In this document: positions 1 through 64,000 of the stretch, one piece after another | Layout of the letters: every line of letters begins with the position of its first letter | Numbering within the stretch: the stretch's first letter is position 1 | Assembly (NCBI RefSeq): GCF_006715045.1 | Contig: NZ_VFML01000001.1 | Location: 1,580,501-1,644,500 of the forward strand | Reading direction: 5' to 3' | Source of the DNA: Amycolatopsis cihanbeyliensis | GTDB taxonomy: Bacteria > Actinomycetota > Actinomycetes > Mycobacteriales > Pseudonocardiaceae | DNA length: 64,000 bases | The notes under the pieces: generated by a model | Seen by the model: the letters and a program-made list of their open reading frames with translations, nothing else | Database searches by the model: none | Told to the model about the DNA's origin: nothing | Position numbers and translations under genes: made by a program

Positions 1-255
1 CGGACACACCGCACACGCACTCGGCAACGACGCTTCGGCACCGAAATCGGTCCCGACCGCGCTGACGGCGTTCCTGACCCACCCCGGTGACGCCGCCCAG
101 ACCATCCGCTACGCCGTTCGGGCCGGAAGAGACACCGACACCATCATCGCCATGGCCTGTGTCCTCCCCGGGCCAGCAACGGCACGACCACCCTGCCCAA
201 CACCTGGATCGCGCGTCTCGAGGCCACCGACCGGCTGCTCCACAACCAGGGTCGA
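1..255 (+). pseudogene. C-terminal remnant of an ADP-ribosylglycohydrolase (DraG/ARH type)
   Basis: The first 250 bases read like the 3' third of the intact ADP-ribosylglycohydrolase at 35399-36367. Matching stretches include the codons for a histidine-alanine-leucine-glycine-asparagine run, TALTAFLTHP, QTIRYA and a degenerate GGDADTIAAM metal motif (here GRDTDTIIAM). Near base 165 a base is lost, so the following LAGARNG-like segment falls into another frame, and the gene fades out before 277. The 5' part lies outside the window. This is a decayed paralogue, not a working gene; no start, no intact C-terminus. Its presence suggests that a second copy of the 21-39 kb gene set once lay to the left. 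Confidence 0.7.
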
Positions 256-276
256 GGTCGGGACGGCACTGCTCGG

Positions 277-1125
277 TCAGTGGCTGTGTGGTCTGGCTAC
301 GGCATCGGCACGGCGTTCGAGGAGGATGGTGTCGTGCCAGGTGCCGTTGCGTTGGGCGATGCGTTCGCGGACGCCGACGGTGCGGTAGCCGGCGCTGCGG
401 TGCAGGGCGAGGCCGGCGCGGTTCTCGGTGAGCACCGAGGTTTGCAGAGTCCAGAACCCGGCGCAGTCGGCCTCGACGACCTGCTGGCGGATGAGTGCCT
501 TACCGACGCCACGGCCACGGTGGTCGGCGGCGACGTAGACCGAGCTGTCGGCGACGCCGGAATAGCAGGCGCGGGTGGACGCGGGGCTCAACGTTGCCCA
601 GCCGACGATCTCGCCATCGATCTCGGCGACCCAGCGTTGTCCTGGCAGCCACTGGGCGTCCAGGGTGGCGCGGCTGGGCACGGTGGTGTCGAAGGTGGCG
701 ATCCCGGTGGCGATGCCCTCGCCGTAGATCCGCCGCACGGCCGGCCAATCCTCGGCGCGCAACGCTCGGATGCGGACGTCGGCCGGGGTGTCTTCCGGGC
801 AGCACGGCCGTGGTGCGAGTAGGCCCATCACCGCGTCGGCGGCGTGCGGCAGCCCGGCGCAGCAGTTCTCGTTGATCGAGACCCGGGTGGTGGTGCCGTC
901 CTTGTGCAGGTGCAGGAAGCCCACGTCGGCGAGCTTGCGGACGTGGTGCGAGCAGGTGGACTGGCTGATGCCGAGCTGCTCGGTGAGCGCGCCGACGGTG
1001 ATGTTGCCGGGGGCGGTGGCCACCGCGTGCAGCAGTCGCACCCGGGTCGGCTCGGCCAGGCACGCGAACCACCCGGCGTAGGTGGCGGCCTCGGGCTCGG
1101 CCAGGAGCGGCGCGGTGATCGTCAT
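277..1125 (-). CDS. ArsR-family repressor fused to a GNAT acetyltransferase (ArsN-like)
   Basis: Residues about 1-105 form an ArsR/SmtB winged helix (ISQSTCSHHVRKL recognition helix) and residues about 115-270 a GNAT acetyltransferase with the acetyl-CoA loop HRGRGVGKAL. Two cysteine pairs, in NENCCAGL and PRPCCPED, lie at the junction and could bind As(III). GNAT proteins of ars loci (ArsN) acetylate organoarsenicals such as methylarsenite or arsinothricin-type compounds; that role is inferred from family and context. The ATG at 1125 is preferred over an upstream TTG because it follows a GAGGGC ribosome site and matches the usual ArsR N-terminus. It is divergent from the flavoprotein operon at 1224 and probably represses both. 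Confidence 0.85.
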   Translation of the reverse strand: MTITAPLLAEPEAATYAGWFACLAEPTRVRLLHAVATAPGNITVGALTEQLGISQSTCSHHVRKLADVGFLHLHKDGTTTRVSINENCCAGLPHAADAVMGLLAPRPCCPEDTPADVRIRALRAEDWPAVRRIYGEGIATGIATFDTTVPSRATLDAQWLPGQRWVAEIDGEIVGWATLSPASTRACYSGVADSSVYVAADHRGRGVGKALIRQQVVEADCAGFWTLQTSVLTENRAGLALHRSAGYRTVGVRERIAQRNGTWHDTILLERRADAVARPHSH

Positions 1126-1223
1126 GCCCTCATTATCGACCGGACTCGATGGTTGCGTCAATCGAACTCCATCGATACATTCACCTTAACTCTATCGTTC
1201 GTGATCGATGAAAGGTGGTAGTG
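1126..1223. promoter_or_regulatory. Divergent ars promoter region with candidate ArsR operators
   Basis: The 98-bp gap between the ArsR-GNAT gene and the flavoprotein operon is AT-richer than its surroundings and carries repeated ATCGA/TCGAT half-sites. The clearest is an inverted repeat at 1161-1176 (ATCGA, 6-nt spacer, TCGAT), with another ATCG...CGAT pair around 1192-1209. This is the expected place for autoregulation by the fused ArsR; no experiment or alignment backs the exact bases. Confidence 0.5.
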
Positions 1224-2552
1224 ATGGGTGAATTGCCTGTGGCGGTGGTGGGCGCGGGCCCGGTGGGGCTGGCCGCGGCGGCCGAACTGGTCGAGCGCGG
1301 GATCGAGCCGGTGGTACTGGAGCGCGGTGACGGGGCGGGAGCGGCAGTGGCCGAGTGGGGCCATGTCCGGTTGTTCTCGCCCTGGTCGGAGCTGATTGCC
1401 CCGGCCGCCGCTCGATTGCTCGCCGACACCGGGTGGGAGCGACCGTCCGGTGCGGTGTACCCGACCGGGGCCGAGTGGGCCGACTCGTACCTGCGTCCGC
1501 TCGCGGCGGCACTGGGTGAACGGGTGTGGTGCGGTGCGGAGGTTGTCGGGGTGGCGCGGCGTGGCCGGGATCGGGTGGTGGACGCGGGCCGGGACACTGA
1601 GCCACTGACAGTCCACATTAGACGTTCCGATGGTGGTGTGGAGCTGCTGGCGGCGCGGGCGTTGATCGACGCGTCGGGTACCTGGGGGAGCCCGAATCCG
1701 CTTGGTGCCGATGGTTTGCCCGCACCGGGTGAGCGGGTGGCCGGCGAACGGGTGACCTACCGGGTCCCGGACCTGACCGTCGAACAGACGCGTGAGCGGC
1801 ACGCAGGTAGGCACGTGGTGGTGGCCGGGAGCGGGCATTCGGCGCTGACGGCGCTGGTCGGGCTCGCCGGGCTCGCGGGCAGCGGGACGCGGGTGAGCTG
1901 GGTGCTGCGCCGAGGCGCGGTCGGTGACGCGTTCGGCGGCGGGGAGGCCGACCAGCTCCCGGCGCGGGGGGCGCTGGGGCTGCGGGCGAAGCAGGCCGTG
2001 GCGGCTGGGCAGGTGCGAGTGGTGACCGGGTTCCGCACCGAGACCGTGGAGCTCGAGCCTGGCGGGCGGCTGGCGCTGGTGTCCGCCACGGGCGACCGGA
2101 TCGAGGGCGTGGACGAGGCGGTCGCGTTGACCGGGTTCCGGCCCGACCTTTCCTGGTTGTCCGAGCTGCGGTTGGAGCTGGACGCCACGTTGCAGGCGCC
2201 GACCACGCTGGCACCGCTGATCGACCCGAACGTGCACTCCTGCGGCACCGTCTACCCGCATGGCGTGCGCGAGCTCTCCCACCCCGAATCCGGGGTGTTC
2301 CTTGCCGGGATGAAGAGCTATGGGCGGGCACCGACATTTCTGGCGATGACCGGGTACGAGCAGGTGCGCAGCATCGTCGCCGCGCTGGCCGGGGACCGCT
2401 CCGCGGCCGAGCGAGTCGAGCTGGTGCTGCCCGAGACCGGGGTGTGCGGCGGGGCCGGGCTGGTCGACGAGCCGGAGGCCGCGGCGGCCGGAGGGTGTTG
2501 CGCGAGTGAGCCGGAGCCGATCGGCCCCCCGGCGTCCTCGGGCGCTCGTTGA
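1224..2552 (+). CDS. FAD/NAD(P)-binding flavoprotein of the ars operon
   Basis: The N-terminus carries an FAD-binding Rossmann motif (VAVVGAGPVGLAAA) and residues about 200-215 a second dinucleotide motif (VVVAGSGHSALTAL), the layout of single-component flavin monooxygenases and thioredoxin-reductase-like enzymes. The C-terminus ends in a cysteine pair (GGCCASEP) that might bind arsenic or take part in thiol exchange. Start chosen at the ATG after AGGTGG; the frame is open to a GTG nine bases earlier. Its stop overlaps the ATG of the MFS gene (TGATG), so the two are translationally coupled. Substrate unknown; an oxidation step on organoarsenicals is an inference from the neighbours. Confidence 0.75.
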   Translation: MGELPVAVVGAGPVGLAAAAELVERGIEPVVLERGDGAGAAVAEWGHVRLFSPWSELIAPAAARLLADTGWERPSGAVYPTGAEWADSYLRPLAAALGERVWCGAEVVGVARRGRDRVVDAGRDTEPLTVHIRRSDGGVELLAARALIDASGTWGSPNPLGADGLPAPGERVAGERVTYRVPDLTVEQTRERHAGRHVVVAGSGHSALTALVGLAGLAGSGTRVSWVLRRGAVGDAFGGGEADQLPARGALGLRAKQAVAAGQVRVVTGFRTETVELEPGGRLALVSATGDRIEGVDEAVALTGFRPDLSWLSELRLELDATLQAPTTLAPLIDPNVHSCGTVYPHGVRELSHPESGVFLAGMKSYGRAPTFLAMTGYEQVRSIVAALAGDRSAAERVELVLPETGVCGGAGLVDEPEAAAAGGCCASEPEPIGPPASSGAR

Positions 2553-3772
2553 TGGCACTGTCCACGGCGGCGCGGCCCGGCTCGCTGAACCGGGCCGGGC
2601 TGAGCCGGGTGCTGGCCACCCTGTGCGTCACCGAGGTGACCAGCTGGGGCGTGCTGTACTACGCGTTTCCGGTGCTGGCCACCGACATCAGCGCGGCGAC
2701 CGGGTGGCCACTGGCGTGGCTGATCGCCGCGTTTTCCGCAGGCCAGCTCGTGGCGGCGCTGGTCGGCATTCCCGTCGGCCGCGTCCTCGACCGGCACGGC
2801 CCCCGGGCGGTGATGACCGCGGGGTCGGTGCTGGCGGTACCCGCCGTGCTGGCGATCGCCGCCGCGCCGAACCTGGCGTGGTTCGCCGGTGCGTGGCTGC
2901 TGGCCGGGGTGGCCATGGGGGCCGTGCTCTACCCGCCCGCGTTCGCGGCGCTGACCCGCTGGTACGGACCCCATCGGGTACGGGCCCTGACCGTGCTCAC
3001 CCTGGCGGCGGGCCTGGCGAGCACGGTGTTCGCGCCGCTCACGGCCGCGCTCGCGGCCCGGCTGGAGTGGCGCCAGGTCTACCTCGTGCTCGCCATCGTG
3101 CTCGGCCTGATCACGATCATCGGGCACGCTTGGGGGTTGCGCGGCCCCTGGCCACGATCCGATGAGGACGCTCAGGGCCCGGCAGGGCAGCCACCGGGAC
3201 GGGTAGTGCGCAGCCGCCCCTTCATCGTGCTGGTGGCGGCGCTGGCGCTGACGGCGTTCGCCACGTTCGCCGTGGTGATCAACCTGGTGCCGCTGCTGCT
3301 GGAGCGGGGCGTCGACGCGGGCACGGCGGCCGTCGCGCTCGGCCTGGGCGGACTCGGCCAGGTACTCGGCCGCCTCGGCTACGCGCCGCTGGTTCGGTGG
3401 CTGAACGTGCGTGCCCGCACCGTGGTCGTGCTGGCGGCGGTGGCGATCACCACGGCACTGCTGGGCGTGCTGACCTCCGTGACCGCACTCATCGTCGCGG
3501 CCGTCGTCGCCGGCATGGCGCGGGGCATCCTCACCCTGCTGCAAGCCACCGCGGTGACCGACCGGTGGGGAGCCACCCACTACGGGCAGCTGACCGGAAT
3601 CCTGTCCGCGCCACTCACCATCACCGTCGCACTGGCCCCGTGGGCCGGTGCCGGCATCGCCGCCCTCACCGGCGGCTACTCCCCCATGTTCCTCGTACTC
3701 GCCGCCCTGGCCCTCGGCGGTTCCGCGCTCGGGCTGGCCGCCACACCATCCTCGACGGAAAGGACACCATGA
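2552..3772 (+). CDS. MFS transporter, probably exporting an arsenical
   Basis: About 406 residues with twelve predicted hydrophobic segments, a GRVLDRHGPR motif between helices 2 and 3 (MFS motif A) and a central polar loop near residues 200-220. It is embedded between two flavoproteins and overlaps both by a few bases (TGATG upstream, ATGA downstream), so the three are one operon. Known arsenical MFS exporters (ArsJ, ArsK, ArsP-like roles) occur in such loci, but the sequence alone does not show which species is moved. Confidence 0.8.
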   Translation: MALSTAARPGSLNRAGLSRVLATLCVTEVTSWGVLYYAFPVLATDISAATGWPLAWLIAAFSAGQLVAALVGIPVGRVLDRHGPRAVMTAGSVLAVPAVLAIAAAPNLAWFAGAWLLAGVAMGAVLYPPAFAALTRWYGPHRVRALTVLTLAAGLASTVFAPLTAALAARLEWRQVYLVLAIVLGLITIIGHAWGLRGPWPRSDEDAQGPAGQPPGRVVRSRPFIVLVAALALTAFATFAVVINLVPLLLERGVDAGTAAVALGLGGLGQVLGRLGYAPLVRWLNVRARTVVVLAAVAITTALLGVLTSVTALIVAAVVAGMARGILTLLQATAVTDRWGATHYGQLTGILSAPLTITVALAPWAGAGIAALTGGYSPMFLVLAALALGGSALGLAATPSSTERTP

Positions 3773-4833
3773 ACGACGTGATCATCATCGGCGGCGGCCA
3801 GTCCGGCCTCGCCGCCGCCCGCGCCGCCCAGCTCCACGGCCTGACCCCGGTGGTACTGGAAGCCGGGCCCGAACCGGCCGGGTCCTGGCCGCACTACTAC
3901 GACAGCCTCTCCCTGTTCTCCCCCGCGGGCTACAGCGGCCAGCCCGGCGCACCGTTCCCCGGCGACCCCGAGCGCTACCCCACCCGGGACGAGGTCGCCA
4001 ATCACCTACGTGACCGCGCCGCCGCACTCGACGTCGAGATCCGCACCCACACCCGGGCCACCGAGGTCGCCACCGACGACCGTGGCGGGTTCGTGGTGCG
4101 GACGGCGCACGGCCAGACATGGCCCGCCGCGGGTGTGGTCGCGGCCAGCGGCTCGTTCGGCAACCCGCACCTGCCGGTGCTGCCCGGTCAGGACGAGTTC
4201 ACCGGCCGCCTGCTGCACTCCGCGGACTACCGCAATCCGGCGCCCTTCGCCGGGCAGCGGATCGTCGTGGTCGGCGCGGGCAACTCGGCGATCCAGATCG
4301 GCTACGAACTGGCCGACGTCGCCCGGGTCACCCTCGCCACCCGGCATCCGCTCGCCTTCGTCCCGCAGCGCCAGCAGGGCAGGGACCTGCACTACTGGCT
4401 GCGCCACACCGGCTTCGACGACCTGCCCCCGGCATGGCTGGCCCGACTGGTCACCACCACGCTGGTGCTGGACACCGGCAGCTACCAGCACGCCCTGGAC
4501 ACCGGGAAACTGGACCGCCGCCCGATGTTCACCGGCTTCGACGGCGACCACGTCGTCTGGCCGGACGGCGGCCGGGAGCGGGTGGACACCGTCCTGCTCG
4601 CCACCGGCTACCGCCCGCATCTGGACTACCTCGAATCGCTCGGCGCCCTGACCGAAGGGCACCCGGCGCACGCGGGCGGCATCTCCACCACTCACCCCGG
4701 CCTGGTGTACGTGGGGCTGGAGTTCCAACGCTCCTTCGCCTCCAACACCCTGCGCGGCGTGCACCGCGACGCCGAGCACGTCACCGCCGCACTGGCCGCC
4801 CACGTGCACAAGGCTGGTGACCTGGTGGCCTGA
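3769..4833 (+). CDS. Flavin-containing monooxygenase-like protein (ArsO-like)
   Basis: FAD motif IIGGGQSGLAAARA at the N-terminus, NADPH motif VVVGAGNSAIQIGYEL near residue 165, and the LLATGYRPHL motif near residue 280 typical of group B flavin monooxygenases. Start ATG overlaps the stop of the MFS gene (ATGA) and follows GGAAAGGACA. This family is called ArsO when found in ars operons. It is related to, but clearly distinct from, the flavoprotein at 5931-7028. Likely substrate: a reduced arsenical or small thiol; inferred. Confidence 0.8.
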   Translation: MNDVIIIGGGQSGLAAARAAQLHGLTPVVLEAGPEPAGSWPHYYDSLSLFSPAGYSGQPGAPFPGDPERYPTRDEVANHLRDRAAALDVEIRTHTRATEVATDDRGGFVVRTAHGQTWPAAGVVAASGSFGNPHLPVLPGQDEFTGRLLHSADYRNPAPFAGQRIVVVGAGNSAIQIGYELADVARVTLATRHPLAFVPQRQQGRDLHYWLRHTGFDDLPPAWLARLVTTTLVLDTGSYQHALDTGKLDRRPMFTGFDGDHVVWPDGGRERVDTVLLATGYRPHLDYLESLGALTEGHPAHAGGISTTHPGLVYVGLEFQRSFASNTLRGVHRDAEHVTAALAAHVHKAGDLVA

Positions 4834-5840
4834 CCGCAGGCAGACCGGGCCGCTGCCGTTGCTCGCCCACCACCGCCCGACCGGTCGTGCCGCGCTGACC
4901 TGCGAATACCGCTGCGGTAACGCGTGCGCCCATCCCGCGCCGAACACCTCGGACAACCCCTACCTCGGCGACGTGATCGCCGGTGCCGTCTCGCGTCACT
5001 CGCTGCTGCGCGCGGGTGCGGTGGTAGCCCTGGCCGTCGGGGCTGCCGGGACCGTATCCGGAGCCGCGGTCGCGACGCCGGGCGGCACGTGGCCGCCCGG
5101 GGCACCCGACCCATCCGTGCCGCCCCACCGTTCGATCCGGACGCGCGGCACCCGGTCGGCGGGCTGGGCAGTTCGGCTACAACTGCGGCTACCTGGCGCT
5201 GCTGGACCTGCTGTGGGAGTGGAACCGGCGGGTACTGGTCGCGAACCACGAGTACACCGACGAGGAACCCATGTTCGCGGGCTACGACCGGGACAACCCG
5301 ACCCGCGAACAGGTGGAGATCGCCTGGGCCGCGCACGGCATGTCGGTCGTCGTCCTGGACGTGCATCGCCGCGACGGGGTCGCTGACTCCGGTGGCCGGG
5401 CACCGGCTCAACCGGCGGATCACCACGACCACCCCGTGCGAGGTCACCGGGCCCGCCGCGGGCAGCGACCTGCTCGAGACCACCGCCGACCCCACCGGCA
5501 GGTCCGTGCTGGGCGCCCTGAACAACTGCGGCGGTGGGGAAACGCCGTGGCGGACCGTGCTGTCCGGTGCGGAGAACTTCAACCAGTACTTCGCGTGGCG
5601 GTCGACGGCCCGAGCAGGCGCCGGGTCACACAGTTCCTCACCGTCCCGGTCGGAGCCGAGACCTGCGGCCCCATCGTGGAGGACCGGCGGGTGGTCGTCG
5701 CGGTGCAGCATCCCGGCGAGGTCGACGGCGCGAGCGTCGAGGACCCGGTCTCGGTGTGGCCGGACGGACCTGGCAATCTCGCCCGCCGCTCTGTGGTCAA
5801 CGTGGCCCGGACCGGTTGCCGCCGGATCGGGCTGCGATAA
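4817..5840 (+). pseudogene. Decayed PhoX-type alkaline phosphatase
   Basis: Segments of PhoX (DUF839, Tat-exported Ca-dependent alkaline phosphatase) follow one another in different frames: TCEYRCGNACAHPAPNTSDN and a Tat-like SRHSLLRAGAVVAL (one twin arginine is histidine) in the first, NHEYTDEEPMFAGYD and VEIAWAAHGMSVVV in the next, GHRLNRRIT, EVTGPAAGSDLL and GALNNCGGG...VLSGAENFNQYF in a third, and FLTVPVGAETCGP, VQHPGEVDGAS and WPDGPGNL at the end. Several hundred residues normally present between the ENFNQYF and FLTVP blocks are missing. Frameshifts plus a large internal deletion make this a pseudogene. Its first codons overlap the flavoprotein stop. Confidence 0.8.
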
Positions 5841-5900
5841 CCGAACCCTCCGGCCGGCACGGCCGGTGGTGATTGATCAGTCCGGGAACACTGGTCGACG

Positions 5901-5927
5901 CGGGGTGGCTCCGAAGGGGCCACCCCG
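5901..5927. terminator. Bidirectional hairpin between convergent units
   Basis: Perfect 9-bp stem (CGGGGTGGC / GCCACCCCG) with a 9-nt loop, lying between the end of the phoX pseudogene and the end of the flavoprotein at 5931. No clear T-tract, as is usual in high-GC actinomycetes. Confidence 0.6.
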
Positions 5928-5930
5928 CCC

Positions 5931-7028
5931 TCATCCCGGGGACCGTCCGGCGGTCGCATCCGCCCACCGCGCCCCGATACCGGGCAGCGCCGCGATCTCG
6001 GCCACCGCCGACCGTGCCGTGGGTCCGACGCCGACGAGCGTCGCCGACGCCGGTCCGGTCCAGTCTCCGTAGCCCAGCAGATGCAGTCGTGGTTCCGCTA
6101 CCGCGCGGGTGCCATCGGTCGCGGGCACGCCGTACTCGGTACGCAGTCCCAGCGACGCCAGATGCCGCAGTGCCGGGCGGAACCCGGTGCACCAGATCAC
6201 GGCGTCGGCGGGCTCGGCGACGCCGTTCGTCCATACCGGACCGTCATGATCCAGGCGCGCGAACATCTCACGAGCCCGCAGGACTCCGGCATCGCGGGCG
6301 CGGCGCACCGCGGGCACCACGACGATATCCCCGAGCCCCGCCACTCCGGACGTGTCCTGGTGACCCGCGTCGAGGGTGCGACGGCGACGCGTGGCGATCT
6401 CGAAAAGGGCTCGCCCATCGACGTTGTCGGGCAGGAACCGGGGAGGCCGCCGCGTCACCCAGGTCACCGCGGCCACCGTGTGCAGATCGGCCGCGATCTG
6501 CGCCCCCGAGTTGCCCCCGCCGACCACGACGACCCGCTGCCCGGCGAAGTCGTCCGCGGTGCGGTAGCCCGCGGTATGCAGTTGGCGGCCGGTGAACAGC
6601 GTGCCGCCCGGCACAGTCGGCACGAACGGGCGCCACCAGGTACCGGTCGCACTGATCACCGCGTGAGCGGACCAGGTGCCCGTGTCGGTGCCGACCGCCA
6701 GGCGGTCACCGGCACGCCGGATCGCACCCACCCGGACGGGCCGGTGCACGGGCAGTTCGTAGCGACGCTCGTAGGCCGCGAGATAGTCACGGACATGACC
6801 GGCGGCCGGATAGCCACCGCCCGGGTACGGCGGCATCGGCCATCCGGGTAAGGAGCTGTACCTGGCCGGGGAGAACAGCCGCAGCGAATCCCACCCGTGG
6901 CGCCACGCCCCGCCCGGTGACTGCTGGGCATCCAGGACGACGAACTCGAGGCGAGCGCGGCGCAGGTAGTACCCGACGGCGAGCCCGGCCTGGCCCGCGC
7001 CGACGACCACCACGTCCACCGGCGTCAT
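5931..7028 (-). CDS. Flavin monooxygenase-like protein, ArsO type
   Basis: 365 residues: FAD motif VVVGAGQAGLAVGYYL at the N-terminus, an SLRLFSPARYSSLPG segment, NADP motif VVVGGGNSGAQIAADL near residue 170 and the WCTGFRP motif near residue 285. Its ATG overlaps the stop of the acr3 gene (ATGA), so it is the last gene of the arsR-acr3-flavoprotein operon. NAD(P)/flavin proteins in this position are annotated ArsO; a role in oxidising arsenicals or supplying redox to the locus is inferred. A terminator hairpin follows at 5901-5927. Confidence 0.82.
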   Translation of the reverse strand: MTPVDVVVVGAGQAGLAVGYYLRRARLEFVVLDAQQSPGGAWRHGWDSLRLFSPARYSSLPGWPMPPYPGGGYPAAGHVRDYLAAYERRYELPVHRPVRVGAIRRAGDRLAVGTDTGTWSAHAVISATGTWWRPFVPTVPGGTLFTGRQLHTAGYRTADDFAGQRVVVVGGGNSGAQIAADLHTVAAVTWVTRRPPRFLPDNVDGRALFEIATRRRRTLDAGHQDTSGVAGLGDIVVVPAVRRARDAGVLRAREMFARLDHDGPVWTNGVAEPADAVIWCTGFRPALRHLASLGLRTEYGVPATDGTRAVAEPRLHLLGYGDWTGPASATLVGVGPTARSAVAEIAALPGIGARWADATAGRSPG

Positions 7029-8104
7029 CGGGCGCGCACGGCCCACTTCCCGCGCAGCCAGAGACTGACGTAGACCAGGCCGACCAGCACCGGGACCTCG
7101 ATCAGCGGGCCGACCACCCCGGCGAGTGCCTGGCCGGAGGTCACCCCGAACACGCCGATGGCGACCGCGATGGCGAGCTCGAAGTTGTTGCCTGCCGCGG
7201 TGAAGGCCAACGTGGTGGCGCGGGGGTAGGCAAGGCCCGCGGCGCGGCCGAGTGCGTACGAGCCCGCCCACATGATCGCGAAGTAGGCCAGCAGCGGTAG
7301 CGCGATCCGCGCGACGTCGAGTGGGCGCGCGGTGATGGTCTCGCCCTGCAGCGCGAACAGCACGACGATGGTGAACAAGAGGCCATAGAGTGCGACCGGC
7401 CCGATGCGCGGCAGGAAGCGGTTCTCGTACCAGGTGCGGCCTTTCGCGCGCTCGCCGAGCCTGCGGGAGAGGTAGCCCGCGGCGAGCGGGATACCGAGGA
7501 AGATCAGCGCACTCGCGGCGATCTCCCACGGCGAGACGTCGATGCTGGTGGTGTCCAGGCCGAGCCAGCCGGGCAGCAGATCGAGGTAGAACCAGCCGAG
7601 CACGCCGAACATGATCACCTGGAACACCGAGTTCAGCGCGACCAGCACGGCGGCCGCTTCCCGGTCGCCGCAGGCGAGGTCGTTCCAGATGATCACCATC
7701 GCGATACAGCGGGCCAGTCCGACGATGATCAGCCCGGTGCGGTACTCGGGCAGGTCGGGCAGCATCAGCCAGGCCAGCACGAACATCAGCGCCGGACCCG
7801 CGACCCAGTTCAGCACCAGCGACAGCAGCAGGGTGCGGCGGTCGCGGGTCACCGTGTCCAGCCGGTCGTAGCGCACCTTGGCCAGCACCGGGTACATCAT
7901 CAGCAGCAGGCCGAGCGCGATCGGCAGCGAGACCTGCCCGATCTTCACCGCGTCCAGCGCTCCCTGCAGGCCCGGCACCACACTGCCCAGCACCAACCCG
8001 GCGGCCATCGCGGCAAGGATCCACAGCGGCAGGAAACGGTCCAGGAAGGACAGCCGGTGCAGCACGTCGGGCTGGTCGGCCGTGGTCTCCACGGTCTGGC
8101 TCAC
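7025..8104 (-). CDS. acr3: ACR3-family arsenite efflux permease
   Basis: 359 residues with ten hydrophobic helices. Family marks are visible: GLARCIAMVIIWNDLACGD with the conserved cysteine of the arsenite path, NSVFQVIMFG, and FTAAGNNFELAIAVAIGVFG with the conserved glutamate. Such permeases (BART superfamily) extrude As(OH)2O- or antimonite, driven by the proton gradient. Start is a GTG that overlaps the stop of the upstream arsR (GTGA); the stop overlaps the ATG of the downstream flavoprotein. It is therefore the core efflux gene of a three-gene operon under ArsR control. Confidence 0.95.
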   Translation of the reverse strand: MSQTVETTADQPDVLHRLSFLDRFLPLWILAAMAAGLVLGSVVPGLQGALDAVKIGQVSLPIALGLLLMMYPVLAKVRYDRLDTVTRDRRTLLLSLVLNWVAGPALMFVLAWLMLPDLPEYRTGLIIVGLARCIAMVIIWNDLACGDREAAAVLVALNSVFQVIMFGVLGWFYLDLLPGWLGLDTTSIDVSPWEIAASALIFLGIPLAAGYLSRRLGERAKGRTWYENRFLPRIGPVALYGLLFTIVVLFALQGETITARPLDVARIALPLLAYFAIMWAGSYALGRAAGLAYPRATTLAFTAAGNNFELAIAVAIGVFGVTSGQALAGVVGPLIEVPVLVGLVYVSLWLRGKWAVRAR

Positions 8105-8391
8105 GGGCAGGGCCTCCTCGTCTCGGCGTTGTCCTCGGCGATGTCGGCGAGCCCGGCGAACCCGGCGGCCAACGTGCGCAGCGGCTCGGGCCGCAGGCGG
8201 TAGTAGGTGTAGCGCCCGCACGGTTCGGCGGTCACCACCCCGGCGTCGCGCAACAGCCGCAGGTGGTTGGACACGTTCGTCTGGCTCGCGCCCGTCTCCG
8301 CCACCAGATGGCAGGTACACAGCGACTCGCGGGCCAGCAACTCGACGATCCGCGCCCGCAGCGGCTCGGCCAGCAACCGCACGGCGTCCAT
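8101..8391 (-). CDS. arsR: ArsR/SmtB-family arsenic-responsive repressor
   Basis: 96 residues from the ATG at 8391 (an in-frame ATG at 8445 is possible but would add residues not typical of the family). The winged helix contains the metal-box LCTCHLVAETG, whose two cysteines plus nearby thiols form the As(III) site of actinobacterial ArsR proteins, and a QTNVSNHLRLLRDAG recognition helix. It is the first gene of the arsR-acr3-flavoprotein operon, overlapping acr3 by four bases. The upstream sequence holds two TGATAT elements around 8413-8435 that may be the operator. Confidence 0.9.
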   Translation of the reverse strand: MDAVRLLAEPLRARIVELLARESLCTCHLVAETGASQTNVSNHLRLLRDAGVVTAEPCGRYTYYRLRPEPLRTLAAGFAGLADIAEDNAETRRPCP

Positions 8392-8474
8392 CGGAAACAC
8401 ATCACCACTGGCTGATATCACCAGGGAATGATATGCCAGGACCATACCTGGTGGCCGACGACCACGGTGTGGGA

Positions 8475-8885
8475 TCAGTCGCAGCGGTTCGGCTGCGTGG
8501 CGACATCGCCAGGGGGCTCACGGAGCGGGCCGCCAGGGCGCAGCAGCGTCTCCATGATCTCCAGGGGTTCCGGACGGATCCGGTACCAGCTCCAGGTGCC
8601 TCGCCGCTCCCTGGCGAGTACCCCGGCCCGTACCAGGATCTTGAGGTGGTGCGACAGGGAGGACTGCGGCATGTCGAACTCGTCGGCGAGATCGCAGAAG
8701 CAGGCCTCGCCGTCCGGTGTCCTCCGGACCAGGGCGACCAGCTTCACCCGCACCGGGTCACCGAGCGCCTTGAACAGCGACGCCGACTCGGCCAGCTCGT
8801 CGAGGGTGACGATGCTTTCTCCCGTCGGTAACACGGCCAGTGATCCCACCTCGTCCACGCGTACATGCCCGGTGTCCCAGCCCAT
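8475..8885 (-). CDS. Second ArsR-family regulator
   Basis: ArsR/SmtB winged helix with the pair EACFCDLADEFD (CxC in the metal-binding helix) and a QSSLSHHLKILVRAG recognition helix; the cysteine spacing differs from the upstream-operon ArsR, so inducer or geometry may differ. Start is uncertain: 8885 (MGWDTG...) is chosen because the palindromes at 8883-8918 look like its operator and promoter, but ATG 8915 is also open. It stands between arsR-acr3 and the response regulator/pst genes and its target is not evident; the palindromic promoter suggests autoregulation. Confidence 0.85.
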   Translation of the reverse strand: MGWDTGHVRVDEVGSLAVLPTGESIVTLDELAESASLFKALGDPVRVKLVALVRRTPDGEACFCDLADEFDMPQSSLSHHLKILVRAGVLARERRGTWSWYRIRPEPLEIMETLLRPGGPLREPPGDVATQPNRCD

Positions 8886-8918
8886 GATGACATCATGATC
8901 AGGGCGAATGAACATTCG
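8883..8918. promoter_or_regulatory. Two palindromes upstream of the second ArsR gene
   Basis: CATGATG-A-CATCATG (8883-8897) and CGAATG-AA-CATTCG (8905-8918) are both perfect inverted repeats. They lie between the second arsR and the end of the response regulator gene, where an autoregulatory ArsR operator would be expected. Confidence 0.5.
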
Positions 8919-8945
8919 GTGAACCCGGCCGTCGCGCGGCCTTGC

Positions 8946-9737
8946 CTATTCGGCGCGCGGTGGAACGGTGAACTGGTATCCGAGGCCGCGGACGGCCTTG
9001 ATCCACTGCGGGTCGTGTTCGTCGTCACCGAGCCGCTTGCGCAGTCGCATGATGTGCACCGTGAGCGTGTTGCTTCGCGCGGTCGCTCCCTCCCCCCACA
9101 CGGCCGCGATGAGCTCCCGCCGGGTCAGCACGGCCCCGGCGCGTTCGGCCAGGTAGCGCAGTAACAGGAACTCCATCGGAGGCAGCTGCACGGTCTGCCC
9201 GTCGAGCCAGAACCGGGGTACGGCGCCGTCGACGCGCAGCCGGCCGAGATCGATGCCCAGCGGGCGCAGGACCACACGGTCGGGCCGCGGCGCGAAGGAG
9301 CGCAGCAGGCCGAGCAGCTGCCTGGGGTGATACGGGCGGGGCACGACCGCGGTCGCGCCGAGCTCGGCGGCGCGGGCGGCGAAATCACCGGACCCCGGCC
9401 CCGCGCCCGCGACGACCGGCAGCTCGCCGTCAACCTCGCGCACGAGCGTGAGGAAATCCTCGGCACCCAGCAGCCCGGTGGCGGGCCCGAGGACGACCAC
9501 GTCCGGACACGCCCTGCCTACCGCCAGCAGGGCCCTGGCCGGCTCAGCGCACAGGTGGGTCTCCACCGGCTGCCCGGTGAGCGCCTCGACGAGGGCACGG
9601 GCGATCTCGGGGTCGCCCTCGACCAGCAGGACGGCCAGCCGGTCCGGGGCGCCGCCGCGCCCGGACAGGCAGGCTCGCCTGCGTAGCTGGAACTGCGAGT
9701 TGTCGGATTCCCAGCTGTGCGCCAGTGTGTGCGCCAC
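8946..9737 (-). CDS. Orphan OmpR/PhoB-type response regulator with a degenerate receiver
   Basis: 263 residues. The C-terminal winged helix (about 160-258) is intact: GAVLTRRELIAAVWG, TVHIMRLRKRLGDD and IKAVRGLGYQF. The N-terminal receiver fold is recognisable but its key residues are replaced: the acidic pair reads VEGDPE instead of VEDDPE, the phospho-acceptor strand reads DVVVLGP where VVVLD is expected, and the KP motif is RPY. It probably does not respond to phosphorylation. It lies just downstream of pstB (12-nt gap) and is likely cotranscribed with pst, so it may set phosphate or arsenate responses by abundance or ligand rather than by a kinase; no histidine kinase is nearby. Confidence 0.85.
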   Translation of the reverse strand: MAHTLAHSWESDNSQFQLRRRACLSGRGGAPDRLAVLLVEGDPEIARALVEALTGQPVETHLCAEPARALLAVGRACPDVVVLGPATGLLGAEDFLTLVREVDGELPVVAGAGPGSGDFAARAAELGATAVVPRPYHPRQLLGLLRSFAPRPDRVVLRPLGIDLGRLRVDGAVPRFWLDGQTVQLPPMEFLLLRYLAERAGAVLTRRELIAAVWGEGATARSNTLTVHIMRLRKRLGDDEHDPQWIKAVRGLGYQFTVPPRAE

Positions 9738-9749
9738 TGCCCGGCTCCC

Positions 9750-10652
9750 TCAGCCGAACCGGCCGGTGATGTACGCCTCGGTCCGCGCATCGGTGGGGTT
9801 ACCGAAAATGTGCTCGGTGGTGGCGAACTCGACCAGGCGGCCGGTGCGCTCCCCGTGCTCGTCGGCCTCCGCCGTGAAGAACGCGGTACGCTGCGAAACC
9901 CGCGCGGCCTGCTGCATGTTGTGCGTGACGATGATGATGGTGAACGTCGTCGCCAGCTCGGTCATCAGGTCCTCGATCTTCGCCGTGGCGATGGGATCAA
10001 GGGCCGAACATGGCTCGTCCATCAGGATCACCTCGGGTGAGGTCGCGATCGCCCTGGCGATACACAGCCGCTGCTGCTGCCCGCCGGACAGCCCCGCCGC
10101 GTTCTGCTTGAGCTTGTCCTTGACCTCGTCCCACAGCGCGGCCGCACGCAGCGCGTTCTCCACCACCTCGTCCATACTGGCCGGTCTCATCCCGGTCACC
10201 CGCGGCCCGTAGGCGACGTTGTCGTAGATCGACTTCGGGAACGGGTTCGGCTTCTGGAACACCATGCCGATCCGGCGCCGCAGCTCGATCACATCGACCG
10301 AAGGACCGTAGATGTCCACGCCGTGGTATCCGATCCGCCCGTGCACGGTGGCGCCGGGAATCAGGTCGTTCATCCGGTTCAGGCAGCGCAGCACGGTCGA
10401 CTTTCCACACCCGGAAGGCCCGATCAGCGCGGTGATCTCCTTGCTGCCGAAGTCGAGGTCGACCTCGTCCACGGCCAGGAAGCCACCGTAACGGACGCCC
10501 AGGTCCCGGACCGAGATCATGCCGTCCGGCCCGGTGCCGGGAACGTCCCGGACGGTGTGGTGCGAGACGTCGAAGTGCAGGTCCCGGTGCTGCCCGTCCG
10601 TCTCCGTGCCGCGCCGGTCGCCGCTCACGCTCCTACGCTCCGCTCGTGTCAT
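9750..10652 (-). CDS. pstB: Phosphate ABC transporter ATP-binding protein
   Basis: Walker [10 protein letters not shown] near residue 78, Q-loop [19 protein letters not shown], signature [14 protein letters not shown] and Walker [14 protein letters not shown], all typical of PstB. An N-terminal extension of about 44 residues before [13 protein letters not shown] is longer than usual, so a later start is possible. It follows pstA by 28 nt in the pstSCAB order and powers high-affinity phosphate import across the membrane. Confidence 0.95.
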
Positions 10653-10680
10653 GCCGTCGTTCCTTCCCGAGAAGTAGTGG

Positions 10681-11577
10681 TCACCAGCGGCGCTGGAACC
10701 GGTTGCGCAGCCAGATCGCGGCCCCGTTCATGGCCAGCAGGATGATGATCAGCAACAGGATCGTCGCCCATGCCAGCTCCTGGAACTCCACGTCCGGCAG
10801 CGACACGAGGTTGAAGATCTGCACGGGCAGCACGGTGTAGCGATCGAAAACGCCGTCCGGATTGACCGTGACGAACACCGTGGCGCCGACCAGGATCAGT
10901 GGCGCGGCCTCGCCGATCGCGCGGGACAGTGCCAGGATCGAGCCCGTCGCGATGCCGGAGATCGCCGCGGGCAGCACCTGCCGCCAGGTGGTCTGCCACT
11001 CCGTCGCGCCGAGCGCAAGCGAGGCGTCCCGGATCTCCCTCGGCACGGCACGCAGCGCCTCCCGGGTGGTGATGATGATGACCGGCAGGATCAACAGTGC
11101 CAGCGCCACCGATCCGGCCAGCACGACCGCGCCGACCGAGAGGGGGCTGCGCACCACGAACGCCAGCGTGAGAATGCCGTAGATGATCGTGGGCACCGCG
11201 ACCAGGTTCTGGATGTTCAGCTCGATCAGCCGGTTCCACCACTTCGTGCTGTCCGCGTACTCCTCGAGGTAGACACCGGCCGCGATGCCGAGGGGGAGCG
11301 CCAGCACGATCGTGCCGCCCATCACCCACAGGGTGCCGAGGATCGCCGACTGGACACCCGCCGTCTCCGGGTTCAGCTTGGACGGCTGGTTGGCCACCAG
11401 GTCGAGGTCGAAGCGCGCCAGGCCCTCAGTCAGGATCGCCGCCAGCACCAGCAGCAGGAACACGCACGCGGTGGCCAGGCAGGCCCACAACACGGCCGCG
11501 AAGACCGCCGAGCGGATATCGGTACGCCGCCCGCCGGCGAGTCGCGTCGCGGTGTCGGGATAGGCGGTCATGGACAT
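10681..11577 (-). CDS. pstA: Phosphate ABC transporter permease
   Basis: 298 residues with six hydrophobic helices and the permease coupling motif region [25 protein letters not shown] (binding-protein-dependent transport inner-membrane signature, EAA loop). Its ATG overlaps the pstC stop (ATGA), with a second in-frame ATG two codons on. Partner of PstC in the membrane channel for phosphate. Downstream gap to pstB is 28 nt. Confidence 0.95.
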
Positions 11578-12551
11578 CAGTAGGCCTGCCTGTATTTCCG
11601 GACCAGCGCGATGCTGATCATGTTGATCACCAGGGTGATGACGAACAGCAGGGCACCCACCGCGAACAGCGAGTAGTACACGGGGCTGCCCTGCGGCGCG
11701 TCACCGCTGGCCACCTGCGCGATGAAGCCGGTCATCGTCTGCGCCCCCTCCAGCGGGTTGAACGTGAGCTGCGGCTGGGTGCCCGCGGCGATCGCCACGA
11801 TCATCGTCTCGCCCACCGCGCGGGAGAGACCGAGCACGACCGCGGCGACGATGCCCGACAGCGAGGCGGGGAACACCACCCGCAGCGTGGTCTTCATCCG
11901 GTTCGCGCCCAGCGCGTAAGAGCCCTGGCGCAGGGAGTCCGGTACCGCGGACATGGCGTCCTCGGACAGCGAAGCCACCGTGGGCACGATCATGAAACCC
12001 ATCACCAGGCCGGGTGCGAGGTTGTTGAAGAACTGGGCACCGAACAGCTCCTGCAGGATCGGGGTGACCATCGTCAGGGCGAACACGCCGTAGACGACCG
12101 TCGGCACCCCGGCCAGGATCTCCAGTACCGGCTTCAGCACCCGGCGGGTACGCGCGTTCGCGTACTCCGAAAGGTAGATCGCCGCGCCGAGACCGAGCGG
12201 GACCGCCACCAGCAACGCGATCAGCGTCGTGGACAGCGTTCCCACCACCAGGGGCAGCACACCCCAGTCCTTGTCCGTCCAGGACGACTTGTCCCCGAAC
12301 CCGGCCGTCCAGCTCGTTCCGGTGAGGAACTCGCCGATGTCGACATTGCCGAAGAACGTCCACATCGGAGCAATCAGCGACACCGCGATACCCGCGGTGA
12401 CCGCGACGGACAGCAGCGCCGAGCCGGCCAGCAGCACCTTGATCAAGCGCTCGCCGACCCGCCGGTGCCGGGCACGCAGGTCCATCGGCTCGTCGGCCGA
12501 AGGCGGGCTCCCCGCGCCCGGGGAGCCCGCCGTGATCGGGCTGTAGGTCAT
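11577..12551 (-). CDS. pstC: Phosphate ABC transporter permease
   Basis: 324 residues from the ATG that overlaps the pstS stop (ATGA). Six transmembrane helices; EAA-type loop DSLRQGSYALGANRMKTT. The first 25 codons encode a polar glycine/proline-rich tail, and this stretch of DNA also holds a perfect 12-bp inverted repeat (12502-12531). Works with PstA as the phosphate-conducting channel. Confidence 0.95.
   Translation of the reverse strand: MTYSPITAGSPGAGSPPSADEPMDLRARHRRVGERLIKVLLAGSALLSVAVTAGIAVSLIAPMWTFFGNVDIGEFLTGTSWTAGFGDKSSWTDKDWGVLPLVVGTLSTTLIALLVAVPLGLGAAIYLSEYANARTRRVLKPVLEILAGVPTVVYGVFALTMVTPILQELFGAQFFNNLAPGLVMGFMIVPTVASLSEDAMSAVPDSLRQGSYALGANRMKTTLRVVFPASLSGIVAAVVLGLSRAVGETMIVAIAAGTQPQLTFNPLEGAQTMTGFIAQVASGDAPQGSPVYYSLFAVGALLFVITLVINMISIALVRKYRQAY
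12502..12531. promoter_or_regulatory. 12-bp perfect stem-loop within the start of pstC
   Basis: GGCGGGCTCCCC / GGGGAGCCCGCC with a 6-nt GCGCCC loop, inside codons 7-17 of pstC just downstream of pstS. A structure here could protect the pstS mRNA 3' end or slow translation/transcription into pstCAB, giving more binding protein than permease. The role is inferred; the structure is plain in the sequence. Confidence 0.5.
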
Positions 12552-13522
12552 TGACCGCCGGCCTTCGCCTTCAGCGCCTCCAGGTCCGCCTGTGCCTTCT
12601 GCACCTGTTCCTGCGTGAGCGGGATGAACCGGGCCGCCTCCACGATCTCGGTGTTGTGCTCCAGGTAGAACTCGGCGAACGCCACCACCTGCGGCTTGCT
12701 CAGCCCCGCGTTCGAGACATAGATGAACAGCGGCCGGGACAACGGCGTGTACGAGCCGTCCTGCGCGGCCTCCGGCGACGGCGCGACGCACCCGCTGCCG
12801 CCGTCGATCTCGACCGCCTTGACCTTGTCGGCGTTCTCCTCCAGGTAGGAGTAGCCGAAGTAACCCAGCGCCCCCTTGGTCGAGGACACCCCCTGCACGG
12901 TGACGTTGTCGTCCTCGGTCGGGTTGTAGTCGGTGCGGCTGGCGCCTTCCTCACCGTTGATCGCCTCGGTGAAGTAGTCGAACGTGCCCGAGTCCGAGCC
13001 CGCGCCGAACAGCTCCAGCGGCTGGTCCGGGAAGCTGGGATCCACCTCGTTCCAGTTCTTCACCGTCGAGTCCGGCGCCCAGATCGTATTCAGCTGCTCG
13101 ACCGTCAGGCACTGGGCCCAGTCGTTCTCCTTGTTCACCACGACACTCAGTGCGTCGTTGGCCACCAACAGCTGGCTGAACTCGACGCCGTTCTGGGCAC
13201 AGACCTCCTTCTCCTCGTCACTGATCGGGCGGGACGCGTCGGAGATGTCGGTCTCGCCCGCGCAGAACTTCTCGAACCCACCGCCGGTGCCCGAGGTGCC
13301 CACCGTGACGTTGGTGTCCGGGTGCTCGCCCATGAACAGCTCGGCGGCGGCCGAGGACAGCGGCTCGACCGTGCTGGAACCGTCGATCACCACCGGCCCC
13401 GACAACGCCTCGCCGTTACCGTCACCGGACCCACCGTCGCCGCCTCCACATGCGGCCAGTGTCAGTCCGGCTGCCACAACCACGGCCGCGATGCGCGCCC
13501 GCTCCGAATGGCGGATGGTCAC
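12548..13522 (-). CDS. pstS: Phosphate-binding lipoprotein of the Pst transporter
   Basis: Signal peptide with lipobox LTLAAC at about residue 25, then a glycine-rich linker and the PstS fold: IDGSSTVEPLSSAAAELF, GTSGTGGGFEKFC, SDASRPIS, FGAGSDSGTFDYFTEAI and ALGYFGYSY phosphate-binding segments. Known role: extracytoplasmic capture of phosphate and hand-over to PstCA. First gene of the minus-strand pstSCAB operon; GTG/ATG region starts after an AGGAGGCACC ribosome site. A PHO-box-like repeat lies 90 bp upstream. Confidence 0.95.
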   Translation of the reverse strand: MTIRHSERARIAAVVVAAGLTLAACGGGDGGSGDGNGEALSGPVVIDGSSTVEPLSSAAAELFMGEHPDTNVTVGTSGTGGGFEKFCAGETDISDASRPISDEEKEVCAQNGVEFSQLLVANDALSVVVNKENDWAQCLTVEQLNTIWAPDSTVKNWNEVDPSFPDQPLELFGAGSDSGTFDYFTEAINGEEGASRTDYNPTEDDNVTVQGVSSTKGALGYFGYSYLEENADKVKAVEIDGGSGCVAPSPEAAQDGSYTPLSRPLFIYVSNAGLSKPQVVAFAEFYLEHNTEIVEAARFIPLTQEQVQKAQADLEALKAKAGGQ

Positions 13523-13610
13523 TAGGTGCCTCCTGCTTCAGTCCCGGCCCGCTGCCGGGAAGGTCGTGAACCCCACGTTCGCGGGACGCCTGGATCCAAC
13601 AATTTGGATC

Positions 13611-13626
13611 TGAACGACCGGTGAAC
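13611..13626 (-). promoter_or_regulatory. PHO-box-like direct repeat upstream of pstS
   Basis: On the minus strand two GTTCA elements are spaced exactly 11 nt apart (GTTCACCGGTCGTTCA), the arrangement of PhoP boxes in actinomycetes. It lies about 90 bp upstream of pstS, so phosphate-starvation control by PhoPR is likely. Another TGAAC element lies at 13735. Confidence 0.6.
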
Positions 13627-13893
13627 GTGACATGGCACCAGAGCCTCAATTGAAAAAAGTCGTTCCAGGTGACCACCTGCCGAAACGCGCCCACATCTCG
13701 TGCGCGGGCGACATCTCCCCGTAGCCGGACGATTGTGAACCTCTACCTCGCCACCTGTGAGCCGACTGGACGAGTGACCGCCAGCCTGAATCGACCGAAG
13801 TCGATCCAGCTCTTGACACGGACGACCGGACCCGATGTGCTGATAATCGGTGAATCTCGATCCAGGCTGTCGGATCCCCGGAAGGAACCTGCC

Positions 13894-14538
13894 ATGACTC
13901 GTGCGGGCAACCCACCCCAACGTCACGTCGCCGACCAGCTGGACCGGATCGCCGACGAGCTCGCCGACACCTTCAACGGCGTGTTCGGCCACGGCACGGT
14001 GACGCGCTTCGTCTACGAGACCTACGCCCTGCTCGAGGCGCATGCGACCGTCCGGACGCACCTGGTCACCCTGACCGCGCGACTCGCCAGGGAACGACTC
14101 GTCGACCACGGCCACGCCCAGGGCCTCGTTCGCGTCACCGTGCCGCACGTCCTGTTCGTCTGCGTACACAACGTCGGCCGCTCCCAACTGGCCGCGGCCC
14201 TGCTCGAACATCACGCCTTCGGCCGGGTCACCATCCGCTCAGCGGGCTCCCGGCCGCGCGGCGAGATTCCCGCCACCATCACCCGCGCACTGCGGGAACT
14301 CGGTATCCGGCTCACCGAGGCGTACCCCAAGCCGTTGACCGACGAGATGGTCCGCGCCGCCGACGTCGTCATCACCATGGGCTGCGGCGACACCTGCCCC
14401 GTGTACCCGGGCAAACGCTACCTCGACTGGGACATCGCTGACCCGGCCGAAGCCCCTATCGAGAAGGTCCGCTACATCCGCGACGACCTGGACCGCCGCG
14501 TCCGAGGCCTGCTGCCCGAACTGCACCGCGAGTTCTGA
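13894..14538 (+). CDS. arsC: Arsenate reductase with an N-terminal three-helix domain
   Basis: Residues about 1-75 form an all-helical region (DQLDRIADELADTFNGVFG) seen ahead of the reductase in mycobacterial ArsC proteins. Residues 80-214 are a low-molecular-weight phosphatase-type reductase: P-loop FVCVHNVGRSQ with the nucleophilic cysteine, and the CGDTCPVYPGKRYLDW segment carrying the resolving cysteines. Start ATG follows GGAAGGAA. Reduces As(V) to As(III), then exported by ACR3; the thiol donor (mycothiol/mycoredoxin or thioredoxin) cannot be told from sequence. First of two arsC genes. Confidence 0.9.
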   Translation: MTRAGNPPQRHVADQLDRIADELADTFNGVFGHGTVTRFVYETYALLEAHATVRTHLVTLTARLARERLVDHGHAQGLVRVTVPHVLFVCVHNVGRSQLAAALLEHHAFGRVTIRSAGSRPRGEIPATITRALRELGIRLTEAYPKPLTDEMVRAADVVITMGCGDTCPVYPGKRYLDWDIADPAEAPIEKVRYIRDDLDRRVRGLLPELHREF

Positions 14539-14644
14539 CCCGACGAACGACTTGGGCAAGGCGGCCACGGCGGGCGTCACCGGCCGTTCACCCGGAGGAG
14601 GCATCATCAGAAGCCAGTCCCCTACCGACGCTGAGGAGTACCTG

Positions 14645-15049
14645 GTGAGCCATGCCCCCGAGGTTCTGTTCGTCTGCGTGCACAACGCGGGCCGCTCCCA
14701 GATGGCCGCGGCTCTCCTCCAGCACCACGCCCTCGGCCGGGTCACCGTGCGCTCGGCGGGCTCCGAACCAGCGGAGAAGGTCAACCCCGCCGCCGCCACG
14801 GCACTCGCCGAGTGGGGCCTGGACATCCATACCGAAGTGCCCACGAAGCTTTCCACCGACGACGTCACCTCCGCCGACGTCGTCATCACCATGGGCTGCG
14901 GCGACGCCTGCCCAATCTTCCCCGGCAAGCGCTACCTGGACTGGCAACTCGACGACCCCGCGGGGAGATCCCTCGACGCCGTCCGCCCCATCCGCGACGA
15001 AATCGACCGGCGCGTCCGCCACCTGCTCGCCGAACTTCTCGACAACTGA
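14645..15049 (+). CDS. arsC: Second arsenate reductase, single-domain
   Basis: 134 residues: P-loop FVCVHNAGRSQMA and CGDACPIFPGKRYLDWQL carry the catalytic and resolving cysteines of low-molecular-weight phosphatase-type arsenate reductases. It lacks the helical domain of the gene 107 bp upstream, of which it is an obvious paralogue. GTG start is preceded by GAGGAG at proper spacing; a longer in-frame ORF from 14552 lacks a ribosome site. Confidence 0.9.
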   Translation: MSHAPEVLFVCVHNAGRSQMAAALLQHHALGRVTVRSAGSEPAEKVNPAAATALAEWGLDIHTEVPTKLSTDDVTSADVVITMGCGDACPIFPGKRYLDWQLDDPAGRSLDAVRPIRDEIDRRVRHLLAELLDN

Positions 15050-15246
15050 TCCGACGGCGAGCTTGCAAGATCGAGGCTCGCCTCGACCACCAAGGTGCCG
15101 AAGAGTCCTTGGTCAGCCCCGTTCCCATCCTTTGGTAGTCCCGCCGGAGGTTCGAACCTGCGACAGCCGCACACGAGGTACCGATCTTGTACGGCCCGGC
15201 CAACGCATGAACCGCTCTGTGCGCGGGCGCCGTCCTCCGGGTGACG

Positions 15247-15906
15247 CTATGGCCGGATGGGCCGTGGCCGGTAGCCGTTCAGGAAGGCGTGGACACCTGC
15301 GGTGATGAGTTCGGTTTTGCGGTCCTCGGTCAGTGGTGGGGCGCCGGTCTGCGGGTGGCTGGTGATCTCGCCGAGGACGATCCAGATGTAGTGGCTTGCG
15401 GCCAGGTCGGCGTCGGTGATGTCGAGTTGTCCCCGGTCGGCCAGGCGCTGGAAGTTCCGGGCCAGCGCCTGCTGGGCGCGCTCCGGGCCCGCCTGGTGCC
15501 AGGCGGCGAGGATCTCGGGTGGCAGGGTCGTGGCTTCCGCGGTGAGGTGGCGGACCATCGCGAAGTGGTCGGCGAACTCGCCGTCCGGGCTGACCCAGTC
15601 CTGGGCGAGCGCGATGAGGGCGGCGTCCAGGTCGGTACCGGACTCGGTGCCGAGGTGCCGGTCGATGATCGTGGTGAGGGCCTTCGCCACCTGGCCGGCG
15701 CTGTGTTCGATGAGCGCTGTGAACAGCTGCTGTTTGCCCTCGAAGTGGTTGTAGACGGTGCGGGTGGACACCCCGGCCTCGGCCGCGATCGTCTCGACAC
15801 CGGCCCGGGCGTAGCCCTCCCGGCTGAACACGGTGCGTGCGGCGCGGGTGATGGCGTCGCGCTTGTCCACCCGCCCGCGGGGCCGTCCGCCGCTCTGCCT
15901 GTCCAT
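15247..15906 (-). CDS. TetR-family repressor
   Basis: About 219 residues with an N-terminal TetR helix-turn-helix (VETIAAEAGVSTRTVYNHFEGKQQLF) and a C-terminal helical ligand domain of the TetR_C type. Divergent from the MFS exporter at 15968 with an AT-rich shared promoter, so it most likely represses that exporter and itself, with an unknown small-molecule ligand. Start at ATG 15906; a GTG two codons upstream is also possible. Confidence 0.9.
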   Translation of the reverse strand: MDRQSGGRPRGRVDKRDAITRAARTVFSREGYARAGVETIAAEAGVSTRTVYNHFEGKQQLFTALIEHSAGQVAKALTTIIDRHLGTESGTDLDAALIALAQDWVSPDGEFADHFAMVRHLTAEATTLPPEILAAWHQAGPERAQQALARNFQRLADRGQLDITDADLAASHYIWIVLGEITSHPQTGAPPLTEDRKTELITAGVHAFLNGYRPRPIRP

Positions 15907-15967
15907 CTCCACACCTAACTACAATTGATATTTTACAAAACTACCATCATCATTGTACTTTGTCGGC
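15907..15967. promoter_or_regulatory. TetR operator/promoter region
   Basis: A 61-bp AT-rich gap in very GC-rich DNA. It holds ACAAT...ATTGT inverted elements and the hexamer AACTAC twice (about 15916 and 15944), suitable for a TetR dimer. Drives the divergent TetR and MFS genes. Confidence 0.6.
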
Positions 15968-17368
15968 ATGGTGGCGGAACCGGGGGCCGAGACTCCACTG
16001 GCGACGGGGCGGCCGACCCGGTGGGCGGCGGTGGCCACGCTGGCGATCGCCACGCTGGTCGTGAGCAGCGAGTTGAGCATGGCCGGGTTCGCCTTGCCCC
16101 TGGTCGGCGCCGAGTTCGGGGTGGGTGCGGGCACGGCGACGTGGGTGTTGCTGGCGTACTCGCTGCCGCTGGCGGCGCTGGCGATCCCGGTGGGCCGGTG
16201 CGTGGACTCGGCCGAGCCGCGGTGGGTGTTCGGCGTATCGCTGGTGGGGGTCGGAGTGACCAGTGTGCTCGCCGCGGCGGCGCCGTGGTTGTGGCTCGTG
16301 CTGGTGGGTCGGGTGCTGCAGGGGTGCGCCTCGGCGCTCTACTTGGCGGCCTATCTGCCCTTGGTGACGGCCACGGTCCGGCAGGGCCAGCGGGGGCGGG
16401 CGTTGAGTGTGATCGCCACCGTGATGATGGTGGGCAGTATGGCCGTGGCCCCGCTGGGCGGGCTGGTGGCGGGGACGTTCGGGTGGCGCGCGGTGTTCCT
16501 GGTGAAGGTGCCCCTGCTGCTGGTCGTGCTCTGGCTGGGATACCGCACGATCCCGGCGAACTCCCGCGCCGGTGGCCGTGGGCCAGCCCGGCCTGATCGC
16601 TCGATGCTGTGGGACGTGCTGCTGGTGGGCGTGGCCATCGCCGCCGGCCTGCTGGGCGTGGAGGAACTGGCTGGGCGGTGGCCGGTCGGGGTGGCGCTGC
16701 TGGCCGTCGCCGTCGCCGCGGCCGCGTGGTGGACCCGGCTGCCGGGCTCGCGTCCGGTGACCGGGCTGCTGCGGCGGCGGGGATTCGGCCTGCCGGTGCT
16801 AACTCTGCTGGCGATGGCCTCGATGACCGGGCTGCTCGGGTTCTCGCTGCCGTTCTTCATCTCCGATGTGCTGGGGCAGGGCCCGGAGCTGCTGGGTGTG
16901 GCGATGCTGGTGTTCGTCGCCACCGCGTCGGTGGTCGCGCCGGTGGCCGGGGTGCTCGCGGACCGGTACGGGCCGCGGCCGGTGGCTGCCGTGGGCATTG
17001 CCGTGGGGCTGATCGGGGTGCTCCTCCTGCTCGGGATGGCGGCCGATACCGGGGTGGTCGGGCTGTCCTGGCGGATGGCGGTGATCGGCGTCGGTGGCGC
17101 GCTCGCGAACTCCCCCACCATGACCCTGATCCTCGCCGCCACACCCGACGAGCGGACCGGGACCGCCAGCGGTGTCACCAACGTCGCGCGCACCCTAGGC
17201 AGCACCATCGGCCCCGCGGTGACCGCCCTAGCCTGGAGCATCGCAGGCGGTGGGCAGCCCGGGTTCCAGGCGGGCATCGTCGCCCTTGGCATGCTCGCCG
17301 GCGCGGGGCTGGTCGCGTTGCTCGCCGCTCCGACTTATTCCGTTGATGGTTCCGGCCCACCGGGTTGA
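15968..17368 (+). CDS. MFS drug exporter, DHA2 type
   Basis: 466 residues with about fourteen hydrophobic segments, a P(V)GRCVDSAEPRWVFG loop (motif A variant) and RVLQGCASALYLAAYLPLV (motif B region) of drug:H+ antiporters. ATG follows the TetR operator region closely. Paired with a divergent TetR and followed by a tandem ABM protein, as in multidrug or self-resistance cassettes; substrate unknown. Confidence 0.88.
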   Translation: MVAEPGAETPLATGRPTRWAAVATLAIATLVVSSELSMAGFALPLVGAEFGVGAGTATWVLLAYSLPLAALAIPVGRCVDSAEPRWVFGVSLVGVGVTSVLAAAAPWLWLVLVGRVLQGCASALYLAAYLPLVTATVRQGQRGRALSVIATVMMVGSMAVAPLGGLVAGTFGWRAVFLVKVPLLLVVLWLGYRTIPANSRAGGRGPARPDRSMLWDVLLVGVAIAAGLLGVEELAGRWPVGVALLAVAVAAAAWWTRLPGSRPVTGLLRRRGFGLPVLTLLAMASMTGLLGFSLPFFISDVLGQGPELLGVAMLVFVATASVVAPVAGVLADRYGPRPVAAVGIAVGLIGVLLLLGMAADTGVVGLSWRMAVIGVGGALANSPTMTLILAATPDERTGTASGVTNVARTLGSTIGPAVTALAWSIAGGGQPGFQAGIVALGMLAGAGLVALLAAPTYSVDGSGPPG

Positions 17369-17405
17369 GATGAGCTGACACCGACCGGATGGGAGGAGAG
17401 ACCCT

Positions 17406-18017
17406 GTGACCGCACGGTTTCCCGTTGTCGATCGAGCCGACGCCGCGACCGTACTAATCGCTCAGTACGATGTGGACACGTCAAGGCAGCGGGCCGAGGC
17501 CGCAGCCTTCCGCACTGCCTGGGCGGGCGACTGGCCCGGCGGCGTCCTGTCCGCCGCGTGCTTCCTCAGTACCGATGGCACCGGGGTCCTGACCTACGCA
17601 CAAAGTGCCGTCGACCAGCCATCCACTGCCCTGCCCGGCACCCGGGAACAGCCGCTGGTCTACCGGCTGCACCACAGCATCACCACGCCGGACGACACCC
17701 GGATACCGGGCTGCCTGGTGACCGCGCTGTTCGCCACCGAAGGGCCCGAGCGGCAACACCGGTTCGTCGACGCGCTGCTGGCCGCGCTGCCCGAGGACGA
17801 GGGCCATCCGGGGGCGATCTCCGCGCACTTCCACCTCAGCACCGACGGCACCCGCCTGCTCAACTACACCGAGTGGACCTCGGAGCAAGCCCATCACGAG
17901 GCCGCCGCCAGCGGTGCGCACGACGAGCTGCACGAGCTGTTCACCAGATTCCCCGGCGTGCGTTCCCTGCGCGGGAAGCGCTACCACCTCGCGCACGCCC
18001 TGGACGCGCCGGGTTAG
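17406..18017 (+). CDS. Tandem ABM-domain (dimeric ferredoxin-like) protein
   Basis: 203 residues made of two repeats of the antibiotic-biosynthesis-monooxygenase-type alpha+beta fold: each has an ACFLSTDGTGVLTYAQ / AHFHLSTDGTRLLNYTEW strand pair near residues 50 and 140. GTG start after GGGAGGAG, 38 bp downstream of the MFS exporter, so probably in its operon. ABM proteins include quinone-forming monooxygenases and heme-degrading enzymes; no cofactor motif is visible, so catalytic role is open. Confidence 0.75.
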   Translation: MTARFPVVDRADAATVLIAQYDVDTSRQRAEAAAFRTAWAGDWPGGVLSAACFLSTDGTGVLTYAQSAVDQPSTALPGTREQPLVYRLHHSITTPDDTRIPGCLVTALFATEGPERQHRFVDALLAALPEDEGHPGAISAHFHLSTDGTRLLNYTEWTSEQAHHEAAASGAHDELHELFTRFPGVRSLRGKRYHLAHALDAPG

Positions 18018-19516
18018 TGGCTTCCGGCGAGTTCGCCGGAGAGCCTGCGGTGCATGGTGGCGCTGCGCTTGTTGAGTCCCACGATCTCCACGGTCTTGCC
18101 GCGGGCCTCGTACTTGGTGGTGATCGCGTCCAGGGCGGCGACGGTGGAGGCGTCCCAGATGTGGGCGTCGGTGAGGTCGATGACCACACTGTCCGGGTCA
18201 CCGGTGTAGTCGAACTGGTAGACCAGGTCGTTGCTGGAGGCGAAGAACAACTCGCCGGTCACCGCGTACACCACCTGCCCACCGTCGGGGTCGATGGCGG
18301 CGGTGACCTCGACCAGGTGCGCCACCCTGCGGGCGAACAGCACCATCGCGGTGAGCGACCCGGCGACCACGCCGACCGCGAGGTTGTGCGTCACCACGAC
18401 CACGGCCACCGTCACGACCATCACGGTGATCTCCCCGGCCGGCATCCGCTTCAGCGTGCCGGGCGCGACGCTGTGCCAGTCGAAGGTGGCGAACGCGACC
18501 AGCACCATCACCGCCACCAGCGCGGCCATCGGGATATCCGAGACCACCGGACCGAGTGCGAGGCACAGCACCAGCAGGAACACCCCGGCCAGGAAGGTGG
18601 ACAGCCGGGTCCGCGCGCCCGCCGTCTTCACGTTGATCATGGTCTGGCCGATCATCGCGCAGCCGCCCATGCCACCGAAGAACCCGGTGACCACGTTGGC
18701 GACGCCCTGCCCGATCGCCTCGCGGGTCTTGTTCGAGTGGGTGTCGGTGATGTCGTCCACCAGCTTGGCCGTCATCAGCGACTCCATCAGGCCCACCAGC
18801 GCGAACGCCAGCGCGTACGGCGCGATCAGCGCCAGTGTGTCCACAGTGAACGGTACGTCCGGAACACCCGGCGTGGGCAGCGACGACGGCAGCCCGCCCT
18901 TGTCCCCCACGGTCGGCACCGCGATCCCGGCGGCGACGGTCAACCCCGTCAGGGCCACAATGGCCACCAGGGGTGCCGGTACCGCCTTGGTGATCCTGGG
19001 AAACAGCATCATCAACACGAGACCACCCGCGAACAGCGGGTAGACCGCCCATGGCACGTCGACCAGCTCCGGCACCTGCGCCATGAAGATGAGGATGGCC
19101 AGCGCGTTGACGAACCCGACCATCACGCTGCGCGGGATGAACCGCATCAACCGCGCCACCCCGAGCGAGCCGAGCAGGACCTGGAACACCCCACCGAGGA
19201 CGACCGCCGCGATCAGATGACCGAGGCCGTACTCGCGGGCCAGCGGGGCCACCACCAGCGCGATGGCCCCGGTGGACGCGGAAATCATCGCGGCCCGGCC
19301 GCCGACCACCGAAATCACCACCGCCATGGTGAACGAGGCGAACAGGCCGACACTCGGGTCCACTCCGGCGATGATGGAGAACGAGATCGCTTCCGGAATC
19401 AGCGCCAGCGCAACCACCAGACCGGCGAGGATCTCGGTACGGGCGACCCTGGGCGACAGCCAGGCCGGGCGCGGGGTGCGCAGGCGAGCAGGCGACAGGG
19501 ACGGAAAAGAAGACAC
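18014..19516 (-). CDS. SulP-family anion transporter with C-terminal STAS domain
   Basis: About 500 residues: ten or more hydrophobic helices with the SulP signature near the N-terminus (GLVVALALIPEAISFSIIAG), the GFFGGMGGCAMIGQTMIN loop, and a STAS domain (about 400-490, VIDLTDAHIWDASTVAALD). Transports sulfate, bicarbonate or related anions. Start is uncertain: GTG 19516 (MSSFPS...) or GTG 19543. It ends four bases inside the ABM gene's stop, convergent. A degenerate copy of the regulon palindrome lies about 250 bp upstream (19772). Confidence 0.88.
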   Translation of the reverse strand: MSSFPSLSPARLRTPRPAWLSPRVARTEILAGLVVALALIPEAISFSIIAGVDPSVGLFASFTMAVVISVVGGRAAMISASTGAIALVVAPLAREYGLGHLIAAVVLGGVFQVLLGSLGVARLMRFIPRSVMVGFVNALAILIFMAQVPELVDVPWAVYPLFAGGLVLMMLFPRITKAVPAPLVAIVALTGLTVAAGIAVPTVGDKGGLPSSLPTPGVPDVPFTVDTLALIAPYALAFALVGLMESLMTAKLVDDITDTHSNKTREAIGQGVANVVTGFFGGMGGCAMIGQTMINVKTAGARTRLSTFLAGVFLLVLCLALGPVVSDIPMAALVAVMVLVAFATFDWHSVAPGTLKRMPAGEITVMVVTVAVVVVTHNLAVGVVAGSLTAMVLFARRVAHLVEVTAAIDPDGGQVVYAVTGELFFASSNDLVYQFDYTGDPDSVVIDLTDAHIWDASTVAALDAITTKYEARGKTVEIVGLNKRSATMHRRLSGELAGSH

Positions 19517-19771
19517 GAGGACAACCAGACGTGTTCGGGGCACCGTTCCACGGCGCGAAAGGACACTCGCACCGGCTACCGCCGGTACGTGGGCTACGGG
19601 AAGAAGGGCTCGTCGCCGCCCGGGTAGGAATCTTGTCGCGGCACGACGACTAGCTCGGGTGGGTCACAACACCTGCTCGGCAGACACGCGGCGCTCCTCG
19701 GCTCGTCATTCGGAGTCGGGGGCGTCGATGACCCCGGCGGACCAGCGACATACGCGCCGCGGTCGTCGGCA

Positions 19772-19797
19772 AATCTCCCCTCACGTTAGACGAGGGA
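19772..19797. promoter_or_regulatory. Degenerate copy of the regulon palindrome
   Basis: Left part CTCCCCTC, centre ACGT, right part TAGACGAGGG. It keeps the centre and the CCCTC/TAGA features of the 14 better copies but the outer arms do not pair well. If active it would serve the SulP gene (minus) or the nitroreductase gene (plus). Confidence 0.35.
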
Positions 19798-19969
19798 CCA
19801 CCCCTCGGCGCAGCCCCTGTGATCAAATGAGGGCGGGATCACGGCTTCGCCTCGAACTCGGCTCCGGTACCTCCCGGTGGGACATGGTTCGTGTTATCGT
19901 GCCCGCGTGACTGCCGGGTCGGCCCAGAGCCAACAGCGAGGAAGGTACCCGGCCAGAGCGTGAACACAA

Positions 19970-19988
19970 GGCGGGCCCGCGGCCCGCC
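19970..19988. terminator. GC-rich hairpin
   Basis: GGCGGGCC - CGC - GGCCCGCC, a perfect 8-bp stem, in the 5' region of the nitroreductase-hemerythrin gene. It may be a terminator or leader structure; no T-tract. Confidence 0.4.
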
Positions 19989-20148
19989 CCCGCTCCGGCC
20001 GCGACCACCCGCACGGTCTCTCTCGCGTCACTTCTCGCATGCGGCGGCACGCCGCTGAGCCGATGAGGCCGCGTCGCTCCTTTGCCGATCATCATTCTTC
20101 TCGCGCCCAGACGCGACCACACCCCGACCCAGGAGCACACAGCAGCGT

Positions 20149-20982
20149 ATGCCCAACGACAACCAGACCATCGACGAGTTCCGCGCCAACCATGGACGGC
20201 TCAGCGGTCCGCTCGGCGAACGCCGCATCGTCCTACTGACCACCACCGCCGCGTCCGACACACCCCGCACCACTCCCGTCGAGTTCCTGCACGACCAACA
20301 ACCCGACGGCGGCAGACGCATGCTGCTCCTTGCCGCCGACGACACCGGCAACCGGCCCGCCTGGCACCAGGACCTCAGCACGCACCCCCAGGTCACCGTC
20401 GAGACCGGGGTGTTCACCTTCCACGCCGAAGCCGAGACCGTGCCCGACGACGAACGGGAACACCTGATCGCCCGCGCCGCGGAAGCCGATCCTATCTGGG
20501 CCGATCGTCAGGACGCCGCCGATCGCGTGATCCCTGTTGTCGCGCTGCACCCGTTCGGTGGCACCGCGAACGCCGGCCGGGAAGGCGACTTCCTCCAGCA
20601 GATCCACGGCGCTTTCCGGCACGAACTCGCGCTCATCCGCAAGGAGGTCGCCGCCGGTGCCGGTCTGGGCGCACAGCTGCGGATCAACTGCCTCACCCTG
20701 TGCCAGGGCCTGCAACACCATCACACCAGCGAAGACGACCAGATGTATCCAGCGCTCGAGGAGCAGCACCCCGAGCTTGCCCCCACCCTGGCCCGCCTCC
20801 GCCAGGAACACCGCCAGATCGCGGCTCTGCTCGAGCAGTTGCAGAACGCCGTCTCCGCCACCGACACCGATCCTGTCACCGTGCTCGCCGAGGTCGAACG
20901 GCTCACCACCGAGGTCGAAGCCCACCTCGACTACGAAGAACAGCAGCTCATTCCGGTCCTCAACAACATGACACTGCCCTAG
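20149..20982 (+). CDS. F420-type nitroreductase/quinone reductase fused to hemerythrin
   Basis: 277 residues. Residues 1-130 match the deazaflavin-dependent nitroreductase (Ddn, split beta-barrel) family: TTTAASDTPRTTPVEFL, NRPAWHQDLSTHPQVTVE and EHLIARAAEADPIWAD. Residues about 145-270 are a hemerythrin-like four-helix domain with the iron ligands visible in FRHELALI, LQHHHTSEDDQMYP, RLRQEHRQI and AHLDYEEQQLIP. A diiron/oxygen- or NO-sensing domain fused to a quinone or nitro reductase suggests a redox-stress enzyme; the activity is not proven. ATG start without a strong ribosome site. Convergent with HelD. Confidence 0.85.
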   Translation: MPNDNQTIDEFRANHGRLSGPLGERRIVLLTTTAASDTPRTTPVEFLHDQQPDGGRRMLLLAADDTGNRPAWHQDLSTHPQVTVETGVFTFHAEAETVPDDEREHLIARAAEADPIWADRQDAADRVIPVVALHPFGGTANAGREGDFLQQIHGAFRHELALIRKEVAAGAGLGAQLRINCLTLCQGLQHHHTSEDDQMYPALEEQHPELAPTLARLRQEHRQIAALLEQLQNAVSATDTDPVTVLAEVERLTTEVEAHLDYEEQQLIPVLNNMTLP

Positions 20983-21028
20983 ACCCGCGAGCTCCGCTGT
21001 TCCTTGGTGTCGGTACAGCCACAGCCCG

Positions 21029-23197
21029 TCAGCCCACTCGGACGTCCGTCGCGTGGTCGCGGGTCTCCGCCTGGTCGGTGTCGTCGACGCCGACCAGGTT
21101 CTGGGTGGCCTGCGCGAACGCCAGGAAGTGGGAGAGCGGTCCATCGTGGGTCAGGTGGAGTTCGTGCATGGCTCTGGTGCAGGCGATGTAGAGCATGGAC
21201 CTGTCCATGTCGGTGGCGTAGTTGTCCTCGTCCACCCGCGGGACGATCACGGTGTCGAACTCCAGCCCCTTGGCGATGTGTGCCGAGGTGATGATGATGC
21301 CGCCGGCGAACGAGGTGCTGTCGTAGTCGAGGAAGGTCAGCTCGACACCGGCCCCGGACAGGGCGTGGGTGAGCGTTGTCGCCTGGTCGACGGTTTTGCA
21401 GATGATGCCGAGGGAACGGCGGTCGCTGTGCTCGTGCTGCTTGATGAGGGTCAGAATCCGCGCCTGCTGGTCCCGCCGGTCGGTGCAGGCGATGACCTGG
21501 GGTGGCGGCCCGTGGCGCTCGATCGGGACGAGCTTGTCGTTGCGGGAGATGTTCTGGGCGAACTCGGTGATCTCGCTGGTGGAGCGGTAGCTCTTGCACA
21601 GCTCCAGGCAGTCGGCTTGCGGGAAGATGCTGTGGATGGTGGCCAGGGAGGATGAGCTGAATGGGTTCACCGACTGGTTGGCGTCACCCAGGATCGTCAT
21701 CGTGCAGGAGAAGAGCTCGCGCAGCACCGCGTACTGGATGGGCGTGTAGTCCTGCATCTCGTCGACCAGCAGGTGCCGGATGTGGCCGTAGCTCTCCTGC
21801 CGGGACGTTCTGATCATGGTGTAGATCAGCGGAAACACATCCGCGTACTCGATCTTCTTCCGCCCGAGTGGCTGGAACAGGCCGCGCCGGGCCGGATCGG
21901 CGGTGTAGAACGCCCGGTAGATGGCGAACGCGTCCTTGTAGGGGAACATGGCGCGGACCTGCTTGCGGATGCTGGCGGTGTCGGCGGCGGCCCACGTGCC
22001 ACCCTTGTCCAGCACCTCGTGTTTGAGCTTGTGCACAGCGGCATTGGCGACGCGGTCGAGCCGGGTGAAGACCGGAAGGGTCGGCGACTCGTGGAAGAGG
22101 TCGGCCACCCAGTCCGCCGAGAGCCGTTTGTGCTTGCGTTCGATGTCTGCTGGTGTGAACTCCTCGTGCGGGCGGGAGGTGATCCAGTCCTCGAGGCGGG
22201 CGACGAACTCGGGCGTGGCCTTGTAGCGCATGCGTGCGGCCGCCGCGTCGTCGACCTGGTCGAGCAGCGTGACCACCTGCTCGCTGAACGTCTCGTAGCC
22301 GGTGACCTTCGCCAGGAACCTGCCGGCGATCGTGTCGAAGTCGATCTCCGCGACTTGCTCCTCACCCAACTCGGGAAGCACGTCGGCGATGTAGTCCCCG
22401 AACACCTTGTTCGGGGAGAGGATCATGACGTTGTCGGAGGAGAGGGTGTCCTTGAAGCGATACAGCAGGAACGCCACCCGGTGCAAGGCGATCGACGTCT
22501 TCCCCGACCCCGCCACACCCTGCAGGATCAGCACCCGTGCCGTCTCGTTGCGGATCACCGCGTTCTGCTCGCGCTGGATGGTCGCGACGATGTTCTTCAT
22601 CCGGTCGTCGGCGGACTGACCCAGCTCCCGCTGCAGCACCTCGTCGCCGATGTTGAGCGTGCTGTCGAACATGTACTCCAGGCGCCCACCCTGAATCTTG
22701 TACTGGCGCTTGCCGGTGATCTCGCCATGGGTGGTGCCCGCCGGGGTCTCGAAGAACGCCTCGCCCGACTCGAAGTCGTAGTAGAGGCTGGACACCGGAG
22801 CACGCCAGTCGTGGATCACGATCTCCTGCGTCTCGGGGTCCGAGAAGTTGTGCACACCGATGTAGTGAGCACCGGCCTCCGGATCGCCCGTGGGGCGGAA
22901 GTCTACCCGCCCGAAGTACGGCGACTCCAGCAACCGCTCGATCCGCTTGCGCAGCATCACCGCGTGCTCGGCCAGCCGCACCGACATGTCCACCTCGCCA
23001 CGGAAGTTGGCCTTCTCCGCGAAGTCCATGTCCCGCAGGTTGTCCCACAGGTGCTTCTTCCGCTCCTCGATGGTGCGCGCGGACTCGTCGATGTCACCGG
23101 TAAGACGCTCCAGCTCCGTGGCCAGCAGCCGCACCGTCTCGGCAAGGTACCGGCGCTCCCGCTCCTCGTCTCGCGTCTGCGCGTCCGTCAACGCCAC
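21029..23197 (-). CDS. helD: HelD-type RNA polymerase recycling ATPase
   Basis: 722 residues of UvrD/Rep-like SF1 type. An N-terminal coiled coil (about 10-60) is the arm that in HelD enters the RNAP secondary channel; Walker A GVAGSGKTS lies near residue 227, Walker B LLVDEMQDYTPIQY near 478, then GDANQSVNPF and TSAHIAKGLEFDTVIVPR. HelD proteins use ATP to pry stalled or inhibited RNA polymerase from DNA; the related HelR rescues RNAP from rifamycins. The ORF begins at GTG 23197, but TTG 23191 fits the GGGAGG ribosome site better. Controlled by the palindrome at 23220-23245, shared with a decayed divergent gene. Confidence 0.9.
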   Translation of the reverse strand: MALTDAQTRDEERERRYLAETVRLLATELERLTGDIDESARTIEERKKHLWDNLRDMDFAEKANFRGEVDMSVRLAEHAVMLRKRIERLLESPYFGRVDFRPTGDPEAGAHYIGVHNFSDPETQEIVIHDWRAPVSSLYYDFESGEAFFETPAGTTHGEITGKRQYKIQGGRLEYMFDSTLNIGDEVLQRELGQSADDRMKNIVATIQREQNAVIRNETARVLILQGVAGSGKTSIALHRVAFLLYRFKDTLSSDNVMILSPNKVFGDYIADVLPELGEEQVAEIDFDTIAGRFLAKVTGYETFSEQVVTLLDQVDDAAAARMRYKATPEFVARLEDWITSRPHEEFTPADIERKHKRLSADWVADLFHESPTLPVFTRLDRVANAAVHKLKHEVLDKGGTWAAADTASIRKQVRAMFPYKDAFAIYRAFYTADPARRGLFQPLGRKKIEYADVFPLIYTMIRTSRQESYGHIRHLLVDEMQDYTPIQYAVLRELFSCTMTILGDANQSVNPFSSSSLATIHSIFPQADCLELCKSYRSTSEITEFAQNISRNDKLVPIERHGPPPQVIACTDRRDQQARILTLIKQHEHSDRRSLGIICKTVDQATTLTHALSGAGVELTFLDYDSTSFAGGIIITSAHIAKGLEFDTVIVPRVDEDNYATDMDRSMLYIACTRAMHELHLTHDGPLSHFLAFAQATQNLVGVDDTDQAETRDHATDVRVG

Positions 23198-23219
23198 CTC
23201 CCGTTCAGCTTCCGTATGG

Positions 23220-23245
23220 AGCCTACTGTCACGTTAGAGTAGGGT
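23220..23245. promoter_or_regulatory. Regulon palindrome, site 1 (helD / divergent pseudogene)
   Basis: Core CTACTGTCACGTTAGAGTAG (23223-23242), centred on ACGT. Toward helD it gives a TAGGCT -10; toward the plus strand TAGAGT lies 5 nt before the ATG at 23246. Confidence 0.8.
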
Positions 23246-23723
23246 ATGGCCCCCTTCGACGCGGCGGTCCGCGGCAGCCGTAGGCTCGGACGACGAGTCA
23301 CGGTTCGCGGAACTCGACTGGCGCCGGACACCGATGGGAAACTGGTGCTGCGCCGCCGGTGGGATCCCGCCGTTCGCAAGGATACTGGCCAACCGTGACG
23401 TGCGCTCTCTCGTGGTCATCGACGCGCTCGGCGAAGTGATCGAGTGGCACGAGCGCGGGCTGATCCCCGCGAGAAGAACTCTGACCGCCGACCCACGCTG
23501 CTACCCGAGTCACACCGACTTCTACCAACCCGAGGGTCTGCGACGCCTCGCCGAACGGCTCCACTCAGCCGGCGTGTTCACCCTCTGGTTGAACGACCCA
23601 CCGGCCGACGAGTTCACCACCGCACTCACCCGGGCCTTCGCCACCGCGACCGCCGAGATCACCCGGTTCGACAACCCGTACCAGGAACGCGAGGCGACCG
23701 CGACCACCGCACCGACGCGGTAG
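23246..23723 (+). pseudogene. Decayed spermidine-synthase-like methyltransferase-fold gene
   Basis: Blocks of the spermidine-synthase-like family are spread over two frames: FAELDWRRTPMG (frame of 23334), then LVLRRRWDPAV in the frame of the ATG at 23246, then DVRSLVVIDALGEVIEWHERG with LTADPRC, then HTDFYQPEGLRRLAERLHSAGVF, PADEFTTAL and FDNPYQEREAT back in the first frame. The SAM/dcSAM-binding middle (the GGLGLG region) and the stretch after ADPRC are missing, so it has one frameshift and two deletions. The ATG 5 nt after site 1 is probably the old leaderless start. A 129-residue ORF from 23334 remains open but can hardly fold as an enzyme. Confidence 0.65.
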
Positions 23724-23740
23724 CCGGCACGGCGAGGCAC

Positions 23741-23980
23741 TCAGTCGCCGAACGGGATGTCCGGCAGGTGATCCCACAGGTCACGGACGTGCCGGTAGCC
23801 ACGATCGGGCAGCCGGTCAAGCACCGCGAGCAGCTCGGTGCGGGCCTCCTGCTGGATCGCGGCGTCGATGACCTCCTGCTTCGTCGCCGACGCGTCGGCG
23901 AAGGCGTGTTCGACGGCGTCGATGATCTCGATCCGGGTGACGCCGGATGTCTTCTGGTCTTCGATGTCTGCCACGACCAT
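23741..23980 (-). CDS. Small DUF2795-like protein A
   Basis: About 77-79 residues. Middle part TRIEIIDAVEHAFADASATKQ and end VLDRLPDRGYRHVRDLWDHLP match the helical DUF2795 pattern, and the protein is closely related to the gene at 36378 (same DAVE-AF, LDRLPDR and VRDLWDHLPD blocks). Start either ATG 23980 directly after site 2 or GTG 23974, six bases later; the latter fits the spacing of other leaderless genes here. Function unknown; a soluble small protein with no metal site or signal peptide. One of four paralogues in this island, all with the same operator. Confidence 0.8.
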   Translation of the reverse strand: MVVADIEDQKTSGVTRIEIIDAVEHAFADASATKQEVIDAAIQQEARTELLAVLDRLPDRGYRHVRDLWDHLPDIPFGD

Positions 23981-24006
23981 ACTCTACACTAACGTTAGAG
24001 TAGAGT
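23981..24006 (-). promoter_or_regulatory. Regulon palindrome, site 2
   Basis: Near-perfect palindrome: ACTCTAC-A-CT, centre AACGTT, AG-A-GTAGAGT. On the minus strand it ends in TAGAGT directly before ATG 23980 and 6 nt before GTG 23974. Confidence 0.85.
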
Positions 24007-24094
24007 CCTGGTGATGGCCGACACGGTAACGCTCTGGGTTCGCCAGCACCCGCGCCGACGCCCACGGCACCGGCGCACCGTGGACCATTCGATG

Positions 24095-24120
24095 ACTCTA
24101 CTCTCACGTTAGGGTAGCCT
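24095..24120 (+). promoter_or_regulatory. Regulon palindrome, site 3
   Basis: ACTCTACTCTC-ACGT-TAGGGTAGCCT. A TGACT element lies 17 bp before the TAGCCT -10; the gene's ATG follows 6 nt after the site. Confidence 0.85.
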
Positions 24121-24126
24121 TGACGG

Positions 24127-24417
24127 ATGGACAGCGTTGGGGAGAGTCGGCCAAGGCCGCTCACCGTGCACGAGTTGAGCGACCACATCGAGGACGCGTT
24201 TGTCTCCGCCGAGGTGGGTGTGGCCGACTTGCTGGATGCGGCGATTCGTAGCCACGCGAGGCCGGTGGTGTTCGCCGCGCTGAACCGGCTGCCGCAGCGG
24301 CGGTTCCACTCGGTGCTGGACGTGTTGAGCGAACTGCCGGAAGTGTCCGTGGACGTCAGTCACCCCGGCGGCTCGGTGGCACCCACGCCGCAGATCTCAC
24401 CCGGAGGCGGCGTCTGA
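24127..24417 (+). CDS. Small DUF2795-like protein B
   Basis: 96 residues; core LTVHELSDHIEDAFVSAEVGVADLLDAAIR followed in the family by HARPVVFAALNRLPQRRF and a VLDVLSELP end. It is the sister of the gene at 39304 (shared IEDAF, DLLDAAIRSHARP and AALNRLP blocks), with an added proline/glycine tail. ATG lies 6 nt after site 3, so the mRNA is likely leaderless. Its stop overlaps the next ATG by one base, hence coupled to the unknown protein at 24417. Confidence 0.8.
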   Translation: MDSVGESRPRPLTVHELSDHIEDAFVSAEVGVADLLDAAIRSHARPVVFAALNRLPQRRFHSVLDVLSELPEVSVDVSHPGGSVAPTPQISPGGGV

Positions 24418-25178
24418 TGGCCACCCGCCTCTTCGTGACCGCCTCCTACGTCCCGGCTCGTCACCGTCGCGGCGACCGCTCCCCGGTGGGGACTGCGGTG
24501 CGGGCCCTGCTCGAACACGCAGCGGCCGGCCATGGCGTACTCGGGACCGGCGTGGCGCCCGGCCGCATCGGTCTGGTGCGCGGGTTCGACCACGCGAGCC
24601 GCGCGGTGCGAGACGAACTGCGGGCGGCATCGACCAGTCACGGCTGGTCGATGCTGGACCTGCCGACGGTGCCGGGGTTCGGGACGATCCCGGTCGCCGA
24701 CGATATGCGCCTGGTGGTTGTGGCGCACCGTTCACTGGTCCCGGTAGCGGAACGCTGCGCCGCCTGCTGGGACTGCCACCTGCTCGATCCCGGCGCGGTC
24801 GGGACCGCCACGAGCTCATATGCCTTGCGGGACGCCCCGGCGTTGGCGGTGACGACGGCGGGCGGCGCGGGTGACAGCATCGCGTCCCGCTTCGAGCTGT
24901 CGGGCTCGGTCACCTGCCGCAGCGAGGGTCTACCGGACGTGGTCGCGTCGGCGGTCGCCGTTCAACCGAATGGCGCCGGACTCCTGCTCGAGCACCTGAC
25001 CGGCGGCCGGCGCGGCACAGTACGGATGGTCGACACCACACTCCGCCTCGACCTGCCCGAGCCGACCCGGGGCACGCTCGACGGCCACCCGCAACTGTTT
25101 CCCGCAGGTGAGTATGCGATCACGACCGGCACCCGCCGGGTTCGCCGGGTTGTCGCCGACCACGGTAATTTGACGTAA
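24417..25178 (+). CDS. Unknown protein, paralogue of the gene at 25886
   Basis: 253 residues, not recognised. Two parts can be seen: an N-terminal alpha/beta half with the hydrophobic strand MRLVVVAHRSLVPVAERCAAC, and a C-terminal half of about 80 residues (VAVQPNGAGLLLEHLTG...FPAGEYAI) that is shared with the gene at 25886 (ARPSSGGMLLGVT...LAPGHYWI). No signal peptide or membrane helix. Translationally coupled to DUF2795-like protein B (TGATG overlap, GGAGG ribosome site) and under site 3. No function is claimed. Confidence 0.75.
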   Translation: MATRLFVTASYVPARHRRGDRSPVGTAVRALLEHAAAGHGVLGTGVAPGRIGLVRGFDHASRAVRDELRAASTSHGWSMLDLPTVPGFGTIPVADDMRLVVVAHRSLVPVAERCAACWDCHLLDPGAVGTATSSYALRDAPALAVTTAGGAGDSIASRFELSGSVTCRSEGLPDVVASAVAVQPNGAGLLLEHLTGGRRGTVRMVDTTLRLDLPEPTRGTLDGHPQLFPAGEYAITTGTRRVRRVVADHGNLT

Positions 25179-25187
25179 CGGTAGTCT
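25162..25187 (+). promoter_or_regulatory. Regulon palindrome, site 4 (merR twin 1)
   Basis: Weaker copy: GGTAATTTG-ACGT-AACGGTAGTCT. It overlaps the end of the preceding gene and lies 60 bp upstream of the first MerR gene, suggesting autoregulation. Confidence 0.7.
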
Positions 25188-25246
25188 TGAGTGATCGATC
25201 GCACTCGCCACGCAAGGGAGTGCGTACCCGTTGAAAGGAACTCGAC

Positions 25247-25669
25247 GTGGGTGAGCGGATGCAGATCGGCGAGGTGGCCGAGCGCACCGGCCTGTCGCTG
25301 CGCACGATCCGCTACTACGAGGAAGTCGGCCTGGTCGTGCCCAGCGCCCGCAGCCAGGGCGGCTTCCGGCTCTACACCGAGCCGGACCTCGACCGGCTGC
25401 AGTTGACGAAACGCATGAAACCGCTGGGTTTCCAGCTCGAAGAGATACGCGAGCTACTGACGATCCTGGCACCCACCGGAAACACGACCGAGGTCGAGGA
25501 CCCGGTCGGGCGGCTGGCCGAGTTCAGCGCCGCCGCCGAGCGGGCGTGCGACGACCTACGCGACAAGCTACACGCAGCCGAGGAGTTCGCCCTCATGCTG
25601 CGTACCCACAAGGCCGCCGCGGGACGGAAGAGCAAGCGCCAGGCAACCGCGGCCCGCCCCCGGCGCTGA
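25247..25669 (+). CDS. MerR-family regulator, twin 1
   Basis: 140 residues: MerR helix-turn-helix and wing (MQIGEVAERTGLSLRTIRYY, SQGGFRLYTEPDLDRL, KRMKPLGFQLEEI) then a dimerisation helix (AAAERACDDLRDKLHAAEEF) and a basic tail (GRKSKRQ). No cysteine metal site and no large ligand domain, so the inducer is unclear. GTG start after GAAAGGAA. Nearly identical over its DNA-binding domain to the regulator at 27380. Since MerR proteins bind palindromes between -35 and -10, this pair is the best candidate for the island's operator. Confidence 0.9.
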   Translation: MGERMQIGEVAERTGLSLRTIRYYEEVGLVVPSARSQGGFRLYTEPDLDRLQLTKRMKPLGFQLEEIRELLTILAPTGNTTEVEDPVGRLAEFSAAAERACDDLRDKLHAAEEFALMLRTHKAAAGRKSKRQATAARPRR

Positions 25670-25852
25670 CCTCATTCCCGGTTCGCTCGGCGACACGGGC
25701 ATTCGCGCGCGGGTCCAGCGCACGCCAGCCGTGTCATGCGGCACTGCCCCACGTCCGCACCGTGGAAGCCGAACCGGGCACTGGGCTGGGCCGGGCTGGA
25801 CACCCGCCGACCCCGTGCTCCCGGCGCCGCACCAGATCGGCGCATCTCCATG

Positions 25853-25878
25853 ACTCTACCCTCACGTCACGGTAGAGT
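25853..25878 (+). promoter_or_regulatory. Regulon palindrome, site 5
   Basis: ACTCTACCCTC-ACGT-CACGGTAGAGT. TGACT lies 17 bp before TAGAGT; the gene's ATG is exactly 7 nt after the site. Confidence 0.9.
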
Positions 25879-25885
25879 GGCGGGT

Positions 25886-26653
25886 ATGGATGTGGTCACC
25901 ACCGATCGTCAGGATCACGCTGTCCCATCCGATCGACTCGACCCGCTCCAGCAAGGACTTCTCGCGGCAGTCCGGATGCTGACGACCGGGTCCCGGCACC
26001 GCCATACCCCTGCTCCTCTGGTGCTGTCCCGCGGTGATGTCATCGCGGTGGTCGGCGACCCCGGCAGCGGGGACCTGCCTGGGGCACTGCGCGCCGTGGC
26101 GCGGGACACCGGTGCCACCCTGATCGACGTCCCGCCCGAGTCGGCCGCGACCGGTCACCAGAGGGTGGACCTGGTCGTCGCGGCTCATCACTCCATCGTC
26201 GCGCCGGCCTGCCACCTCGCGCTGGCCACGGGCACACCCGTCCTGCTGCCCGGCTGTCTCAACACCACCACCGCACCGCTGCGGCTGTGGCTCCGGCCCG
26301 AGCCCACTCTGGAACTCCGCGACGACCGGCAGAGCGAGCCGGTCCTGCACCACCTGCACCTGACCGGCGCGCTCGAACTCCCTTCCGCCGAACCCGAGGA
26401 CTCGGTAATCGAAGTCCTCGCCCGCCCCTCATCGGGCGGGATGCTGCTCGGTGTCACCGATGACCGGGGCAGCATCGCACGGTGGCACCACGGTGCGCAG
26501 TCGTTGCGCGCGCTGGAGCCCCTGCGGGTCACGATCGACGACAACACCCGCGTTCTCGCGCCGGGCCACTACTGGATCGCCCCGGCGTCCCCGCCGCTGT
26601 ACCGCCTGCATGCCGAACCGTTTCCCACCGGCGTAACAGGGCACCGCGCATGA
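25886..26653 (+). CDS. Unknown protein, paralogue of the gene at 24417
   Basis: 255 residues from the ATG 7 nt after site 5; an upstream in-frame ATG at 25736 would run through the operator and is rejected. N-terminal half: LSRGDVIAVVGDPGSGDLP and the strand DLVVAAHHSIVAPACHLAL, matching VVVAHRSLVPVAERCAA in the paralogue; C-terminal half with SSGGMLLGVTDDRGS and LAPGHYWIAP shared with it. No catalytic motif recognised. The two are alone in being paired inside this regulon, which hints at a heteromer or diversified pair. Confidence 0.75.
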   Translation: MDVVTTDRQDHAVPSDRLDPLQQGLLAAVRMLTTGSRHRHTPAPLVLSRGDVIAVVGDPGSGDLPGALRAVARDTGATLIDVPPESAATGHQRVDLVVAAHHSIVAPACHLALATGTPVLLPGCLNTTTAPLRLWLRPEPTLELRDDRQSEPVLHHLHLTGALELPSAEPEDSVIEVLARPSSGGMLLGVTDDRGSIARWHHGAQSLRALEPLRVTIDDNTRVLAPGHYWIAPASPPLYRLHAEPFPTGVTGHRA

Positions 26654-26748
26654 CCACACAAGCCGCACCGATACCGGCTACCGGCCGCCGGGCCACCCTG
26701 GCACTGACAGGGCGACACCGGACTCCCGGGCGCACTCAGCTCAACTGG

Positions 26749-27177
26749 TCACCGATGCGGACCTGGATAAGCGGAAAGGGCGGCCAGCGCCACACGGACA
26801 TCCGAGAGCCGGGTCGGCCAATGTCCGGTGATGGCTTTCCAGGCGGCGTGCAGCGAGACGGACTCGGCGAGCACGAGGACCGGTGGCTGGCCCCAGTGCG
26901 TCGCGACGACCGTACCGAGGCGATCGGGCTCGGCCACCGTTGGCGCACCGCCGGGCAGGAAGTCGACGGTCAACGAGGCACCGCTGCCGGTGACATCGTC
27001 CTCGACCCCGGCCATCGCGGCGTGGTAGCCACGCAGGGCGTTGCGCCTGTGCGGCTCGGACGGCAGCGCGCAGGCAGGGTAGGCGGCATTGTAGGTCACC
27101 GCGGAGGCGAACCGCCGCGGAAGCTCGCCGACAGTCGTCTCGGACGGTCGCCGTGGATCGGTCTCGGGCTGGATCAC
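26749..27177 (-). CDS. Unknown 142-residue protein under site 6
   Basis: Not recognised. Soluble, with a central strand-helix segment (PPVLVLAESVSLHAAWKAITG) and no signal peptide. The start is a GTG located exactly 7 nt after the TAGAAT of site 6 on the minus strand, which strongly supports it as a real leaderless gene despite low similarity to anything I know. Convergent with the unknown gene at 25886. Confidence 0.7.
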   Translation of the reverse strand: MIQPETDPRRPSETTVGELPRRFASAVTYNAAYPACALPSEPHRRNALRGYHAAMAGVEDDVTGSGASLTVDFLPGGAPTVAEPDRLGTVVATHWGQPPVLVLAESVSLHAAWKAITGHWPTRLSDVRVALAALSAYPGPHR

Positions 27178-27184
27178 GACGATG

Positions 27185-27210
27185 ATTCTACCTTAACGTA
27201 AGAGAAGGGT
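27185..27210 (-). promoter_or_regulatory. Regulon palindrome, site 6
   Basis: On the minus strand: ACCCTTCTCTT-ACGT-TAAGGTAGAAT, with TCAACC 17 bp before the TAGAAT -10 and GTG 7 nt after it. Confidence 0.85.
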
Positions 27211-27379
27211 TGATCCTCGTTACGCACCCGGGAGGGTGCCGAACCTAGGTGAGGACATTCCTAGCCGATGCCACGCGCCGCCAGGAGGCCCGGCCCCTGG
27301 GCTCGTGACGGCGCATGGTTGCCGGACAACGTGGGCGCCCGGACACGTACAGTGGCGCCCTGCCGAGGAAGGAGCGTAT

Positions 27380-27775
27380 ATGGACGGGCTGATGCAGATC
27401 GGTGAGGTCGCCGAGCGCACCGGCCTGTCGCTGCGCACGATCCGCTACTACGAAGAGGTGGAGCTGGTCGTGCCCAGCGCCCGCAGCCAGGGCGGGTTCC
27501 GCCTCTACACCGAGCCCGACGTGAACAGGCTGGCCCTCGCCAAGCGCATGAAGTCGCTGGGCTTCCAGCTGGAGGAGATGCTGGAGCTGCTGGCGATCCT
27601 CGATCCGGTTCCTGGCGGCCCCCGGATCGAGGATCCGGCGCCCCGGCTGGCCGAGTTCGCCGTGATCGCCCAGCGCCGGTGCGCGGAGCTACACGCGCAG
27701 CTGCGCAGGGCCGAGGAGTTCGCGGACCTCTTCCGCGCCCAGCTCGCCCATTACCGGCGGGAGCGGCAGTCGTGA
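27380..27775 (+). CDS. MerR-family regulator, twin 2
   Basis: 131 residues: the same MerR DNA-binding block as twin 1 (GEVAERTGLSLRTIRYYEEV, SQGGFRLYTEPDVNRL, KRMKSLGFQLEEM), then a diverged coiled dimerisation segment (RRCAELHAQLRRAEEFADLF). ATG after GGAAGGAG, so this one has an ordinary ribosome site. It is the only regulon-island gene without a palindrome of its own directly upstream; the 170 bp before it include a possible TACAGT -10. That fits a constitutively made regulator acting on the other sites (inference). Confidence 0.9.
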   Translation: MDGLMQIGEVAERTGLSLRTIRYYEEVELVVPSARSQGGFRLYTEPDVNRLALAKRMKSLGFQLEEMLELLAILDPVPGGPRIEDPAPRLAEFAVIAQRRCAELHAQLRRAEEFADLFRAQLAHYRRERQS

Positions 27776-27831
27776 GCGGGCTGGCGCCCTCGCGGCGGCC
27801 GCCAGGGCCGGTGACCCACGTGCGGACGGGG

Positions 27832-28245
27832 TTACCGAGTCGTGGACGTGGTCCGGCTGGCGGACAGGATCCGCATATGGTCGGCGAGCTTCCGCAGCGC
27901 CGCGGCGAACTCCTCGGCGGCCGCGACGGCGGCGCGCAGCTCACCGCAGCGCCCCTCGGCCGCGGCCACGAGCTCGGCCAGCCAGGTGCCGTCGTCCTCC
28001 CCGACGACCGGCACCCCGGGCGGCAAGACGGCCAGCACGTCGCGCATCCGCGCCAGGTCGAATCCGAGGTGCTCCATTCGCCGGACGAGATGCAGGCGAA
28101 CCAGGTCCTGGCCGGTGTAGAGGTGGACATCACCCTGACCGCGAGCGCTGGCCCGGACCAAACCGTCCTGGGCATAACGGCGGATCGCGCGCAGCGACAG
28201 ACCTGTCCGGCGGGCCACCTCGCCGATCCGCATGTGCTCGCCCAC
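27832..28245 (-). CDS. MerR-family regulator, diverged third member
   Basis: MerR fold with the same layout (MRIGEVARRTGLSLRAIRRY, GDVHLYTGQDLVRL, RRMEHLGFDLARM) but a changed recognition helix and wing (RASARGQGDVH), so DNA or ligand preference may differ. C-terminal helix AAAEGRCGELRAAVAAAEEF aligns with twin 2. Start chosen at GTG 28245 by analogy with twin 1 (GTG-Gly-Glu-x-Met); GTG 28269 and ATG 28233 are alternatives. Read from site 7 on the minus strand, about 40 bp upstream. Confidence 0.85.
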   Translation of the reverse strand: MGEHMRIGEVARRTGLSLRAIRRYAQDGLVRASARGQGDVHLYTGQDLVRLHLVRRMEHLGFDLARMRDVLAVLPPGVPVVGEDDGTWLAELVAAAEGRCGELRAAVAAAEEFAAALRKLADHMRILSASRTTSTTR

Positions 28246-28285
28246 GTGACACCCCACTTCTCGCAGCACGTACGCTACCGGACTG

Positions 28286-28311
28286 ACACTACCCTCACGT
28301 CAAGGTAGAGT
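28286..28311. promoter_or_regulatory. Regulon palindrome, site 7
   Basis: ACACTACCCTC-ACGT-CAAGGTAGAGT. Plus strand: CTGACA, 17 bp, TAGAGT, the best -35/-10 pair of the set; minus strand: TAGTGT facing the third MerR gene. Confidence 0.85.
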
Positions 28312-28335
28312 TGAGCAGGATCACAGGGCACGTTG

Positions 28336-28361
28336 CCGACACTCTCACGTAACGTAAGAGT
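28336..28361 (+). promoter_or_regulatory. Regulon palindrome, site 8 (RNase J)
   Basis: Variant with two overlapping ACGT centres: CCGACACTCTC-ACGT-AACGTAAGAGT, followed at once by the ATG of the RNase J gene, as in site 2. Confidence 0.75.
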
Positions 28362-30050
<1,689 letters not shown>

Positions 30051-30068
30051 CGGCCCAGCCGAGAAGTC

Positions 30069-30094
30069 ACTCTAACCTCACGTTAGAGTAGAAT
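30069..30094 (+). promoter_or_regulatory. Regulon palindrome, site 9 (ABC-F)
   Basis: ACTCTAACCTC-ACGT-TAGAGTAGAAT, with TAGAAT as -10. The ABC-F start codon lies 92 nt downstream, so this transcript has a real 5' leader. Confidence 0.85.
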
Positions 30095-30186
30095 CGCCCG
30101 CCGACGTCGGTACTCGCTGCCGCACACCGTGCGCTTCCGTCGTCGCGGCGGCCACCCACCCGTTCCCACCGCAGACGGAGTTTCCT

Positions 30187-31815
30187 GTGATCACCGCGAC
30201 CGGGCTGGAGTTGCGCGCCGGCTCACGTGTCCTGCTCTCCGACGCCACGCTACGAGTGCGACCGGGCGATCGCATCGGGCTCGTCGGCCGTAACGGCGCG
30301 GGTAAGACCACCACCTTGCGAGTGCTGGCCGGGGAGAGCCGGCCCCATGCCGGGCAGGTGAGTAACGCCGGCGAGTTCGGCTACCTGCCGCAGGACCCGC
30401 GCGAAGGTGACCTGTCCGTGACCGCGCGAGATCGTGTGCTCTCCGCCCGAGGTCTGGACACGCTGCTCGCCGAGATGATCAAGGCGCAGACCGAGATGGC
30501 GGAACTGGTGGACGAGCGTGAACGGGACCGGGCGATCGCCCGCTACGGCCGGCTGGAGGAACGGTTCGCCGCGCTCGGCGGCTACGCTGCGGAAAGCGAA
30601 GCGGCGCGGATCTGCGCGAACCTCGGCCTGGAGGACCGCATCCTGGCCCAACCGCTACGCACCCTCTCCGGCGGCCAGCGTCGCCGGGTGGAGCTGGCCC
30701 GCATCCTGTTCACCGCCTCCGAAGCGAGCGCCGGCGGCCGGTCGGGAACCACACTGCTACTCGACGAGCCCACCAACCATCTCGACGCCGACTCCATCTC
30801 CTGGCTCCGCGGCTATCTCCGCAACCACGACGGCGGCCTGGTAGTGATCAGCCATGACGTGGACCTGCTGGCCGACGTCGTGAACAAGGTGTGGTTCCTC
30901 GACGCCACCCGCGGCGAGGCCGACATCTACAACATGGACTGGCACCGCTACCTGACCACCCGGGCCGACGACGAAGCCCGCCGACGGCGGGAACGAGCCA
31001 ACGCAGAGAAGAAGGCCTCGGCCCTGCAGCGACAGGCCGCGAAGATGGGCGCAACAGCCACCAAGGCGACCGCGGCGAAGAACATGGCACGACGCGCGGA
31101 CCGGCTCCTGTCCGGCCTCGACGAGGTACGCCGGTCCGACAAGGTCGCCAGGATCACCTTCCCCGCCCCGGCTCCCTGCGGAAGGACACCGCTCACCGCC
31201 ACCGGACTGTCGAAGTCCTACGGTTCACTGGAGATCTTCACCGGAGTCGACCTCGCGATCGACCGCGGCTCCCGCGTCGTCGTCCTCGGCCTCAACGGCG
31301 CCGGCAAGACCACCCTGCTGCGCCTGCTCGGCGGCATGGGCACACCCGATACCGGCAGCGTCATCCCCGGGCATGGCCTGCGGATCGGCTACTACGCCCA
31401 GGAGCACGACACCCTCAACCACGACGACACGGTCTGGCACAACGTGCGACACGCAGCACCGGATACCGACGCCCAGCAGTTGCGGAACCTGCTCGGCGCG
31501 TTCCTGCTGACCGGTGAGCAACTCGCCCAACCCGCCGGAACACTCTCCGGTGGCGAGAAGACCCGGCTGGCGCTCGCCGGCTTGGTCTCCAGCGCGGCAA
31601 ACGTCCTGCTGCTGGACGAACCGACCAACAACCTCGATCCGGCCAGCCGCGAACAGGTTCTCGACGCGCTCCGCAGCTACACCGGCGCCGTCGTCCTGGT
31701 CACCCACGACCCCGGTGCGGTCGACGCCTTGCAACCCGAACGGGTCATCCTGCTGCCCGACGGCACCGAGGATCACTGGTCGGACGACTATCGCGACCTG
31801 ATTCAGCTTGCCTGA
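30187..31815 (+). CDS. ABC-F family ribosome-associated ATPase
   Basis: 542 residues with two fused ABC domains and no membrane part: Walker A GRNGAGKTT near 35, LSGGQRRRVEL near 159, LLLDEPTNHLD near 190; then the charged linker (about 255-310, basic helices with KKASALQRQAAKMG) and the second set GLNGAGKTT near 367, LSGGEKTRLAL near 452, LLLDEPTNNLD near 474. ABC-F proteins enter the ribosomal E site, and some dislodge macrolides, lincosamides or pleuromutilins, others aid stalled translation. GTG start after ACGGAG. The 92-nt leader after site 9 might add attenuation, though no leader peptide coupled to the start is visible. Confidence 0.92.
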   Translation: MITATGLELRAGSRVLLSDATLRVRPGDRIGLVGRNGAGKTTTLRVLAGESRPHAGQVSNAGEFGYLPQDPREGDLSVTARDRVLSARGLDTLLAEMIKAQTEMAELVDERERDRAIARYGRLEERFAALGGYAAESEAARICANLGLEDRILAQPLRTLSGGQRRRVELARILFTASEASAGGRSGTTLLLDEPTNHLDADSISWLRGYLRNHDGGLVVISHDVDLLADVVNKVWFLDATRGEADIYNMDWHRYLTTRADDEARRRRERANAEKKASALQRQAAKMGATATKATAAKNMARRADRLLSGLDEVRRSDKVARITFPAPAPCGRTPLTATGLSKSYGSLEIFTGVDLAIDRGSRVVVLGLNGAGKTTLLRLLGGMGTPDTGSVIPGHGLRIGYYAQEHDTLNHDDTVWHNVRHAAPDTDAQQLRNLLGAFLLTGEQLAQPAGTLSGGEKTRLALAGLVSSAANVLLLDEPTNNLDPASREQVLDALRSYTGAVVLVTHDPGAVDALQPERVILLPDGTEDHWSDDYRDLIQLA

Positions 31816-31840
31816 CCATACCCTGACGTGAGGGTAGACT
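31815..31840 (+). promoter_or_regulatory. Regulon palindrome, site 10 (MFS)
   Basis: ACCATACCCTG-ACGT-GAGGGTAGACT, overlapping the stop of the ABC-F gene. CTGACC lies 17 bp before the TAGACT -10. The next plus-strand gene is the MFS exporter at 32292. Confidence 0.8.
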
Positions 31841-32291
31841 TGGCCGGGACGGTCGCCCCACGCACTCCCGCCGGAGTGCCACAGCGTCCGCACCTCACCC
31901 CGTGACGCGGGCCGACCGTCTTCGACCTCATTCCAGGGGACAGCCAGCAGGCTCGGACCTGTATGAGCGGCGAGACGTCGATCACGACCGGGCAACGGCC
32001 GACGGCGCGGTCGCGTAGCCTGGTGGTAGCGCTGACGCGATTGCGGGTCCGGGCCATCACCGTGCAGTAACCGGTGCCGCCCAGGTGTCTACCGTGATCG
32101 GCGTGCCGAAGCGGAGAGTAAGGCGGATCGCCTGTTCCCGCGCACGCTCCGATGGCACCAGCGCACCCCGACCGATCATGTACCGAGCCCGGCCGGAGCA
32201 GCCTCCGCATCGCGGTGAGCGCCCGAGCCTTCGGGTTCGGGTGCTGGCGTGCTGTCCGAAGCCGGGGTCGCCACGACAGGAAGGACTCCTC
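31841..32291. other. 450-bp leader or decayed region before the MFS gene
   Basis: No convincing gene. On the minus strand, two short reading frames with protein-like composition (ending near AIRLTLRFGTPITVDTW and RCPVVIDVSPLIQ) may be the debris of an older gene, but I cannot name it. As transcribed from site 10 it would be an unusually long 5' leader, in contrast to the leaderless neighbours. Confidence 0.4.
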
Positions 32292-33563
32292 GTGCCCACC
32301 GGCACCACCGCTACGCAACCGCCGGCTACCGGGGCCCCGGGGCGCGCGCACGTGCCCAGGGTGGTCGCGGCCGCCTCGGTGGCGCTGGCCCTGACCGCGC
32401 CCGGGCAGACGGCCGCGGTGTCGGTGTTCGTCGATCCGCTCATCCGTGATCTCGGCGTCTCCCGCTCCGCCGTGTCCACTGCCTACCTGATCGGGTCGCT
32501 GACCGGCGCGTTCGTCATGCCCGTGCTCGGCAGGCTGATCGACCGCTACGGCCCGCGCCGGGTGATGGCCACCATCGCGCTGTGCTTCGGCGCCGTCCTG
32601 ATGGTCTCGACCGCGGCTTCCGAGATCACCGGGCTGACCGCGGCGTTCATCGGCATCCGGGTCGGCGGCCAGGGCGCGCTCAACCTGGTCGCCACCACCA
32701 CGGTGGCGATCTACGTCCACCGGCGCCGGGGCTTCGCCACCGGGGTCGCCTCCGCGATCGGCACCGCCGGAATCTCGTTGACCCCGATGCTGCTGGAACG
32801 GCTGGTGTCGGACTGGGGGTGGCGCCAGGTCTGGATGATCGAGGGCCTCGCCGTCTGGGCACTGGTCATCCCCGCCGCCCTCCTACTGCTGCCCCGGCAC
32901 GCACCCGCACCACCCGCCGATGACGGCGACACCGAAGCCCCACGCGGCAGCGCGCTGCCGCCGGTGGACTGGACCCTCGGCCAAGCGGCGCGCACCGGCA
33001 TGTTCTGGGTCGTCACCGCCGGAGTCGCCGTGTGCGCACTGGTCACCACCGGCCTGAACTTCCACCAGGTCTCCCTACTCGGCGAACGCGGCCTCTCCCC
33101 CGCCGAAGCCGCCGCGACCTTCCTGCCCCAGACCATCGCCGGGCTGATCGCCACCTTCGGCCTCGGCTGGCTCGCCGACCGGTTCTCCGACCGGATGCTC
33201 ATCATCGTCACCATGGCCGTCCTCGCCCTGGCCACCGCCGGCGCGGGATGGCTCACCCCCGGCTTCACCGCCGTACTCTACGGCCTGGCCCTGGGCGCCT
33301 GCGGCAACGGCATCCGCACCCTGGAAGCCGTCGCCTTCCCCCGCTGCTTCGGCCTGCGCCACCTCGGCACCATCCGCGGCGTCGTGCACTCCGTCACCGT
33401 CGGCGCCTCCGCCTTCGGCCCCCTACTCCTCGCCCTCGGCCGCGAACACACCGCCAGCTACCAACCCATCCTCCTGGCCGCCACCGCGCTACCCCTCGTG
33501 GTCACTCTGGCCGGCGCCCTGGTCCGCACCCCGCCACCAACACCACCGCGCCACGATTCCTGA
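32292..33563 (+). CDS. MFS transporter
   Basis: 423 residues, twelve hydrophobic segments, motif A-like GRLIDRYGPRRVMA between helices 2 and 3 and its repeat GWLADRFSDRMLI in the second half. GTG start follows GGAAGGA; the open frame continues upstream without a ribosome site. Resembles monocarboxylate-porter-type or multidrug MFS exporters. Placed inside the island after site 10, so an efflux role alongside the rescue factors is plausible; substrate unknown. Confidence 0.85.
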   Translation: MPTGTTATQPPATGAPGRAHVPRVVAAASVALALTAPGQTAAVSVFVDPLIRDLGVSRSAVSTAYLIGSLTGAFVMPVLGRLIDRYGPRRVMATIALCFGAVLMVSTAASEITGLTAAFIGIRVGGQGALNLVATTTVAIYVHRRRGFATGVASAIGTAGISLTPMLLERLVSDWGWRQVWMIEGLAVWALVIPAALLLLPRHAPAPPADDGDTEAPRGSALPPVDWTLGQAARTGMFWVVTAGVAVCALVTTGLNFHQVSLLGERGLSPAEAAATFLPQTIAGLIATFGLGWLADRFSDRMLIIVTMAVLALATAGAGWLTPGFTAVLYGLALGACGNGIRTLEAVAFPRCFGLRHLGTIRGVVHSVTVGASAFGPLLLALGREHTASYQPILLAATALPLVVTLAGALVRTPPPTPPRHDS

Positions 33564-33592
33564 CCGCACCGGCGCCGTAACCGTCCCGGCGG

Positions 33593-35188
33593 TCAGGCGC
33601 CTTCGGCCACGAGCGGTTCGAGCGCGAGTTCGGGGTTCTGGCGGAGCAGGATGCGCATCGTCATCTCGTCCTCGAACAACGCCAGCTCCGCGCCGTCGGT
33701 GCGGGTGAGGACCTCGCAGCGGCGGGCGCCGTCGACCACGCCCCGCTGCCCCGAGTCGGCGAGCCTGCGGACCGCGGTGTAGGGCAGCCGGTCCAGCTTG
33801 ACCGGGGACTTGAACTCGTGTTCCAGCCGGTGCGCGGCGACCTCGAACTGCATCGGCCCGACCGCGGCGAAAACCGGTACGGCGTCGCCGCGCAGGTCGG
33901 AACGCAGCACCTGCACCACGCCCTCGGACTCCAGCTGCTCGATGCCCTTGCGGAACTGCTTGGCCCGGCTCAGGTCCGCGGGCCGGGCGGTGGCGAAATG
34001 GGCGGGCGCGAAGCTGGGCAGGCCGGGGAAGCGCACGGCCGGCTTGTCCGTGTACAAGGTGTCGCCCACCCGCAGCGCGGAGGCGTTCACCAGGCCGATC
34101 ACGTCACCGGGATACGCCACCTCCACAGTGGAGCGCTGCTGACCGAACACCTGCTGCGCGTACTTGGTGGCGAACGGGCGCGCGGTGGAGGCGTTGGTCA
34201 CCACCATCCCCCGCTCGAACACCCCGGAACACACCCTGGCGAAGGCGACCTGGTCCCGGTGCGACGGATCCATTCCGGACTGCACCTTGAACACGAACGC
34301 GGAGAACGGGGCGTCCAACGCACGCGGACGCTCGTCCACATCCAACCGCGCCGACGGGCGCGGGGCCAGCTCGACCAGCAGATCCAGCAGGTGCCGCACG
34401 CCGAAGTTCAGCACCGCCGCACCGAACAGCACCGGCGTCGCCGTCCCCGCGAGGAACGCCGCGGCGTCGAACTCCCCGCCCGAGCCGACGGCCAGCTCCG
34501 ACTCCTCGTGCGCCCGGTGCCAGTCCACGCCCTCCTCGGCCTCGGCCCGGGTGGCGTCCATCCGCTCCTCCGGGGCGAGGGTGGCGCCACCGGCGGTGCG
34601 GGTGTAGCGCACGAACGAGCCATCGGCCAGATCCAGCACCCCGTGGAAGTCCCCCGCGATCCCCACCGGCCAGGTCAGCGGCATCGGCTGCAACCCGATC
34701 CGCTCCACCAGCTCGTCACACAGCTCCAGCGCCTCCCGGCCCGGCCGGTCCCACTTGTTGATGAACGTGATCACCGGGATCCCCCGGTACCGGCACACGT
34801 CGAACAACTTCAACGTCTGCGGCTCCAACCCCTTGGCCGCATCCAGCAACATCACCGCCGAATCCACCGCCGACAACACCCGGTAGGTGTCCTCGGAGAA
34901 ATCCGCGTGACCCGGCGTGTCCAACAGGTTGATCACCGCGTCACCATAGGCGAACTGCAACGCCGCCGAGGTGATCGAGATCCCCCTGCTGCGCTCCATC
35001 TCCAACCAGTCCGACACCACACCCCGCCGGCCCGACTTGCCGTGCACCGCACCCGCCTCGGAAATCACCTCGGCATGCAACGCCAACGCCTCGGTCAAGG
35101 TGGACTTACCGGCATCCGGATGACTGATCACCGCGAACGTACGCCGCCTGCCTGCCTCGGCCACGACGTCCGTGCTCTGCTGGGCCAT
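33593..35188 (-). CDS. prfC: Peptide chain release factor 3 (RF3)
   Basis: 531 residues. GTPase motifs: G1 SHPDAGKSTLTEAL, switch region with SDWLEMERSRGISITSAALQF, G3 LLDTPGHADFSEDTYR, G4 FINKWDRPGREA; followed by the beta-barrel and RF3 C-terminal domain. RF3 recycles RF1/RF2 and takes part in post-peptidyl-transfer quality control. ATG 9 nt after the TAGAGT of site 11 on the minus strand, with no ribosome site, so leaderless or nearly so. Ends 29 bp from the MFS gene, convergent. Confidence 0.94.
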   Translation of the reverse strand: MAQQSTDVVAEAGRRRTFAVISHPDAGKSTLTEALALHAEVISEAGAVHGKSGRRGVVSDWLEMERSRGISITSAALQFAYGDAVINLLDTPGHADFSEDTYRVLSAVDSAVMLLDAAKGLEPQTLKLFDVCRYRGIPVITFINKWDRPGREALELCDELVERIGLQPMPLTWPVGIAGDFHGVLDLADGSFVRYTRTAGGATLAPEERMDATRAEAEEGVDWHRAHEESELAVGSGGEFDAAAFLAGTATPVLFGAAVLNFGVRHLLDLLVELAPRPSARLDVDERPRALDAPFSAFVFKVQSGMDPSHRDQVAFARVCSGVFERGMVVTNASTARPFATKYAQQVFGQQRSTVEVAYPGDVIGLVNASALRVGDTLYTDKPAVRFPGLPSFAPAHFATARPADLSRAKQFRKGIEQLESEGVVQVLRSDLRGDAVPVFAAVGPMQFEVAAHRLEHEFKSPVKLDRLPYTAVRRLADSGQRGVVDGARRCEVLTRTDGAELALFEDEMTMRILLRQNPELALEPLVAEGA

Positions 35189-35197
35189 TGCGCTCGA

Positions 35198-35223
35198 ACT
35201 CTACTCTCACGTCACAGTACGCT
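35198..35223 (-). promoter_or_regulatory. Regulon palindrome, site 11 (prfC)
   Basis: Read on the minus strand: AGCGTACTGTG-ACGT-GAGAGTAGAGT, ATG of prfC 9 nt further. One of two separate copies in the 100-bp prfC/draG gap. Confidence 0.85.
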
Positions 35224-35264
35224 CCCGCGGCGGTGCATACCCGCTCGTCAGTCCTACCCCGTCG

Positions 35265-35290
35265 ACCCTACCCTGACGTCAGGGTAGAGT
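35265..35290 (+). promoter_or_regulatory. Regulon palindrome, site 12 (leader ORF-draG)
   Basis: The closest copy to a perfect palindrome: ACCCTACCCTG-ACGT-CAGGGTAGAGT. TCGACC lies 17 bp before TAGAGT; the leader ORF's ATG is 7 nt after it. Confidence 0.9.
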
Positions 35291-35297
35291 TTGAGGT

Positions 35298-35402
35298 ATG
35301 CTCGGCGAGGCACGGCTCGGCGCATCCGCGGCCAACGCGTCGCGTGCGCTGCCACCTCCGTGCTGCGTCTACCAGCCACCCCGGAACGGATCCCTACCAT
35401 GA
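35298..35402 (+). CDS. 34-codon leader ORF coupled to draG
   Basis: ATG exactly 7 nt after site 12, the same spacing as the real leaderless genes, opens a 34-codon frame whose TGA overlaps the ATG of the ADP-ribosylglycohydrolase gene (ATGA). The peptide has no family likeness; it begins MLGEARLGAS and has a proline-rich, two-cysteine segment (LPPPCCVYQPP). It is most likely a leader that a leaderless 70S initiation reads first and that hands ribosomes to draG, and it could sense elongation blocks at the triple proline. Too short for gene finders. Confidence 0.6.
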   Translation: MLGEARLGASAANASRALPPPCCVYQPPRNGSLP

Positions 35403-36367
35403 CCGCCGCCTTCGCCGCCGTCACCCACGACAAGGTCCTCGGACTCCTGCTCGGCGGCGCACTCGGCGACGCGCTCGGAGCCCCGTTCGAAGGGCGACCA
35501 TCGGTCGACGCCGCCGACCTTGCCGCGGAGGAGCGGGCGCCGAGCCGGCTGGTGCACACCGACGACACCGCACTCACCCTCGCCCTGGCCGAACACCTGG
35601 CCCAGCGACGCGACGCCGAACGGCTCGACGTCGACGCGCTCGCCCTGGAGTTCGCGCGGGCCTGGCGCGCCGAACCCTGGCGCGGCTACGGCTCCGGCAC
35701 ACCCCACGTGTTCGGCCTGATCAACGCCGGTGTGCCGTGGACCGAAGCCAGCCGGGCCACCTTCCAGGGCCAGGGCTCCTACGGCAACGGCGCGGCCATG
35801 CGCGTCGCCCCGGTCGCGCTCGTCGCCGACAGTCTGCACCACGCCGCGGAACTGGGCCAGCGCAGCGGCGAACCCACCCATTCCCACAAACACGGCCAGC
35901 ACGGCGCCGCCTGCCAGGCCGCCGCGGCCTACCTCGCCCTGCACAGCGACCCCGCCCACCCCCTGGACCGCACCCGGTTCCTCCAGGACCTCGCCCGGGC
36001 CGTGCGGTCGCGCCCCTGGCACGAGAAGTTCGACCGGGCCACCGAACTCACCCGCAACGGCGCCGGCCCCAAACACACTGCCCATGCCCTCGGCAACGAC
36101 GCCAGCGCCCTGGGCTCCGTCCCCACCGCACTGACCGCGTTCCTGACCCACCCCGACGACACCACGCAGACCATCCGCTACGCCATCCAGACCGGCGGAG
36201 ACGCAGACACCATCGCCGCCATGGCCGGAGCGCTCGCCGGAGCCCGCAACGGCGCCAGCACCCTCTCCCGCGGACTGATCTCCCGCCTCGAAGCCGCCGA
36301 CCAGCTCCATCACCTGGCCGACCAACTCGCCGGACACCCCCGCAACCCTACCGTCACGTCAGGGTAG
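35399..36367 (+). CDS. ADP-ribosylglycohydrolase (DraG/ARH type)
   Basis: 322 residues. The two dimetal-binding motifs are present: HTDDTALTLALAEHLA near residue 51 and GGDADTIAAMAGALAGA near residue 265, plus GSYGNGAAMRVAPVAL in the middle, diagnostic of this family. Such enzymes remove ADP-ribose from arginine, serine or other groups on proteins or nucleic acids. The ATG is set by the leader ORF's stop (ATGA); a TTG in frame at 35291 lies in the promoter spacing and is rejected. Its last codons overlap site 13. A decayed paralogue lies at window position 1. Confidence 0.92.
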   Translation: MTAAFAAVTHDKVLGLLLGGALGDALGAPFEGRPSVDAADLAAEERAPSRLVHTDDTALTLALAEHLAQRRDAERLDVDALALEFARAWRAEPWRGYGSGTPHVFGLINAGVPWTEASRATFQGQGSYGNGAAMRVAPVALVADSLHHAAELGQRSGEPTHSHKHGQHGAACQAAAAYLALHSDPAHPLDRTRFLQDLARAVRSRPWHEKFDRATELTRNGAGPKHTAHALGNDASALGSVPTALTAFLTHPDDTTQTIRYAIQTGGDADTIAAMAGALAGARNGASTLSRGLISRLEAADQLHHLADQLAGHPRNPTVTSG

Positions 36368-36370
36368 AGT
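36345..36370 (+). promoter_or_regulatory. Regulon palindrome, site 13
   Basis: ACCCTACCGTC-ACGT-CAGGGTAGAGT, overlapping the draG stop codon. The GTG of the small DUF2795-like gene is exactly 7 nt after it. Confidence 0.9.
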
Positions 36371-36377
36371 TCGAGGT

Positions 36378-36605
36378 GTGACGGATACCAATACGAATCC
36401 AGCGGTCACCCGCAACGAGATCATCGACGCCGTCGAGGACGCCTTCCGCGACGGTTCGGCGACCACGCAGGAGATCCTCGACGCCGCCATCCGGTACGAG
36501 GCCCCTGCCGAACTGCAGGCCACGCTGCAACGCCTTCCGGACCGCACCTTCGGCCACGTTCGCGACCTGTGGGACCACCTTCCCGATGTCCCCATCGGCG
36601 ACTGA
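36378..36605 (+). CDS. Small DUF2795-like protein C
   Basis: 75 residues, GTG start 7 nt after site 13 with no ribosome site. RNEIIDAVEDAFRDGSATTQ and LQRLPDRTFGHVRDLWDHLP place it as the sister of protein A (23741). All helical, soluble, acidic; no known function. Followed after 54 bp by the arabinosyltransferase gene, with which it is probably cotranscribed since no separate operator intervenes. Confidence 0.82.
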   Translation: MTDTNTNPAVTRNEIIDAVEDAFRDGSATTQEILDAAIRYEAPAELQATLQRLPDRTFGHVRDLWDHLPDVPIGD

Positions 36606-36659
36606 CTTCATAACATGACGGGCGGCTGACCACTGGTCGGCTGAGGGGAAGTCGGGGAC

Positions 36660-39287
36660 ATGACGGACACAGCGACCGCGCCGCGTCCGGTGAGCGCGCC
36701 GGACCCCCCGGCACGCTCCCGTCGCGGCTTCCGCTGGTTGTTGGGGGCGGCGCTGGTCACGGCCGTGACGGCCATCGCGATTCCGTTCGCGCCGGTGGAG
36801 GCGGAACGGGTCGAGGTGAGCTGGCCGAAGGCGGGCCAGGCGGCCGAGTCGGCGGTGGCGATGTTCCTGCCCTACCGGCCACTGCGGTTGGACGTGACGG
36901 TGGCCTGCTCAGCGGTGGCCGGGACGTCACCCGGCCGGGACGTCACCGCGTTCGCGACGATTCCGCCGGACGCGGACATCGCCCGCGACTGGGGCCTTTC
37001 CCTTGTCGTGCGGGACCGGCAGCTCGTGCTTGTCGCCGACGGTACCGAGACGCCACTTGGAGCGCCCCCTGGCCCGGACTGCCGGTACCTGGTCCACGCC
37101 GAGGACGACGAGTTGGTCGTGCTGGTCGGCGACCGGGAACTGACCCGGCGGGCGATGCGGGTTCCACAGGTGACGGCCTTCGTCACCGACCTGCCCGCGG
37201 AGCAGGCCACCGGTGCGGTGTCCGCGGTGGCGCGAGCCGATGCCCGTTTCCAGACCTCGCCGAGCCCGCTGAAGCCGCTCCTGATGATCCTGTGCGGGCT
37301 CGGCGTGGTGGTCTGCGTCGTGCTGGCATTCCGCACCTTCCGCGGACCACCGCGACCAACCCGTCCGCTGGTGCGCCGCCGCGTGGACCTCGCCTGGACC
37401 GGCCTGGTCGCCGTCGGTATCGGCGCCTGGGGCGTGCTGGGCCCGCAGACCGTGGACGACGGCTGGTTCCTCGGCATGCACCGCAATTTCGGCCCGTCGG
37501 GGTTCGCAGGCGACTACTACATGGCGCTCAACGCGGCGGAGAATCCCGCGATCCTGCTGCAGCATCTGTTCGCTCCGTTGTTCGAGGTATCCTGGGCACC
37601 GCTGGTGGTGCGGCTACCCGCGATGGCAGCCGGATTCACGATGTGGGTGCTGCTGCTGGGCATCGTCCGCCTGCTGCACGAGCACACCACCGCGCCCCGC
37701 GTGCCGACCTGGCTACTGGCCGCCGCGTTCTTCGCGGCGTGGATGCCCAACGGCGTCGGTCTGCGGCCGGAGCCGTTCGTGGCGCTGTGCACGGCGATCA
37801 GTGCCTACGCCGCCGTCCGCGCCCGGCTTACCGAACGGCCCGCCTGGCTGGTCGTCGGTGGAGTCGCCACCGGCGTGTGCTTCGCGGTGACCTCCACCGG
37901 AATGCTCGCCCTCATCCCGCTCGCGCTTGGGCTCGTGCACTCCTGCCGTCACCTGCCCGCCACCCGTGACCGTATCGCGCTCGTGGCACTGGCCATGGCC
38001 GCGGTCGCGGTGGCCTCGCCGCTGGTGTTCCTCCAATCCGGCATCGGCGGTTTCCTGGACTCGACCGGCGCGCGCTACTGGTACGGCGCGGCACAGAGCT
38101 GGCACGGCGAGTTCAGCCGCTACCAGATGCTGCTCGGCGGTGTCGGCGACGACTTCGCCTTCGAACAGCACCCGGCCCGCCGCCTGCCCGTCCTGCTGGC
38201 CATCGCGCTGGTGCTCATCGCGCTGGTCCTGGCCCCGCGGCGCCAGCCAACGCATGCCTTCGCCGGGGCCTACGGATGGCCGTTCACCTGGTTCGGTCTC
38301 GGGCTCGCCGCGCTCGTCGTGACCCCCACCAAGATCGCCTCGCACTTCGCCGCGCTCGACTTCTTCACCGCCCTCGTTCTCGCCCTCGGGCTTGCCGCGC
38401 TGCCCCGCGCCTTCGCCCGCGAGAACGCCGGCTGGGCGATCCGGTTCAGCGCGCTGTTCCTCGTCGTCCTCGTGGCCAGCCTGAGCTGGGACGGACCGAA
38501 CTCGTGGTGGGGCTACCACCGCCTCGGCATGCCCGACCTCGACGAGCCACTGTTCGAAGGGACCCTGGCCAACCCACTGAACCTACTCGCCGCCGGGGCC
38601 GTGGCCGCCGCCGCGATCCTGTACTGGCAGCACCGGCGCGGAACCGGCCCCGAGGACCCGCAGCCGGTCGCGATCAGATGGGCCGGGTGGTCCGCCGTCG
38701 CCGTCGCCGGTCTGTCCCTGCTCGCCGTGCCGGTCCTCTCCGCAGGGGCGCTCGGCAAGGCCGCGCTCAACCAGCACGCCACCGGCTCGTGGTCACCACC
38801 GGCCACAAACCTCGCCTCGCTTACCGGCTCCACCTGCGGCGCCGCCGACCACGTCCGGCTCGACGACGGCACCACGCTGACCCAGCAAATGGCCCGCACG
38901 CCGGGCCCCGTCCTCGTCGACTGGCCGATCTCGTTCTGGTACCCCTGCGCTCGCCTTCCCGTGCTGGCCGACGGCCTCGTCGAGCCGCCCACCCTGATGG
39001 TCACCGCGCCCGGCCAACATGCCCACCACGGCCACCTTGCCCGGGACTACCGGCCGTTCGCAGGCGCCTTCGCCGCCATGCGCTCCGTCGTCACCTACCA
39101 CGAGATCCCCGCCCGCCTGACCGGAAACCCGGACCCCCGAGCCTGGGGCACCCTGCACGAAGTCCGCTACCGCTACCCCACCGACCGCATCGACGTACAG
39201 GTCTCGACCACCACCCAGAATGGCTGGCAACGCGGCCCCAGCTACGCCACCGCCGACTACATCGACAAACCCCCACCGAACCCGTAG
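36660..39287 (+). CDS. Arabinosyltransferase of the Emb family (GT53)
   Basis: 875 residues: an N-terminal membrane helix and an extracytoplasmic beta domain (about 45-200), then some twelve membrane helices with the catalytic aspartates in QTVDDGWFLGMHRNFG near 265, LRPEPFVALC near 375, TPTKIASHFAALDF near 555, and a C-terminal carbohydrate-binding-like domain (about 690-875). Emb proteins add arabinose from decaprenyl-phospho-arabinose to arabinogalactan or lipoarabinomannan and are the target of ethambutol. At 875 residues it is shorter than typical mycobacterial Emb proteins of about 1,050-1,100. It lies alone, not in an embCAB cluster, downstream of site 13 and protein C. Confidence 0.9.
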   Translation: MTDTATAPRPVSAPDPPARSRRGFRWLLGAALVTAVTAIAIPFAPVEAERVEVSWPKAGQAAESAVAMFLPYRPLRLDVTVACSAVAGTSPGRDVTAFATIPPDADIARDWGLSLVVRDRQLVLVADGTETPLGAPPGPDCRYLVHAEDDELVVLVGDRELTRRAMRVPQVTAFVTDLPAEQATGAVSAVARADARFQTSPSPLKPLLMILCGLGVVVCVVLAFRTFRGPPRPTRPLVRRRVDLAWTGLVAVGIGAWGVLGPQTVDDGWFLGMHRNFGPSGFAGDYYMALNAAENPAILLQHLFAPLFEVSWAPLVVRLPAMAAGFTMWVLLLGIVRLLHEHTTAPRVPTWLLAAAFFAAWMPNGVGLRPEPFVALCTAISAYAAVRARLTERPAWLVVGGVATGVCFAVTSTGMLALIPLALGLVHSCRHLPATRDRIALVALAMAAVAVASPLVFLQSGIGGFLDSTGARYWYGAAQSWHGEFSRYQMLLGGVGDDFAFEQHPARRLPVLLAIALVLIALVLAPRRQPTHAFAGAYGWPFTWFGLGLAALVVTPTKIASHFAALDFFTALVLALGLAALPRAFARENAGWAIRFSALFLVVLVASLSWDGPNSWWGYHRLGMPDLDEPLFEGTLANPLNLLAAGAVAAAAILYWQHRRGTGPEDPQPVAIRWAGWSAVAVAGLSLLAVPVLSAGALGKAALNQHATGSWSPPATNLASLTGSTCGAADHVRLDDGTTLTQQMARTPGPVLVDWPISFWYPCARLPVLADGLVEPPTLMVTAPGQHAHHGHLARDYRPFAGAFAAMRSVVTYHEIPARLTGNPDPRAWGTLHEVRYRYPTDRIDVQVSTTTQNGWQRGPSYATADYIDKPPPNP

Positions 39288-39303
39288 ACCAGTGGTACAC
39301 GGC

Positions 39304-39546
39304 CTAAGGGTTTACCGGGCCGTCCGGCAGATCCGGCAGCTCGCGAAGCACATCCGCCACCGACTCGAACCGGCGCGGGGGAAGGCGATTCAATGCCGCG
39401 AAGACCACCGGTCGTGCATGGCTGCGAATCGCGGCGTCCAGCAGGTCGACCACGGTCGGGGACACGGAGATGAAGGCGTCCTCGATGTGCTCGCGCAGCT
39501 CCCGCGCCGTCAGCGGGGTGGTCTGGTTCGGTCCGGCCGCGTCCAC
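39304..39546 (-). CDS. Small DUF2795-like protein D
   Basis: 80 residues. TARELREHIEDAFISVSPT, DLLDAAIRSHARPVVFAALN and a VADVLRELPDLP end make it the sister of protein B (24127). GTG start lies exactly 7 nt after the TAAGAT of site 14, without a ribosome site. Convergent with the arabinosyltransferase, 16 bp apart. Confidence 0.82.
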   Translation of the reverse strand: MDAAGPNQTTPLTARELREHIEDAFISVSPTVVDLLDAAIRSHARPVVFAALNRLPPRRFESVADVLRELPDLPDGPVNP

Positions 39547-39553
39547 CCGGAGA

Positions 39554-39579
39554 ATCTTACCCTAACGTGAGGGTAGACT
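39554..39579 (-). promoter_or_regulatory. Regulon palindrome, site 14
   Basis: On the minus strand: AGTCTACCCTC-ACGT-TAGGGTAAGAT, with TAAGAT as -10 and GTG 7 nt on. This is the rightmost copy; none was found in the remaining 24 kb. Confidence 0.88.
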
Positions 39580-39753
39580 TACGAGACGTTCAGCCACTGC
39601 ACACCGCGCGCGAGCCCCGCCGCCGTGGGGAGCACACCGGGCGAGTCGTGCACATGCCATGCATCGTGCGGCTCGCCCGGTGATGTGCAATGAGAAGCTC
39701 GTCCGTCTGCATCTCGTCAATAGCCGAATCCCGTGCATCGACGCCGGCCCGCG

Positions 39754-41841
39754 CTATCCGGTAACACCGGCTTTACCGTTCTCGAGGTGGCCGAGGAATC
39801 GACGACTGAACGATGGGTCAATATCGATCGTGACGATGAGATCGTACCATCGATCGCCGTACCAGCCGACATGCCAGCGATCCGATACCGAACTATTTGC
39901 CGGAACCCCGTACGTCCACGGGCCGTCGGTCCGGTAGCCGTTGGCGGTAACCGTAAACGTCACGTCGGAAGTACCGACATTCGTGAAGGTCAACGTGACG
40001 ATACCGCCCTCCGTCTCAGGCTCGATGATCGAGTTCGCCTCCGTGGTAGCCCCGAGCGAATCGAGGTCACCGGTGAACCGCCGCTGAAAGCCATTGGGAC
40101 CGTACAAGGACAAATCGTACTGGCCGTCGCCGTAGGTACGCACACTGAAGTAGTCGGACTGGGCGTCATTCGCTGCTATGTCGTAGCGCCATGGGCCGTC
40201 GGTGCGATACCTATTCGCATACACCGAAAAGTGCGCTGTTCCTGTGCCGACATTCGACATGTCGATCCAGATCCGTCCGGCCGAAACGTCTTGCCGAGCG
40301 CTGCCATCCAGCTGGTAGGGGGTCGGGCGGGCGATCTTACTGCCGCTCTCCTGGCGCGGAAAGGTCTGGTTTTCTGGCGGACTGGGCTTGCGTGGTCCGC
40401 TGCCTTGGGTCGGAGTCGGTCGCTCGAAATCCGGATACGAGCCGGACGAATCCAGATCCAGGGCCGAGGTGAGGTCCCCACATACCGCTCGGCGCCAAGC
40501 ACCGATGTTGGGCTCGCCCACTCCGGTGACGTGCTCCAGCAGCCGTAGTATCGATGTGTGATCGAATATCTCGGAACACACGGCTCCTCCCCTGCTCCAC
40601 GGGGAAACCACCAACATCGGCACCCGTGGACCCAGGCCGATCGGCTGGCCATCGACATACTCCGCCGCTTCCGCGACCGGTGGAACGGGTGGCGGGACGT
40701 GGTCGAAGTAGCCGTCGTTCTCGTCGTAGGTCAGCAGGAAGACGGTCTTGTTCCACACCTTCTCGTTGGCCGCCAGCGCTTCGAGTGCCTGCCACACCAG
40801 CTCCGATCCCGTGCTCGGCCCATCCGAACTGGGGTGTTCACACTGGTCTTCCGGCGCCACCAGCCAAGACACCGTCGGCAGTGCGTCGGCCGCCACATCC
40901 GCAGCGAAGGTGGAGGCTAGTCTGCCTGGCTTGACCCGCCGAAGCGCGCCGTCGTAGTAACGACGTTCGACGGCGTTCAAGGTACGGACGCCGTCTTCGA
41001 GCGCGGAAAACAATCGCTTTCTTTCTGCGGAGTCTGCCTCGCGGACACGTTCGTAGAATGTATGCATGCTCCGCAAGTCCAGCTCGGCCAGGACCTTACG
41101 GGCAACAGCCTTGAAAGGCCGGTGGAACTCCAGGTTGTTGTCCTGGTAGTTGTCCCACTCTTGATAGACTTGCCAACTGTGCATACCGTCCAGACGCTCG
41201 ACGTATGTCGTCCAATCATATCCGCCATGACTGTCCTCGGCGTACGCCGCGTTGCCGATTGCGCGACGACCGTCCGGCTCGTAGCCAATCATACCGGTGA
41301 ACAGATGACTACGGTTCGGCGACGTGCCACTCATAACTGAACAATGGTAGGAGTCGCAGATGGTGAACGCATCAGCCAGGGAGTAGTAGAATGGCAGGTC
41401 GTCCCGTTCGTAGTGACACATAGTGTATCGGCTCTTAGCAGGGATCCAGTTGTCGTACCGCCCCCTGTTCCACGCCTCGTGCCCGTCGTCCCAGCCATGC
41501 GCGGTTCCGACAAGCTGGTGCGTGTCAACGGCGTAGGGCAGGACGTATCCGTCCGGGTGCGTTTGGTCAGGCTGGTGCAGCACCGAACGGCTGGTCTTAC
41601 CGTCGGCTGAGTGCTTGGCGTTCAGCAGCACCGCATTGCGATCGCCGAAGCCTCGGACGCCGCGCAGCGTGCCGAAGTAATGATCGAACGACCGATTCTC
41701 CTGCATGAAGATCACGACATGCTCGATCAGACCCAGCCCACCGGTGGGCGCAGGTCGTGCCAGCGCCTCGACGAGACTGGGCGGTAGCAGGGACACAGCG
41801 GTCCCCGCACCAACTGCCTGGAGGAAGGTGCGTCGATCCAT
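39754..41841 (-). CDS. Secreted phospholipase C (phosphocholine-preferring type)
   Basis: 695 residues. Tat-like leader (MDRRTFLQAVGAGTAVSLL), then the acid-phosphatase-superfamily catalytic domain: HVVIFMQENRSFDHYFGTL near residue 45, MSGTSPNRSHLFTG near 190 and TYDENDGYFDHVPPP near 365, diagnostic of bacterial PLC-A. Two C-terminal repeats (about 520-605 and 610-690, each with YRTDGPW) are the DUF756 domains of this family. Cleaves phosphatidylcholine or sphingomyelin outside the cell to phosphocholine. Five bases after the HAD phosphatase gene, hence one operon. Its GC content is a little lower than the flanks. Confidence 0.92.
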   Translation of the reverse strand: MDRRTFLQAVGAGTAVSLLPPSLVEALARPAPTGGLGLIEHVVIFMQENRSFDHYFGTLRGVRGFGDRNAVLLNAKHSADGKTSRSVLHQPDQTHPDGYVLPYAVDTHQLVGTAHGWDDGHEAWNRGRYDNWIPAKSRYTMCHYERDDLPFYYSLADAFTICDSYHCSVMSGTSPNRSHLFTGMIGYEPDGRRAIGNAAYAEDSHGGYDWTTYVERLDGMHSWQVYQEWDNYQDNNLEFHRPFKAVARKVLAELDLRSMHTFYERVREADSAERKRLFSALEDGVRTLNAVERRYYDGALRRVKPGRLASTFAADVAADALPTVSWLVAPEDQCEHPSSDGPSTGSELVWQALEALAANEKVWNKTVFLLTYDENDGYFDHVPPPVPPVAEAAEYVDGQPIGLGPRVPMLVVSPWSRGGAVCSEIFDHTSILRLLEHVTGVGEPNIGAWRRAVCGDLTSALDLDSSGSYPDFERPTPTQGSGPRKPSPPENQTFPRQESGSKIARPTPYQLDGSARQDVSAGRIWIDMSNVGTGTAHFSVYANRYRTDGPWRYDIAANDAQSDYFSVRTYGDGQYDLSLYGPNGFQRRFTGDLDSLGATTEANSIIEPETEGGIVTLTFTNVGTSDVTFTVTANGYRTDGPWTYGVPANSSVSDRWHVGWYGDRWYDLIVTIDIDPSFSRRFLGHLENGKAGVTG

Positions 41842-41846
41842 AATTG

Positions 41847-43094
41847 CTACCTCTCTTCGGGACCGAAGATCGTGTCGGGCTGGTCAGGAATGATCGTGCC
41901 GTCCCATCGGCGGACCGGGCCGCTGTCTCCATTGGAGTCGACGAATGCGGTCGAAGAGCACGGGTACGGACTACCCCGTTGCGGCAGCGGTTGAATGAAC
42001 ATCGGATTGATCAACCAACGGCCGTCGACGTCGTCGTACGCATGACACATCAACTCTTGCTTATTCCGATTGATCACCAAGCGCAACTCGGTAGCGTCGC
42101 GCAAGAAGGTGACATCTGTCGTGGAATCACCGGCGGCAAACGATGGCCGCCGAGCGGCTGGCTGCTGGTCCCACGCCGCAGGCCCCCGCTGGCCATACAC
42201 GACTTGGTTGATCCAGCAGCGCTTGCCATCCACGTAGGTGATCACGCCCGCGCGCTCGCCCCCGCAGCCTTGAAGCCGGTAGGTCTGTCGGCCCGACCGA
42301 TAGACGCTTCGGACGCCAATCACCCGGCTGGGGGGAACGCCAGCGCCGAGCGCCCATACGCGCACTACCGGTTGCGGGGAGGCCGACACGATCCAGATGT
42401 CGAAGCCCGCCTTGCGTAGCGCGCGAATCAGATCCCGTTGCTGCGGGTAGTATCGCACCCAGGCGTTGACATTCCCGCTGCCGACGGTCTGCGTCGCGCC
42501 AACCGGAGCGCGAAGCGCTTCTCGGCGGGCCGCCGCCGCGAACCTGCGGATGTCAGCCCTGGTGTGCCCAGCCAGCAGCTGCGCAGCCCAGGCGTAGGAG
42601 GGTTCCACTCGGCGGTGGTCCCACCCCGCGAAAGCTGCCCGACCGGTCGTCGTCTTCTGATCCGCATACACGGATCGGATCTCGTCGGCGCAGCGAGTAT
42701 CGCGCCCGGCCGTTCGCAGAGGCCTTCCCGGCCAGGCGCCGTCGCAGGCCAAGCGCAACGCCGCCGCAGCGTCGGCCGTGAGCCATCGGCTGGTCACCCG
42801 CCAGTCGCGACCAGGGGGCTGCAGGATCTTCTCATTGCGCAGGGCCCAGAACAGGGTGGCGTCACCAATATCGTTGCGGATGATCGTGTTGTCCCAGTCG
42901 AACACCGCGATACCCCGCTGCCCCGGGCGCTGACTGCAAAGGAACTCTTGAAGCCGGGCTTGGTTCGCGCCGTGCCAGGCCAGCTCCGCGTCTAGCCGAG
43001 GGCAGTACCGGGGACTCGCTTGGGTGAGGTGAGGTGATGACAACAAGGACGCCACTACGGCGACCGTGCACACCAGCGCGCGCCACAGGATCAT
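41847..43094 (-). CDS. Secreted HAD phosphatase, likely phosphorylcholine phosphatase
   Basis: 415 residues: Sec signal peptide (about 1-27), then a HAD domain with motif I AVFDWDNTIIRND near residue 68, motif II IWIVSASPQP near 240, and motif IV AAGDSTTDVTFL near 330. This layout and the secretion match the PchP-type phosphorylcholine phosphatase of Pseudomonas, which removes phosphate from the phosphocholine that phospholipase C releases. It is the first gene of the two-gene operon with the phospholipase (5-nt gap). Start ATG after GGGAG. The region upstream is AT-rich (CATAAT near 43115). Confidence 0.85.
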   Translation of the reverse strand: MILWRALVCTVAVVASLLSSPHLTQASPRYCPRLDAELAWHGANQARLQEFLCSQRPGQRGIAVFDWDNTIIRNDIGDATLFWALRNEKILQPPGRDWRVTSRWLTADAAAALRLACDGAWPGRPLRTAGRDTRCADEIRSVYADQKTTTGRAAFAGWDHRRVEPSYAWAAQLLAGHTRADIRRFAAAARREALRAPVGATQTVGSGNVNAWVRYYPQQRDLIRALRKAGFDIWIVSASPQPVVRVWALGAGVPPSRVIGVRSVYRSGRQTYRLQGCGGERAGVITYVDGKRCWINQVVYGQRGPAAWDQQPAARRPSFAAGDSTTDVTFLRDATELRLVINRNKQELMCHAYDDVDGRWLINPMFIQPLPQRGSPYPCSSTAFVDSNGDSGPVRRWDGTIIPDQPDTIFGPEER

Positions 43095-43659
43095 AAGACT
43101 CCCACCAAAGGTATATTATGGACCCTTTAAAGTTGGTACAGGGTTGATCCCATCGCACACCTCGGTCAACTAGCAGCAACTTCATGTTACGAAGTCGATA
43201 CCTTGCGCCTGACATCGAGCGGCTTCGCCCCGCCGAGAGGTCTAGATTTAGACCTCTCGGCGGGGCTCGCCCACACGCGAGCCACGACACCCGCTCGCTC
43301 CAGTTGCCAACTTTGCACACTTGTGCTCTAAAACGCAATCTTTTGGTCAGGTTTACACACTTCGCGACGCCTGTTGCCTGCTGCTCATCGGTGCGCATCA
43401 GCCCCGGCAGGGTTTCACGGAAATTCTGTTCAGTACGTTCCTCGCTCACGACTTGCTGGGTCCACGCTTGCGTTTGGGCTATGTAGGATGTGTGTCCCTC
43501 GCGCCAAGGCTGGGATGGTCAACTGGCCGGTACGTAACACGGCCCCAACCCCCGCCACGTCCGCTGGTGGTCGGCGAACACCAGGGAGCACTCGGGTTCC
43601 GGTTCGCAGCTACTCCAGCACCGCGAGGTGGCCGCTATCGTGCCTGAGTTACGGGCGAG
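43095..43659. other. Low-GC intergenic region, about 560 bp
   Basis: No supported gene; the reading frames here lack the third-position GC bias of true genes. It holds the promoter side of the phosphatase-phospholipase operon, the perfect hairpin at 43227-43266 and a second, overlapping stem at 43264-43283. Confidence 0.55.
43227..43266. repeat. Perfect 18-bp inverted repeat with 4-nt loop
   Basis: GCCCCGCCGAGAGGTCTA - GATT - TAGACCTCTCGGCGGGGC, with no mismatch. A second stem (GGCTCGC / GCGAGCC, 43264-43283) overlaps its 3' edge, so the two cannot form together. May be a terminator, a mobile-element end or a recombination site; no T-tract. Confidence 0.6.
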
Positions 43660-44430
43660 TGGATACTCAGGCGCGAGTGAAGGTACTCATGACGGTGTTT
43701 GGTCGGATGACCAGTCCGACCCGCCACCATGTACCTGGGAGCCGGACAGAGTCAGCTCGTCGCCTTCGAACAGGATCAAGTCGATGCGATCCTTGGGCTC
43801 CGGAACAGTCCGCGCGTCGTCGTGCCACTTTACGACCGGGGACCACGTGTTGCCCGGATAGGCATGCTCGTCGGGACGCCTCCCGGTAGGAATCACGCCA
43901 ACCAGCGTCGCCGAAGACAGCCGTGGCCGGCCAGTCGCCTATGTAACCACAGTGCGTCGCGCTCGTGGCCGACGTCCAGTCGAGGTGTGACGGCGTGTTG
44001 AAGTCACCGACAGTTACCTGTGGAAGGTCGTACGTCGACGTGGCCACCGCTCGATCTCCCGCGCCTGCTGCACCCGGAGCTGGTCGGCTGCGCGGATGGT
44101 CTCGACGCTTTGACCCTCCAGACAGGCGTTGTACGGTCCATAGTTCCGGTAGCTCAGGTGCACACTGTAGACGAGCGTGTCCTGAATCTGGGCGGCGACG
44201 GCTGTCGTGCCGTAGCTGACGTCGGTGAGCCATTCGTTCTGGATCGGCGGCGACGCCATGTCATCGGCATCGCCGCCGCCGGTGGTGTGGTTCCACCCAG
44301 TTCGTCGGCGATGTGCGCGGTGACGTGCTCGTCGGTCTCCTGCAAGGCAACGACGTTGGCTCCGGTAGTTTCGATCGCGTCTACGACCGACGGAATGCCG
44401 CCGTGCGCACCAGAGTGCCAGATATTGAAG
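43660..44430 (-). pseudogene. Decayed endonuclease/exonuclease/phosphatase-family gene
   Basis: In changing minus-strand frames one reads FNIWHSGAHGGIPSVVDAI, TTGANVVALQETDEHVTAHI, then YGTTAVAAQIQDTLVYSVHL, QVTVGDFNTPSHLDWTSAT, DAGWRDSYR and NTWSPVVKWHD with PKDRIDLILFEGDEL. These are the ordered motifs of the DNase I-like phosphodiesterase family (QE, GDFN, DRID). Several frameshifts and no intact start. Its 5' end is cut by the transposase remnant near 44430, which probably inactivated it. Confidence 0.75.
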
Positions 44431-44755
44431 GGTCAGTACCGCACGGATTCAAATCGATGACCTTGTCGGTGATCTTCGAGATCGTGTCCTGGGAGACCTT
44501 GGCCCGTAGACCTCGTCGAAGTGCGCGGCGACCATACCCGAGATGCTCATCCATCTCGGCCTCCAGCGCCGTCTCCAGCACGTTCTTCGTCAGCCGGTTC
44601 AGCAGCCCATCCGGGCCGACCAGATCGACGCCCTGTTCCCTCGCCTGCGCCAACAACCGCTCGGCCAACTGCCGCTGATCGATGATCTCTTCGCTCACGG
44701 GATCGATCATCTCTCCCGAGCCAACCTCACCATCGCCCGGATCAGTCGTGGTCAT
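44430..44755 (-). mobile_element. IS256-family transposase remnant (N-terminal part)
   Basis: From ATG 44755 the frame reads LAERLLAQAREQGVDLVGPDG, LLNRLTKNVLETALEAEMDEHLGYGR and AKVSQDTISKITDKVI, the N-terminus of Mutator/IS256 transposases, then shifts straight to sequence of the phosphodiesterase pseudogene. The catalytic DDE part is gone, including the middle of the YG...VS segment. A dead fragment, marking past insertion and deletion. Confidence 0.8.
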
Positions 44756-44772
44756 CGGTCATGTCCTCTCGA

Positions 44773-45530
44773 TCAGGCTAAGACCAGATCCACCGTTACC
44801 CGGTTGGTGAGTAGGTGGTCGGCACCCTCGAGCGCCACGAACGACTTCGGGTGCCGGGCGGTGTCGAAGATCCGTCGCGCGTTGTCCACTCCGACGATCT
44901 CGTCGGTCGGCGAGCGCAGCACCAGCAGCGCCACAGGCCGAGCGCGCGGATGCGCTCGGCCTGTGGCTGCGCCGCGATGTCGTCGAGGAACTCGCGCCGG
45001 AGGCGGAAGGTGTGACCGGCCAGGCACACCTCCGCCGCACCCGCACGCTCGATCGCGGCCCGCTCACCGCCGAGCAGGCGCGTGACGTGCTCGGGATCGG
45101 CCGGGGCACCGATGGTCGCCACCGCCCGTGCCTCGGGGATACGGTGGGCCGCGGCCAGCACGGCCGCCCCGCCCAGCGAGTGCCCGATCAGCACGCTCGG
45201 TGCCGCGAACCGCTCGCGCAGGTGGTCGGCGGCGTGCACGAGGCCCTCGACGTTCGAGCTGAAGTGGGTGTTGGCGAAGTCGCCACCGGACTGGCCGAGT
45301 CCGGTGAAGTCGAAGCGCGGCACCGCGATCCCCTGCTCGGCAAGGGCACGGGAGATCCTCGCCGCGGCAACGGTGTCCTTGCCGCAGGTGAAGCAGTGCG
45401 CGAACAACACGTACGCTCGCGACTCGGTGTCCGGCAGCTCCAGCCGAGCGGCCAGCGACACACCCTGGGACCCCGGGAACTCGATCTTCCTGCTTTCCAA
45501 CTCGCCCACCCTCACTCTCGTTGTCGACAC
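44773..45530 (-). pseudogene. Frameshifted alpha/beta hydrolase
   Basis: The N-terminal 200 residues are a good alpha/beta hydrolase of the type often fused to Osm[33 protein letters not shown], nucleophile elbow [15 protein letters not shown]. Near 44945 the frame slips by one base; the proper continuation [20 protein letters not shown] with the histidine in EGADHLLTN lies in the neighbouring frame up to a stop at 44773. So it is one base away from a full hydrolase of about 250 residues. No OsmC part follows. A single sequencing slip cannot be excluded. Confidence 0.75.
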
Positions 45531-45765
45531 AGCACGCGGCGGCCCCGTTCACGACCGGCACCTCAACGAAACCGATTTCCCCGGTTCGTGTCGAACTCAT
45601 CCTGCATCGACGAACGCAGGCAGGCAGCCATACTCATGCACTCGTGTCAGCAAGGAGACACTTTCTTGCCAAGGCACCAAATACTGGTTGCGGATGACAT
45701 TTCGTAGCGACGACATTCCATCTGTATACCCGGTCGCCTACCTGGCGGTACCTCGGTACGGCGAC

Positions 45766-46374
45766 ATGAGTGACGATTTCCGAGAAGCGACAGGCAGGCG
45801 ACCACTAGGATCGATGATGCCGCAGATGACACACCACACCGGCATTCTCCCCGAGTGGCTGCGCGTGGCGTGGATCGTCGCCCTCTGCGTGGTGGCGTTG
45901 CTCCATACTGGACACATGTGGGCGATGAACGGCCGCCGGCGCTACTGGCACGCCGGTCACGTGCTGATGGCGCTCGGGATGGTGTACATGTACCTACCGC
46001 ACCGGGTACAGCCCGTACCAGCAGCCTTGGCCATGGCGTTGTTCGGGACCGCGACGGTACTGGCGGTTGTCGTGGCGCTCGTCCTCTGGTCCCGTGACCG
46101 GACCGTCGATCTGCTGTGGCTCCTGATCGCGGTCGAGATGTCGGTCATGGCCTACATGTTCGTACCGGCAGCCGCTCAGGTGGTTGCGATCCGCTACGGA
46201 CTCGCCGCCTATCTGGCCGGGGTCGGCGCGCTGTGGGTGCTGGGCAGATGGGATCGGCACTACCTCGCCGGACCTGGCGCCGCGCTGGAGTCGACGCGCC
46301 GTGCCAGTCCCGCGCTACGGCTCAGCCTGGCCACGATGGCCGCCGGGATGTCGTACATGCTGGTGTTCGCTTAA
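45766..46374 (+). CDS. DUF5134 membrane protein
   Basis: About 200 residues with six hydrophobic helices. LPEWLRVAWIVALCVVALLH, the histidine-rich HMWAMNGRRRYWHAGHVLMA and GMVYMYLPH pattern fit DUF5134, whose histidines and methionines suggest metal or heme contact. Function not known. Start uncertain: ATG 45766, or ATG 45814 after AGGA, which would fit the family better. Lies upstream of a Crp/Fnr gene in convergent orientation. Confidence 0.75.
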   Translation: MSDDFREATGRRPLGSMMPQMTHHTGILPEWLRVAWIVALCVVALLHTGHMWAMNGRRRYWHAGHVLMALGMVYMYLPHRVQPVPAALAMALFGTATVLAVVVALVLWSRDRTVDLLWLLIAVEMSVMAYMFVPAAAQVVAIRYGLAAYLAGVGALWVLGRWDRHYLAGPGAALESTRRASPALRLSLATMAAGMSYMLVFA

Positions 46375-46428
46375 CAACCGTCCACCGTGACGGGTCGTAG
46401 GACGGTGCCGCCGATCCGGTCGCGGTGC

Positions 46429-47130
46429 TCAGGTATGGGCGGGATCGTCCGCCCCGCTCTCGCTGAAGGCGGCCAGCCGTGCCGGGTCGCGTACCACGAT
46501 CGTGCCCCGGCGAAGCTGGATGAGCCCGCGCTGGGCGAGATCACCGAGCGCGGTGGTAGTGCGTTCCCGCGTGGCGCCGACCAGCGTGGCGAGCTGATGG
46601 TGGGTCAGTTTGACCGTCTGCCCCGACTCACTGGACGGCTGCCCGCCCCTGGCCAGCCTGTGCAGGGTGTGGGCCAGGCGTTCGGCCACCGATCGGCAGG
46701 CGAGATCGGTCAGACGATCCTCCAGATCCGCGACGCGGGCATCCAGATGCTCGACGATGCGGACGGCGATCCGACGGTCGGCCATCAGCAGTTCCCGGAC
46801 ATCGTTCCGGCTCATCAGGCACAGCTCGCCCGGCTCCAGCGCTTCGGCCCACGTGCTGCGCATGTGCAGGCCGAGCAGGTCCATCTCCCCGAAGATCGTG
46901 CCGGGGCCGGCGAAGGCGGTCGTGACCGTGCGCCCGTCGGGCACTCGCCGGAACAGCCGCAACCGCCCACGCTTGACGATGAACAGCACCGTGACCGGCT
47001 GAGCCGGGGTGTAGACAACCTGGCCCGCAGTGACACTGCGCAGGGGGACGCGCGCGTCGAGGGCGGCCAGTTCCCGGCGGGACAGGTCGCGGAACACCTC
47101 GACGCCGGTCAGGCAGTAATGGTCATCCAC
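46429..47130 (-). CDS. Crp/Fnr-family regulator 1
   Basis: 233 residues: cyclic-nucleotide-binding-type beta barrel (FIVKRGRLRLFRRVPDGRTV, GPGTIFGEMDLLG), a long dimer helix and a C-terminal winged helix (THHQLATLVGATRERTTTAL). No cysteine cluster for FeS, and the phosphate-binding cassette is not of the cAMP type, so its ligand is open. It precedes a glutaredoxin-like and a membrane gene on the same strand but is transcribed after them; likely a redox or metal regulator. Confidence 0.9.
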   Translation of the reverse strand: MDDHYCLTGVEVFRDLSRRELAALDARVPLRSVTAGQVVYTPAQPVTVLFIVKRGRLRLFRRVPDGRTVTTAFAGPGTIFGEMDLLGLHMRSTWAEALEPGELCLMSRNDVRELLMADRRIAVRIVEHLDARVADLEDRLTDLACRSVAERLAHTLHRLARGGQPSSESGQTVKLTHHQLATLVGATRERTTTALGDLAQRGLIQLRRGTIVVRDPARLAAFSESGADDPAHT

Positions 47131-47153
47131 CCGGGCTCCAGATCTCGGTCACG

Positions 47154-47435
47154 TCAGGCATCGTGAACCCGATTGAGCCTATTGTCCAGTGTATCCAGCA
47201 GTTCCTCCCATGCCGGGTTGCCGAGGGAAATGATCCGCCCGCCGAGCCGGTAGGTCGGCGTTCCGATCACCCCATCGGGTAGCGGGCCCTGGTGGGTGGC
47301 GAGGTCGATCACTCGCACCGGCTGGTCCGGCCGGTGTTGCCGCAGGGCATCGGCATAGGCCGATGCCCTGCGGCAACCGACGCACCCGGGAGACACGTAG
47401 ATCTCCAGCATCGGCGGTCGCGGCTCGGCCGGCAT
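47154..47435 (-). CDS. Glutaredoxin/thioredoxin-like thiol protein
   Basis: 93 residues with YVSPGCVGCRRASAYADALR, a CxxC active site, and the cis-proline region GVIGTPTYRLGGR. A small thiol-disulfide protein; start ATG 2 bp after the stop of the upstream membrane gene, so both form an operon. Confidence 0.8.
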   Translation of the reverse strand: MPAEPRPPMLEIYVSPGCVGCRRASAYADALRQHRPDQPVRVIDLATHQGPLPDGVIGTPTYRLGGRIISLGNPAWEELLDTLDNRLNRVHDA

Positions 47436-47437
47436 GG

Positions 47438-47878
47438 TCAGGCGTGCCCGCCCCGGCGGCGCAGGCCGAACAGCACGGTACCGGCCACCATGCCGAAGAC
47501 GACGTGACCCATCAGGCTGAACCAGGTGTTGTTGTTGAACATGAACACCGGCATGCCCAGCCAGGCCGGCATGATGATCAACGCGCCGAGCACCCACCAC
47601 ACGGCGCCGTAGATCGCACCCGCGCCCACCAGAGCACCGACGGCGGCCATCGGGAACAGGACGGCGAACGACGCCCCGATCCCGGCCGAGATCACCAGAT
47701 GCACGAGCGCGCCGACGACGGCGCTCTGGCTACCGACGAGCATGGCGACCATGGGCAGCATGTCCATCATCGCCATCAGGATCCCGAACACCACACCTCC
47801 GGCTAGCCCGGCGAACACGCCATGCAGCGCGCGGGCCACCAGCCCGGAGACGGTGGTCGAGTGAGCAGCTGTGGACAC
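47438..47878 (-). CDS. Four-helix membrane protein, related to 59868 and 58222
   Basis: 146 residues, four hydrophobic helices. VFAGLAGGVVFGILMAMMDM and the end FSLMGHVVFGMVAGTVLFGL recur in the protein at 59868 (GLLAGMVFAGMTMWF, LNHTVFGVLTALI). Function unknown; the methionine-rich helices and the redox context hint at metal handling. Cotranscribed with the glutaredoxin-like gene. Confidence 0.7.
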   Translation of the reverse strand: MSTAAHSTTVSGLVARALHGVFAGLAGGVVFGILMAMMDMLPMVAMLVGSQSAVVGALVHLVISAGIGASFAVLFPMAAVGALVGAGAIYGAVWWVLGALIIMPAWLGMPVFMFNNNTWFSLMGHVVFGMVAGTVLFGLRRRGGHA

Positions 47879-48031
47879 GATGGGCTCCTTCCCTAGCTCC
47901 CACCGCGTGCCGGTGGGGACCGCCCCGAACCCTGTTCATCCCCGATGTGTGGTTCAGTGAACTCGGTTACACAACACCGAGGCCGTGACGGGATCGTGAC
48001 CATTCCTGAACGCCGACCCTGTCAGCGGAAT

Positions 48032-48053
48032 GACAATCCCCATGCGGATTGTC
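48032..48053. promoter_or_regulatory. Perfect palindrome before the MerT-like gene
   Basis: GACAATCC - CCATGC - GGATTGTC, 8-bp arms, 44 bp upstream of the start codon at 48097, in the divergent gap with the membrane gene at 47878. A typical place for a metal-sensor or Crp/Fnr operator. Confidence 0.6.
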
Positions 48054-48096
48054 GACCAGCCGCGGTGGACTGGCCGAAGAGATCGAAAGGAGCATT

Positions 48097-48483
48097 GTGG
48101 CCCACACCGAGGAAACACCCCCTGCCGATACCACGAAGTCCCGTTCGGACCGGTTATCCGTCTGGCGGATGGGGCTGGCCGGCGGGCTGGTCGGCATCCT
48201 GTGCTGCGTCGGACCCACCGTACTGGCGCTGCTCGGCCTGGTCAGCGCCGGAACGGCGTTCGCATGGTCCACCGACCTCTACGACAACTACGCCTGGTGG
48301 TTCCGCCTCGGCGGCCTCGCGGTACTGGTGCTGCTGGTCTGGCTGGCCCTGCGACGCCGCGACCAGTGCAGTATCGCCGGGATGCGACGGTGGCGCTGGC
48401 GGCTGCTGGGCGTACTCGCCATCGCGGTCGCCACCTATGTGGCCCTGTACGCGGTGACCACCTGGCTGGGCACCTTCGCCTGA
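48097..48483 (+). CDS. MerT-like membrane protein
   Basis: 128 residues with three to four hydrophobic helices. A vicinal cysteine pair in helix 1 (GILCCVGPTVLALLG) and a further cysteine in the RRRDQCS loop recall mercuric transporter MerT and related metal-uptake or thiol-transfer proteins. GTG start after GAAAGGAG. Followed 27 bp later by a glutaredoxin, suggesting a thiol relay across or at the membrane (inference). No MerR/MerA of the classical mer operon stands next to it, though a MerA-like reductase lies at 55467. Confidence 0.7.
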   Translation: MAHTEETPPADTTKSRSDRLSVWRMGLAGGLVGILCCVGPTVLALLGLVSAGTAFAWSTDLYDNYAWWFRLGGLAVLVLLVWLALRRRDQCSIAGMRRWRWRLLGVLAIAVATYVALYAVTTWLGTFA

Positions 48484-48510
48484 TCAACACTCCACAGGGG
48501 AGACAGCGAC

Positions 48511-48861
48511 ATGAGTACCGAACCCACCGGCACCACGCAGCCGTGCGACACGAGCATGATCGAGTTCTACTGGCGGCCGGGATGCCCGTTCTGCTCGGCC
48601 CTGCGGCGACCACTACGGCGCAGCGGGCTGCCGGTCCGCGAGGTGAACATCTGGGACGACCCCACCGCCGCGGCCAGGGTGCGGCAGGCGGCGGGTGGCA
48701 ACGAGACCGTGCCCACCGTGTTCATCGGCGAACACGCCATGGTCAACCCGAGCTTCCGCGAGGTGGAGGCCGCCGTCCGCAAGCACGCGCCCGCGCTGCT
48801 CGCCGAGGCTCGCCCGGCCGAGCCTCGGCGCCGCGCCTGGCCGTTCCGCCGCCGCCGGTGA
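48511..48861 (+). CDS. Mycoredoxin/glutaredoxin-like protein
   Basis: 116 residues: FYWRPGCPFCSALRRPL with a CPFC active site, ETVPTVFIGEHAMVNPSF with the cis-proline TVP, and a basic tail (RRRAWPFRRRR). Typical of actinobacterial glutaredoxin-like mycoredoxins that reduce mycothiol mixed disulfides. ATG after GGGGAGACAG; in operon with the MerT-like gene. Confidence 0.88.
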   Translation: MSTEPTGTTQPCDTSMIEFYWRPGCPFCSALRRPLRRSGLPVREVNIWDDPTAAARVRQAAGGNETVPTVFIGEHAMVNPSFREVEAAVRKHAPALLAEARPAEPRRRAWPFRRRR

Positions 48862-48949
48862 ACGCCGGTCGAACTCCGTCATCATCCGGGCAGTTGCCCC
48901 GTCACGCGGCTTATCGACGGGTTCGGCCGGAAGGCGGCAGGAGAGAGCA

Positions 48950-49054
48950 GTCCTGTCGGCACCGCACAAACACGCCATTCCATGGGCGCTGCTCGGACAC
49001 CTCGTCTACGGCCTGGTGCTCGGGCTGACCTACAGCGCATGGCCGCTTGTCTGA
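48950..49054 (+). pseudogene. C-terminal remnant of a small membrane protein
   Basis: Only a tail is left: HAIPWALLGHLVYGLVLGLT, stopping at 49054. It matches the last helix pattern of the membrane proteins at 47438 and 59868. No N-terminus. Confidence 0.5.
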
Positions 49055-49111
49055 CCAAGCGGACCAATCCGCCGACGCGCCGCAGCGCGCGTGTGCCGCG
49101 GAGCTTGCCGA

Positions 49112-49140
49112 CACTATGCTGACATGGTCAGCTAGCTGAC
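49112..49140. promoter_or_regulatory. Compound inverted repeat sharing a motif with 52083
   Basis: CACTATGCTGACA (49112-49124) runs into GCTGAC-ATG-GTCAGC (49119-49133) and the palindrome GTCAGCTAGCTGAC (49127-49140), i.e. three half-sites in a row. The 13-mer recurs with one change (CACTATGCCGACA) at 52083-52095 before a Crp/Fnr gene. Confidence 0.5.
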
Positions 49141-49190
49141 AGTCCCGAATAGACAGATAGGGTTCTTCCGGTTGCCTCCGGCAGCAGTAC

Positions 49191-49382
49191 TCACCGACAG
49201 TTTCCGGAGGCGAGATGCCCGGTGGGCAGCCTGCGGATACACAGGTTCTCGGCAAGTGCGGTGAGGTCGGCACCCGGCAACGGATTCGTGTGCCCGGTCA
49301 GGGAACGAACCACCCAGTCGGCGGCGCGCGTGGTCACGACCGGGCGTGCGCCGGGCGGCCTGCGGGTATGTGGGGTGTCCAT
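49191..49382 (-). pseudogene. N-terminal fragment of a Crp/Fnr regulator
   Basis: TRAADWVVRSLTGHTNPLP and ADLTALAENLCIRRLPTG align with the start of the intact regulator at 51298 ([36 protein letters not shown]). The sensor barrel and DNA-binding domain are absent and a stop follows at 49191. A truncated paralogue, still near the repeat at 49112. Confidence 0.6.
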
Positions 49383-49543
49383 GCTCGCTGGGTCAGGCCG
49401 CGCCACTGCGGCTTCCAGCGACAATGGGCCGGCCGTCGGTCGAATGCGTCGTCAAGGTTGTCTCCTCGGAGGCGGCGGGTGTGAGCCATGGTCCGGTCGC
49501 GCCGGAAAGGGCTCAGGCGCGACCGAACCACACCAGCGACCGG
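49383..49543. other. Intergenic stretch
   Basis: Nothing supportable seen; it would contain the promoter side of the truncated regulator. Confidence 0.4.
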
Positions 49544-50086
49544 TCAGGACTCGATGGTGACGTCCGCCGAGAACGTCTCGTACGGCGTGCTTTGCTCGGT
49601 CACATCGGCCCGGTAGGTGCCGTCGATGCAGGTCGTCCCGGTGGCGCCAACGTTGAAGTCACCGGAGAGATCGGCCTGCACGGTCTGCCCGTCCAGGCTG
49701 TTCCCGCCGACACATGCCGCGTCCAGGCCCGCGCTGCTCAGCGTGACCTCCATCAGCGACGGCAGGTCCCGGCCCTCGACAATGAACGACACGTTGCCGC
49801 CTCGATCGGCGTCCGAGGCGTACACGGTGACGTACCCCTCGTCGAACTCGCTGACGTCGCCGTCGCGCTCGTCGAAATCGGCGGGATCGCGGTCGAAGTC
49901 GTCGTGGTCGGAGCCGCCGAGCAGGTCCAGACCGCCGAGGAGGTCGCTGACGATCGGGATGTCGTGCTCCCCGGTGTGCGCGGCCGTGGTGTCCGCCGGG
50001 GACGCCATGGCCGATCCCGGCGCCGCCAGTGCGAGCGGCGCGACGACACCCAGTGCGGCCGCTGCCCAGTAGCCCTTACGTCGCAT
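49544..50086 (-). CDS. Secreted acidic protein
   Basis: 180 residues, Sec signal peptide with cleavage near residue 28 (APGSAMAS). After it comes an aspartate-rich segment (GGSDHDDFDRDPADFDERDG) and a beta-rich end with two cysteines (DAACVGGN, TTCIDGTY) that may form a disulfide. Not recognised; the acidic repeat could bind Ca or other cations. ATG after GGAGAAGA. Divergent from the ECF sigma gene. Confidence 0.7.
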   Translation of the reverse strand: MRRKGYWAAAALGVVAPLALAAPGSAMASPADTTAAHTGEHDIPIVSDLLGGLDLLGGSDHDDFDRDPADFDERDGDVSEFDEGYVTVYASDADRGGNVSFIVEGRDLPSLMEVTLSSAGLDAACVGGNSLDGQTVQADLSGDFNVGATGTTCIDGTYRADVTEQSTPYETFSADVTIES

Positions 50087-50428
50087 AGTCTCTTCTCCGT
50101 TCGTCGAAAACACCCCACGCGGCGACGCGCCGATCTGCCCGGCGCCGCCCGCGCTCTTCCATGCCGCCTCCCGCGGTATCGGCGCGGAGAACGGCACCAG
50201 GGAAACTCCACTGTCCACGATCGACTTCCACACTCGACCGAAAAATTCGGGAAACCGCCGGAAACTGTCACACTCGTGACGTTCGGTCTGAACCTTGCGA
50301 ATGTGTCATCACGCCGACAATCCACCTCCTCGGCGGCTCACCTCCGACGTAGGCTTCCGTCATCTTGCGCATGTGCTGTCATGCCTTGTCTCAGGGCCGC
50401 CCGCGCTGGATTCCGGGAACGCCCCGAC
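50087..50428. other. 340-bp divergent gap before the sigma factor
   Basis: No gene seen. Contains the promoters for the secreted protein (minus) and the sigma factor (plus); a GTGACGTTCGG/CGAATGTG stretch near 50275 is a possible control site but is not supported further. Confidence 0.4.
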
Positions 50429-51010
50429 ATGACTGTCGGGTTGCTCGAGGTGGAGGTGACCGTGGCGACGCTGCGCACCCGGTACGAGGTTTTCGCGCAG
50501 TACGTTCTGCCCGAGACGGAGGTGCTTTACCGCGTGGCTCGCACGCTGACCGCGCAGCCCGCGGACGCCGAGGATCTGGTGCAGGAGACGTTGCTGCGGG
50601 CCTATCGGGCCGTGGACAGGTTTGACGGCGAGCATCCCCGCGCCTGGCTGTTGACCATCCTGCGCAACGCCGAGCACAATCGGCACCGGCGCAGGCGCCC
50701 GCAGCTGCTGCTGGATCCGGAGCAGGCCATGGAACGGGCTGCCGAGCACGAGGACGGTGCGGCCGATCCCGCACATGTGATCGTCGACCTCCGGTTCACC
50801 ACCGAGGTTTCCGCGGCGTTCGACGCGCTGCCAGAGAAGTACCGGGAGGTCGTGGCCATGGTTGACGTCGATGGCCTGGGCTACGCCGAGGCGGCCGCGG
50901 CGCTGGGAGTGCCGATCGGCACGGTGATGAGCCGGCTGCATCGCGGCCGCAAGCAGATCCGTCGGCAGCTCACCGCTGCTGGGATCACGGTGGGGCGGGG
51001 TTCCCGGTGA
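50429..51010 (+). CDS. ECF RNA polymerase sigma factor
   Basis: Sigma-70 region 2 (LPETEVLYRVARTLTAQPAD, AEDLVQETLLRAYRA, PRAWLLTILRNAEHNRHRR) and region 4 (FDALPEKYREVVAMVDVDGL, YAEAAAALGVPIGTVMSRLHRGRKQ). ATG 50429 or, with the better GGAGG ribosome site, GTG 50462. Its stop overlaps the GTG of the anti-sigma gene (GTGA), a typical sigma/anti-sigma pair of redox stress responses (SigR/RsrA-like). Confidence 0.92.
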   Translation: MTVGLLEVEVTVATLRTRYEVFAQYVLPETEVLYRVARTLTAQPADAEDLVQETLLRAYRAVDRFDGEHPRAWLLTILRNAEHNRHRRRRPQLLLDPEQAMERAAEHEDGAADPAHVIVDLRFTTEVSAAFDALPEKYREVVAMVDVDGLGYAEAAAALGVPIGTVMSRLHRGRKQIRRQLTAAGITVGRGSR

Positions 51011-51279
51011 GCGGCGCGCGGCACCGTATCCCTTCGCTGCGCTGCCTGCGGGTGATGCGGACGCTCCAGTCGCATCTGGACGGGGAGGTCGACGAGGACA
51101 CCTCGCGGTGGGTGGCCCAGCACCTGGAGGAATGCCGCCGGTGCGGGCTCGAGGCCGACACCTACCGCGCGATCTCGGATGCGCTCGCCCAGCACCGGCA
51201 CGGCGACGCCGAGGCGATCACCCGGCTGCGCGCCTTCGGTGCGGCGCTGGAACACGCCTGCGACGATCACGGCTGCTGA
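51007..51279 (+). CDS. Zinc-finger anti-sigma factor
   Basis: 90 residues with the HxxxCxxC motif QHLEECRRCGLE preceded by HLDGEVDED, the ZAS anti-sigma signature. Holds the ECF sigma factor in a thiol- or metal-dependent way. GTG overlaps the sigma stop. Extra cysteines (RCLRVM, CDDHGC) near both ends may add metal ligands. Confidence 0.9.
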   Translation: MSGARHRIPSLRCLRVMRTLQSHLDGEVDEDTSRWVAQHLEECRRCGLEADTYRAISDALAQHRHGDAEAITRLRAFGAALEHACDDHGC

Positions 51280-51297
51280 CCACGAACCACCGTCTGG

Positions 51298-52038
51298 TCA
51301 ACCGGCGGCCCCGGCCAGCCCTTTAGGGTCGAGAATGGTGATGTTGGCATAGCGCAGCTCGATCCAGCCGGTGCGTTCGAACTCCTTGAGGATCTTGTTC
51401 AGTGAGGGGCGCTGCACCCCGAGCATGGCGGCCAGGGTGCGTTGCGGCAGCGGCACCGTGTCATCGGCCGCGGCCTCGTCCAGCAGCAGCCGCGCCACCT
51501 GCTCGGTCAGCGACCTCCCCAGCAGCCCGATGATCCGCTGCTGGCTGGCCGCCAGCCGCTGCGCGACGCTGGACAGCCAGCGGCGCGCGATCGGCGGTCG
51601 CCGCGCCAGCAGCCCCTCGAAATCAGCCGATCCGAGGAACAGCATGGTGCAGTCGTCGAGCCCGCGCGCGGTGTAGGGCAGCGGCATGTCCAGCAGGTAC
51701 GCGATATCACCGTCGACATCGCCAGGGCGCAGCACGTGCACCACGGCCCGTCGGCGGCCCGACCCGACCGCCAGCTCCACCCGGCCCTGCCGCACGATCC
51801 ACACCCCGTCCGCGGCGGCACCGCCACGGAACAGCACCGACCCTCGCTGGTACACCCGGGTGTGCAGCCCGGTGGCCAGCGCCGCGAGGTCCTCCTGGGC
51901 CAGCGGGACATCGGAGCCGCGGCCGACACAGCGCGCCACCCAGGCCGCCTGCCGGATCGCCAGATCGGCGGCCGAGCCCGTGCCGAGCAGCCGCATCGTC
52001 TGCTCCATCGCCGCGCCGGGCAACTTCGAGAGTGCCAT
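51298..52038 (-). CDS. Crp/Fnr-family regulator 2
   Basis: 246 residues: effector barrel ([53 protein letters not shown]), dimer helix, and winged helix ([21 protein letters not shown]). No FeS cysteines. Stops 19 bp from the anti-sigma stop, convergent. Upstream (52078-52097) there is an inverted repeat shared in part with 49112, possibly its own operator. The DUF427 and multicopper oxidase genes are divergent from it. Confidence 0.9.
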
Positions 52039-52077
52039 GACTGAATCATGTCATTAAGCTGACCCTTTCACAGGGCG

Positions 52078-52097
52078 AGTGTCACTATGCCGACACT
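52078..52097. promoter_or_regulatory. Inverted repeat in the Crp/Fnr 2 - DUF427 gap
   Basis: AGTGTC - ACTATGCC - GACACT, containing the 13-mer CACTATGCCGACA that recurs with one change at 49112. Placed 40 bp upstream of the Crp/Fnr gene and 64 bp before the DUF427 gene. Confidence 0.55.
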
Positions 52098-52160
52098 GTT
52101 CGCGCGCCGCACGCGCTCCCTGATCCACCATGGGACCAGGAAGCCATGGAAGGGAGATTC

Positions 52161-52532
52161 ATGTTACGCGCGGTATGGAACGGCACCGTCCTGGCCGAAG
52201 CACCCCGCACGGTGCGCATGGAAGGCAACCACTACTTCCCTCCCGAATCGGTGTACACGAAGCACTTCACCAAGAGCAAGGCCAAGACACTCTGCCCGTG
52301 GAAGGGCATCGCCAGCTACTACGACCTGACCACCGAGGACGCGGTGATGCCGAACGCCGCCTGGTACTACCCGCATCCCAGCCCGCTGGCGCGGCGCATC
52401 AAGAACCACGTCGCCTTCGACTTCACGGTCACCGTCGAAGGGGAGCGCGAACCGGACTCGGACGGCGCAAGCGGCCTGCGCGGGGTGTGGAACCGGCTGC
52501 GCAAAAAGTCCGATCCAAACCACTCGACGTAG
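52161..52532 (+). CDS. DUF427 protein
   Basis: 123 residues: MLRAVWNGTVLAEAPRTVRM, NHYFPPESV, TLCPWKGIASYYDL and AAWYYPHPSP are the core motifs of DUF427. Biochemical role unknown; small, soluble. ATG after AAGGGAG. Same direction as the multicopper oxidase, 119 bp apart. Confidence 0.85.
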   Translation: MLRAVWNGTVLAEAPRTVRMEGNHYFPPESVYTKHFTKSKAKTLCPWKGIASYYDLTTEDAVMPNAAWYYPHPSPLARRIKNHVAFDFTVTVEGEREPDSDGASGLRGVWNRLRKKSDPNHST

Positions 52533-52651
52533 TGAATTTCCGCCCCCGGAGCGGGGAGAACGGCTGTGAAGTGAACTAATAGCGGATCCACGACAGGTTT
52601 CTCCACCATCATCCCACCTGAACCTGTTCAGGGAACGTGTTCGGAGAGACC

Positions 52652-54304
52652 ATGGATCGTAGGACATTCCTGGCACGGATCCCGGTGGCCGCCGCGGCCG
52701 GGTTCCTGCTACCCCGCTCGGCGGGCGCGTTCGGCCCACGAAGCGCCCACGCTGATGGTGAGCCGCTGCGGGATCTGCCCGAGGTGCGCAGCGCGGGCGG
52801 GTTACTGGAGCACCACATCGACATGGCGGCCACCCAGGTGCGGGTGCGGGACCGGGTGCTGAACCTGGACACCTACAACGGCCAGGTTCCTGGCCAGGTG
52901 CTACGCATCCGGCCAGGGGACAATATGCGTATCCTGCTGCGCAACCTGATGCGGCCGATGGGCATCCCGCTCAATCGGCTACCACCGCTGTGCGCGTCCC
53001 ACCCGGACGAGACCGCCACCGCACCGGGTGAGCCGGACGGAACGCTGGACTGCGTGGACTCCGCGGTGCACAAGGTCGGTCACGGCGGCACGATCGTGCA
53101 GACGATGATCGCCACCAACCTGCACACCCACGGCCTCCAGGTCTCCCCCACCGGCAACGCGGACAACGTGTTCCTCCGCATCGACCCGCTCGGGCAGCAC
53201 CAGTATTCCTACGACATCCCCGCCGATCACCCGGCCGGGATGCATTGGTATCACCCGCACTTCCACGGCTCCACCAGCCACCAGGGCTGGGCCGGGCTGT
53301 CCGGCCCGATCATCGTCGAAGGTGATATCGACGAGGTTCCCGAGATCGCCGACATGCGCGAACGCATTCTGGTGTGCAACGAGCTCTGGGTCGGCGACGA
53401 CAACGGTGAGGTTCCCACCACCCTGGTCGTCCCGACCGCGGGGCCAGTGCCCTTCAACGGGCTGCCTGCCATCCCCAGCAGCATGTACTTCACCGTCAAC
53501 GGCCAGCTGCTCCCGGAGATCCACATCAGGCCCGGGGAAACCCAGCGCTGGCGGATGCTCAACGCCTCCCCGCACCGCGCCCTGTGGCTGCACGTGGAAG
53601 GCCACACCCTGCACCAGATCGGGCAGGACGGCATCCCGCTGGCCCACTCCCGGCCCCGCCCGCACATTATGATGACCGCCGCCAACCGCGCCGAGGTCGT
53701 CATCAAGGGCGGCGAACCCGGCCGCTACCGCGTCTACGCCCCCGCCTACGACCAGGGCCACCCCGGCGGCGCCCGCCCCTACGTCCAACTCGCCACCCTC
53801 GTCGTGTCCGGGCCGAAGGCGACCGGCCGCATCCCTGCCCGGCTGGTCGACCCGCCCCGCATGCCCGACCTGCCCGTCGCCCGCAGGCGCACCCTGCGCT
53901 TCTCCGGGGACATCTCCGGAACCAAAGGTATCGGGGTTCGGTTCCTCATCGACGGCAAGGAGTACGACCATGACCGCATCGACCAGGAGGTCGAGGCCGG
54001 CACCGTGGAAGAGTGGACGATGGTCAACGACGACGTGTTCCAGCACCCGTTCCACATTCACGTCAACCCGTTCCAGGTGATCGACGTGCAGGGCATCCCG
54101 GCCGGGGACACCTCGTGGGCACCGCCGGATCCCGGGGTGTGGTGGGACACCTTCCGCATGCCGCCGCACGGGCAGTTCACCATGCGCACCTATTTCCGGC
54201 CCGATATCACCGGAAAGACGGTGTTCCACTGCCACATCCTTCCGCACGAGGACAACGGCATGATGGGCAACCTGCTCATCTCCCCACCCGAGAAGGGCAA
54301 CTGA
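52652..54304 (+). CDS. Secreted multicopper oxidase
   Basis: 550 residues with a Tat leader (DRRTFLARIPVAAAAGFLLP). All copper sites are present: NLHTHGLQVS near 165, MHWYHPHFHG near 200, HPFHIHVNPF near 465 and HCHILPHEDNGMM near 530, the last holding the T1 cysteine and axial methionine. Such enzymes oxidise Cu(I), Mn(II), phenols or siderophores outside the cell and protect from copper. ATG after GGAGAG. Directly followed by a small secreted protein (2-bp gap). Confidence 0.92.
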   Translation: MDRRTFLARIPVAAAAGFLLPRSAGAFGPRSAHADGEPLRDLPEVRSAGGLLEHHIDMAATQVRVRDRVLNLDTYNGQVPGQVLRIRPGDNMRILLRNLMRPMGIPLNRLPPLCASHPDETATAPGEPDGTLDCVDSAVHKVGHGGTIVQTMIATNLHTHGLQVSPTGNADNVFLRIDPLGQHQYSYDIPADHPAGMHWYHPHFHGSTSHQGWAGLSGPIIVEGDIDEVPEIADMRERILVCNELWVGDDNGEVPTTLVVPTAGPVPFNGLPAIPSSMYFTVNGQLLPEIHIRPGETQRWRMLNASPHRALWLHVEGHTLHQIGQDGIPLAHSRPRPHIMMTAANRAEVVIKGGEPGRYRVYAPAYDQGHPGGARPYVQLATLVVSGPKATGRIPARLVDPPRMPDLPVARRRTLRFSGDISGTKGIGVRFLIDGKEYDHDRIDQEVEAGTVEEWTMVNDDVFQHPFHIHVNPFQVIDVQGIPAGDTSWAPPDPGVWWDTFRMPPHGQFTMRTYFRPDITGKTVFHCHILPHEDNGMMGNLLISPPEKGN

Positions 54305-54306
54305 CC

Positions 54307-54855
54307 ATGCGCCCCCGCTCCCTCGCGATCACCGGTCTGCTCACCGCGGCGCTGCTCAGTGTCCCGGCCGCGGTCGCCGTCCCCGACGTCGACCTGCCCG
54401 GCAACCAGCCGCTGACCAACGACCACGCTTACGTCTTCACCCAGCAGCAGCGGGACAACGTGTCCTGGTGGAACGGCACCTGGCTGCCGCAGACCGTGCC
54501 CAGCGGCGCGCATATGCAGGTCCAGCTCCCCAGCGACCCGGTGCGGTGGATCCCCGAGCTCGGGCCGGACTGCCAGCCCAGCCGGCTGCTGGGCCTGGTA
54601 CCCACCTGGGTCCTGCCGCTACGGGCACGCGTCGAGCTGAACGACCAGTGGACATTGCCCAGCCCGGGCCGTCTCGAGGGCAGCTCCGCGGTGTCGGTGT
54701 TCGACTACCACGTTCACGGCGTCGGGATCGCCGCGCTGTGCCTGCGACCCGAGCCCGTACCCGACAACCCCGAGGTACTCGGCTTTCCCGCGGACACCCC
54801 GCCCTACTACGTCGCCACCGTCGTGGTCGGAATCCCGCAGATCACCGTTCCCTAA
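54307..54855 (+). CDS. Secreted protein in operon with multicopper oxidase
   Basis: 182 residues, Sec signal peptide (about 1-25). Mature part has WLPQTVPSGAHMQVQLPSD and FDYHVHGVGIAALCLRPEP, with a histidine pair and two cysteines, but no family I can name. It starts 2 bp after the oxidase stop, so it may bind copper or the enzyme. Stop shared with the convergent gene. Confidence 0.7.
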   Translation: MRPRSLAITGLLTAALLSVPAAVAVPDVDLPGNQPLTNDHAYVFTQQQRDNVSWWNGTWLPQTVPSGAHMQVQLPSDPVRWIPELGPDCQPSRLLGLVPTWVLPLRARVELNDQWTLPSPGRLEGSSAVSVFDYHVHGVGIAALCLRPEPVPDNPEVLGFPADTPPYYVATVVVGIPQITVP

Positions 54856-55259
54856 GCGGCAACGTCCGGAGCGACCAGCCGCACCGCGCCGGACGCGAGC
54901 GCGCCGGTGTAGGCGGCCCGCTCCACCCTGCCGGTGACGGGCGCGGGGCCGAGGCCAGCCTGCTCGTGCAGGCCGAGATCGTACCCGACGAACAACCGCA
55001 CCGAACCCACATCCACCGCGCTCGGCAACCACCCCGCCGGAAGGTCGATGGACGCGTGGTCGAACAGGGGGTGGAACGGCGGCCATTCGACCGTCACCCT
55101 GCCTGCGTCGTCGACCACGACCCGCCATGCCCGAACCGGCCGCGGATCGAGATGGTCCAGGTCGGTGGTCAGTCGCAACCCGTTGGCCAGCACCACCCGA
55201 TGCAGCGCGTCGACGGCGACGGCTCCACCGTTCGACCGGTCCACCGCCTCGCCCTCCAT
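54852..55259 (-). CDS. Unknown 135-residue protein
   Basis: Not recognised. Tryptophan-containing beta-type pattern (VRAWRVVVDDAGRVTVEWPP) and an alanine-rich end. Start ATG 55259; earlier codons in this frame lack a ribosome site. Convergent with and overlapping by 4 bp the secreted protein gene. Confidence 0.6.
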   Translation of the reverse strand: MEGEAVDRSNGGAVAVDALHRVVLANGLRLTTDLDHLDPRPVRAWRVVVDDAGRVTVEWPPFHPLFDHASIDLPAGWLPSAVDVGSVRLFVGYDLGLHEQAGLGPAPVTGRVERAAYTGALASGAVRLVAPDVAA

Positions 55260-55466
55260 GATCAGTGCCGCGCAGGTGTCGCGGCGGTGTCGCCATCGGC
55301 AGGCGCAGGGCACGCAAGTCGAAACGCGAGGATGCCGACCCGGTTTCCCACCCGTGACACTCCTGAATGGACGGTCTCGATCAGGTTTGTCCGTCCGGCG
55401 CGGCCACCCACGAGCTGGAATCATCGAGCAGGACGGCCGTGTTTCCCTAGGCAGTAAGGAGGGCCG

Positions 55467-56900
55467 GTGACGAAGACCTATGACCTGGTGGTGGTCGGTG
55501 GGGGCACCGCCGGGATCATCGCGGCCAAGACGGCGGGCGCCCTTGGCGCGAAGGTGGCGCTCGTCGAGGTCGCCAGGCCGGGAGGGGACTGCCTGTGGAC
55601 CGGCTGTGTCCCGAGCAAGGCACTCATCGCCGCCGCCGCGACCGCGCACCGGATGCGCACCAGCGGCCGGTTCGGCATCACCCCGGTCGAACCCGAGGTC
55701 GACTTCCCCGCCGTGATGGCACACGTGCGCAAGGCCATCGAACGCATCGAACCCGCCGACTCGCCACAAGCGCTCGCCGAGGCGGGCGCCGAGGTGGTGC
55801 CGGGCACCGCGGTGTTCACCGGGCCGCGTGAGGTGCTCGTTGGCCAGCGGCGGCTGCGGTTCCGGCACGCCGTGGTAGCCACCGGCTCCTCCCCCGCGCT
55901 GCCACCGATCCCCGGGCTCGCCGAACTCGATCCGCTGACCAGCGACACCGTATGGGAACTCACCGAACTACCGCGCCGGCTCGCCGTCCTCGGCGGTGGC
56001 CCGATCGGCTGCGAGCTCGGCCAGGCCCTGTCCCGCCTCGGCGCCGAAGTGACGATCATCGAAGCCGCCGACCGGTTGCTGCCCCGCGAGGAACCCCGGG
56101 CAGGCACCGCACTGTCCGCGGCGTTGAGTCTGGAAGGCATCCGGGTGCTGACCTCGACCACCGTGACCGGGGCCGAGCAGGACGCCGGCACGGTACGGCT
56201 GGAGGTCGACGGCCCCGTGGGAGCCGAGGTCGTCGAGGCCGATCGGGTCCTGGTGGCCACCGGACGGCGCCCCGGCACCGCGGGCCTCGGCCAGGACGCG
56301 GCGGGCGTCGCCCTCGATGAGCGGGGCCATGTCGTGGTGGATGCCAAGCTGCGCACCAGCAATCCACGCGTCTATGCCGCGGGCGATGTTGTCGGCAAGC
56401 TGCTGTTCACCCATGTCGCGGGAATGCACGGCAGCATCGCCGCCACCAACGCCCTGCTCGCCCCGCTACGGCGGATCGACCACGACACGATGCCCTGGGT
56501 GACGTTCACCGACCCGGAGATCGCTCATGTCGGGCTGACCGAGCAGGACGCCCGGCGGCGGCACGGGACGAACATCCGCGTCCGCCTGCTGGAGCACGAG
56601 CACGTGGACCGCGCGGTCACCGAGGACGAGACCGGCGGCTTCACCCATATCGTGCTCGACGGCAAGGCACGGGTGCTGGGAGCTACTATCGTCGCGCCCC
56701 GTGCCGGGGAGATGATCGCCGAGCTGGCTGGGCTCGTCGCCAGGCGAGCACGGCTACCCGAGCTGAGCTCCGTGGTGCATCCCTACCCCTCGTGGACCGA
56801 CGGGGTGTGGAACGCCGCGGTAGCGGAGGCGCAGCAAGGCCTGCACAAGCCCGCAGTGCGCGCCCTTGCCCGCCTACGCCGGATGATCACCCCGGGCTAG
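55467..56900 (+). CDS. Class I flavin disulfide reductase (MerA/Lpd-like)
   Basis: 477 residues: FAD motif VVVGGGTAGIIAAKTAG, redox-active pair CLWTGCVPSKA near residue 43, NAD motif VLGGGPIGCELGQALSR near 175, YAAGDVVGKLLFTHVA near 305 and a C-terminal interface domain with the HPYPSW histidine. It lacks both the N-terminal HMA domain and the C-terminal CC pair of typical mercuric reductases, so it is better seen as a general disulfide or quinone reductase of this family. GTG after AAGGAGG. Confidence 0.88.
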   Translation: MTKTYDLVVVGGGTAGIIAAKTAGALGAKVALVEVARPGGDCLWTGCVPSKALIAAAATAHRMRTSGRFGITPVEPEVDFPAVMAHVRKAIERIEPADSPQALAEAGAEVVPGTAVFTGPREVLVGQRRLRFRHAVVATGSSPALPPIPGLAELDPLTSDTVWELTELPRRLAVLGGGPIGCELGQALSRLGAEVTIIEAADRLLPREEPRAGTALSAALSLEGIRVLTSTTVTGAEQDAGTVRLEVDGPVGAEVVEADRVLVATGRRPGTAGLGQDAAGVALDERGHVVVDAKLRTSNPRVYAAGDVVGKLLFTHVAGMHGSIAATNALLAPLRRIDHDTMPWVTFTDPEIAHVGLTEQDARRRHGTNIRVRLLEHEHVDRAVTEDETGGFTHIVLDGKARVLGATIVAPRAGEMIAELAGLVARRARLPELSSVVHPYPSWTDGVWNAAVAEAQQGLHKPAVRALARLRRMITPG

Positions 56901-58144
56901 CGGACGTGGTGTTCGGTTACCCGAAGGTGTTCCGGGGCTTCCGGCGCGAGGGTACGGGCGCGCCGCGCGAATCCCCGTGCCCACCCGGCGGCGGTGAGGC
57001 CGTGCGCGTACACGCTCAGCACCACGGTCACGCTGGCCACCAGCATGGTCCGCTCGCCGCTGGCAACGCCCGACTGCTCGACCACCAGGAGGGCGAACAG
57101 GATCGAGGCGAGGCCGCGGGGACCGAACCAGCCGAAGAACAGCGTGGTCTCGAACCGCACCCTGGAGCCGAGCATCGCGATCGCCACCGCGAGCATCCGC
57201 ACCACCACCAGGCTCAGCACCGCGTACGCCACCACCGGCCAGTCGATATCGGTCAGCCTGCTGCCCGCGATGACCGCGGCGAACATGGTGAACGTGGCCA
57301 TACCAAGCAGCTCGCCTTCCCGCTCGGCGAACTCGTGCACCTGCTGGCACTGCTCGCGAGCCACCGAGCCGAAGCACAGTCCAGCGACGAAGGCGGCGAT
57401 GAAACCGTTCCCGGTGGCCAGTTCCGCGCCCGCGTAGACCAGCGCGGCCAGTGCGAGCACGGCCAACCGCCGGTAGGTCGGCGTCAGCCAGCCCGCCGAG
57501 TCCAGCCGGTTGAGCAGCCACCCGCCAACGGTTCCGCCGGCAACGCCGACCGTGACACCGAGGCCGATCTGCCGCACGGCGAACCACGCCCATTCCGCCG
57601 CCGAGCCGGCATCGCCCTGGCCGGTCGCGGCCAGGGCGACCAGCAACAGCACTACCGGCAGCGCGATACCGTCGTTCAGTCCACTCTCGACGTTCAGGCT
57701 CTGCCTGACTCGCACCGGCAGCCGCCGGTCGGCGACCACGGCCGCGCCGAGGGCGGCATCGGTGGGTGCCAGCACCGCGGCGAGCAGACACGCCTCCCAC
57801 ATGCCGAAATCCTCGAAAATCAGCCACGCGGCCACCGTGCCGAGCAGGATGCCCACCGGCATCCCGATCGCGAGTAGCCGCAGGGGAAAGTGGTACTCGC
57901 GGCGCAGCGTCGGCAGGTCGATGCGCACCGCGTCGGTGAACAGCACCAGCACCAGGGTGGCCTCGGCCAGTACTCTGACGGCTCCTTCACCCGCTGTGCC
58001 GCTCAACCAGCCGAGCCCGCCCTGCCCCAGCACGAGCCCCGCGGTCACGAAGACCATCGGCGCGGTGATCGCGGTGCCGTGCAGGCGACCGGATACCAAC
58101 CCGTAGCCGAGCAGCAGGGCGGCGAGGACCAGCAGGTCGGTCAT
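56897..58144 (-). CDS. Cation:proton antiporter (CPA1 type)
   Basis: 415 residues, about twelve hydrophobic helices. APTDAALGAAVV and NVESGLNDGIALPVVLLLVAL are the paired motifs with the ion-binding aspartates of Na+(K+)/H+ exchangers of the CPA1 family; WFGPRGLASILFALLV near residue 345. Ends overlapping the reductase stop, convergent. Function: pH or Na+/K+ homeostasis. Confidence 0.88.
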   Translation of the reverse strand: MTDLLVLAALLLGYGLVSGRLHGTAITAPMVFVTAGLVLGQGGLGWLSGTAGEGAVRVLAEATLVLVLFTDAVRIDLPTLRREYHFPLRLLAIGMPVGILLGTVAAWLIFEDFGMWEACLLAAVLAPTDAALGAAVVADRRLPVRVRQSLNVESGLNDGIALPVVLLLVALAATGQGDAGSAAEWAWFAVRQIGLGVTVGVAGGTVGGWLLNRLDSAGWLTPTYRRLAVLALAALVYAGAELATGNGFIAAFVAGLCFGSVAREQCQQVHEFAEREGELLGMATFTMFAAVIAGSRLTDIDWPVVAYAVLSLVVVRMLAVAIAMLGSRVRFETTLFFGWFGPRGLASILFALLVVEQSGVASGERTMLVASVTVVLSVYAHGLTAAGWARGFARRARTLAPEAPEHLRVTEHHVR

Positions 58145-58221
58145 CGCGCCTCCGTCGGGTACCGGATCCAGGCATCAGCATCACACACGAAACGCTGGAC
58201 CCGGTACCGACACACGGAAGG

Positions 58222-58995
58222 TCACTCCGTCAGGGGTTTATTCGAGAAATTCCCACTTCCGCCCTGCCGCGGGACACCCCGGAACAGGTCGACTACCGGC
58301 ACCCACAGCGGAGCGATGCGCGAGCCGAACCGGTGTACCAGCGCACCGAGGATCAGCCCGAACACCAGGTGGGCGAGGTACACGGTGGTCTGGAACTCGG
58401 CCACGGTCACGGTGGCGAACACACCGCCGATCCCGAGCGACGTCGGCACCGGGCCGGTGGCGAACCCGAAGCCGAGCAACAGGCCATACACCGCTCCGAG
58501 CAGGGCACCGGACCAGGCGCCCCACTTCCTCGGGAAGCCGCCGATCAACAAGGCGAAAATCACCCCGAAGGCGGCGCCGTTCCAGAAGTGGTCCGCATAG
58601 CCCAGGATGGTGGATGTCGTGTTGGGACCGGCCATGATCCGGCCGGTGGCCTTGACTCCCATCAGCATCGGCAGGTCACCGGGCATCGTCTCGAGCGCCC
58701 GGAACCCGGTGATCCGCACCGCTTCCAGCCCGATGGTCGCGATCAGGCCGGAGAGGCCGCCGACCAGGATCCCGCGCCGTAGGCGATGCCACCCCACCCC
58801 CGCGGCCAGCACCAACGCCAGCACGAGCAGGACGACGGCGGGCAGACCCACCCGCAACAGCAAGTCCTGGAACTGCCAGCGTTCCGTCGCGGCAAGGGCG
58901 AACAGCAGCGCACCGGACGTGGTCGCCGCCACCAGCACGACCCCGGTGGCCACCAACTCGCCGAGCGTGTTCCACCGTGACGCCGAGCGGGTCAT
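58222..58995 (-). CDS. Six-helix membrane protein of unknown function
   Basis: 257 residues with six to seven hydrophobic segments; YADHFWNGAAFGVIFALLIG and VYLAHLVFGLILGALVHRFG resemble the end pattern of the small membrane proteins at 47438 and 59868. Contains a conserved-looking DHFWNG histidine. No charge pair typical of transporters. Possibly coregulated with the DUF302 lipoprotein 34 bp upstream. Confidence 0.65.
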   Translation of the reverse strand: MTRSASRWNTLGELVATGVVLVAATTSGALLFALAATERWQFQDLLLRVGLPAVVLLVLALVLAAGVGWHRLRRGILVGGLSGLIATIGLEAVRITGFRALETMPGDLPMLMGVKATGRIMAGPNTTSTILGYADHFWNGAAFGVIFALLIGGFPRKWGAWSGALLGAVYGLLLGFGFATGPVPTSLGIGGVFATVTVAEFQTTVYLAHLVFGLILGALVHRFGSRIAPLWVPVVDLFRGVPRQGGSGNFSNKPLTE

Positions 58996-59029
58996 GCGAT
59001 CACCATCCTCGTTGCCCTCGCGCCACGCT

Positions 59030-59587
59030 TCACTCGGCGGCGGCGTTGGCGATCTTCTGCGAGGCCATGGACATCTTCTGGCCACCCTCGGCAAGACCCG
59101 GGTCGACCGCCTCGAACAACGGCTTCGGATCGAAATAACTCACCTTCGCCGTACCCTCACTATCGGCCCAGACGTACATCCGCAACGGAATCACCGAGCC
59201 GATCGCCGCGGTCTTCTCAAAGAACGTCTTACCCGCGGTCGGATTCCCCACAAAGAACGTGTGCGCCCCCGGCAGGTCCAACCCGGTCGACTGCAACGCC
59301 CCAGCCTGATTCAGATCACCCAGCACCATCATCCCGTTACTCGACACCGCCTCCTTCAACGCACCAACGGTGTCCTCGAACGGTTTGCTGGATTCCCAGG
59401 TCACCAGCGTTGTGCTGGTCTCCTGGTCACTCTCGGCCGGTGCCGAGGTGTCCTCCGACGGGGCGGGGGACTGCGCTTCGTTACCAGTGTCCGAACCGCT
59501 GTCGCCGCAGGCCGCGGCGGTCAGCGCCAGCGTGGCGATGCCCGCGATCAGGCCAGCCGTGCGGGTGCGGCGTCCCCTCATCTTCAT
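59030..59587 (-). CDS. DUF302 lipoprotein
   Basis: 185 residues. Signal peptide with lipobox LTAAAC near residue 27, acidic Ser/Pro linker, then a DUF302 domain (SSKPFEDTVGALKEAVSSNG, TFFVGNPTAGKTFFEKTAAI, IPLRMYVWADSEGTAKVSYF). DUF302 proteins are often near metal or redox genes. ATG 59587; a TTG two codons upstream sits closer to the AGGAAAGG site. Confidence 0.85.
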   Translation of the reverse strand: MKMRGRRTRTAGLIAGIATLALTAAACGDSGSDTGNEAQSPAPSEDTSAPAESDQETSTTLVTWESSKPFEDTVGALKEAVSSNGMMVLGDLNQAGALQSTGLDLPGAHTFFVGNPTAGKTFFEKTAAIGSVIPLRMYVWADSEGTAKVSYFDPKPLFEAVDPGLAEGGQKMSMASQKIANAAAE

Positions 59588-59867
59588 TCGCAAGGTAGTG
59601 AACCTTTCCTCGTGACAGTGACTGTCCTGCGCACACGGGTGCGCGCCGACCTGGAAACCCGGTCGCGGTCCAGCGGTATTCCAGCCCGTGTCGATGTGAC
59701 TCACCCGACCCGGTAGTTCAGGCGGGCTACTCTCCGGTCAGATAAGCCCTCTGTCGTAGCGGGACGTGGCCAAGTACATCGGCCTGCGCGGCACCGGTCG
59801 GTGCCGAGCGCGCGCCCATGCGGCCGGTGCTGCGCGTGCCAGGAACCATCGGAAGAGACTGATCCAT
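59588..59867. other. Intergenic region without a gene
   Basis: About 280 bp of low coding potential between two minus-strand genes; nothing supportable found beyond the DUF302 promoter. Confidence 0.4.
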
Positions 59868-60413
59868 TCATCGCACGGACCGGTTCACCGGATTCGCTCG
59901 CCTTGAATATTGCTGCCACACTGCCATGATCAACGCTGTCAATACACCGAAGACGGTGTGGTTAAGAACCTGGAACGGCTGATTGAACCGGGTGAAGACA
60001 TCGAAGGCAGCATTGCCCAAAAGTACGAAGTTCATCGCGTAAAGGACAGCGCCGTAGAGCGCACCGACCAGGATCACCATGGCGTCGGTACGCAGCCGCA
60101 AACGCAGCGCGACCATAGCGAACGCGGCACCGAAGGCCATCGACAACACCACGTGCGACACGGCACCGAGGGCCGGGCTGGCCGTACCGAGAGACTCATC
60201 TCCTTGCAGGATCGTCGCGATCGCCAGCAGGGGAAGCTTCGTCGGGACGCCCTGGCTGGCCATGAACCACATGGTCATACCGGCAAACACCATCCCGGCC
60301 AGCAATCCGCCGACCGCGCCGTGGGTCAGGGCACGCGTCAACTCGCGCTTGCCGTCCGGGGCGGCCGTCACGGCCGCACCAGGCTCGGCCTTGTTCGCTG
60401 AATGCGTCGTCAT
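59868..60413 (-). CDS. Four-helix membrane protein, paralogue of 47438
   Basis: 181 residues with a polar N-terminus (about 1-30) and four helices: GLLAGMVFAGMTMWFMASQG, VVLSMAFGAAFAMVALRL, MVILVGALYGAVLYAMNFVL and LNHTVFGVLTALIMAVWQQ. Same family as the gene at 47438. ATG 60413; the longer frame upstream is less GC3-rich. Function unknown. Confidence 0.7.
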   Translation of the reverse strand: MTTHSANKAEPGAAVTAAPDGKRELTRALTHGAVGGLLAGMVFAGMTMWFMASQGVPTKLPLLAIATILQGDESLGTASPALGAVSHVVLSMAFGAAFAMVALRLRLRTDAMVILVGALYGAVLYAMNFVLLGNAAFDVFTRFNQPFQVLNHTVFGVLTALIMAVWQQYSRRANPVNRSVR

Positions 60414-60701
60414 GGGTACTACTCCGTCGTAGGGTGGAAAGTCAGCGGGACGATCCCGTGCACGCCGGTCGAAATCGCCTCCCAAGCTCGACCGCGAGCA
60501 ACAAACCGTGCATTCATCCCACCGTCGATATCTGTCAACGAACCCCAACGACGGGAGGAACGTTGACGCGAAGGAAACCCGCCCCAGCACCCATGAATTT
60601 CGCTTACCCGAAGACCGCACCGGCGATCGCGAATAACTGTCACAAGCGTGACCATTCACGGCACCTAGGATGATCGTCCAATATGGCGTGACGCGGCCCG
60701 T
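60414..60701. other. Intergenic region, 290 bp
   Basis: No supportable gene. Upstream promoter region of the membrane protein at 59868 and the 3' side of the operon at 60702. Confidence 0.4.
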
Positions 60702-61394
60702 TCAGTCGTACCTGGGCGTCGAAGTCGACGAGAAGATCCCGCGGGCGGTGAGTACCGCCTGCAACGCCGCGGCCGGACGCAGCACCACCGGGCGCGGGGC
60801 GTCGACCATCGAGCCTTGTCGCGCGCTGGCCGCGGTCACCGCGACAACCGGTGCCAGCCACGCCAGTAGCGCCATGGCACGCACCCGGTGGCTGGGCTCG
60901 TGGCGCAGCGTGAACCAGGTCCAGAAGGCGGCGTCGGCCAGCGAGTCCGCGGCCGCGCCGAACCGCGACTCCGCGCCCAGCCCGCGGGCGAGCCACCCGT
61001 CGGCGAGGTCGCTGCCGAGCGCGAGCCCGGACACCCACCGCCCACCGGCCAACGCGGGCAGGTTTGCCCTGGCGAGGGTGATTGTGCTGGCCAGGCCGAT
61101 CGAGCTGCGCTGTTCGAGCAGGCCGAGGTGACTGGCGGCCATGCCCCAGCTCACCGCCACCCAGGCCCGGCCGCGGCGGTCAGCGAGTACGGCGAACAGC
61201 ACGTGCAGCGCGGTGACCTCGGCCAGCGCGCGCGGGTGCCGGCGGGCCTGGTGCACGGATCGCCGTGTGGCGTCGGCGAGGAACCTCACCCAGGCTCGGG
61301 GCCCCCACCGCCCCGCGCGTACCTCGGCGAGCAGCGCGTTCGTCGCCGCCCTGCTGTCCGGCTCGCCCAGCAGCCGGTCGGTCAGCTGACTCAC
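60702..61394 (-). CDS. CDP-alcohol phosphatidyltransferase
   Basis: 230 residues. The family motif DG-x2-AR-x8-G-x3-D-x3-D is present as DGWLARGLGAESRFGAAADS with its last aspartate three residues on, near residue 130, within a set of hydrophobic helices. Transfers a phosphatidyl group from CDP-diacylglycerol to an alcohol acceptor. GTG overlaps the stop of the AhpD-like gene (GTGA). N-terminal 60 residues are polar. The acceptor is unknown; the ArsM-like gene in the same operon makes an arsenosugar or related head group possible (inference). Confidence 0.85.
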   Translation of the reverse strand: MSQLTDRLLGEPDSRAATNALLAEVRAGRWGPRAWVRFLADATRRSVHQARRHPRALAEVTALHVLFAVLADRRGRAWVAVSWGMAASHLGLLEQRSSIGLASTITLARANLPALAGGRWVSGLALGSDLADGWLARGLGAESRFGAAADSLADAAFWTWFTLRHEPSHRVRAMALLAWLAPVVAVTAASARQGSMVDAPRPVVLRPAAALQAVLTARGIFSSTSTPRYD

Positions 61395-61942
61395 GGTTCC
61401 TGGTCGAACAGCTTCTTCAACCCGGCGTAACCACCTTCGGTCAGCCGTTGCGCGGAGGTCGCGAAGTAGTCCCCGGTCGCGGTGATGCCGAGGCCCTCGA
61501 CCAGCCGGTTCATAAAGTTGAACAGCGCGCAGACCGAGACCGCGTCGTGCAGGGCCCGCTCGTCCCATCCCGCGGCACGGACCGCGTCGACGTCGGCATC
61601 GGTCATGCGGCTCGGGGTGAGGGTAAGCTTGCCGACGTAGCGCAGCAACGGTTTCATCCAGTCCTCGACCGGCGCCGTGTCGACATCGGACAGCAACGCG
61701 GTGAGCGTCCCTTCGGCGATACCGAACGCCTCCGCGGTGGCGGTGTGCACACCGTGGCAGTAGTGGCAGGCATTCAACCCGGATACATAGGCGGCGATCA
61801 GCTCCCGCTCGGCCACGCTGAGCGGGGAGGGGCCGCGCAGCAGCACCTGGTGGTAGTCCACGAGCGGCGCCGAGGTCTGCGGGTAGGAGCGGAACACGTC
61901 CAGCAGCGTGGCGCCCTCGGGCAACGAGGGAAGGTAGGTCAC
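61391..61942 (-). CDS. AhpD-like carboxymuconolactone-decarboxylase-fold protein
   Basis: 183 residues of the peroxidase-related AhpD type: LNACHYCHGVHTATAEAFG carries the CxxC and proton-relay histidine near residue 60. Helical fold with VSVCALFNFMNRLVEGLG near 135. A related peroxidase-like protein is a known companion of arsenosugar gene sets. GTG start overlaps the stop of the methyltransferase fusion; ends overlapping the phosphatidyltransferase start. Confidence 0.85.
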   Translation of the reverse strand: MTYLPSLPEGATLLDVFRSYPQTSAPLVDYHQVLLRGPSPLSVAERELIAAYVSGLNACHYCHGVHTATAEAFGIAEGTLTALLSDVDTAPVEDWMKPLLRYVGKLTLTPSRMTDADVDAVRAAGWDERALHDAVSVCALFNFMNRLVEGLGITATGDYFATSAQRLTEGGYAGLKKLFDQEP

Positions 61943-63033
61943 GGTGGGGAACCCTCTTTCTCCGGTTCGTGGTCCGGTAGCTGGGCGACAACCCGGCGGA
62001 GCGGAAACGGCAACCTCCGGCCGGGCCGTGCCCGCGAACCCAGCGCTCGCTTCGCCTGCTCCACCCGGCCCGGCTCCGCTTCCGGCAGGTACAACCCGTC
62101 GACGATCAGCGCAGCCTGCTCCGGTGTGTCGACCTCCCGCCAGAACACCTTGTGCTCGCACCTGTCGACGACGAAGCCGTGCGCTCGCAGCAGCGGTGCC
62201 AGCCCGTCACGCGCCTGCGGGTTGGGCCAGGGTTGATCGTGAATGCCCAGCGCCCGGAACACGCGCAGCCAGCGGGCGGCGCCGACCGGGTGCCAGCCCA
62301 GTCGGGACGGCACCAGCGCGACGATCCGCCCACCGGGTCGCAGCACCCTGCGTACCTCGCCGAGCACGCCTTCCAGCGGGGTCAGCAGCGGCAGGCACAT
62401 CGCCGCGCACACGTCGGTGACCGCGTCCTCGGCCACCGGCAGCGCATCCGCCCTGCCCAGCACCACCGGTCCCCTGCCGGCCGCCGTGGCGAGCCCGAAC
62501 TCGCCCCACGAGGTATCGACCCCCAGCCATCGCGCATCCGGCAACAGGTCACGGGTGGGGGCCGAGCCGCAGGCCAGGTCGAGGATCGGGCCGGGACTCG
62601 ACCGGAGCGGCTCGACCAGCCAACGGTAGGGCGAGCCGACCCCGCGCGCCGCCGCCACGTTCAGCACGCGTTCGGTGATTCCCGGCCGCTCGTCGTGATA
62701 CCTGGCCAGGTAGCGGCACCATCCCGCCGCGTCCGGCCGGATCCGCCGCCCCGACAGGTAACCCACGCTGGCCACGATAAACGGCACCGCGTAGTTCACC
62801 GCAACCCGAAACCACGTATCAGCCGCCGCGGTCCCGTCGATGATCACCGCGCCCTGGTTCACCAGCGAGAGCACGGTGCCCACCACGATCGCGACCGGCA
62901 GCGCCTTACCCGCCGTCCGCCCGCGCAGCACCAGCGCGAGCGCCTCACCAGGTCGGCTCCAGCTGCACCTGGCGCAGGTGTCGCTGCCGACGTGCCGGCA
63001 AGCCACCTCCGCGCCGGAAGGCGGGCGATTCAC
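61939..63033 (-). CDS. NrtS-like membrane domain fused to a SAM methyltransferase
   Basis: 364 residues. Residues about 40-95 carry two hydrophobic helices (ALPVAIVVGTVLSLVNQGAV, YAVPFIVASVGYLSGRR) in the pattern of the NrtS nitrate/nitrite transporter family, preceded by a cysteine-rich start (CRHVGSDTCARC). Residues about 125-360 are a class I methyltransferase (ILDLACGSAPTRDLLPDA, VTDVCAAMCLPLLTPLEG, VLGEVRRVLRPGGRIV). The stop overlaps the AhpD-like gene. A membrane-tethered methyltransferase is an unusual arrangement. Confidence 0.8.
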   Translation of the reverse strand: MNRPPSGAEVACRHVGSDTCARCSWSRPGEALALVLRGRTAGKALPVAIVVGTVLSLVNQGAVIIDGTAAADTWFRVAVNYAVPFIVASVGYLSGRRIRPDAAGWCRYLARYHDERPGITERVLNVAAARGVGSPYRWLVEPLRSSPGPILDLACGSAPTRDLLPDARWLGVDTSWGEFGLATAAGRGPVVLGRADALPVAEDAVTDVCAAMCLPLLTPLEGVLGEVRRVLRPGGRIVALVPSRLGWHPVGAARWLRVFRALGIHDQPWPNPQARDGLAPLLRAHGFVVDRCEHKVFWREVDTPEQAALIVDGLYLPEAEPGRVEQAKRALGSRARPGRRLPFPLRRVVAQLPDHEPEKEGSPP

Positions 63034-63076
63034 GGTCGGGCAACCGGCAACGAAGCCCGCACCGTTCGGCTGTTGC

Positions 63077-63886
63077 TCATCCGGGCTTCCGCGCCACCAG
63101 CAGGCCGTAGCCGATCACGCCGTCGGCCACGGCCTGCCGGGCGGGCTGGGTGTAGCGCAGCACGGCTTCGATGTCGACACCTGCCTCGGCCAGCCGGTCG
63201 GGTGCGGTCATGCGCAGCAGCCGCAGCCGGGCCTCGATCTGGTCGATCATGCCGGCGATCGCGTCGTCGTGCCGCTCGGTGCGGATGGTGGTGAGGCCTG
63301 CGTCGGCGAGGATGTCCGCGTACTGTTCCAGCGGCCGGGCGTCGGCGATGCAGGCGATCCAGGCGGTCAGCGTGCGCAACTGCTCGGGTAGCCCGGCCTC
63401 GGTGATGGTCACGTCGGTGATCCCGACCCGGCCTCCCGGGCGAAGCAGTCGGGCGAACTCGGTGGCCGCGGTCGGCTTGTCCGGGAAGGTGCAGAACGCG
63501 CACTCACAGAACACGGCATTGAAGACACCGTCGGGCAGCGGGATCCGCTCGGCGTCCCCGAGGTGGAACCGGGTCCGCTCGGCGAGGCCCGCCTTCTCCG
63601 CCGCGGTCCGTGCCCGCCGCACCGTGTCTTCGCCGAGATCGACGCCATCCACCGTGGCGTGGTACTCGGTGGCCAGCAGCCGAGCGGTCGCGCCGGAACC
63701 GGCGGCGACGTCGACCACTCGCTGTCCGCCACCCAACTCGAGCGCAGCGGCCAGCCGTCTGGTCAGCGCGAGCCCGCCAGGGTGGTAGGACTCGCCGAGC
63801 AGCAGTGCCACCGCGTCGCTGCCGTAGGCGGCCGTGCAGCACGCTTTGATCTCCGCCGAGGTGCCGGCGTCGCCTGCGCGGCTCAT
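63077..63886 (-). CDS. ArsM-like SAM methyltransferase
   Basis: 269 residues, class I methyltransferase (RVVDVAAGSGATARLLA, ARLLRPGGRVGITDVTITEA). Several cysteines sit where arsenite methyltransferases have their As-binding thiols: CECAFCTFPDKPTA takes the place of the NCVxNLxPDK motif and AWIACIADARPLEQY that of GCIAGALxxxEY; a CC pair lies near residue 16. So methylation of As(III) is plausible but the family is broad. ATG overlaps the stop of an upstream partial gene (ATGA). Confidence 0.75.
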   Translation of the reverse strand: MSRAGDAGTSAEIKACCTAAYGSDAVALLLGESYHPGGLALTRRLAAALELGGGQRVVDVAAGSGATARLLATEYHATVDGVDLGEDTVRRARTAAEKAGLAERTRFHLGDAERIPLPDGVFNAVFCECAFCTFPDKPTAATEFARLLRPGGRVGITDVTITEAGLPEQLRTLTAWIACIADARPLEQYADILADAGLTTIRTERHDDAIAGMIDQIEARLRLLRMTAPDRLAEAGVDIEAVLRYTQPARQAVADGVIGYGLLVARKPG

Positions 63887-64000
63887 GGCTCGACCGCCCG
63901 GCGCCCGACGTTGGTGCTGTCCGGGGCGAGGGGTCGGGCACCGTCGCCATTGCCGTTGTCGCTGCCCGCCGCGTCCGGCCCGCTCGCGACCTTGGAGCCG
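63883..64000 (-). CDS. C-terminal end of an unidentified protein (truncated by the window)
   Basis: The last 38 codons of a minus-strand gene whose TGA overlaps the ATG of the ArsM-like gene. The visible tail is a glycine/aspartate-rich stretch (PDAAGSDNGNGDGARPLAP) with no recognisable motif. First visible gene of the operon; an arsenosugar-type radical SAM enzyme would be expected upstream but cannot be seen. Confidence 0.55.
   Translation of the reverse strand, partial: GSKVASGPDAAGSDNGNGDGARPLAPDSTNVGRRAVEP

What the first reader, a model, noticed from the sequence alone, without database searches (positions are those of the whole stretch)
21029..39579. Fourteen copies of one ACGT-centred palindrome define a previously unnamed regulon
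Within 16.4 kb (23220-39579) I find 14 near-identical 26-bp sites: left half ACTCTACCCT, ACGT centre, right half AGGGTAGAGT (a 15th, degenerate, lies at 19772). Each lies directly upstream of a gene or divergent pair, and none was noticed in the flanking 19 kb or 24 kb. The arms often match exactly while the surrounding coding sequences do not, so selection on the site, not duplication alone, is at work. Such a density of one operator across functionally unrelated genes looks like a single coordinated system.
Basis: partly seen in the sequence, partly recalled or inferred. Interest (0 to 1): 0.95.

Follow-up and report, generated by a model that had tools for sequence, protein, structure and literature searches.

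The report
Mobile MerR regulon for stalled machines
In a soil actinobacterium 15 copies of one 26-letter palindrome stand before genes, and in related chromosomes and plasmids the same palindrome lies near genes for one MerR-type regulator, which is therefore predicted to switch these genes together: an anion transporter and proteins that likely free stalled RNA polymerases and ribosomes.

Summary
Fourteen ACGT-centred palindromes lie at 23220-39579 (12 match the consensus at 18 or more of 24 positions, 2 at 16); nothing outside the island scores above 14 in the window. The "degenerate" 15th site (19772) belongs too: it lies before a SulP anion permease, the commonest target in relatives. In the whole genome 18 of 20 hits (up to 3 mismatches; backwards control 5) fall at three loci, each with a close MerR paralogue. 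Of 80 named loci fetched by MerR protein alone, 75 carry the site; so do 16 of 16 plasmid loci read, of 33 found. In 80 genomes of the genus a strict site occurs in 5, all among the 13 with this MerR. The MerR is very probably the binder. The gene-facing arm carries a TAnnnT box, no -35 box is found, and several targets start 7-9 bases later (predicted leaderless), unlike published MerR promoters. Recurrent targets: SulP, RF3, RNase J, HelD, MFS, DUF2795, ADP-ribosylglycohydrolase. I read it as a mobile regulon, probably for stress that stalls RNA polymerase and ribosomes. Ligand and sign are unknown. Nine paper searches gave no description.

The parts
19772..19797 (-). operator, 17/24; before the SulP permease gene
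   Evidence: present in the second copy (L016 15778) and in G013 (L152 11778)
18014..19543 (-). SulP/SLC26-family anion permease (509 aa), commonest target of the regulon
   Evidence: Pfam Sulfate_transp 2.9e-46; closest solved chain 5da0 E=1.2e-153
23220..23245 (-). operator 18/24 before HelD
21029..23197 (-). HelD RNA-polymerase recycling motor
   Evidence: NCBIfam HelD_BACSU 529 bits, cut-off 419
23981..24006 (.). operator 22/24; before the 23741-23974 gene
23741..23974 (-). DUF2795 protein; predicted leaderless GTG start, offset 7
   Evidence: (scanned from 23980)
24095..24120 (+). operator 21/24 before the DUF2795-orf253 pair
24127..24417 (+). DUF2795 protein; predicted leaderless ATG, offset 7
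24417..25178 (+). orf253, uncharacterised, overlaps the gene before it
   Evidence: no Pfam, NCBIfam or PADLOC match; 10 proteins listed incl. itself
25162..25187 (+). operator 16/24 before MerR1
25259..25669 (+). MerR1, predicted binder of the sites
   Evidence: Pfam MerR_1 7.3e-20 (scanned from 25247); linkage
25853..25878 (+). operator 23/24 before orf255
25886..26653 (+). orf255, 27% identical to orf253 over 183 columns; predicted leaderless ATG, offset 8
27185..27210 (.). operator 19/24 between orf142 and MerR2
26749..27177 (-). orf142, uncharacterised; predicted leaderless GTG, offset 8
   Evidence: relatives beside sites in L045, L089, L090
27380..27775 (+). MerR2
   Evidence: scanned from 27236
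28286..28311 (.). operator 22/24 between MerR3 and RNase J
27832..28269 (-). MerR3, diverged paralogue
28341..28361 (+). short operator variant abutting the RNase J start
   Evidence: a close variant stands before RNase J on Brevibacterium pAP13 (L168 2662)
28362..30050 (+). RNase J; a 60% identical second gene lies on contig C2
   Evidence: TIGR00649 472 bits, cut-off 400
30069..30094 (+). operator 21/24 before ABC-F
30187..31815 (+). ABC-F ATPase
   Evidence: ribo_prot_ABC_F 359 bits, under the cut-off 380; PoxtA nearest solved chain
31815..31840 (+). operator 21/24 before MFS
32292..33563 (+). MFS transporter; best NCBIfam matches (below cut-off) are L-lactate and oxalate/formate types
   Evidence: scanned from 32085; start by eye
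35198..35223 (-). operator 18/24 before RF3
33593..35188 (-). peptide chain release factor 3
   Evidence: prfC 500.5 bits, cut-off 467
35265..35290 (+). operator 23/24 before ARH
35298..35402 (+). 34-codon leader ORF, offset 8 from the site, overlapping the ARH start
   Evidence: also in G013 (L151)
35399..36367 (+). ADP-ribosylglycohydrolase family protein
   Evidence: PF03747 1.2e-54 (scanned from 35291)
36345..36370 (+). operator 22/24 before DUF2795-Emb
36378..36605 (+). DUF2795 protein; predicted leaderless GTG, offset 8
36660..39287 (+). EmbC-like arabinosyltransferase; 82% copy in island 2, 29% relative elsewhere
39554..39579 (-). operator 20/24
39304..39546 (-). DUF2795 protein; predicted leaderless GTG, offset 8

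Best explanation
The 15 palindromes are very probably the operators of one MerR subfamily encoded among them, and this regulator is predicted to switch on together an anion permease and proteins that likely clear stalled RNA polymerases and ribosomes. Shown by sequence: the site tracks this MerR in chromosomes and on plasmids; its gene-facing arm holds a TAnnnT box; no -35 box is found; several targets begin 7-9 bases downstream. Inferred: the arm is the -10 element, transcription starts at or near the start codon of those genes, and MerR bound over it controls promoter opening on binding a small ligand, perhaps an anion (SulP and MFS are the transporters under control, and the effector half keeps several arginines). 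Inferred from the named families: HelD and RNase J act on stalled transcription complexes, RF3 and ABC-F on ribosomes. The minimal unit is probably SulP plus MerR; longer versions added the rescue genes and probably spread with plasmids.
For: Site-MerR linkage: 75 of 80 loci fetched by MerR sequence alone hold a site of 17/24 or better; reversed motif 2 of 80 loci, ten arm-permuted palindromes 0-8 loci each. Genus: strict site in 5 of 13 genomes with the MerR (38 hits), 0 of 67 without; backwards control 10 single hits in 10 genomes (Fisher 5.4e-5). Plasmids: 16 of 16 loci read, of 33 records, carry it, best scores 19-24. All five close MerR paralogues of this genome lie at one of its three site loci. 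Labelled genes beside 141 sites: SulP 54, MerR 39, RF3 26, HelD 10, DUF2795 9, ARH 8, RNase J 2 among others. Brevibacterium pAP13 has SulP, MFS, RNase J, RF3, DUF2795, MerR and HelD in about 10.3 kb with four sites. Promoter: TAnnnT in the proximal arm 69 of 86, distal 29 of 86, only-proximal 44 against only-distal 4; in-frame start at offset 7-9 in 17 of 22 DUF2795/orf255/orf142 genes. RF3 is accessory: strong RF3 matches (E below 1e-30) in 11 of 80 genomes, and in the 6 that also have the MerR all 8 RF3 genes lie within about 6 kb of it. Thirteen island genes compared with the sister genome: dN/dS 0.05-0.73.
Against: No binding or expression data. 5 of 80 MerR loci have no site within the DNA held. 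Most loci lack the rescue genes: RF3 is in 33, RNase J 14, HelD 10, ABC-F 2 and Emb 0 of 80 loci, and RF3 in 4 of 16 plasmid loci read, so 'rescue' is not the shared function; SulP itself is labelled in 57 of 80. HelD sites show no arm bias (3 against 3 of 8). The dyad sits over the predicted -10 box rather than between -35 and -10, which could mean repression. In M. tuberculosis loss, not gain, of RNase J raises drug tolerance (PMC9312406, abstract). 5 genomes of the genus have RF3 without this MerR. Emb, ARH and DUF2795 do not obviously fit a rescue theme.
Confidence: 0.6

Rival explanations
1. An anion-homeostasis regulon: MerR senses an anion carried by SulP, and the other genes are protective extras for that same ion (fluoride, chromate, arsenate or a carboxylate).
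For: SulP in 57 of 80 loci and in all 16 plasmid stretches read; CrcB fluoride channels follow SulP-MerR on pFRL5 and pGKT1, chrA and ars genes nearby on two; SulP closest to 5da0; effector-half arginines.
Against: CrcB beside it in only 2 of 16 plasmid loci and no site of 16/24 or better near crcB on either; does not explain RF3, RNase J or HelD unless that ion stalls them; two of the three arginine columns are also common in distant MerRs.
Confidence: 0.3
2. An antibiotic-resistance regulon parallel to WhiB7: the signal is a drug that blocks RNAP or ribosomes.
For: HelD, ABC-F, MFS and Emb-like targets; nearest solved ABC-F is PoxtA.
Against: ABC-F in 2 of 80 and Emb in 0 of 80 loci; HelD scores as the B. 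subtilis type and far below the HelR cut-offs; the MerR is short (136 aa), without a large drug-binding domain.
Confidence: 0.2
3. MerR is a plain repressor and the set is derepressed; same regulon, opposite sign.
For: The operator covers the predicted -10 box and no -35 is found; the published spacing for MerR activators (centre 7-8 bp from -35, PMC5045206 passages) is not met.
Against: A weak promoter without a -35 box also suits an activator.
Confidence: 0.4
4. The genes serve the plasmid or mobile element (counter-defence), not stress.
For: 16 of 33 plasmid records are typed mobilizable and 2 conjugative; ADP-ribosylglycohydrolase could undo toxins (inference).
Against: 8 of 10 island proteins have no PADLOC match; HelD hits UvrD-type models and ABC-F hits ATPase models, best mad3 of MADS at 170 bits, which I read as shared ATPase domains; the 80 loci are not known to be plasmids.
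Confidence: 0.08
5. The repeats are a dispersed mobile repeat without regulatory role.
For: 15 copies in 20 kb.
Against: Copies sit before genes across actinobacterial orders, track one regulator, and differ at 11 of 390 positions between sister genomes.
Confidence: 0.01

Closest known systems
MerR-family metal/drug regulators (CueR, ZntR, TipA)
   Same: MerR_1 domain; palindromic operator; gene beside its target; best solved chains are CueR
   Different: 26-bp dyad with ACGT centre placed over a predicted -10 box, no -35 found; many scattered target operons; no cysteine pair, one partly conserved Cys (69 of 87)
WhiB7/WblC regulon of actinobacteria (recalled)
   Same: as recalled, co-regulates HelR-type, ABC-F and MFS genes in actinomycetes
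   Different: site tracks a MerR, not a WhiB (WhiB not searched); recurrent targets are SulP, RF3, RNase J, DUF2795; carried on plasmids
SLC26Dg (5da0), SulP family
   Same: long sequence match, residues 34-502 of 509, E=1.2e-153
   Different: here behind a MerR-linked operator; substrate untested

Membership tests
MerR family (regulator) | MerR_1 winged helix domain at the N-terminus | tested here: met
   three window proteins, 7.3e-20, 5.2e-17, 2.8e-13
MerR family (regulator) | binds a palindrome near its own gene | tested here: inconclusive
   linkage of site and gene very strong; binding itself not testable here
Classical MerR activator promoter | 19-20 bp spacer, site centre 7-8 bp from -35 | tested here: not met
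   TTGACA of 4/6 or better in at most 9% of 86 oriented sites at any hexamer start from -20 to 7; -10-like box in the arm, 7 bp from the centre
Metal-sensing MerR | conserved metal-binding cysteine pair | tested here: not met
   a single Cys column, 69 of 87
WhiB7-type regulon | controlled by a WhiB-family protein | not tested
   no WhiB search was made; the site tracks a MerR instead
WhiB7-type regulon | induction by ribosome-targeting drugs | not testable with these tools
   needs expression data
Anti-phage defence system | specific PADLOC model match | tested here: not met
   8 of 10 island proteins have no match; HelD matches UvrD-type models (best 60 bits); ABC-F matches ATPase models (best mad3, 170 bits), read as shared ATPase domains

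The most novel reading that the evidence does not exclude
A plasmid-spread MerR regulon senses a small anion and meets it with an anion transporter plus a kit that clears stalled RNA polymerases (HelD, RNase J) and ribosomes (RF3, ABC-F), firing leaderless genes from a MerR promoter whose operator is itself the -10 box: a new promoter geometry for MerR and a horizontally acquired rescue response in a genus most of whose genomes lack RF3.
Probability: 0.3. Interest if true: 0.85.

Novelty: new variant of a known kind. Interest (0 to 1): 0.72.

Why it matters
It links RF3, RNase J, HelD, a SulP transporter and DUF2795 into one transferable set with a readable operator, so its members can be looked for in any actinobacterial genome by motif. 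It also offers a MerR promoter geometry that does not fit the published spacer layout and is open to direct test, and it gives DUF2795 and the orf253/orf255 family a regulatory context.

Tried and rejected
I first took the duplicated 18014-19543 gene for an IS transposase, because a 1.8-kb stretch is 99% identical in island 2; its label in my scripts stayed "Tnp509". Pfam shows a SulP permease, so the reading "19772 is an IS end" was dropped; my first notebook entry still carries it.

A search with ACTCTACCNTACGTANGGTAGAGT gave nothing because my spacing was wrong; the finding's spacing was then used.

Rfam gave no match at gathering score in 17000-42000 nor in L155 and L159, so no catalogued riboswitch explains the leaders or the pFRL5 crcB. 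ARAGORN found no tRNA in the window.

A defence-system reading was tested with PADLOC and not supported.

Paper searches listed no paper that I could recognise as describing this regulon; only listings were seen, apart from PMC5045206 (passages), PMC8655204 (passages) and PMC9312406 (outline with abstract). Preprints and most subscription papers are not held. The title on RNase J1 resolving stalled transcription complexes was seen only in the reference list of PMC8655204.

Caveats on counts: gene starts in fetched chromosomal loci come from my own simple gene finder; targets were labelled by BLASTP to window proteins, so 26 unlabelled neighbours are not analysed. The 86 oriented sites are those with labelled genes on one side only. 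One search kept the best 80 of 315 relatives. In one search, 17 of 26 genomes reached through loci matched an 18-base core with up to 1 mismatch (backwards control: hits in 6 of 26); of the 9 others, 8 have a weaker site in their locus and L106 has none. In one search, genomes with more than 52 candidates had only 52 scored, so a missed MerR is possible. The distant-MerR control loci are only about 3.2 kb each; two of the 14 have a place of 16/24. dN/dS was computed for 13 genes; HelD, ABC-F, ARH and others were not included.
Full report
What was checked. The window is G000:C1:1580501-1644500 of a 7.4-Mb, two-contig genome. The nearest relative holding the island, G013, is probably Amycolatopsis aidingensis: a homologue under that name lies on a contig of the same length, 7,657,695 (inference). 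The 14 sites are real, and nothing outside 19700-39600 in the window scores above 14 of 24. The 15th, at 19772, is not a stray: it lies before a SulP permease gene, has a copy with its gene in island 2 (99% over 1.8 kb), and has a counterpart in G013.

Whole genome. With up to 3 mismatches in a 20-base core there are 20 places, against 5 for the backwards control; 18 of the 20 fall at three loci: the window island (13), island 2 at 196-204 kb (4), and 2.875 Mb (1). With up to 1 mismatch there are 13, against 0 for the control. A search with MerR1 gave 19 matches; the five strongest (55% identity or more) are three in the window, one in island 2 and one 2 kb from the 2.875-Mb site. Island 2 holds HelD (89% of 695 residues), MerR, Emb (81%), DUF2795, an ARH fragment, MFS (97.5%) and SulP (99.8%), so part of the repertoire is duplicated.

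Who binds it. Loci were fetched by MerR1 protein sequence only (best 80 of 315). Of these, 75 hold a site scoring 17 or more. Controls: reversed motif 2 loci, ten arm-permuted palindromes 0 to 8 loci; 14 short loci around distant MerR genes of the same genome hold none at 17, two at 16. Within the genus, 80 genomes were searched twice: MerR (E to 1e-20) in 13; a strict 17-base site in 5 (38 hits), all 5 among the 13; the backwards control gave 10 single hits in 10 genomes (Fisher 5.4e-5). Eight genomes with the MerR thus lack the strict form. On plasmids 33 records carry the MerR; I read 16 and all 16 hold a site with best score 19 to 24 and a SulP gene. I take the MerR as the binder with about 0.9 confidence; binding itself is untested.

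What it controls. Beside 141 sites in the 80 loci the labelled genes are SulP 54, MerR 39, RF3 26, HelD 10, DUF2795 9, ARH 8, MFS, orf129 and orf255 4 each, orf142 3, RNase J 2; 26 neighbours are unlabelled and 7 sites have no gene start in range. Present anywhere in the 80 loci: SulP 57, RF3 33, MFS 15, RNase J 14, orf129 14, ARH 13, DUF2795 11, HelD 10, orf253 5, orf142 5, orf255 4, ABC-F 2, Emb 0. ABC-F and Emb are thus probably local additions. Compact versions exist on plasmids: Brevibacterium pAP13 (SulP, MFS, RNase J, RF3, DUF2795, MerR, HelD 58%; four sites, about 10.3 kb) and Cellulosimicrobium (DUF2795, MerR, RF3, MFS, SulP, RNase J; two sites). RF3 is in 4 of the 16 plasmid stretches, RNase J and DUF2795 in 2. 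A close form of the short variant before RNase J in the window (28341) stands before RNase J on pAP13.

RF3 and RNase J. RNase J has a second gene on contig C2, 60% identical. RF3 has no housekeeping twin here: both full-length genes (89% alike) lie at regulon loci, and only 11 of 80 genomes of the genus have a strong RF3_C match (E below 1e-30; one more just reaches the curated cut-off at 2e-9; all 80 have weak matches). In the 6 of these 11 that have the MerR, all 8 RF3 genes lie within about 6 kb of it; 5 other genomes have RF3 without this MerR (Fisher 0.0017).

Promoter anatomy. In 86 sites with labelled genes on one side, the gene-facing arm matches the consensus better than the far arm in 47 and worse in 17; TAnnnT stands in the near arm of 69 and the far arm of 29. 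HelD sites show no such bias (3 against 3 of 8). No -35 hexamer is found at any offset tested. For DUF2795, orf255 and orf142 genes with a site within 200 bases, 19 of 22 have an in-frame start 6-9 bases after the site, 17 of 22 at 7-9. Over all 320 site sides, open ATG/GTG starts peak at offset 8 (22; other offsets from 1 to 40 give 2-16). This predicts leaderless messages with the operator arm as -10 box. Published MerR activators bind 7-8 bp from a -35 box with a 19-20 bp spacer (PMC5045206, passages); this set does not, so the sign of control is open.

Function. HelD recycles RNA polymerase (PMC8655204, passages); [quoted passage not shown] RF3 and ABC-F act on ribosomes (general knowledge). 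Hence the stall-clearing reading. Against it, loss of RNase J raises drug tolerance in M. tuberculosis (PMC9312406, abstract). The commonest partner is SulP, closest in sequence to 5da0, which I recall as the fumarate carrier SLC26Dg. MFS resembles lactate/oxalate transporters below cut-offs, and the MerR effector half keeps Arg85 (78 of 87), Arg96 (71; MerR1 itself has Ala) and Arg101 (83), although arginine is also common at the last two in distant MerRs. An anion ligand is a guess on this basis. CrcB genes beside SulP-MerR on two of 16 plasmids make fluoride one candidate; no site lies near them.

Selection. Between the two sister genomes the 15 sites differ at 11 of 390 positions (2.8%), against 60-base flanks of 82-100% identity in 29 of 30 cases (one 46%); many flanks are coding and the difference is modest. 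Thirteen island genes show dN/dS below 1 (0.05-0.73).

Verdict. Sign, ligand and purpose remain to be tested.

Noticed in passing
35298-35402: 34-codon leader ORF at offset 8 from the operator, its stop overlapping the ARH start (ATGA); also present in G013. Possible attenuator or coupling.
   Followed up: partly
31841-32291: About 450 bases between the operator and the MFS start with no gene that I could call; no Rfam match at gathering score.
   Followed up: partly
23334-23723: orf129 looks like a shortened form of a ~240-aa protein labelled in 14 of the 80 loci, by eye a spermidine-synthase/methyltransferase type.
   Followed up: no
9-224: Matches (77%) the ARH-like fragment of island 2 (L016 13886-14102).
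   Followed up: no
27832-28269: MerR3 differs at several positions of the DNA-binding half that are nearly invariant in the other aligned MerRs.
   Followed up: no
L159 8815-10018; L164 7724-8574: CrcB-family genes shortly downstream of SulP-MerR on two plasmids of different orders.
   Followed up: partly
L016 5076-6254: Tryptophan dimethylallyltransferase-like gene beside island 2.
   Followed up: no
G103, G094, G022, G032, G122: Five genomes of the genus have a strong RF3 match without this MerR; their context was not read.
   Followed up: no
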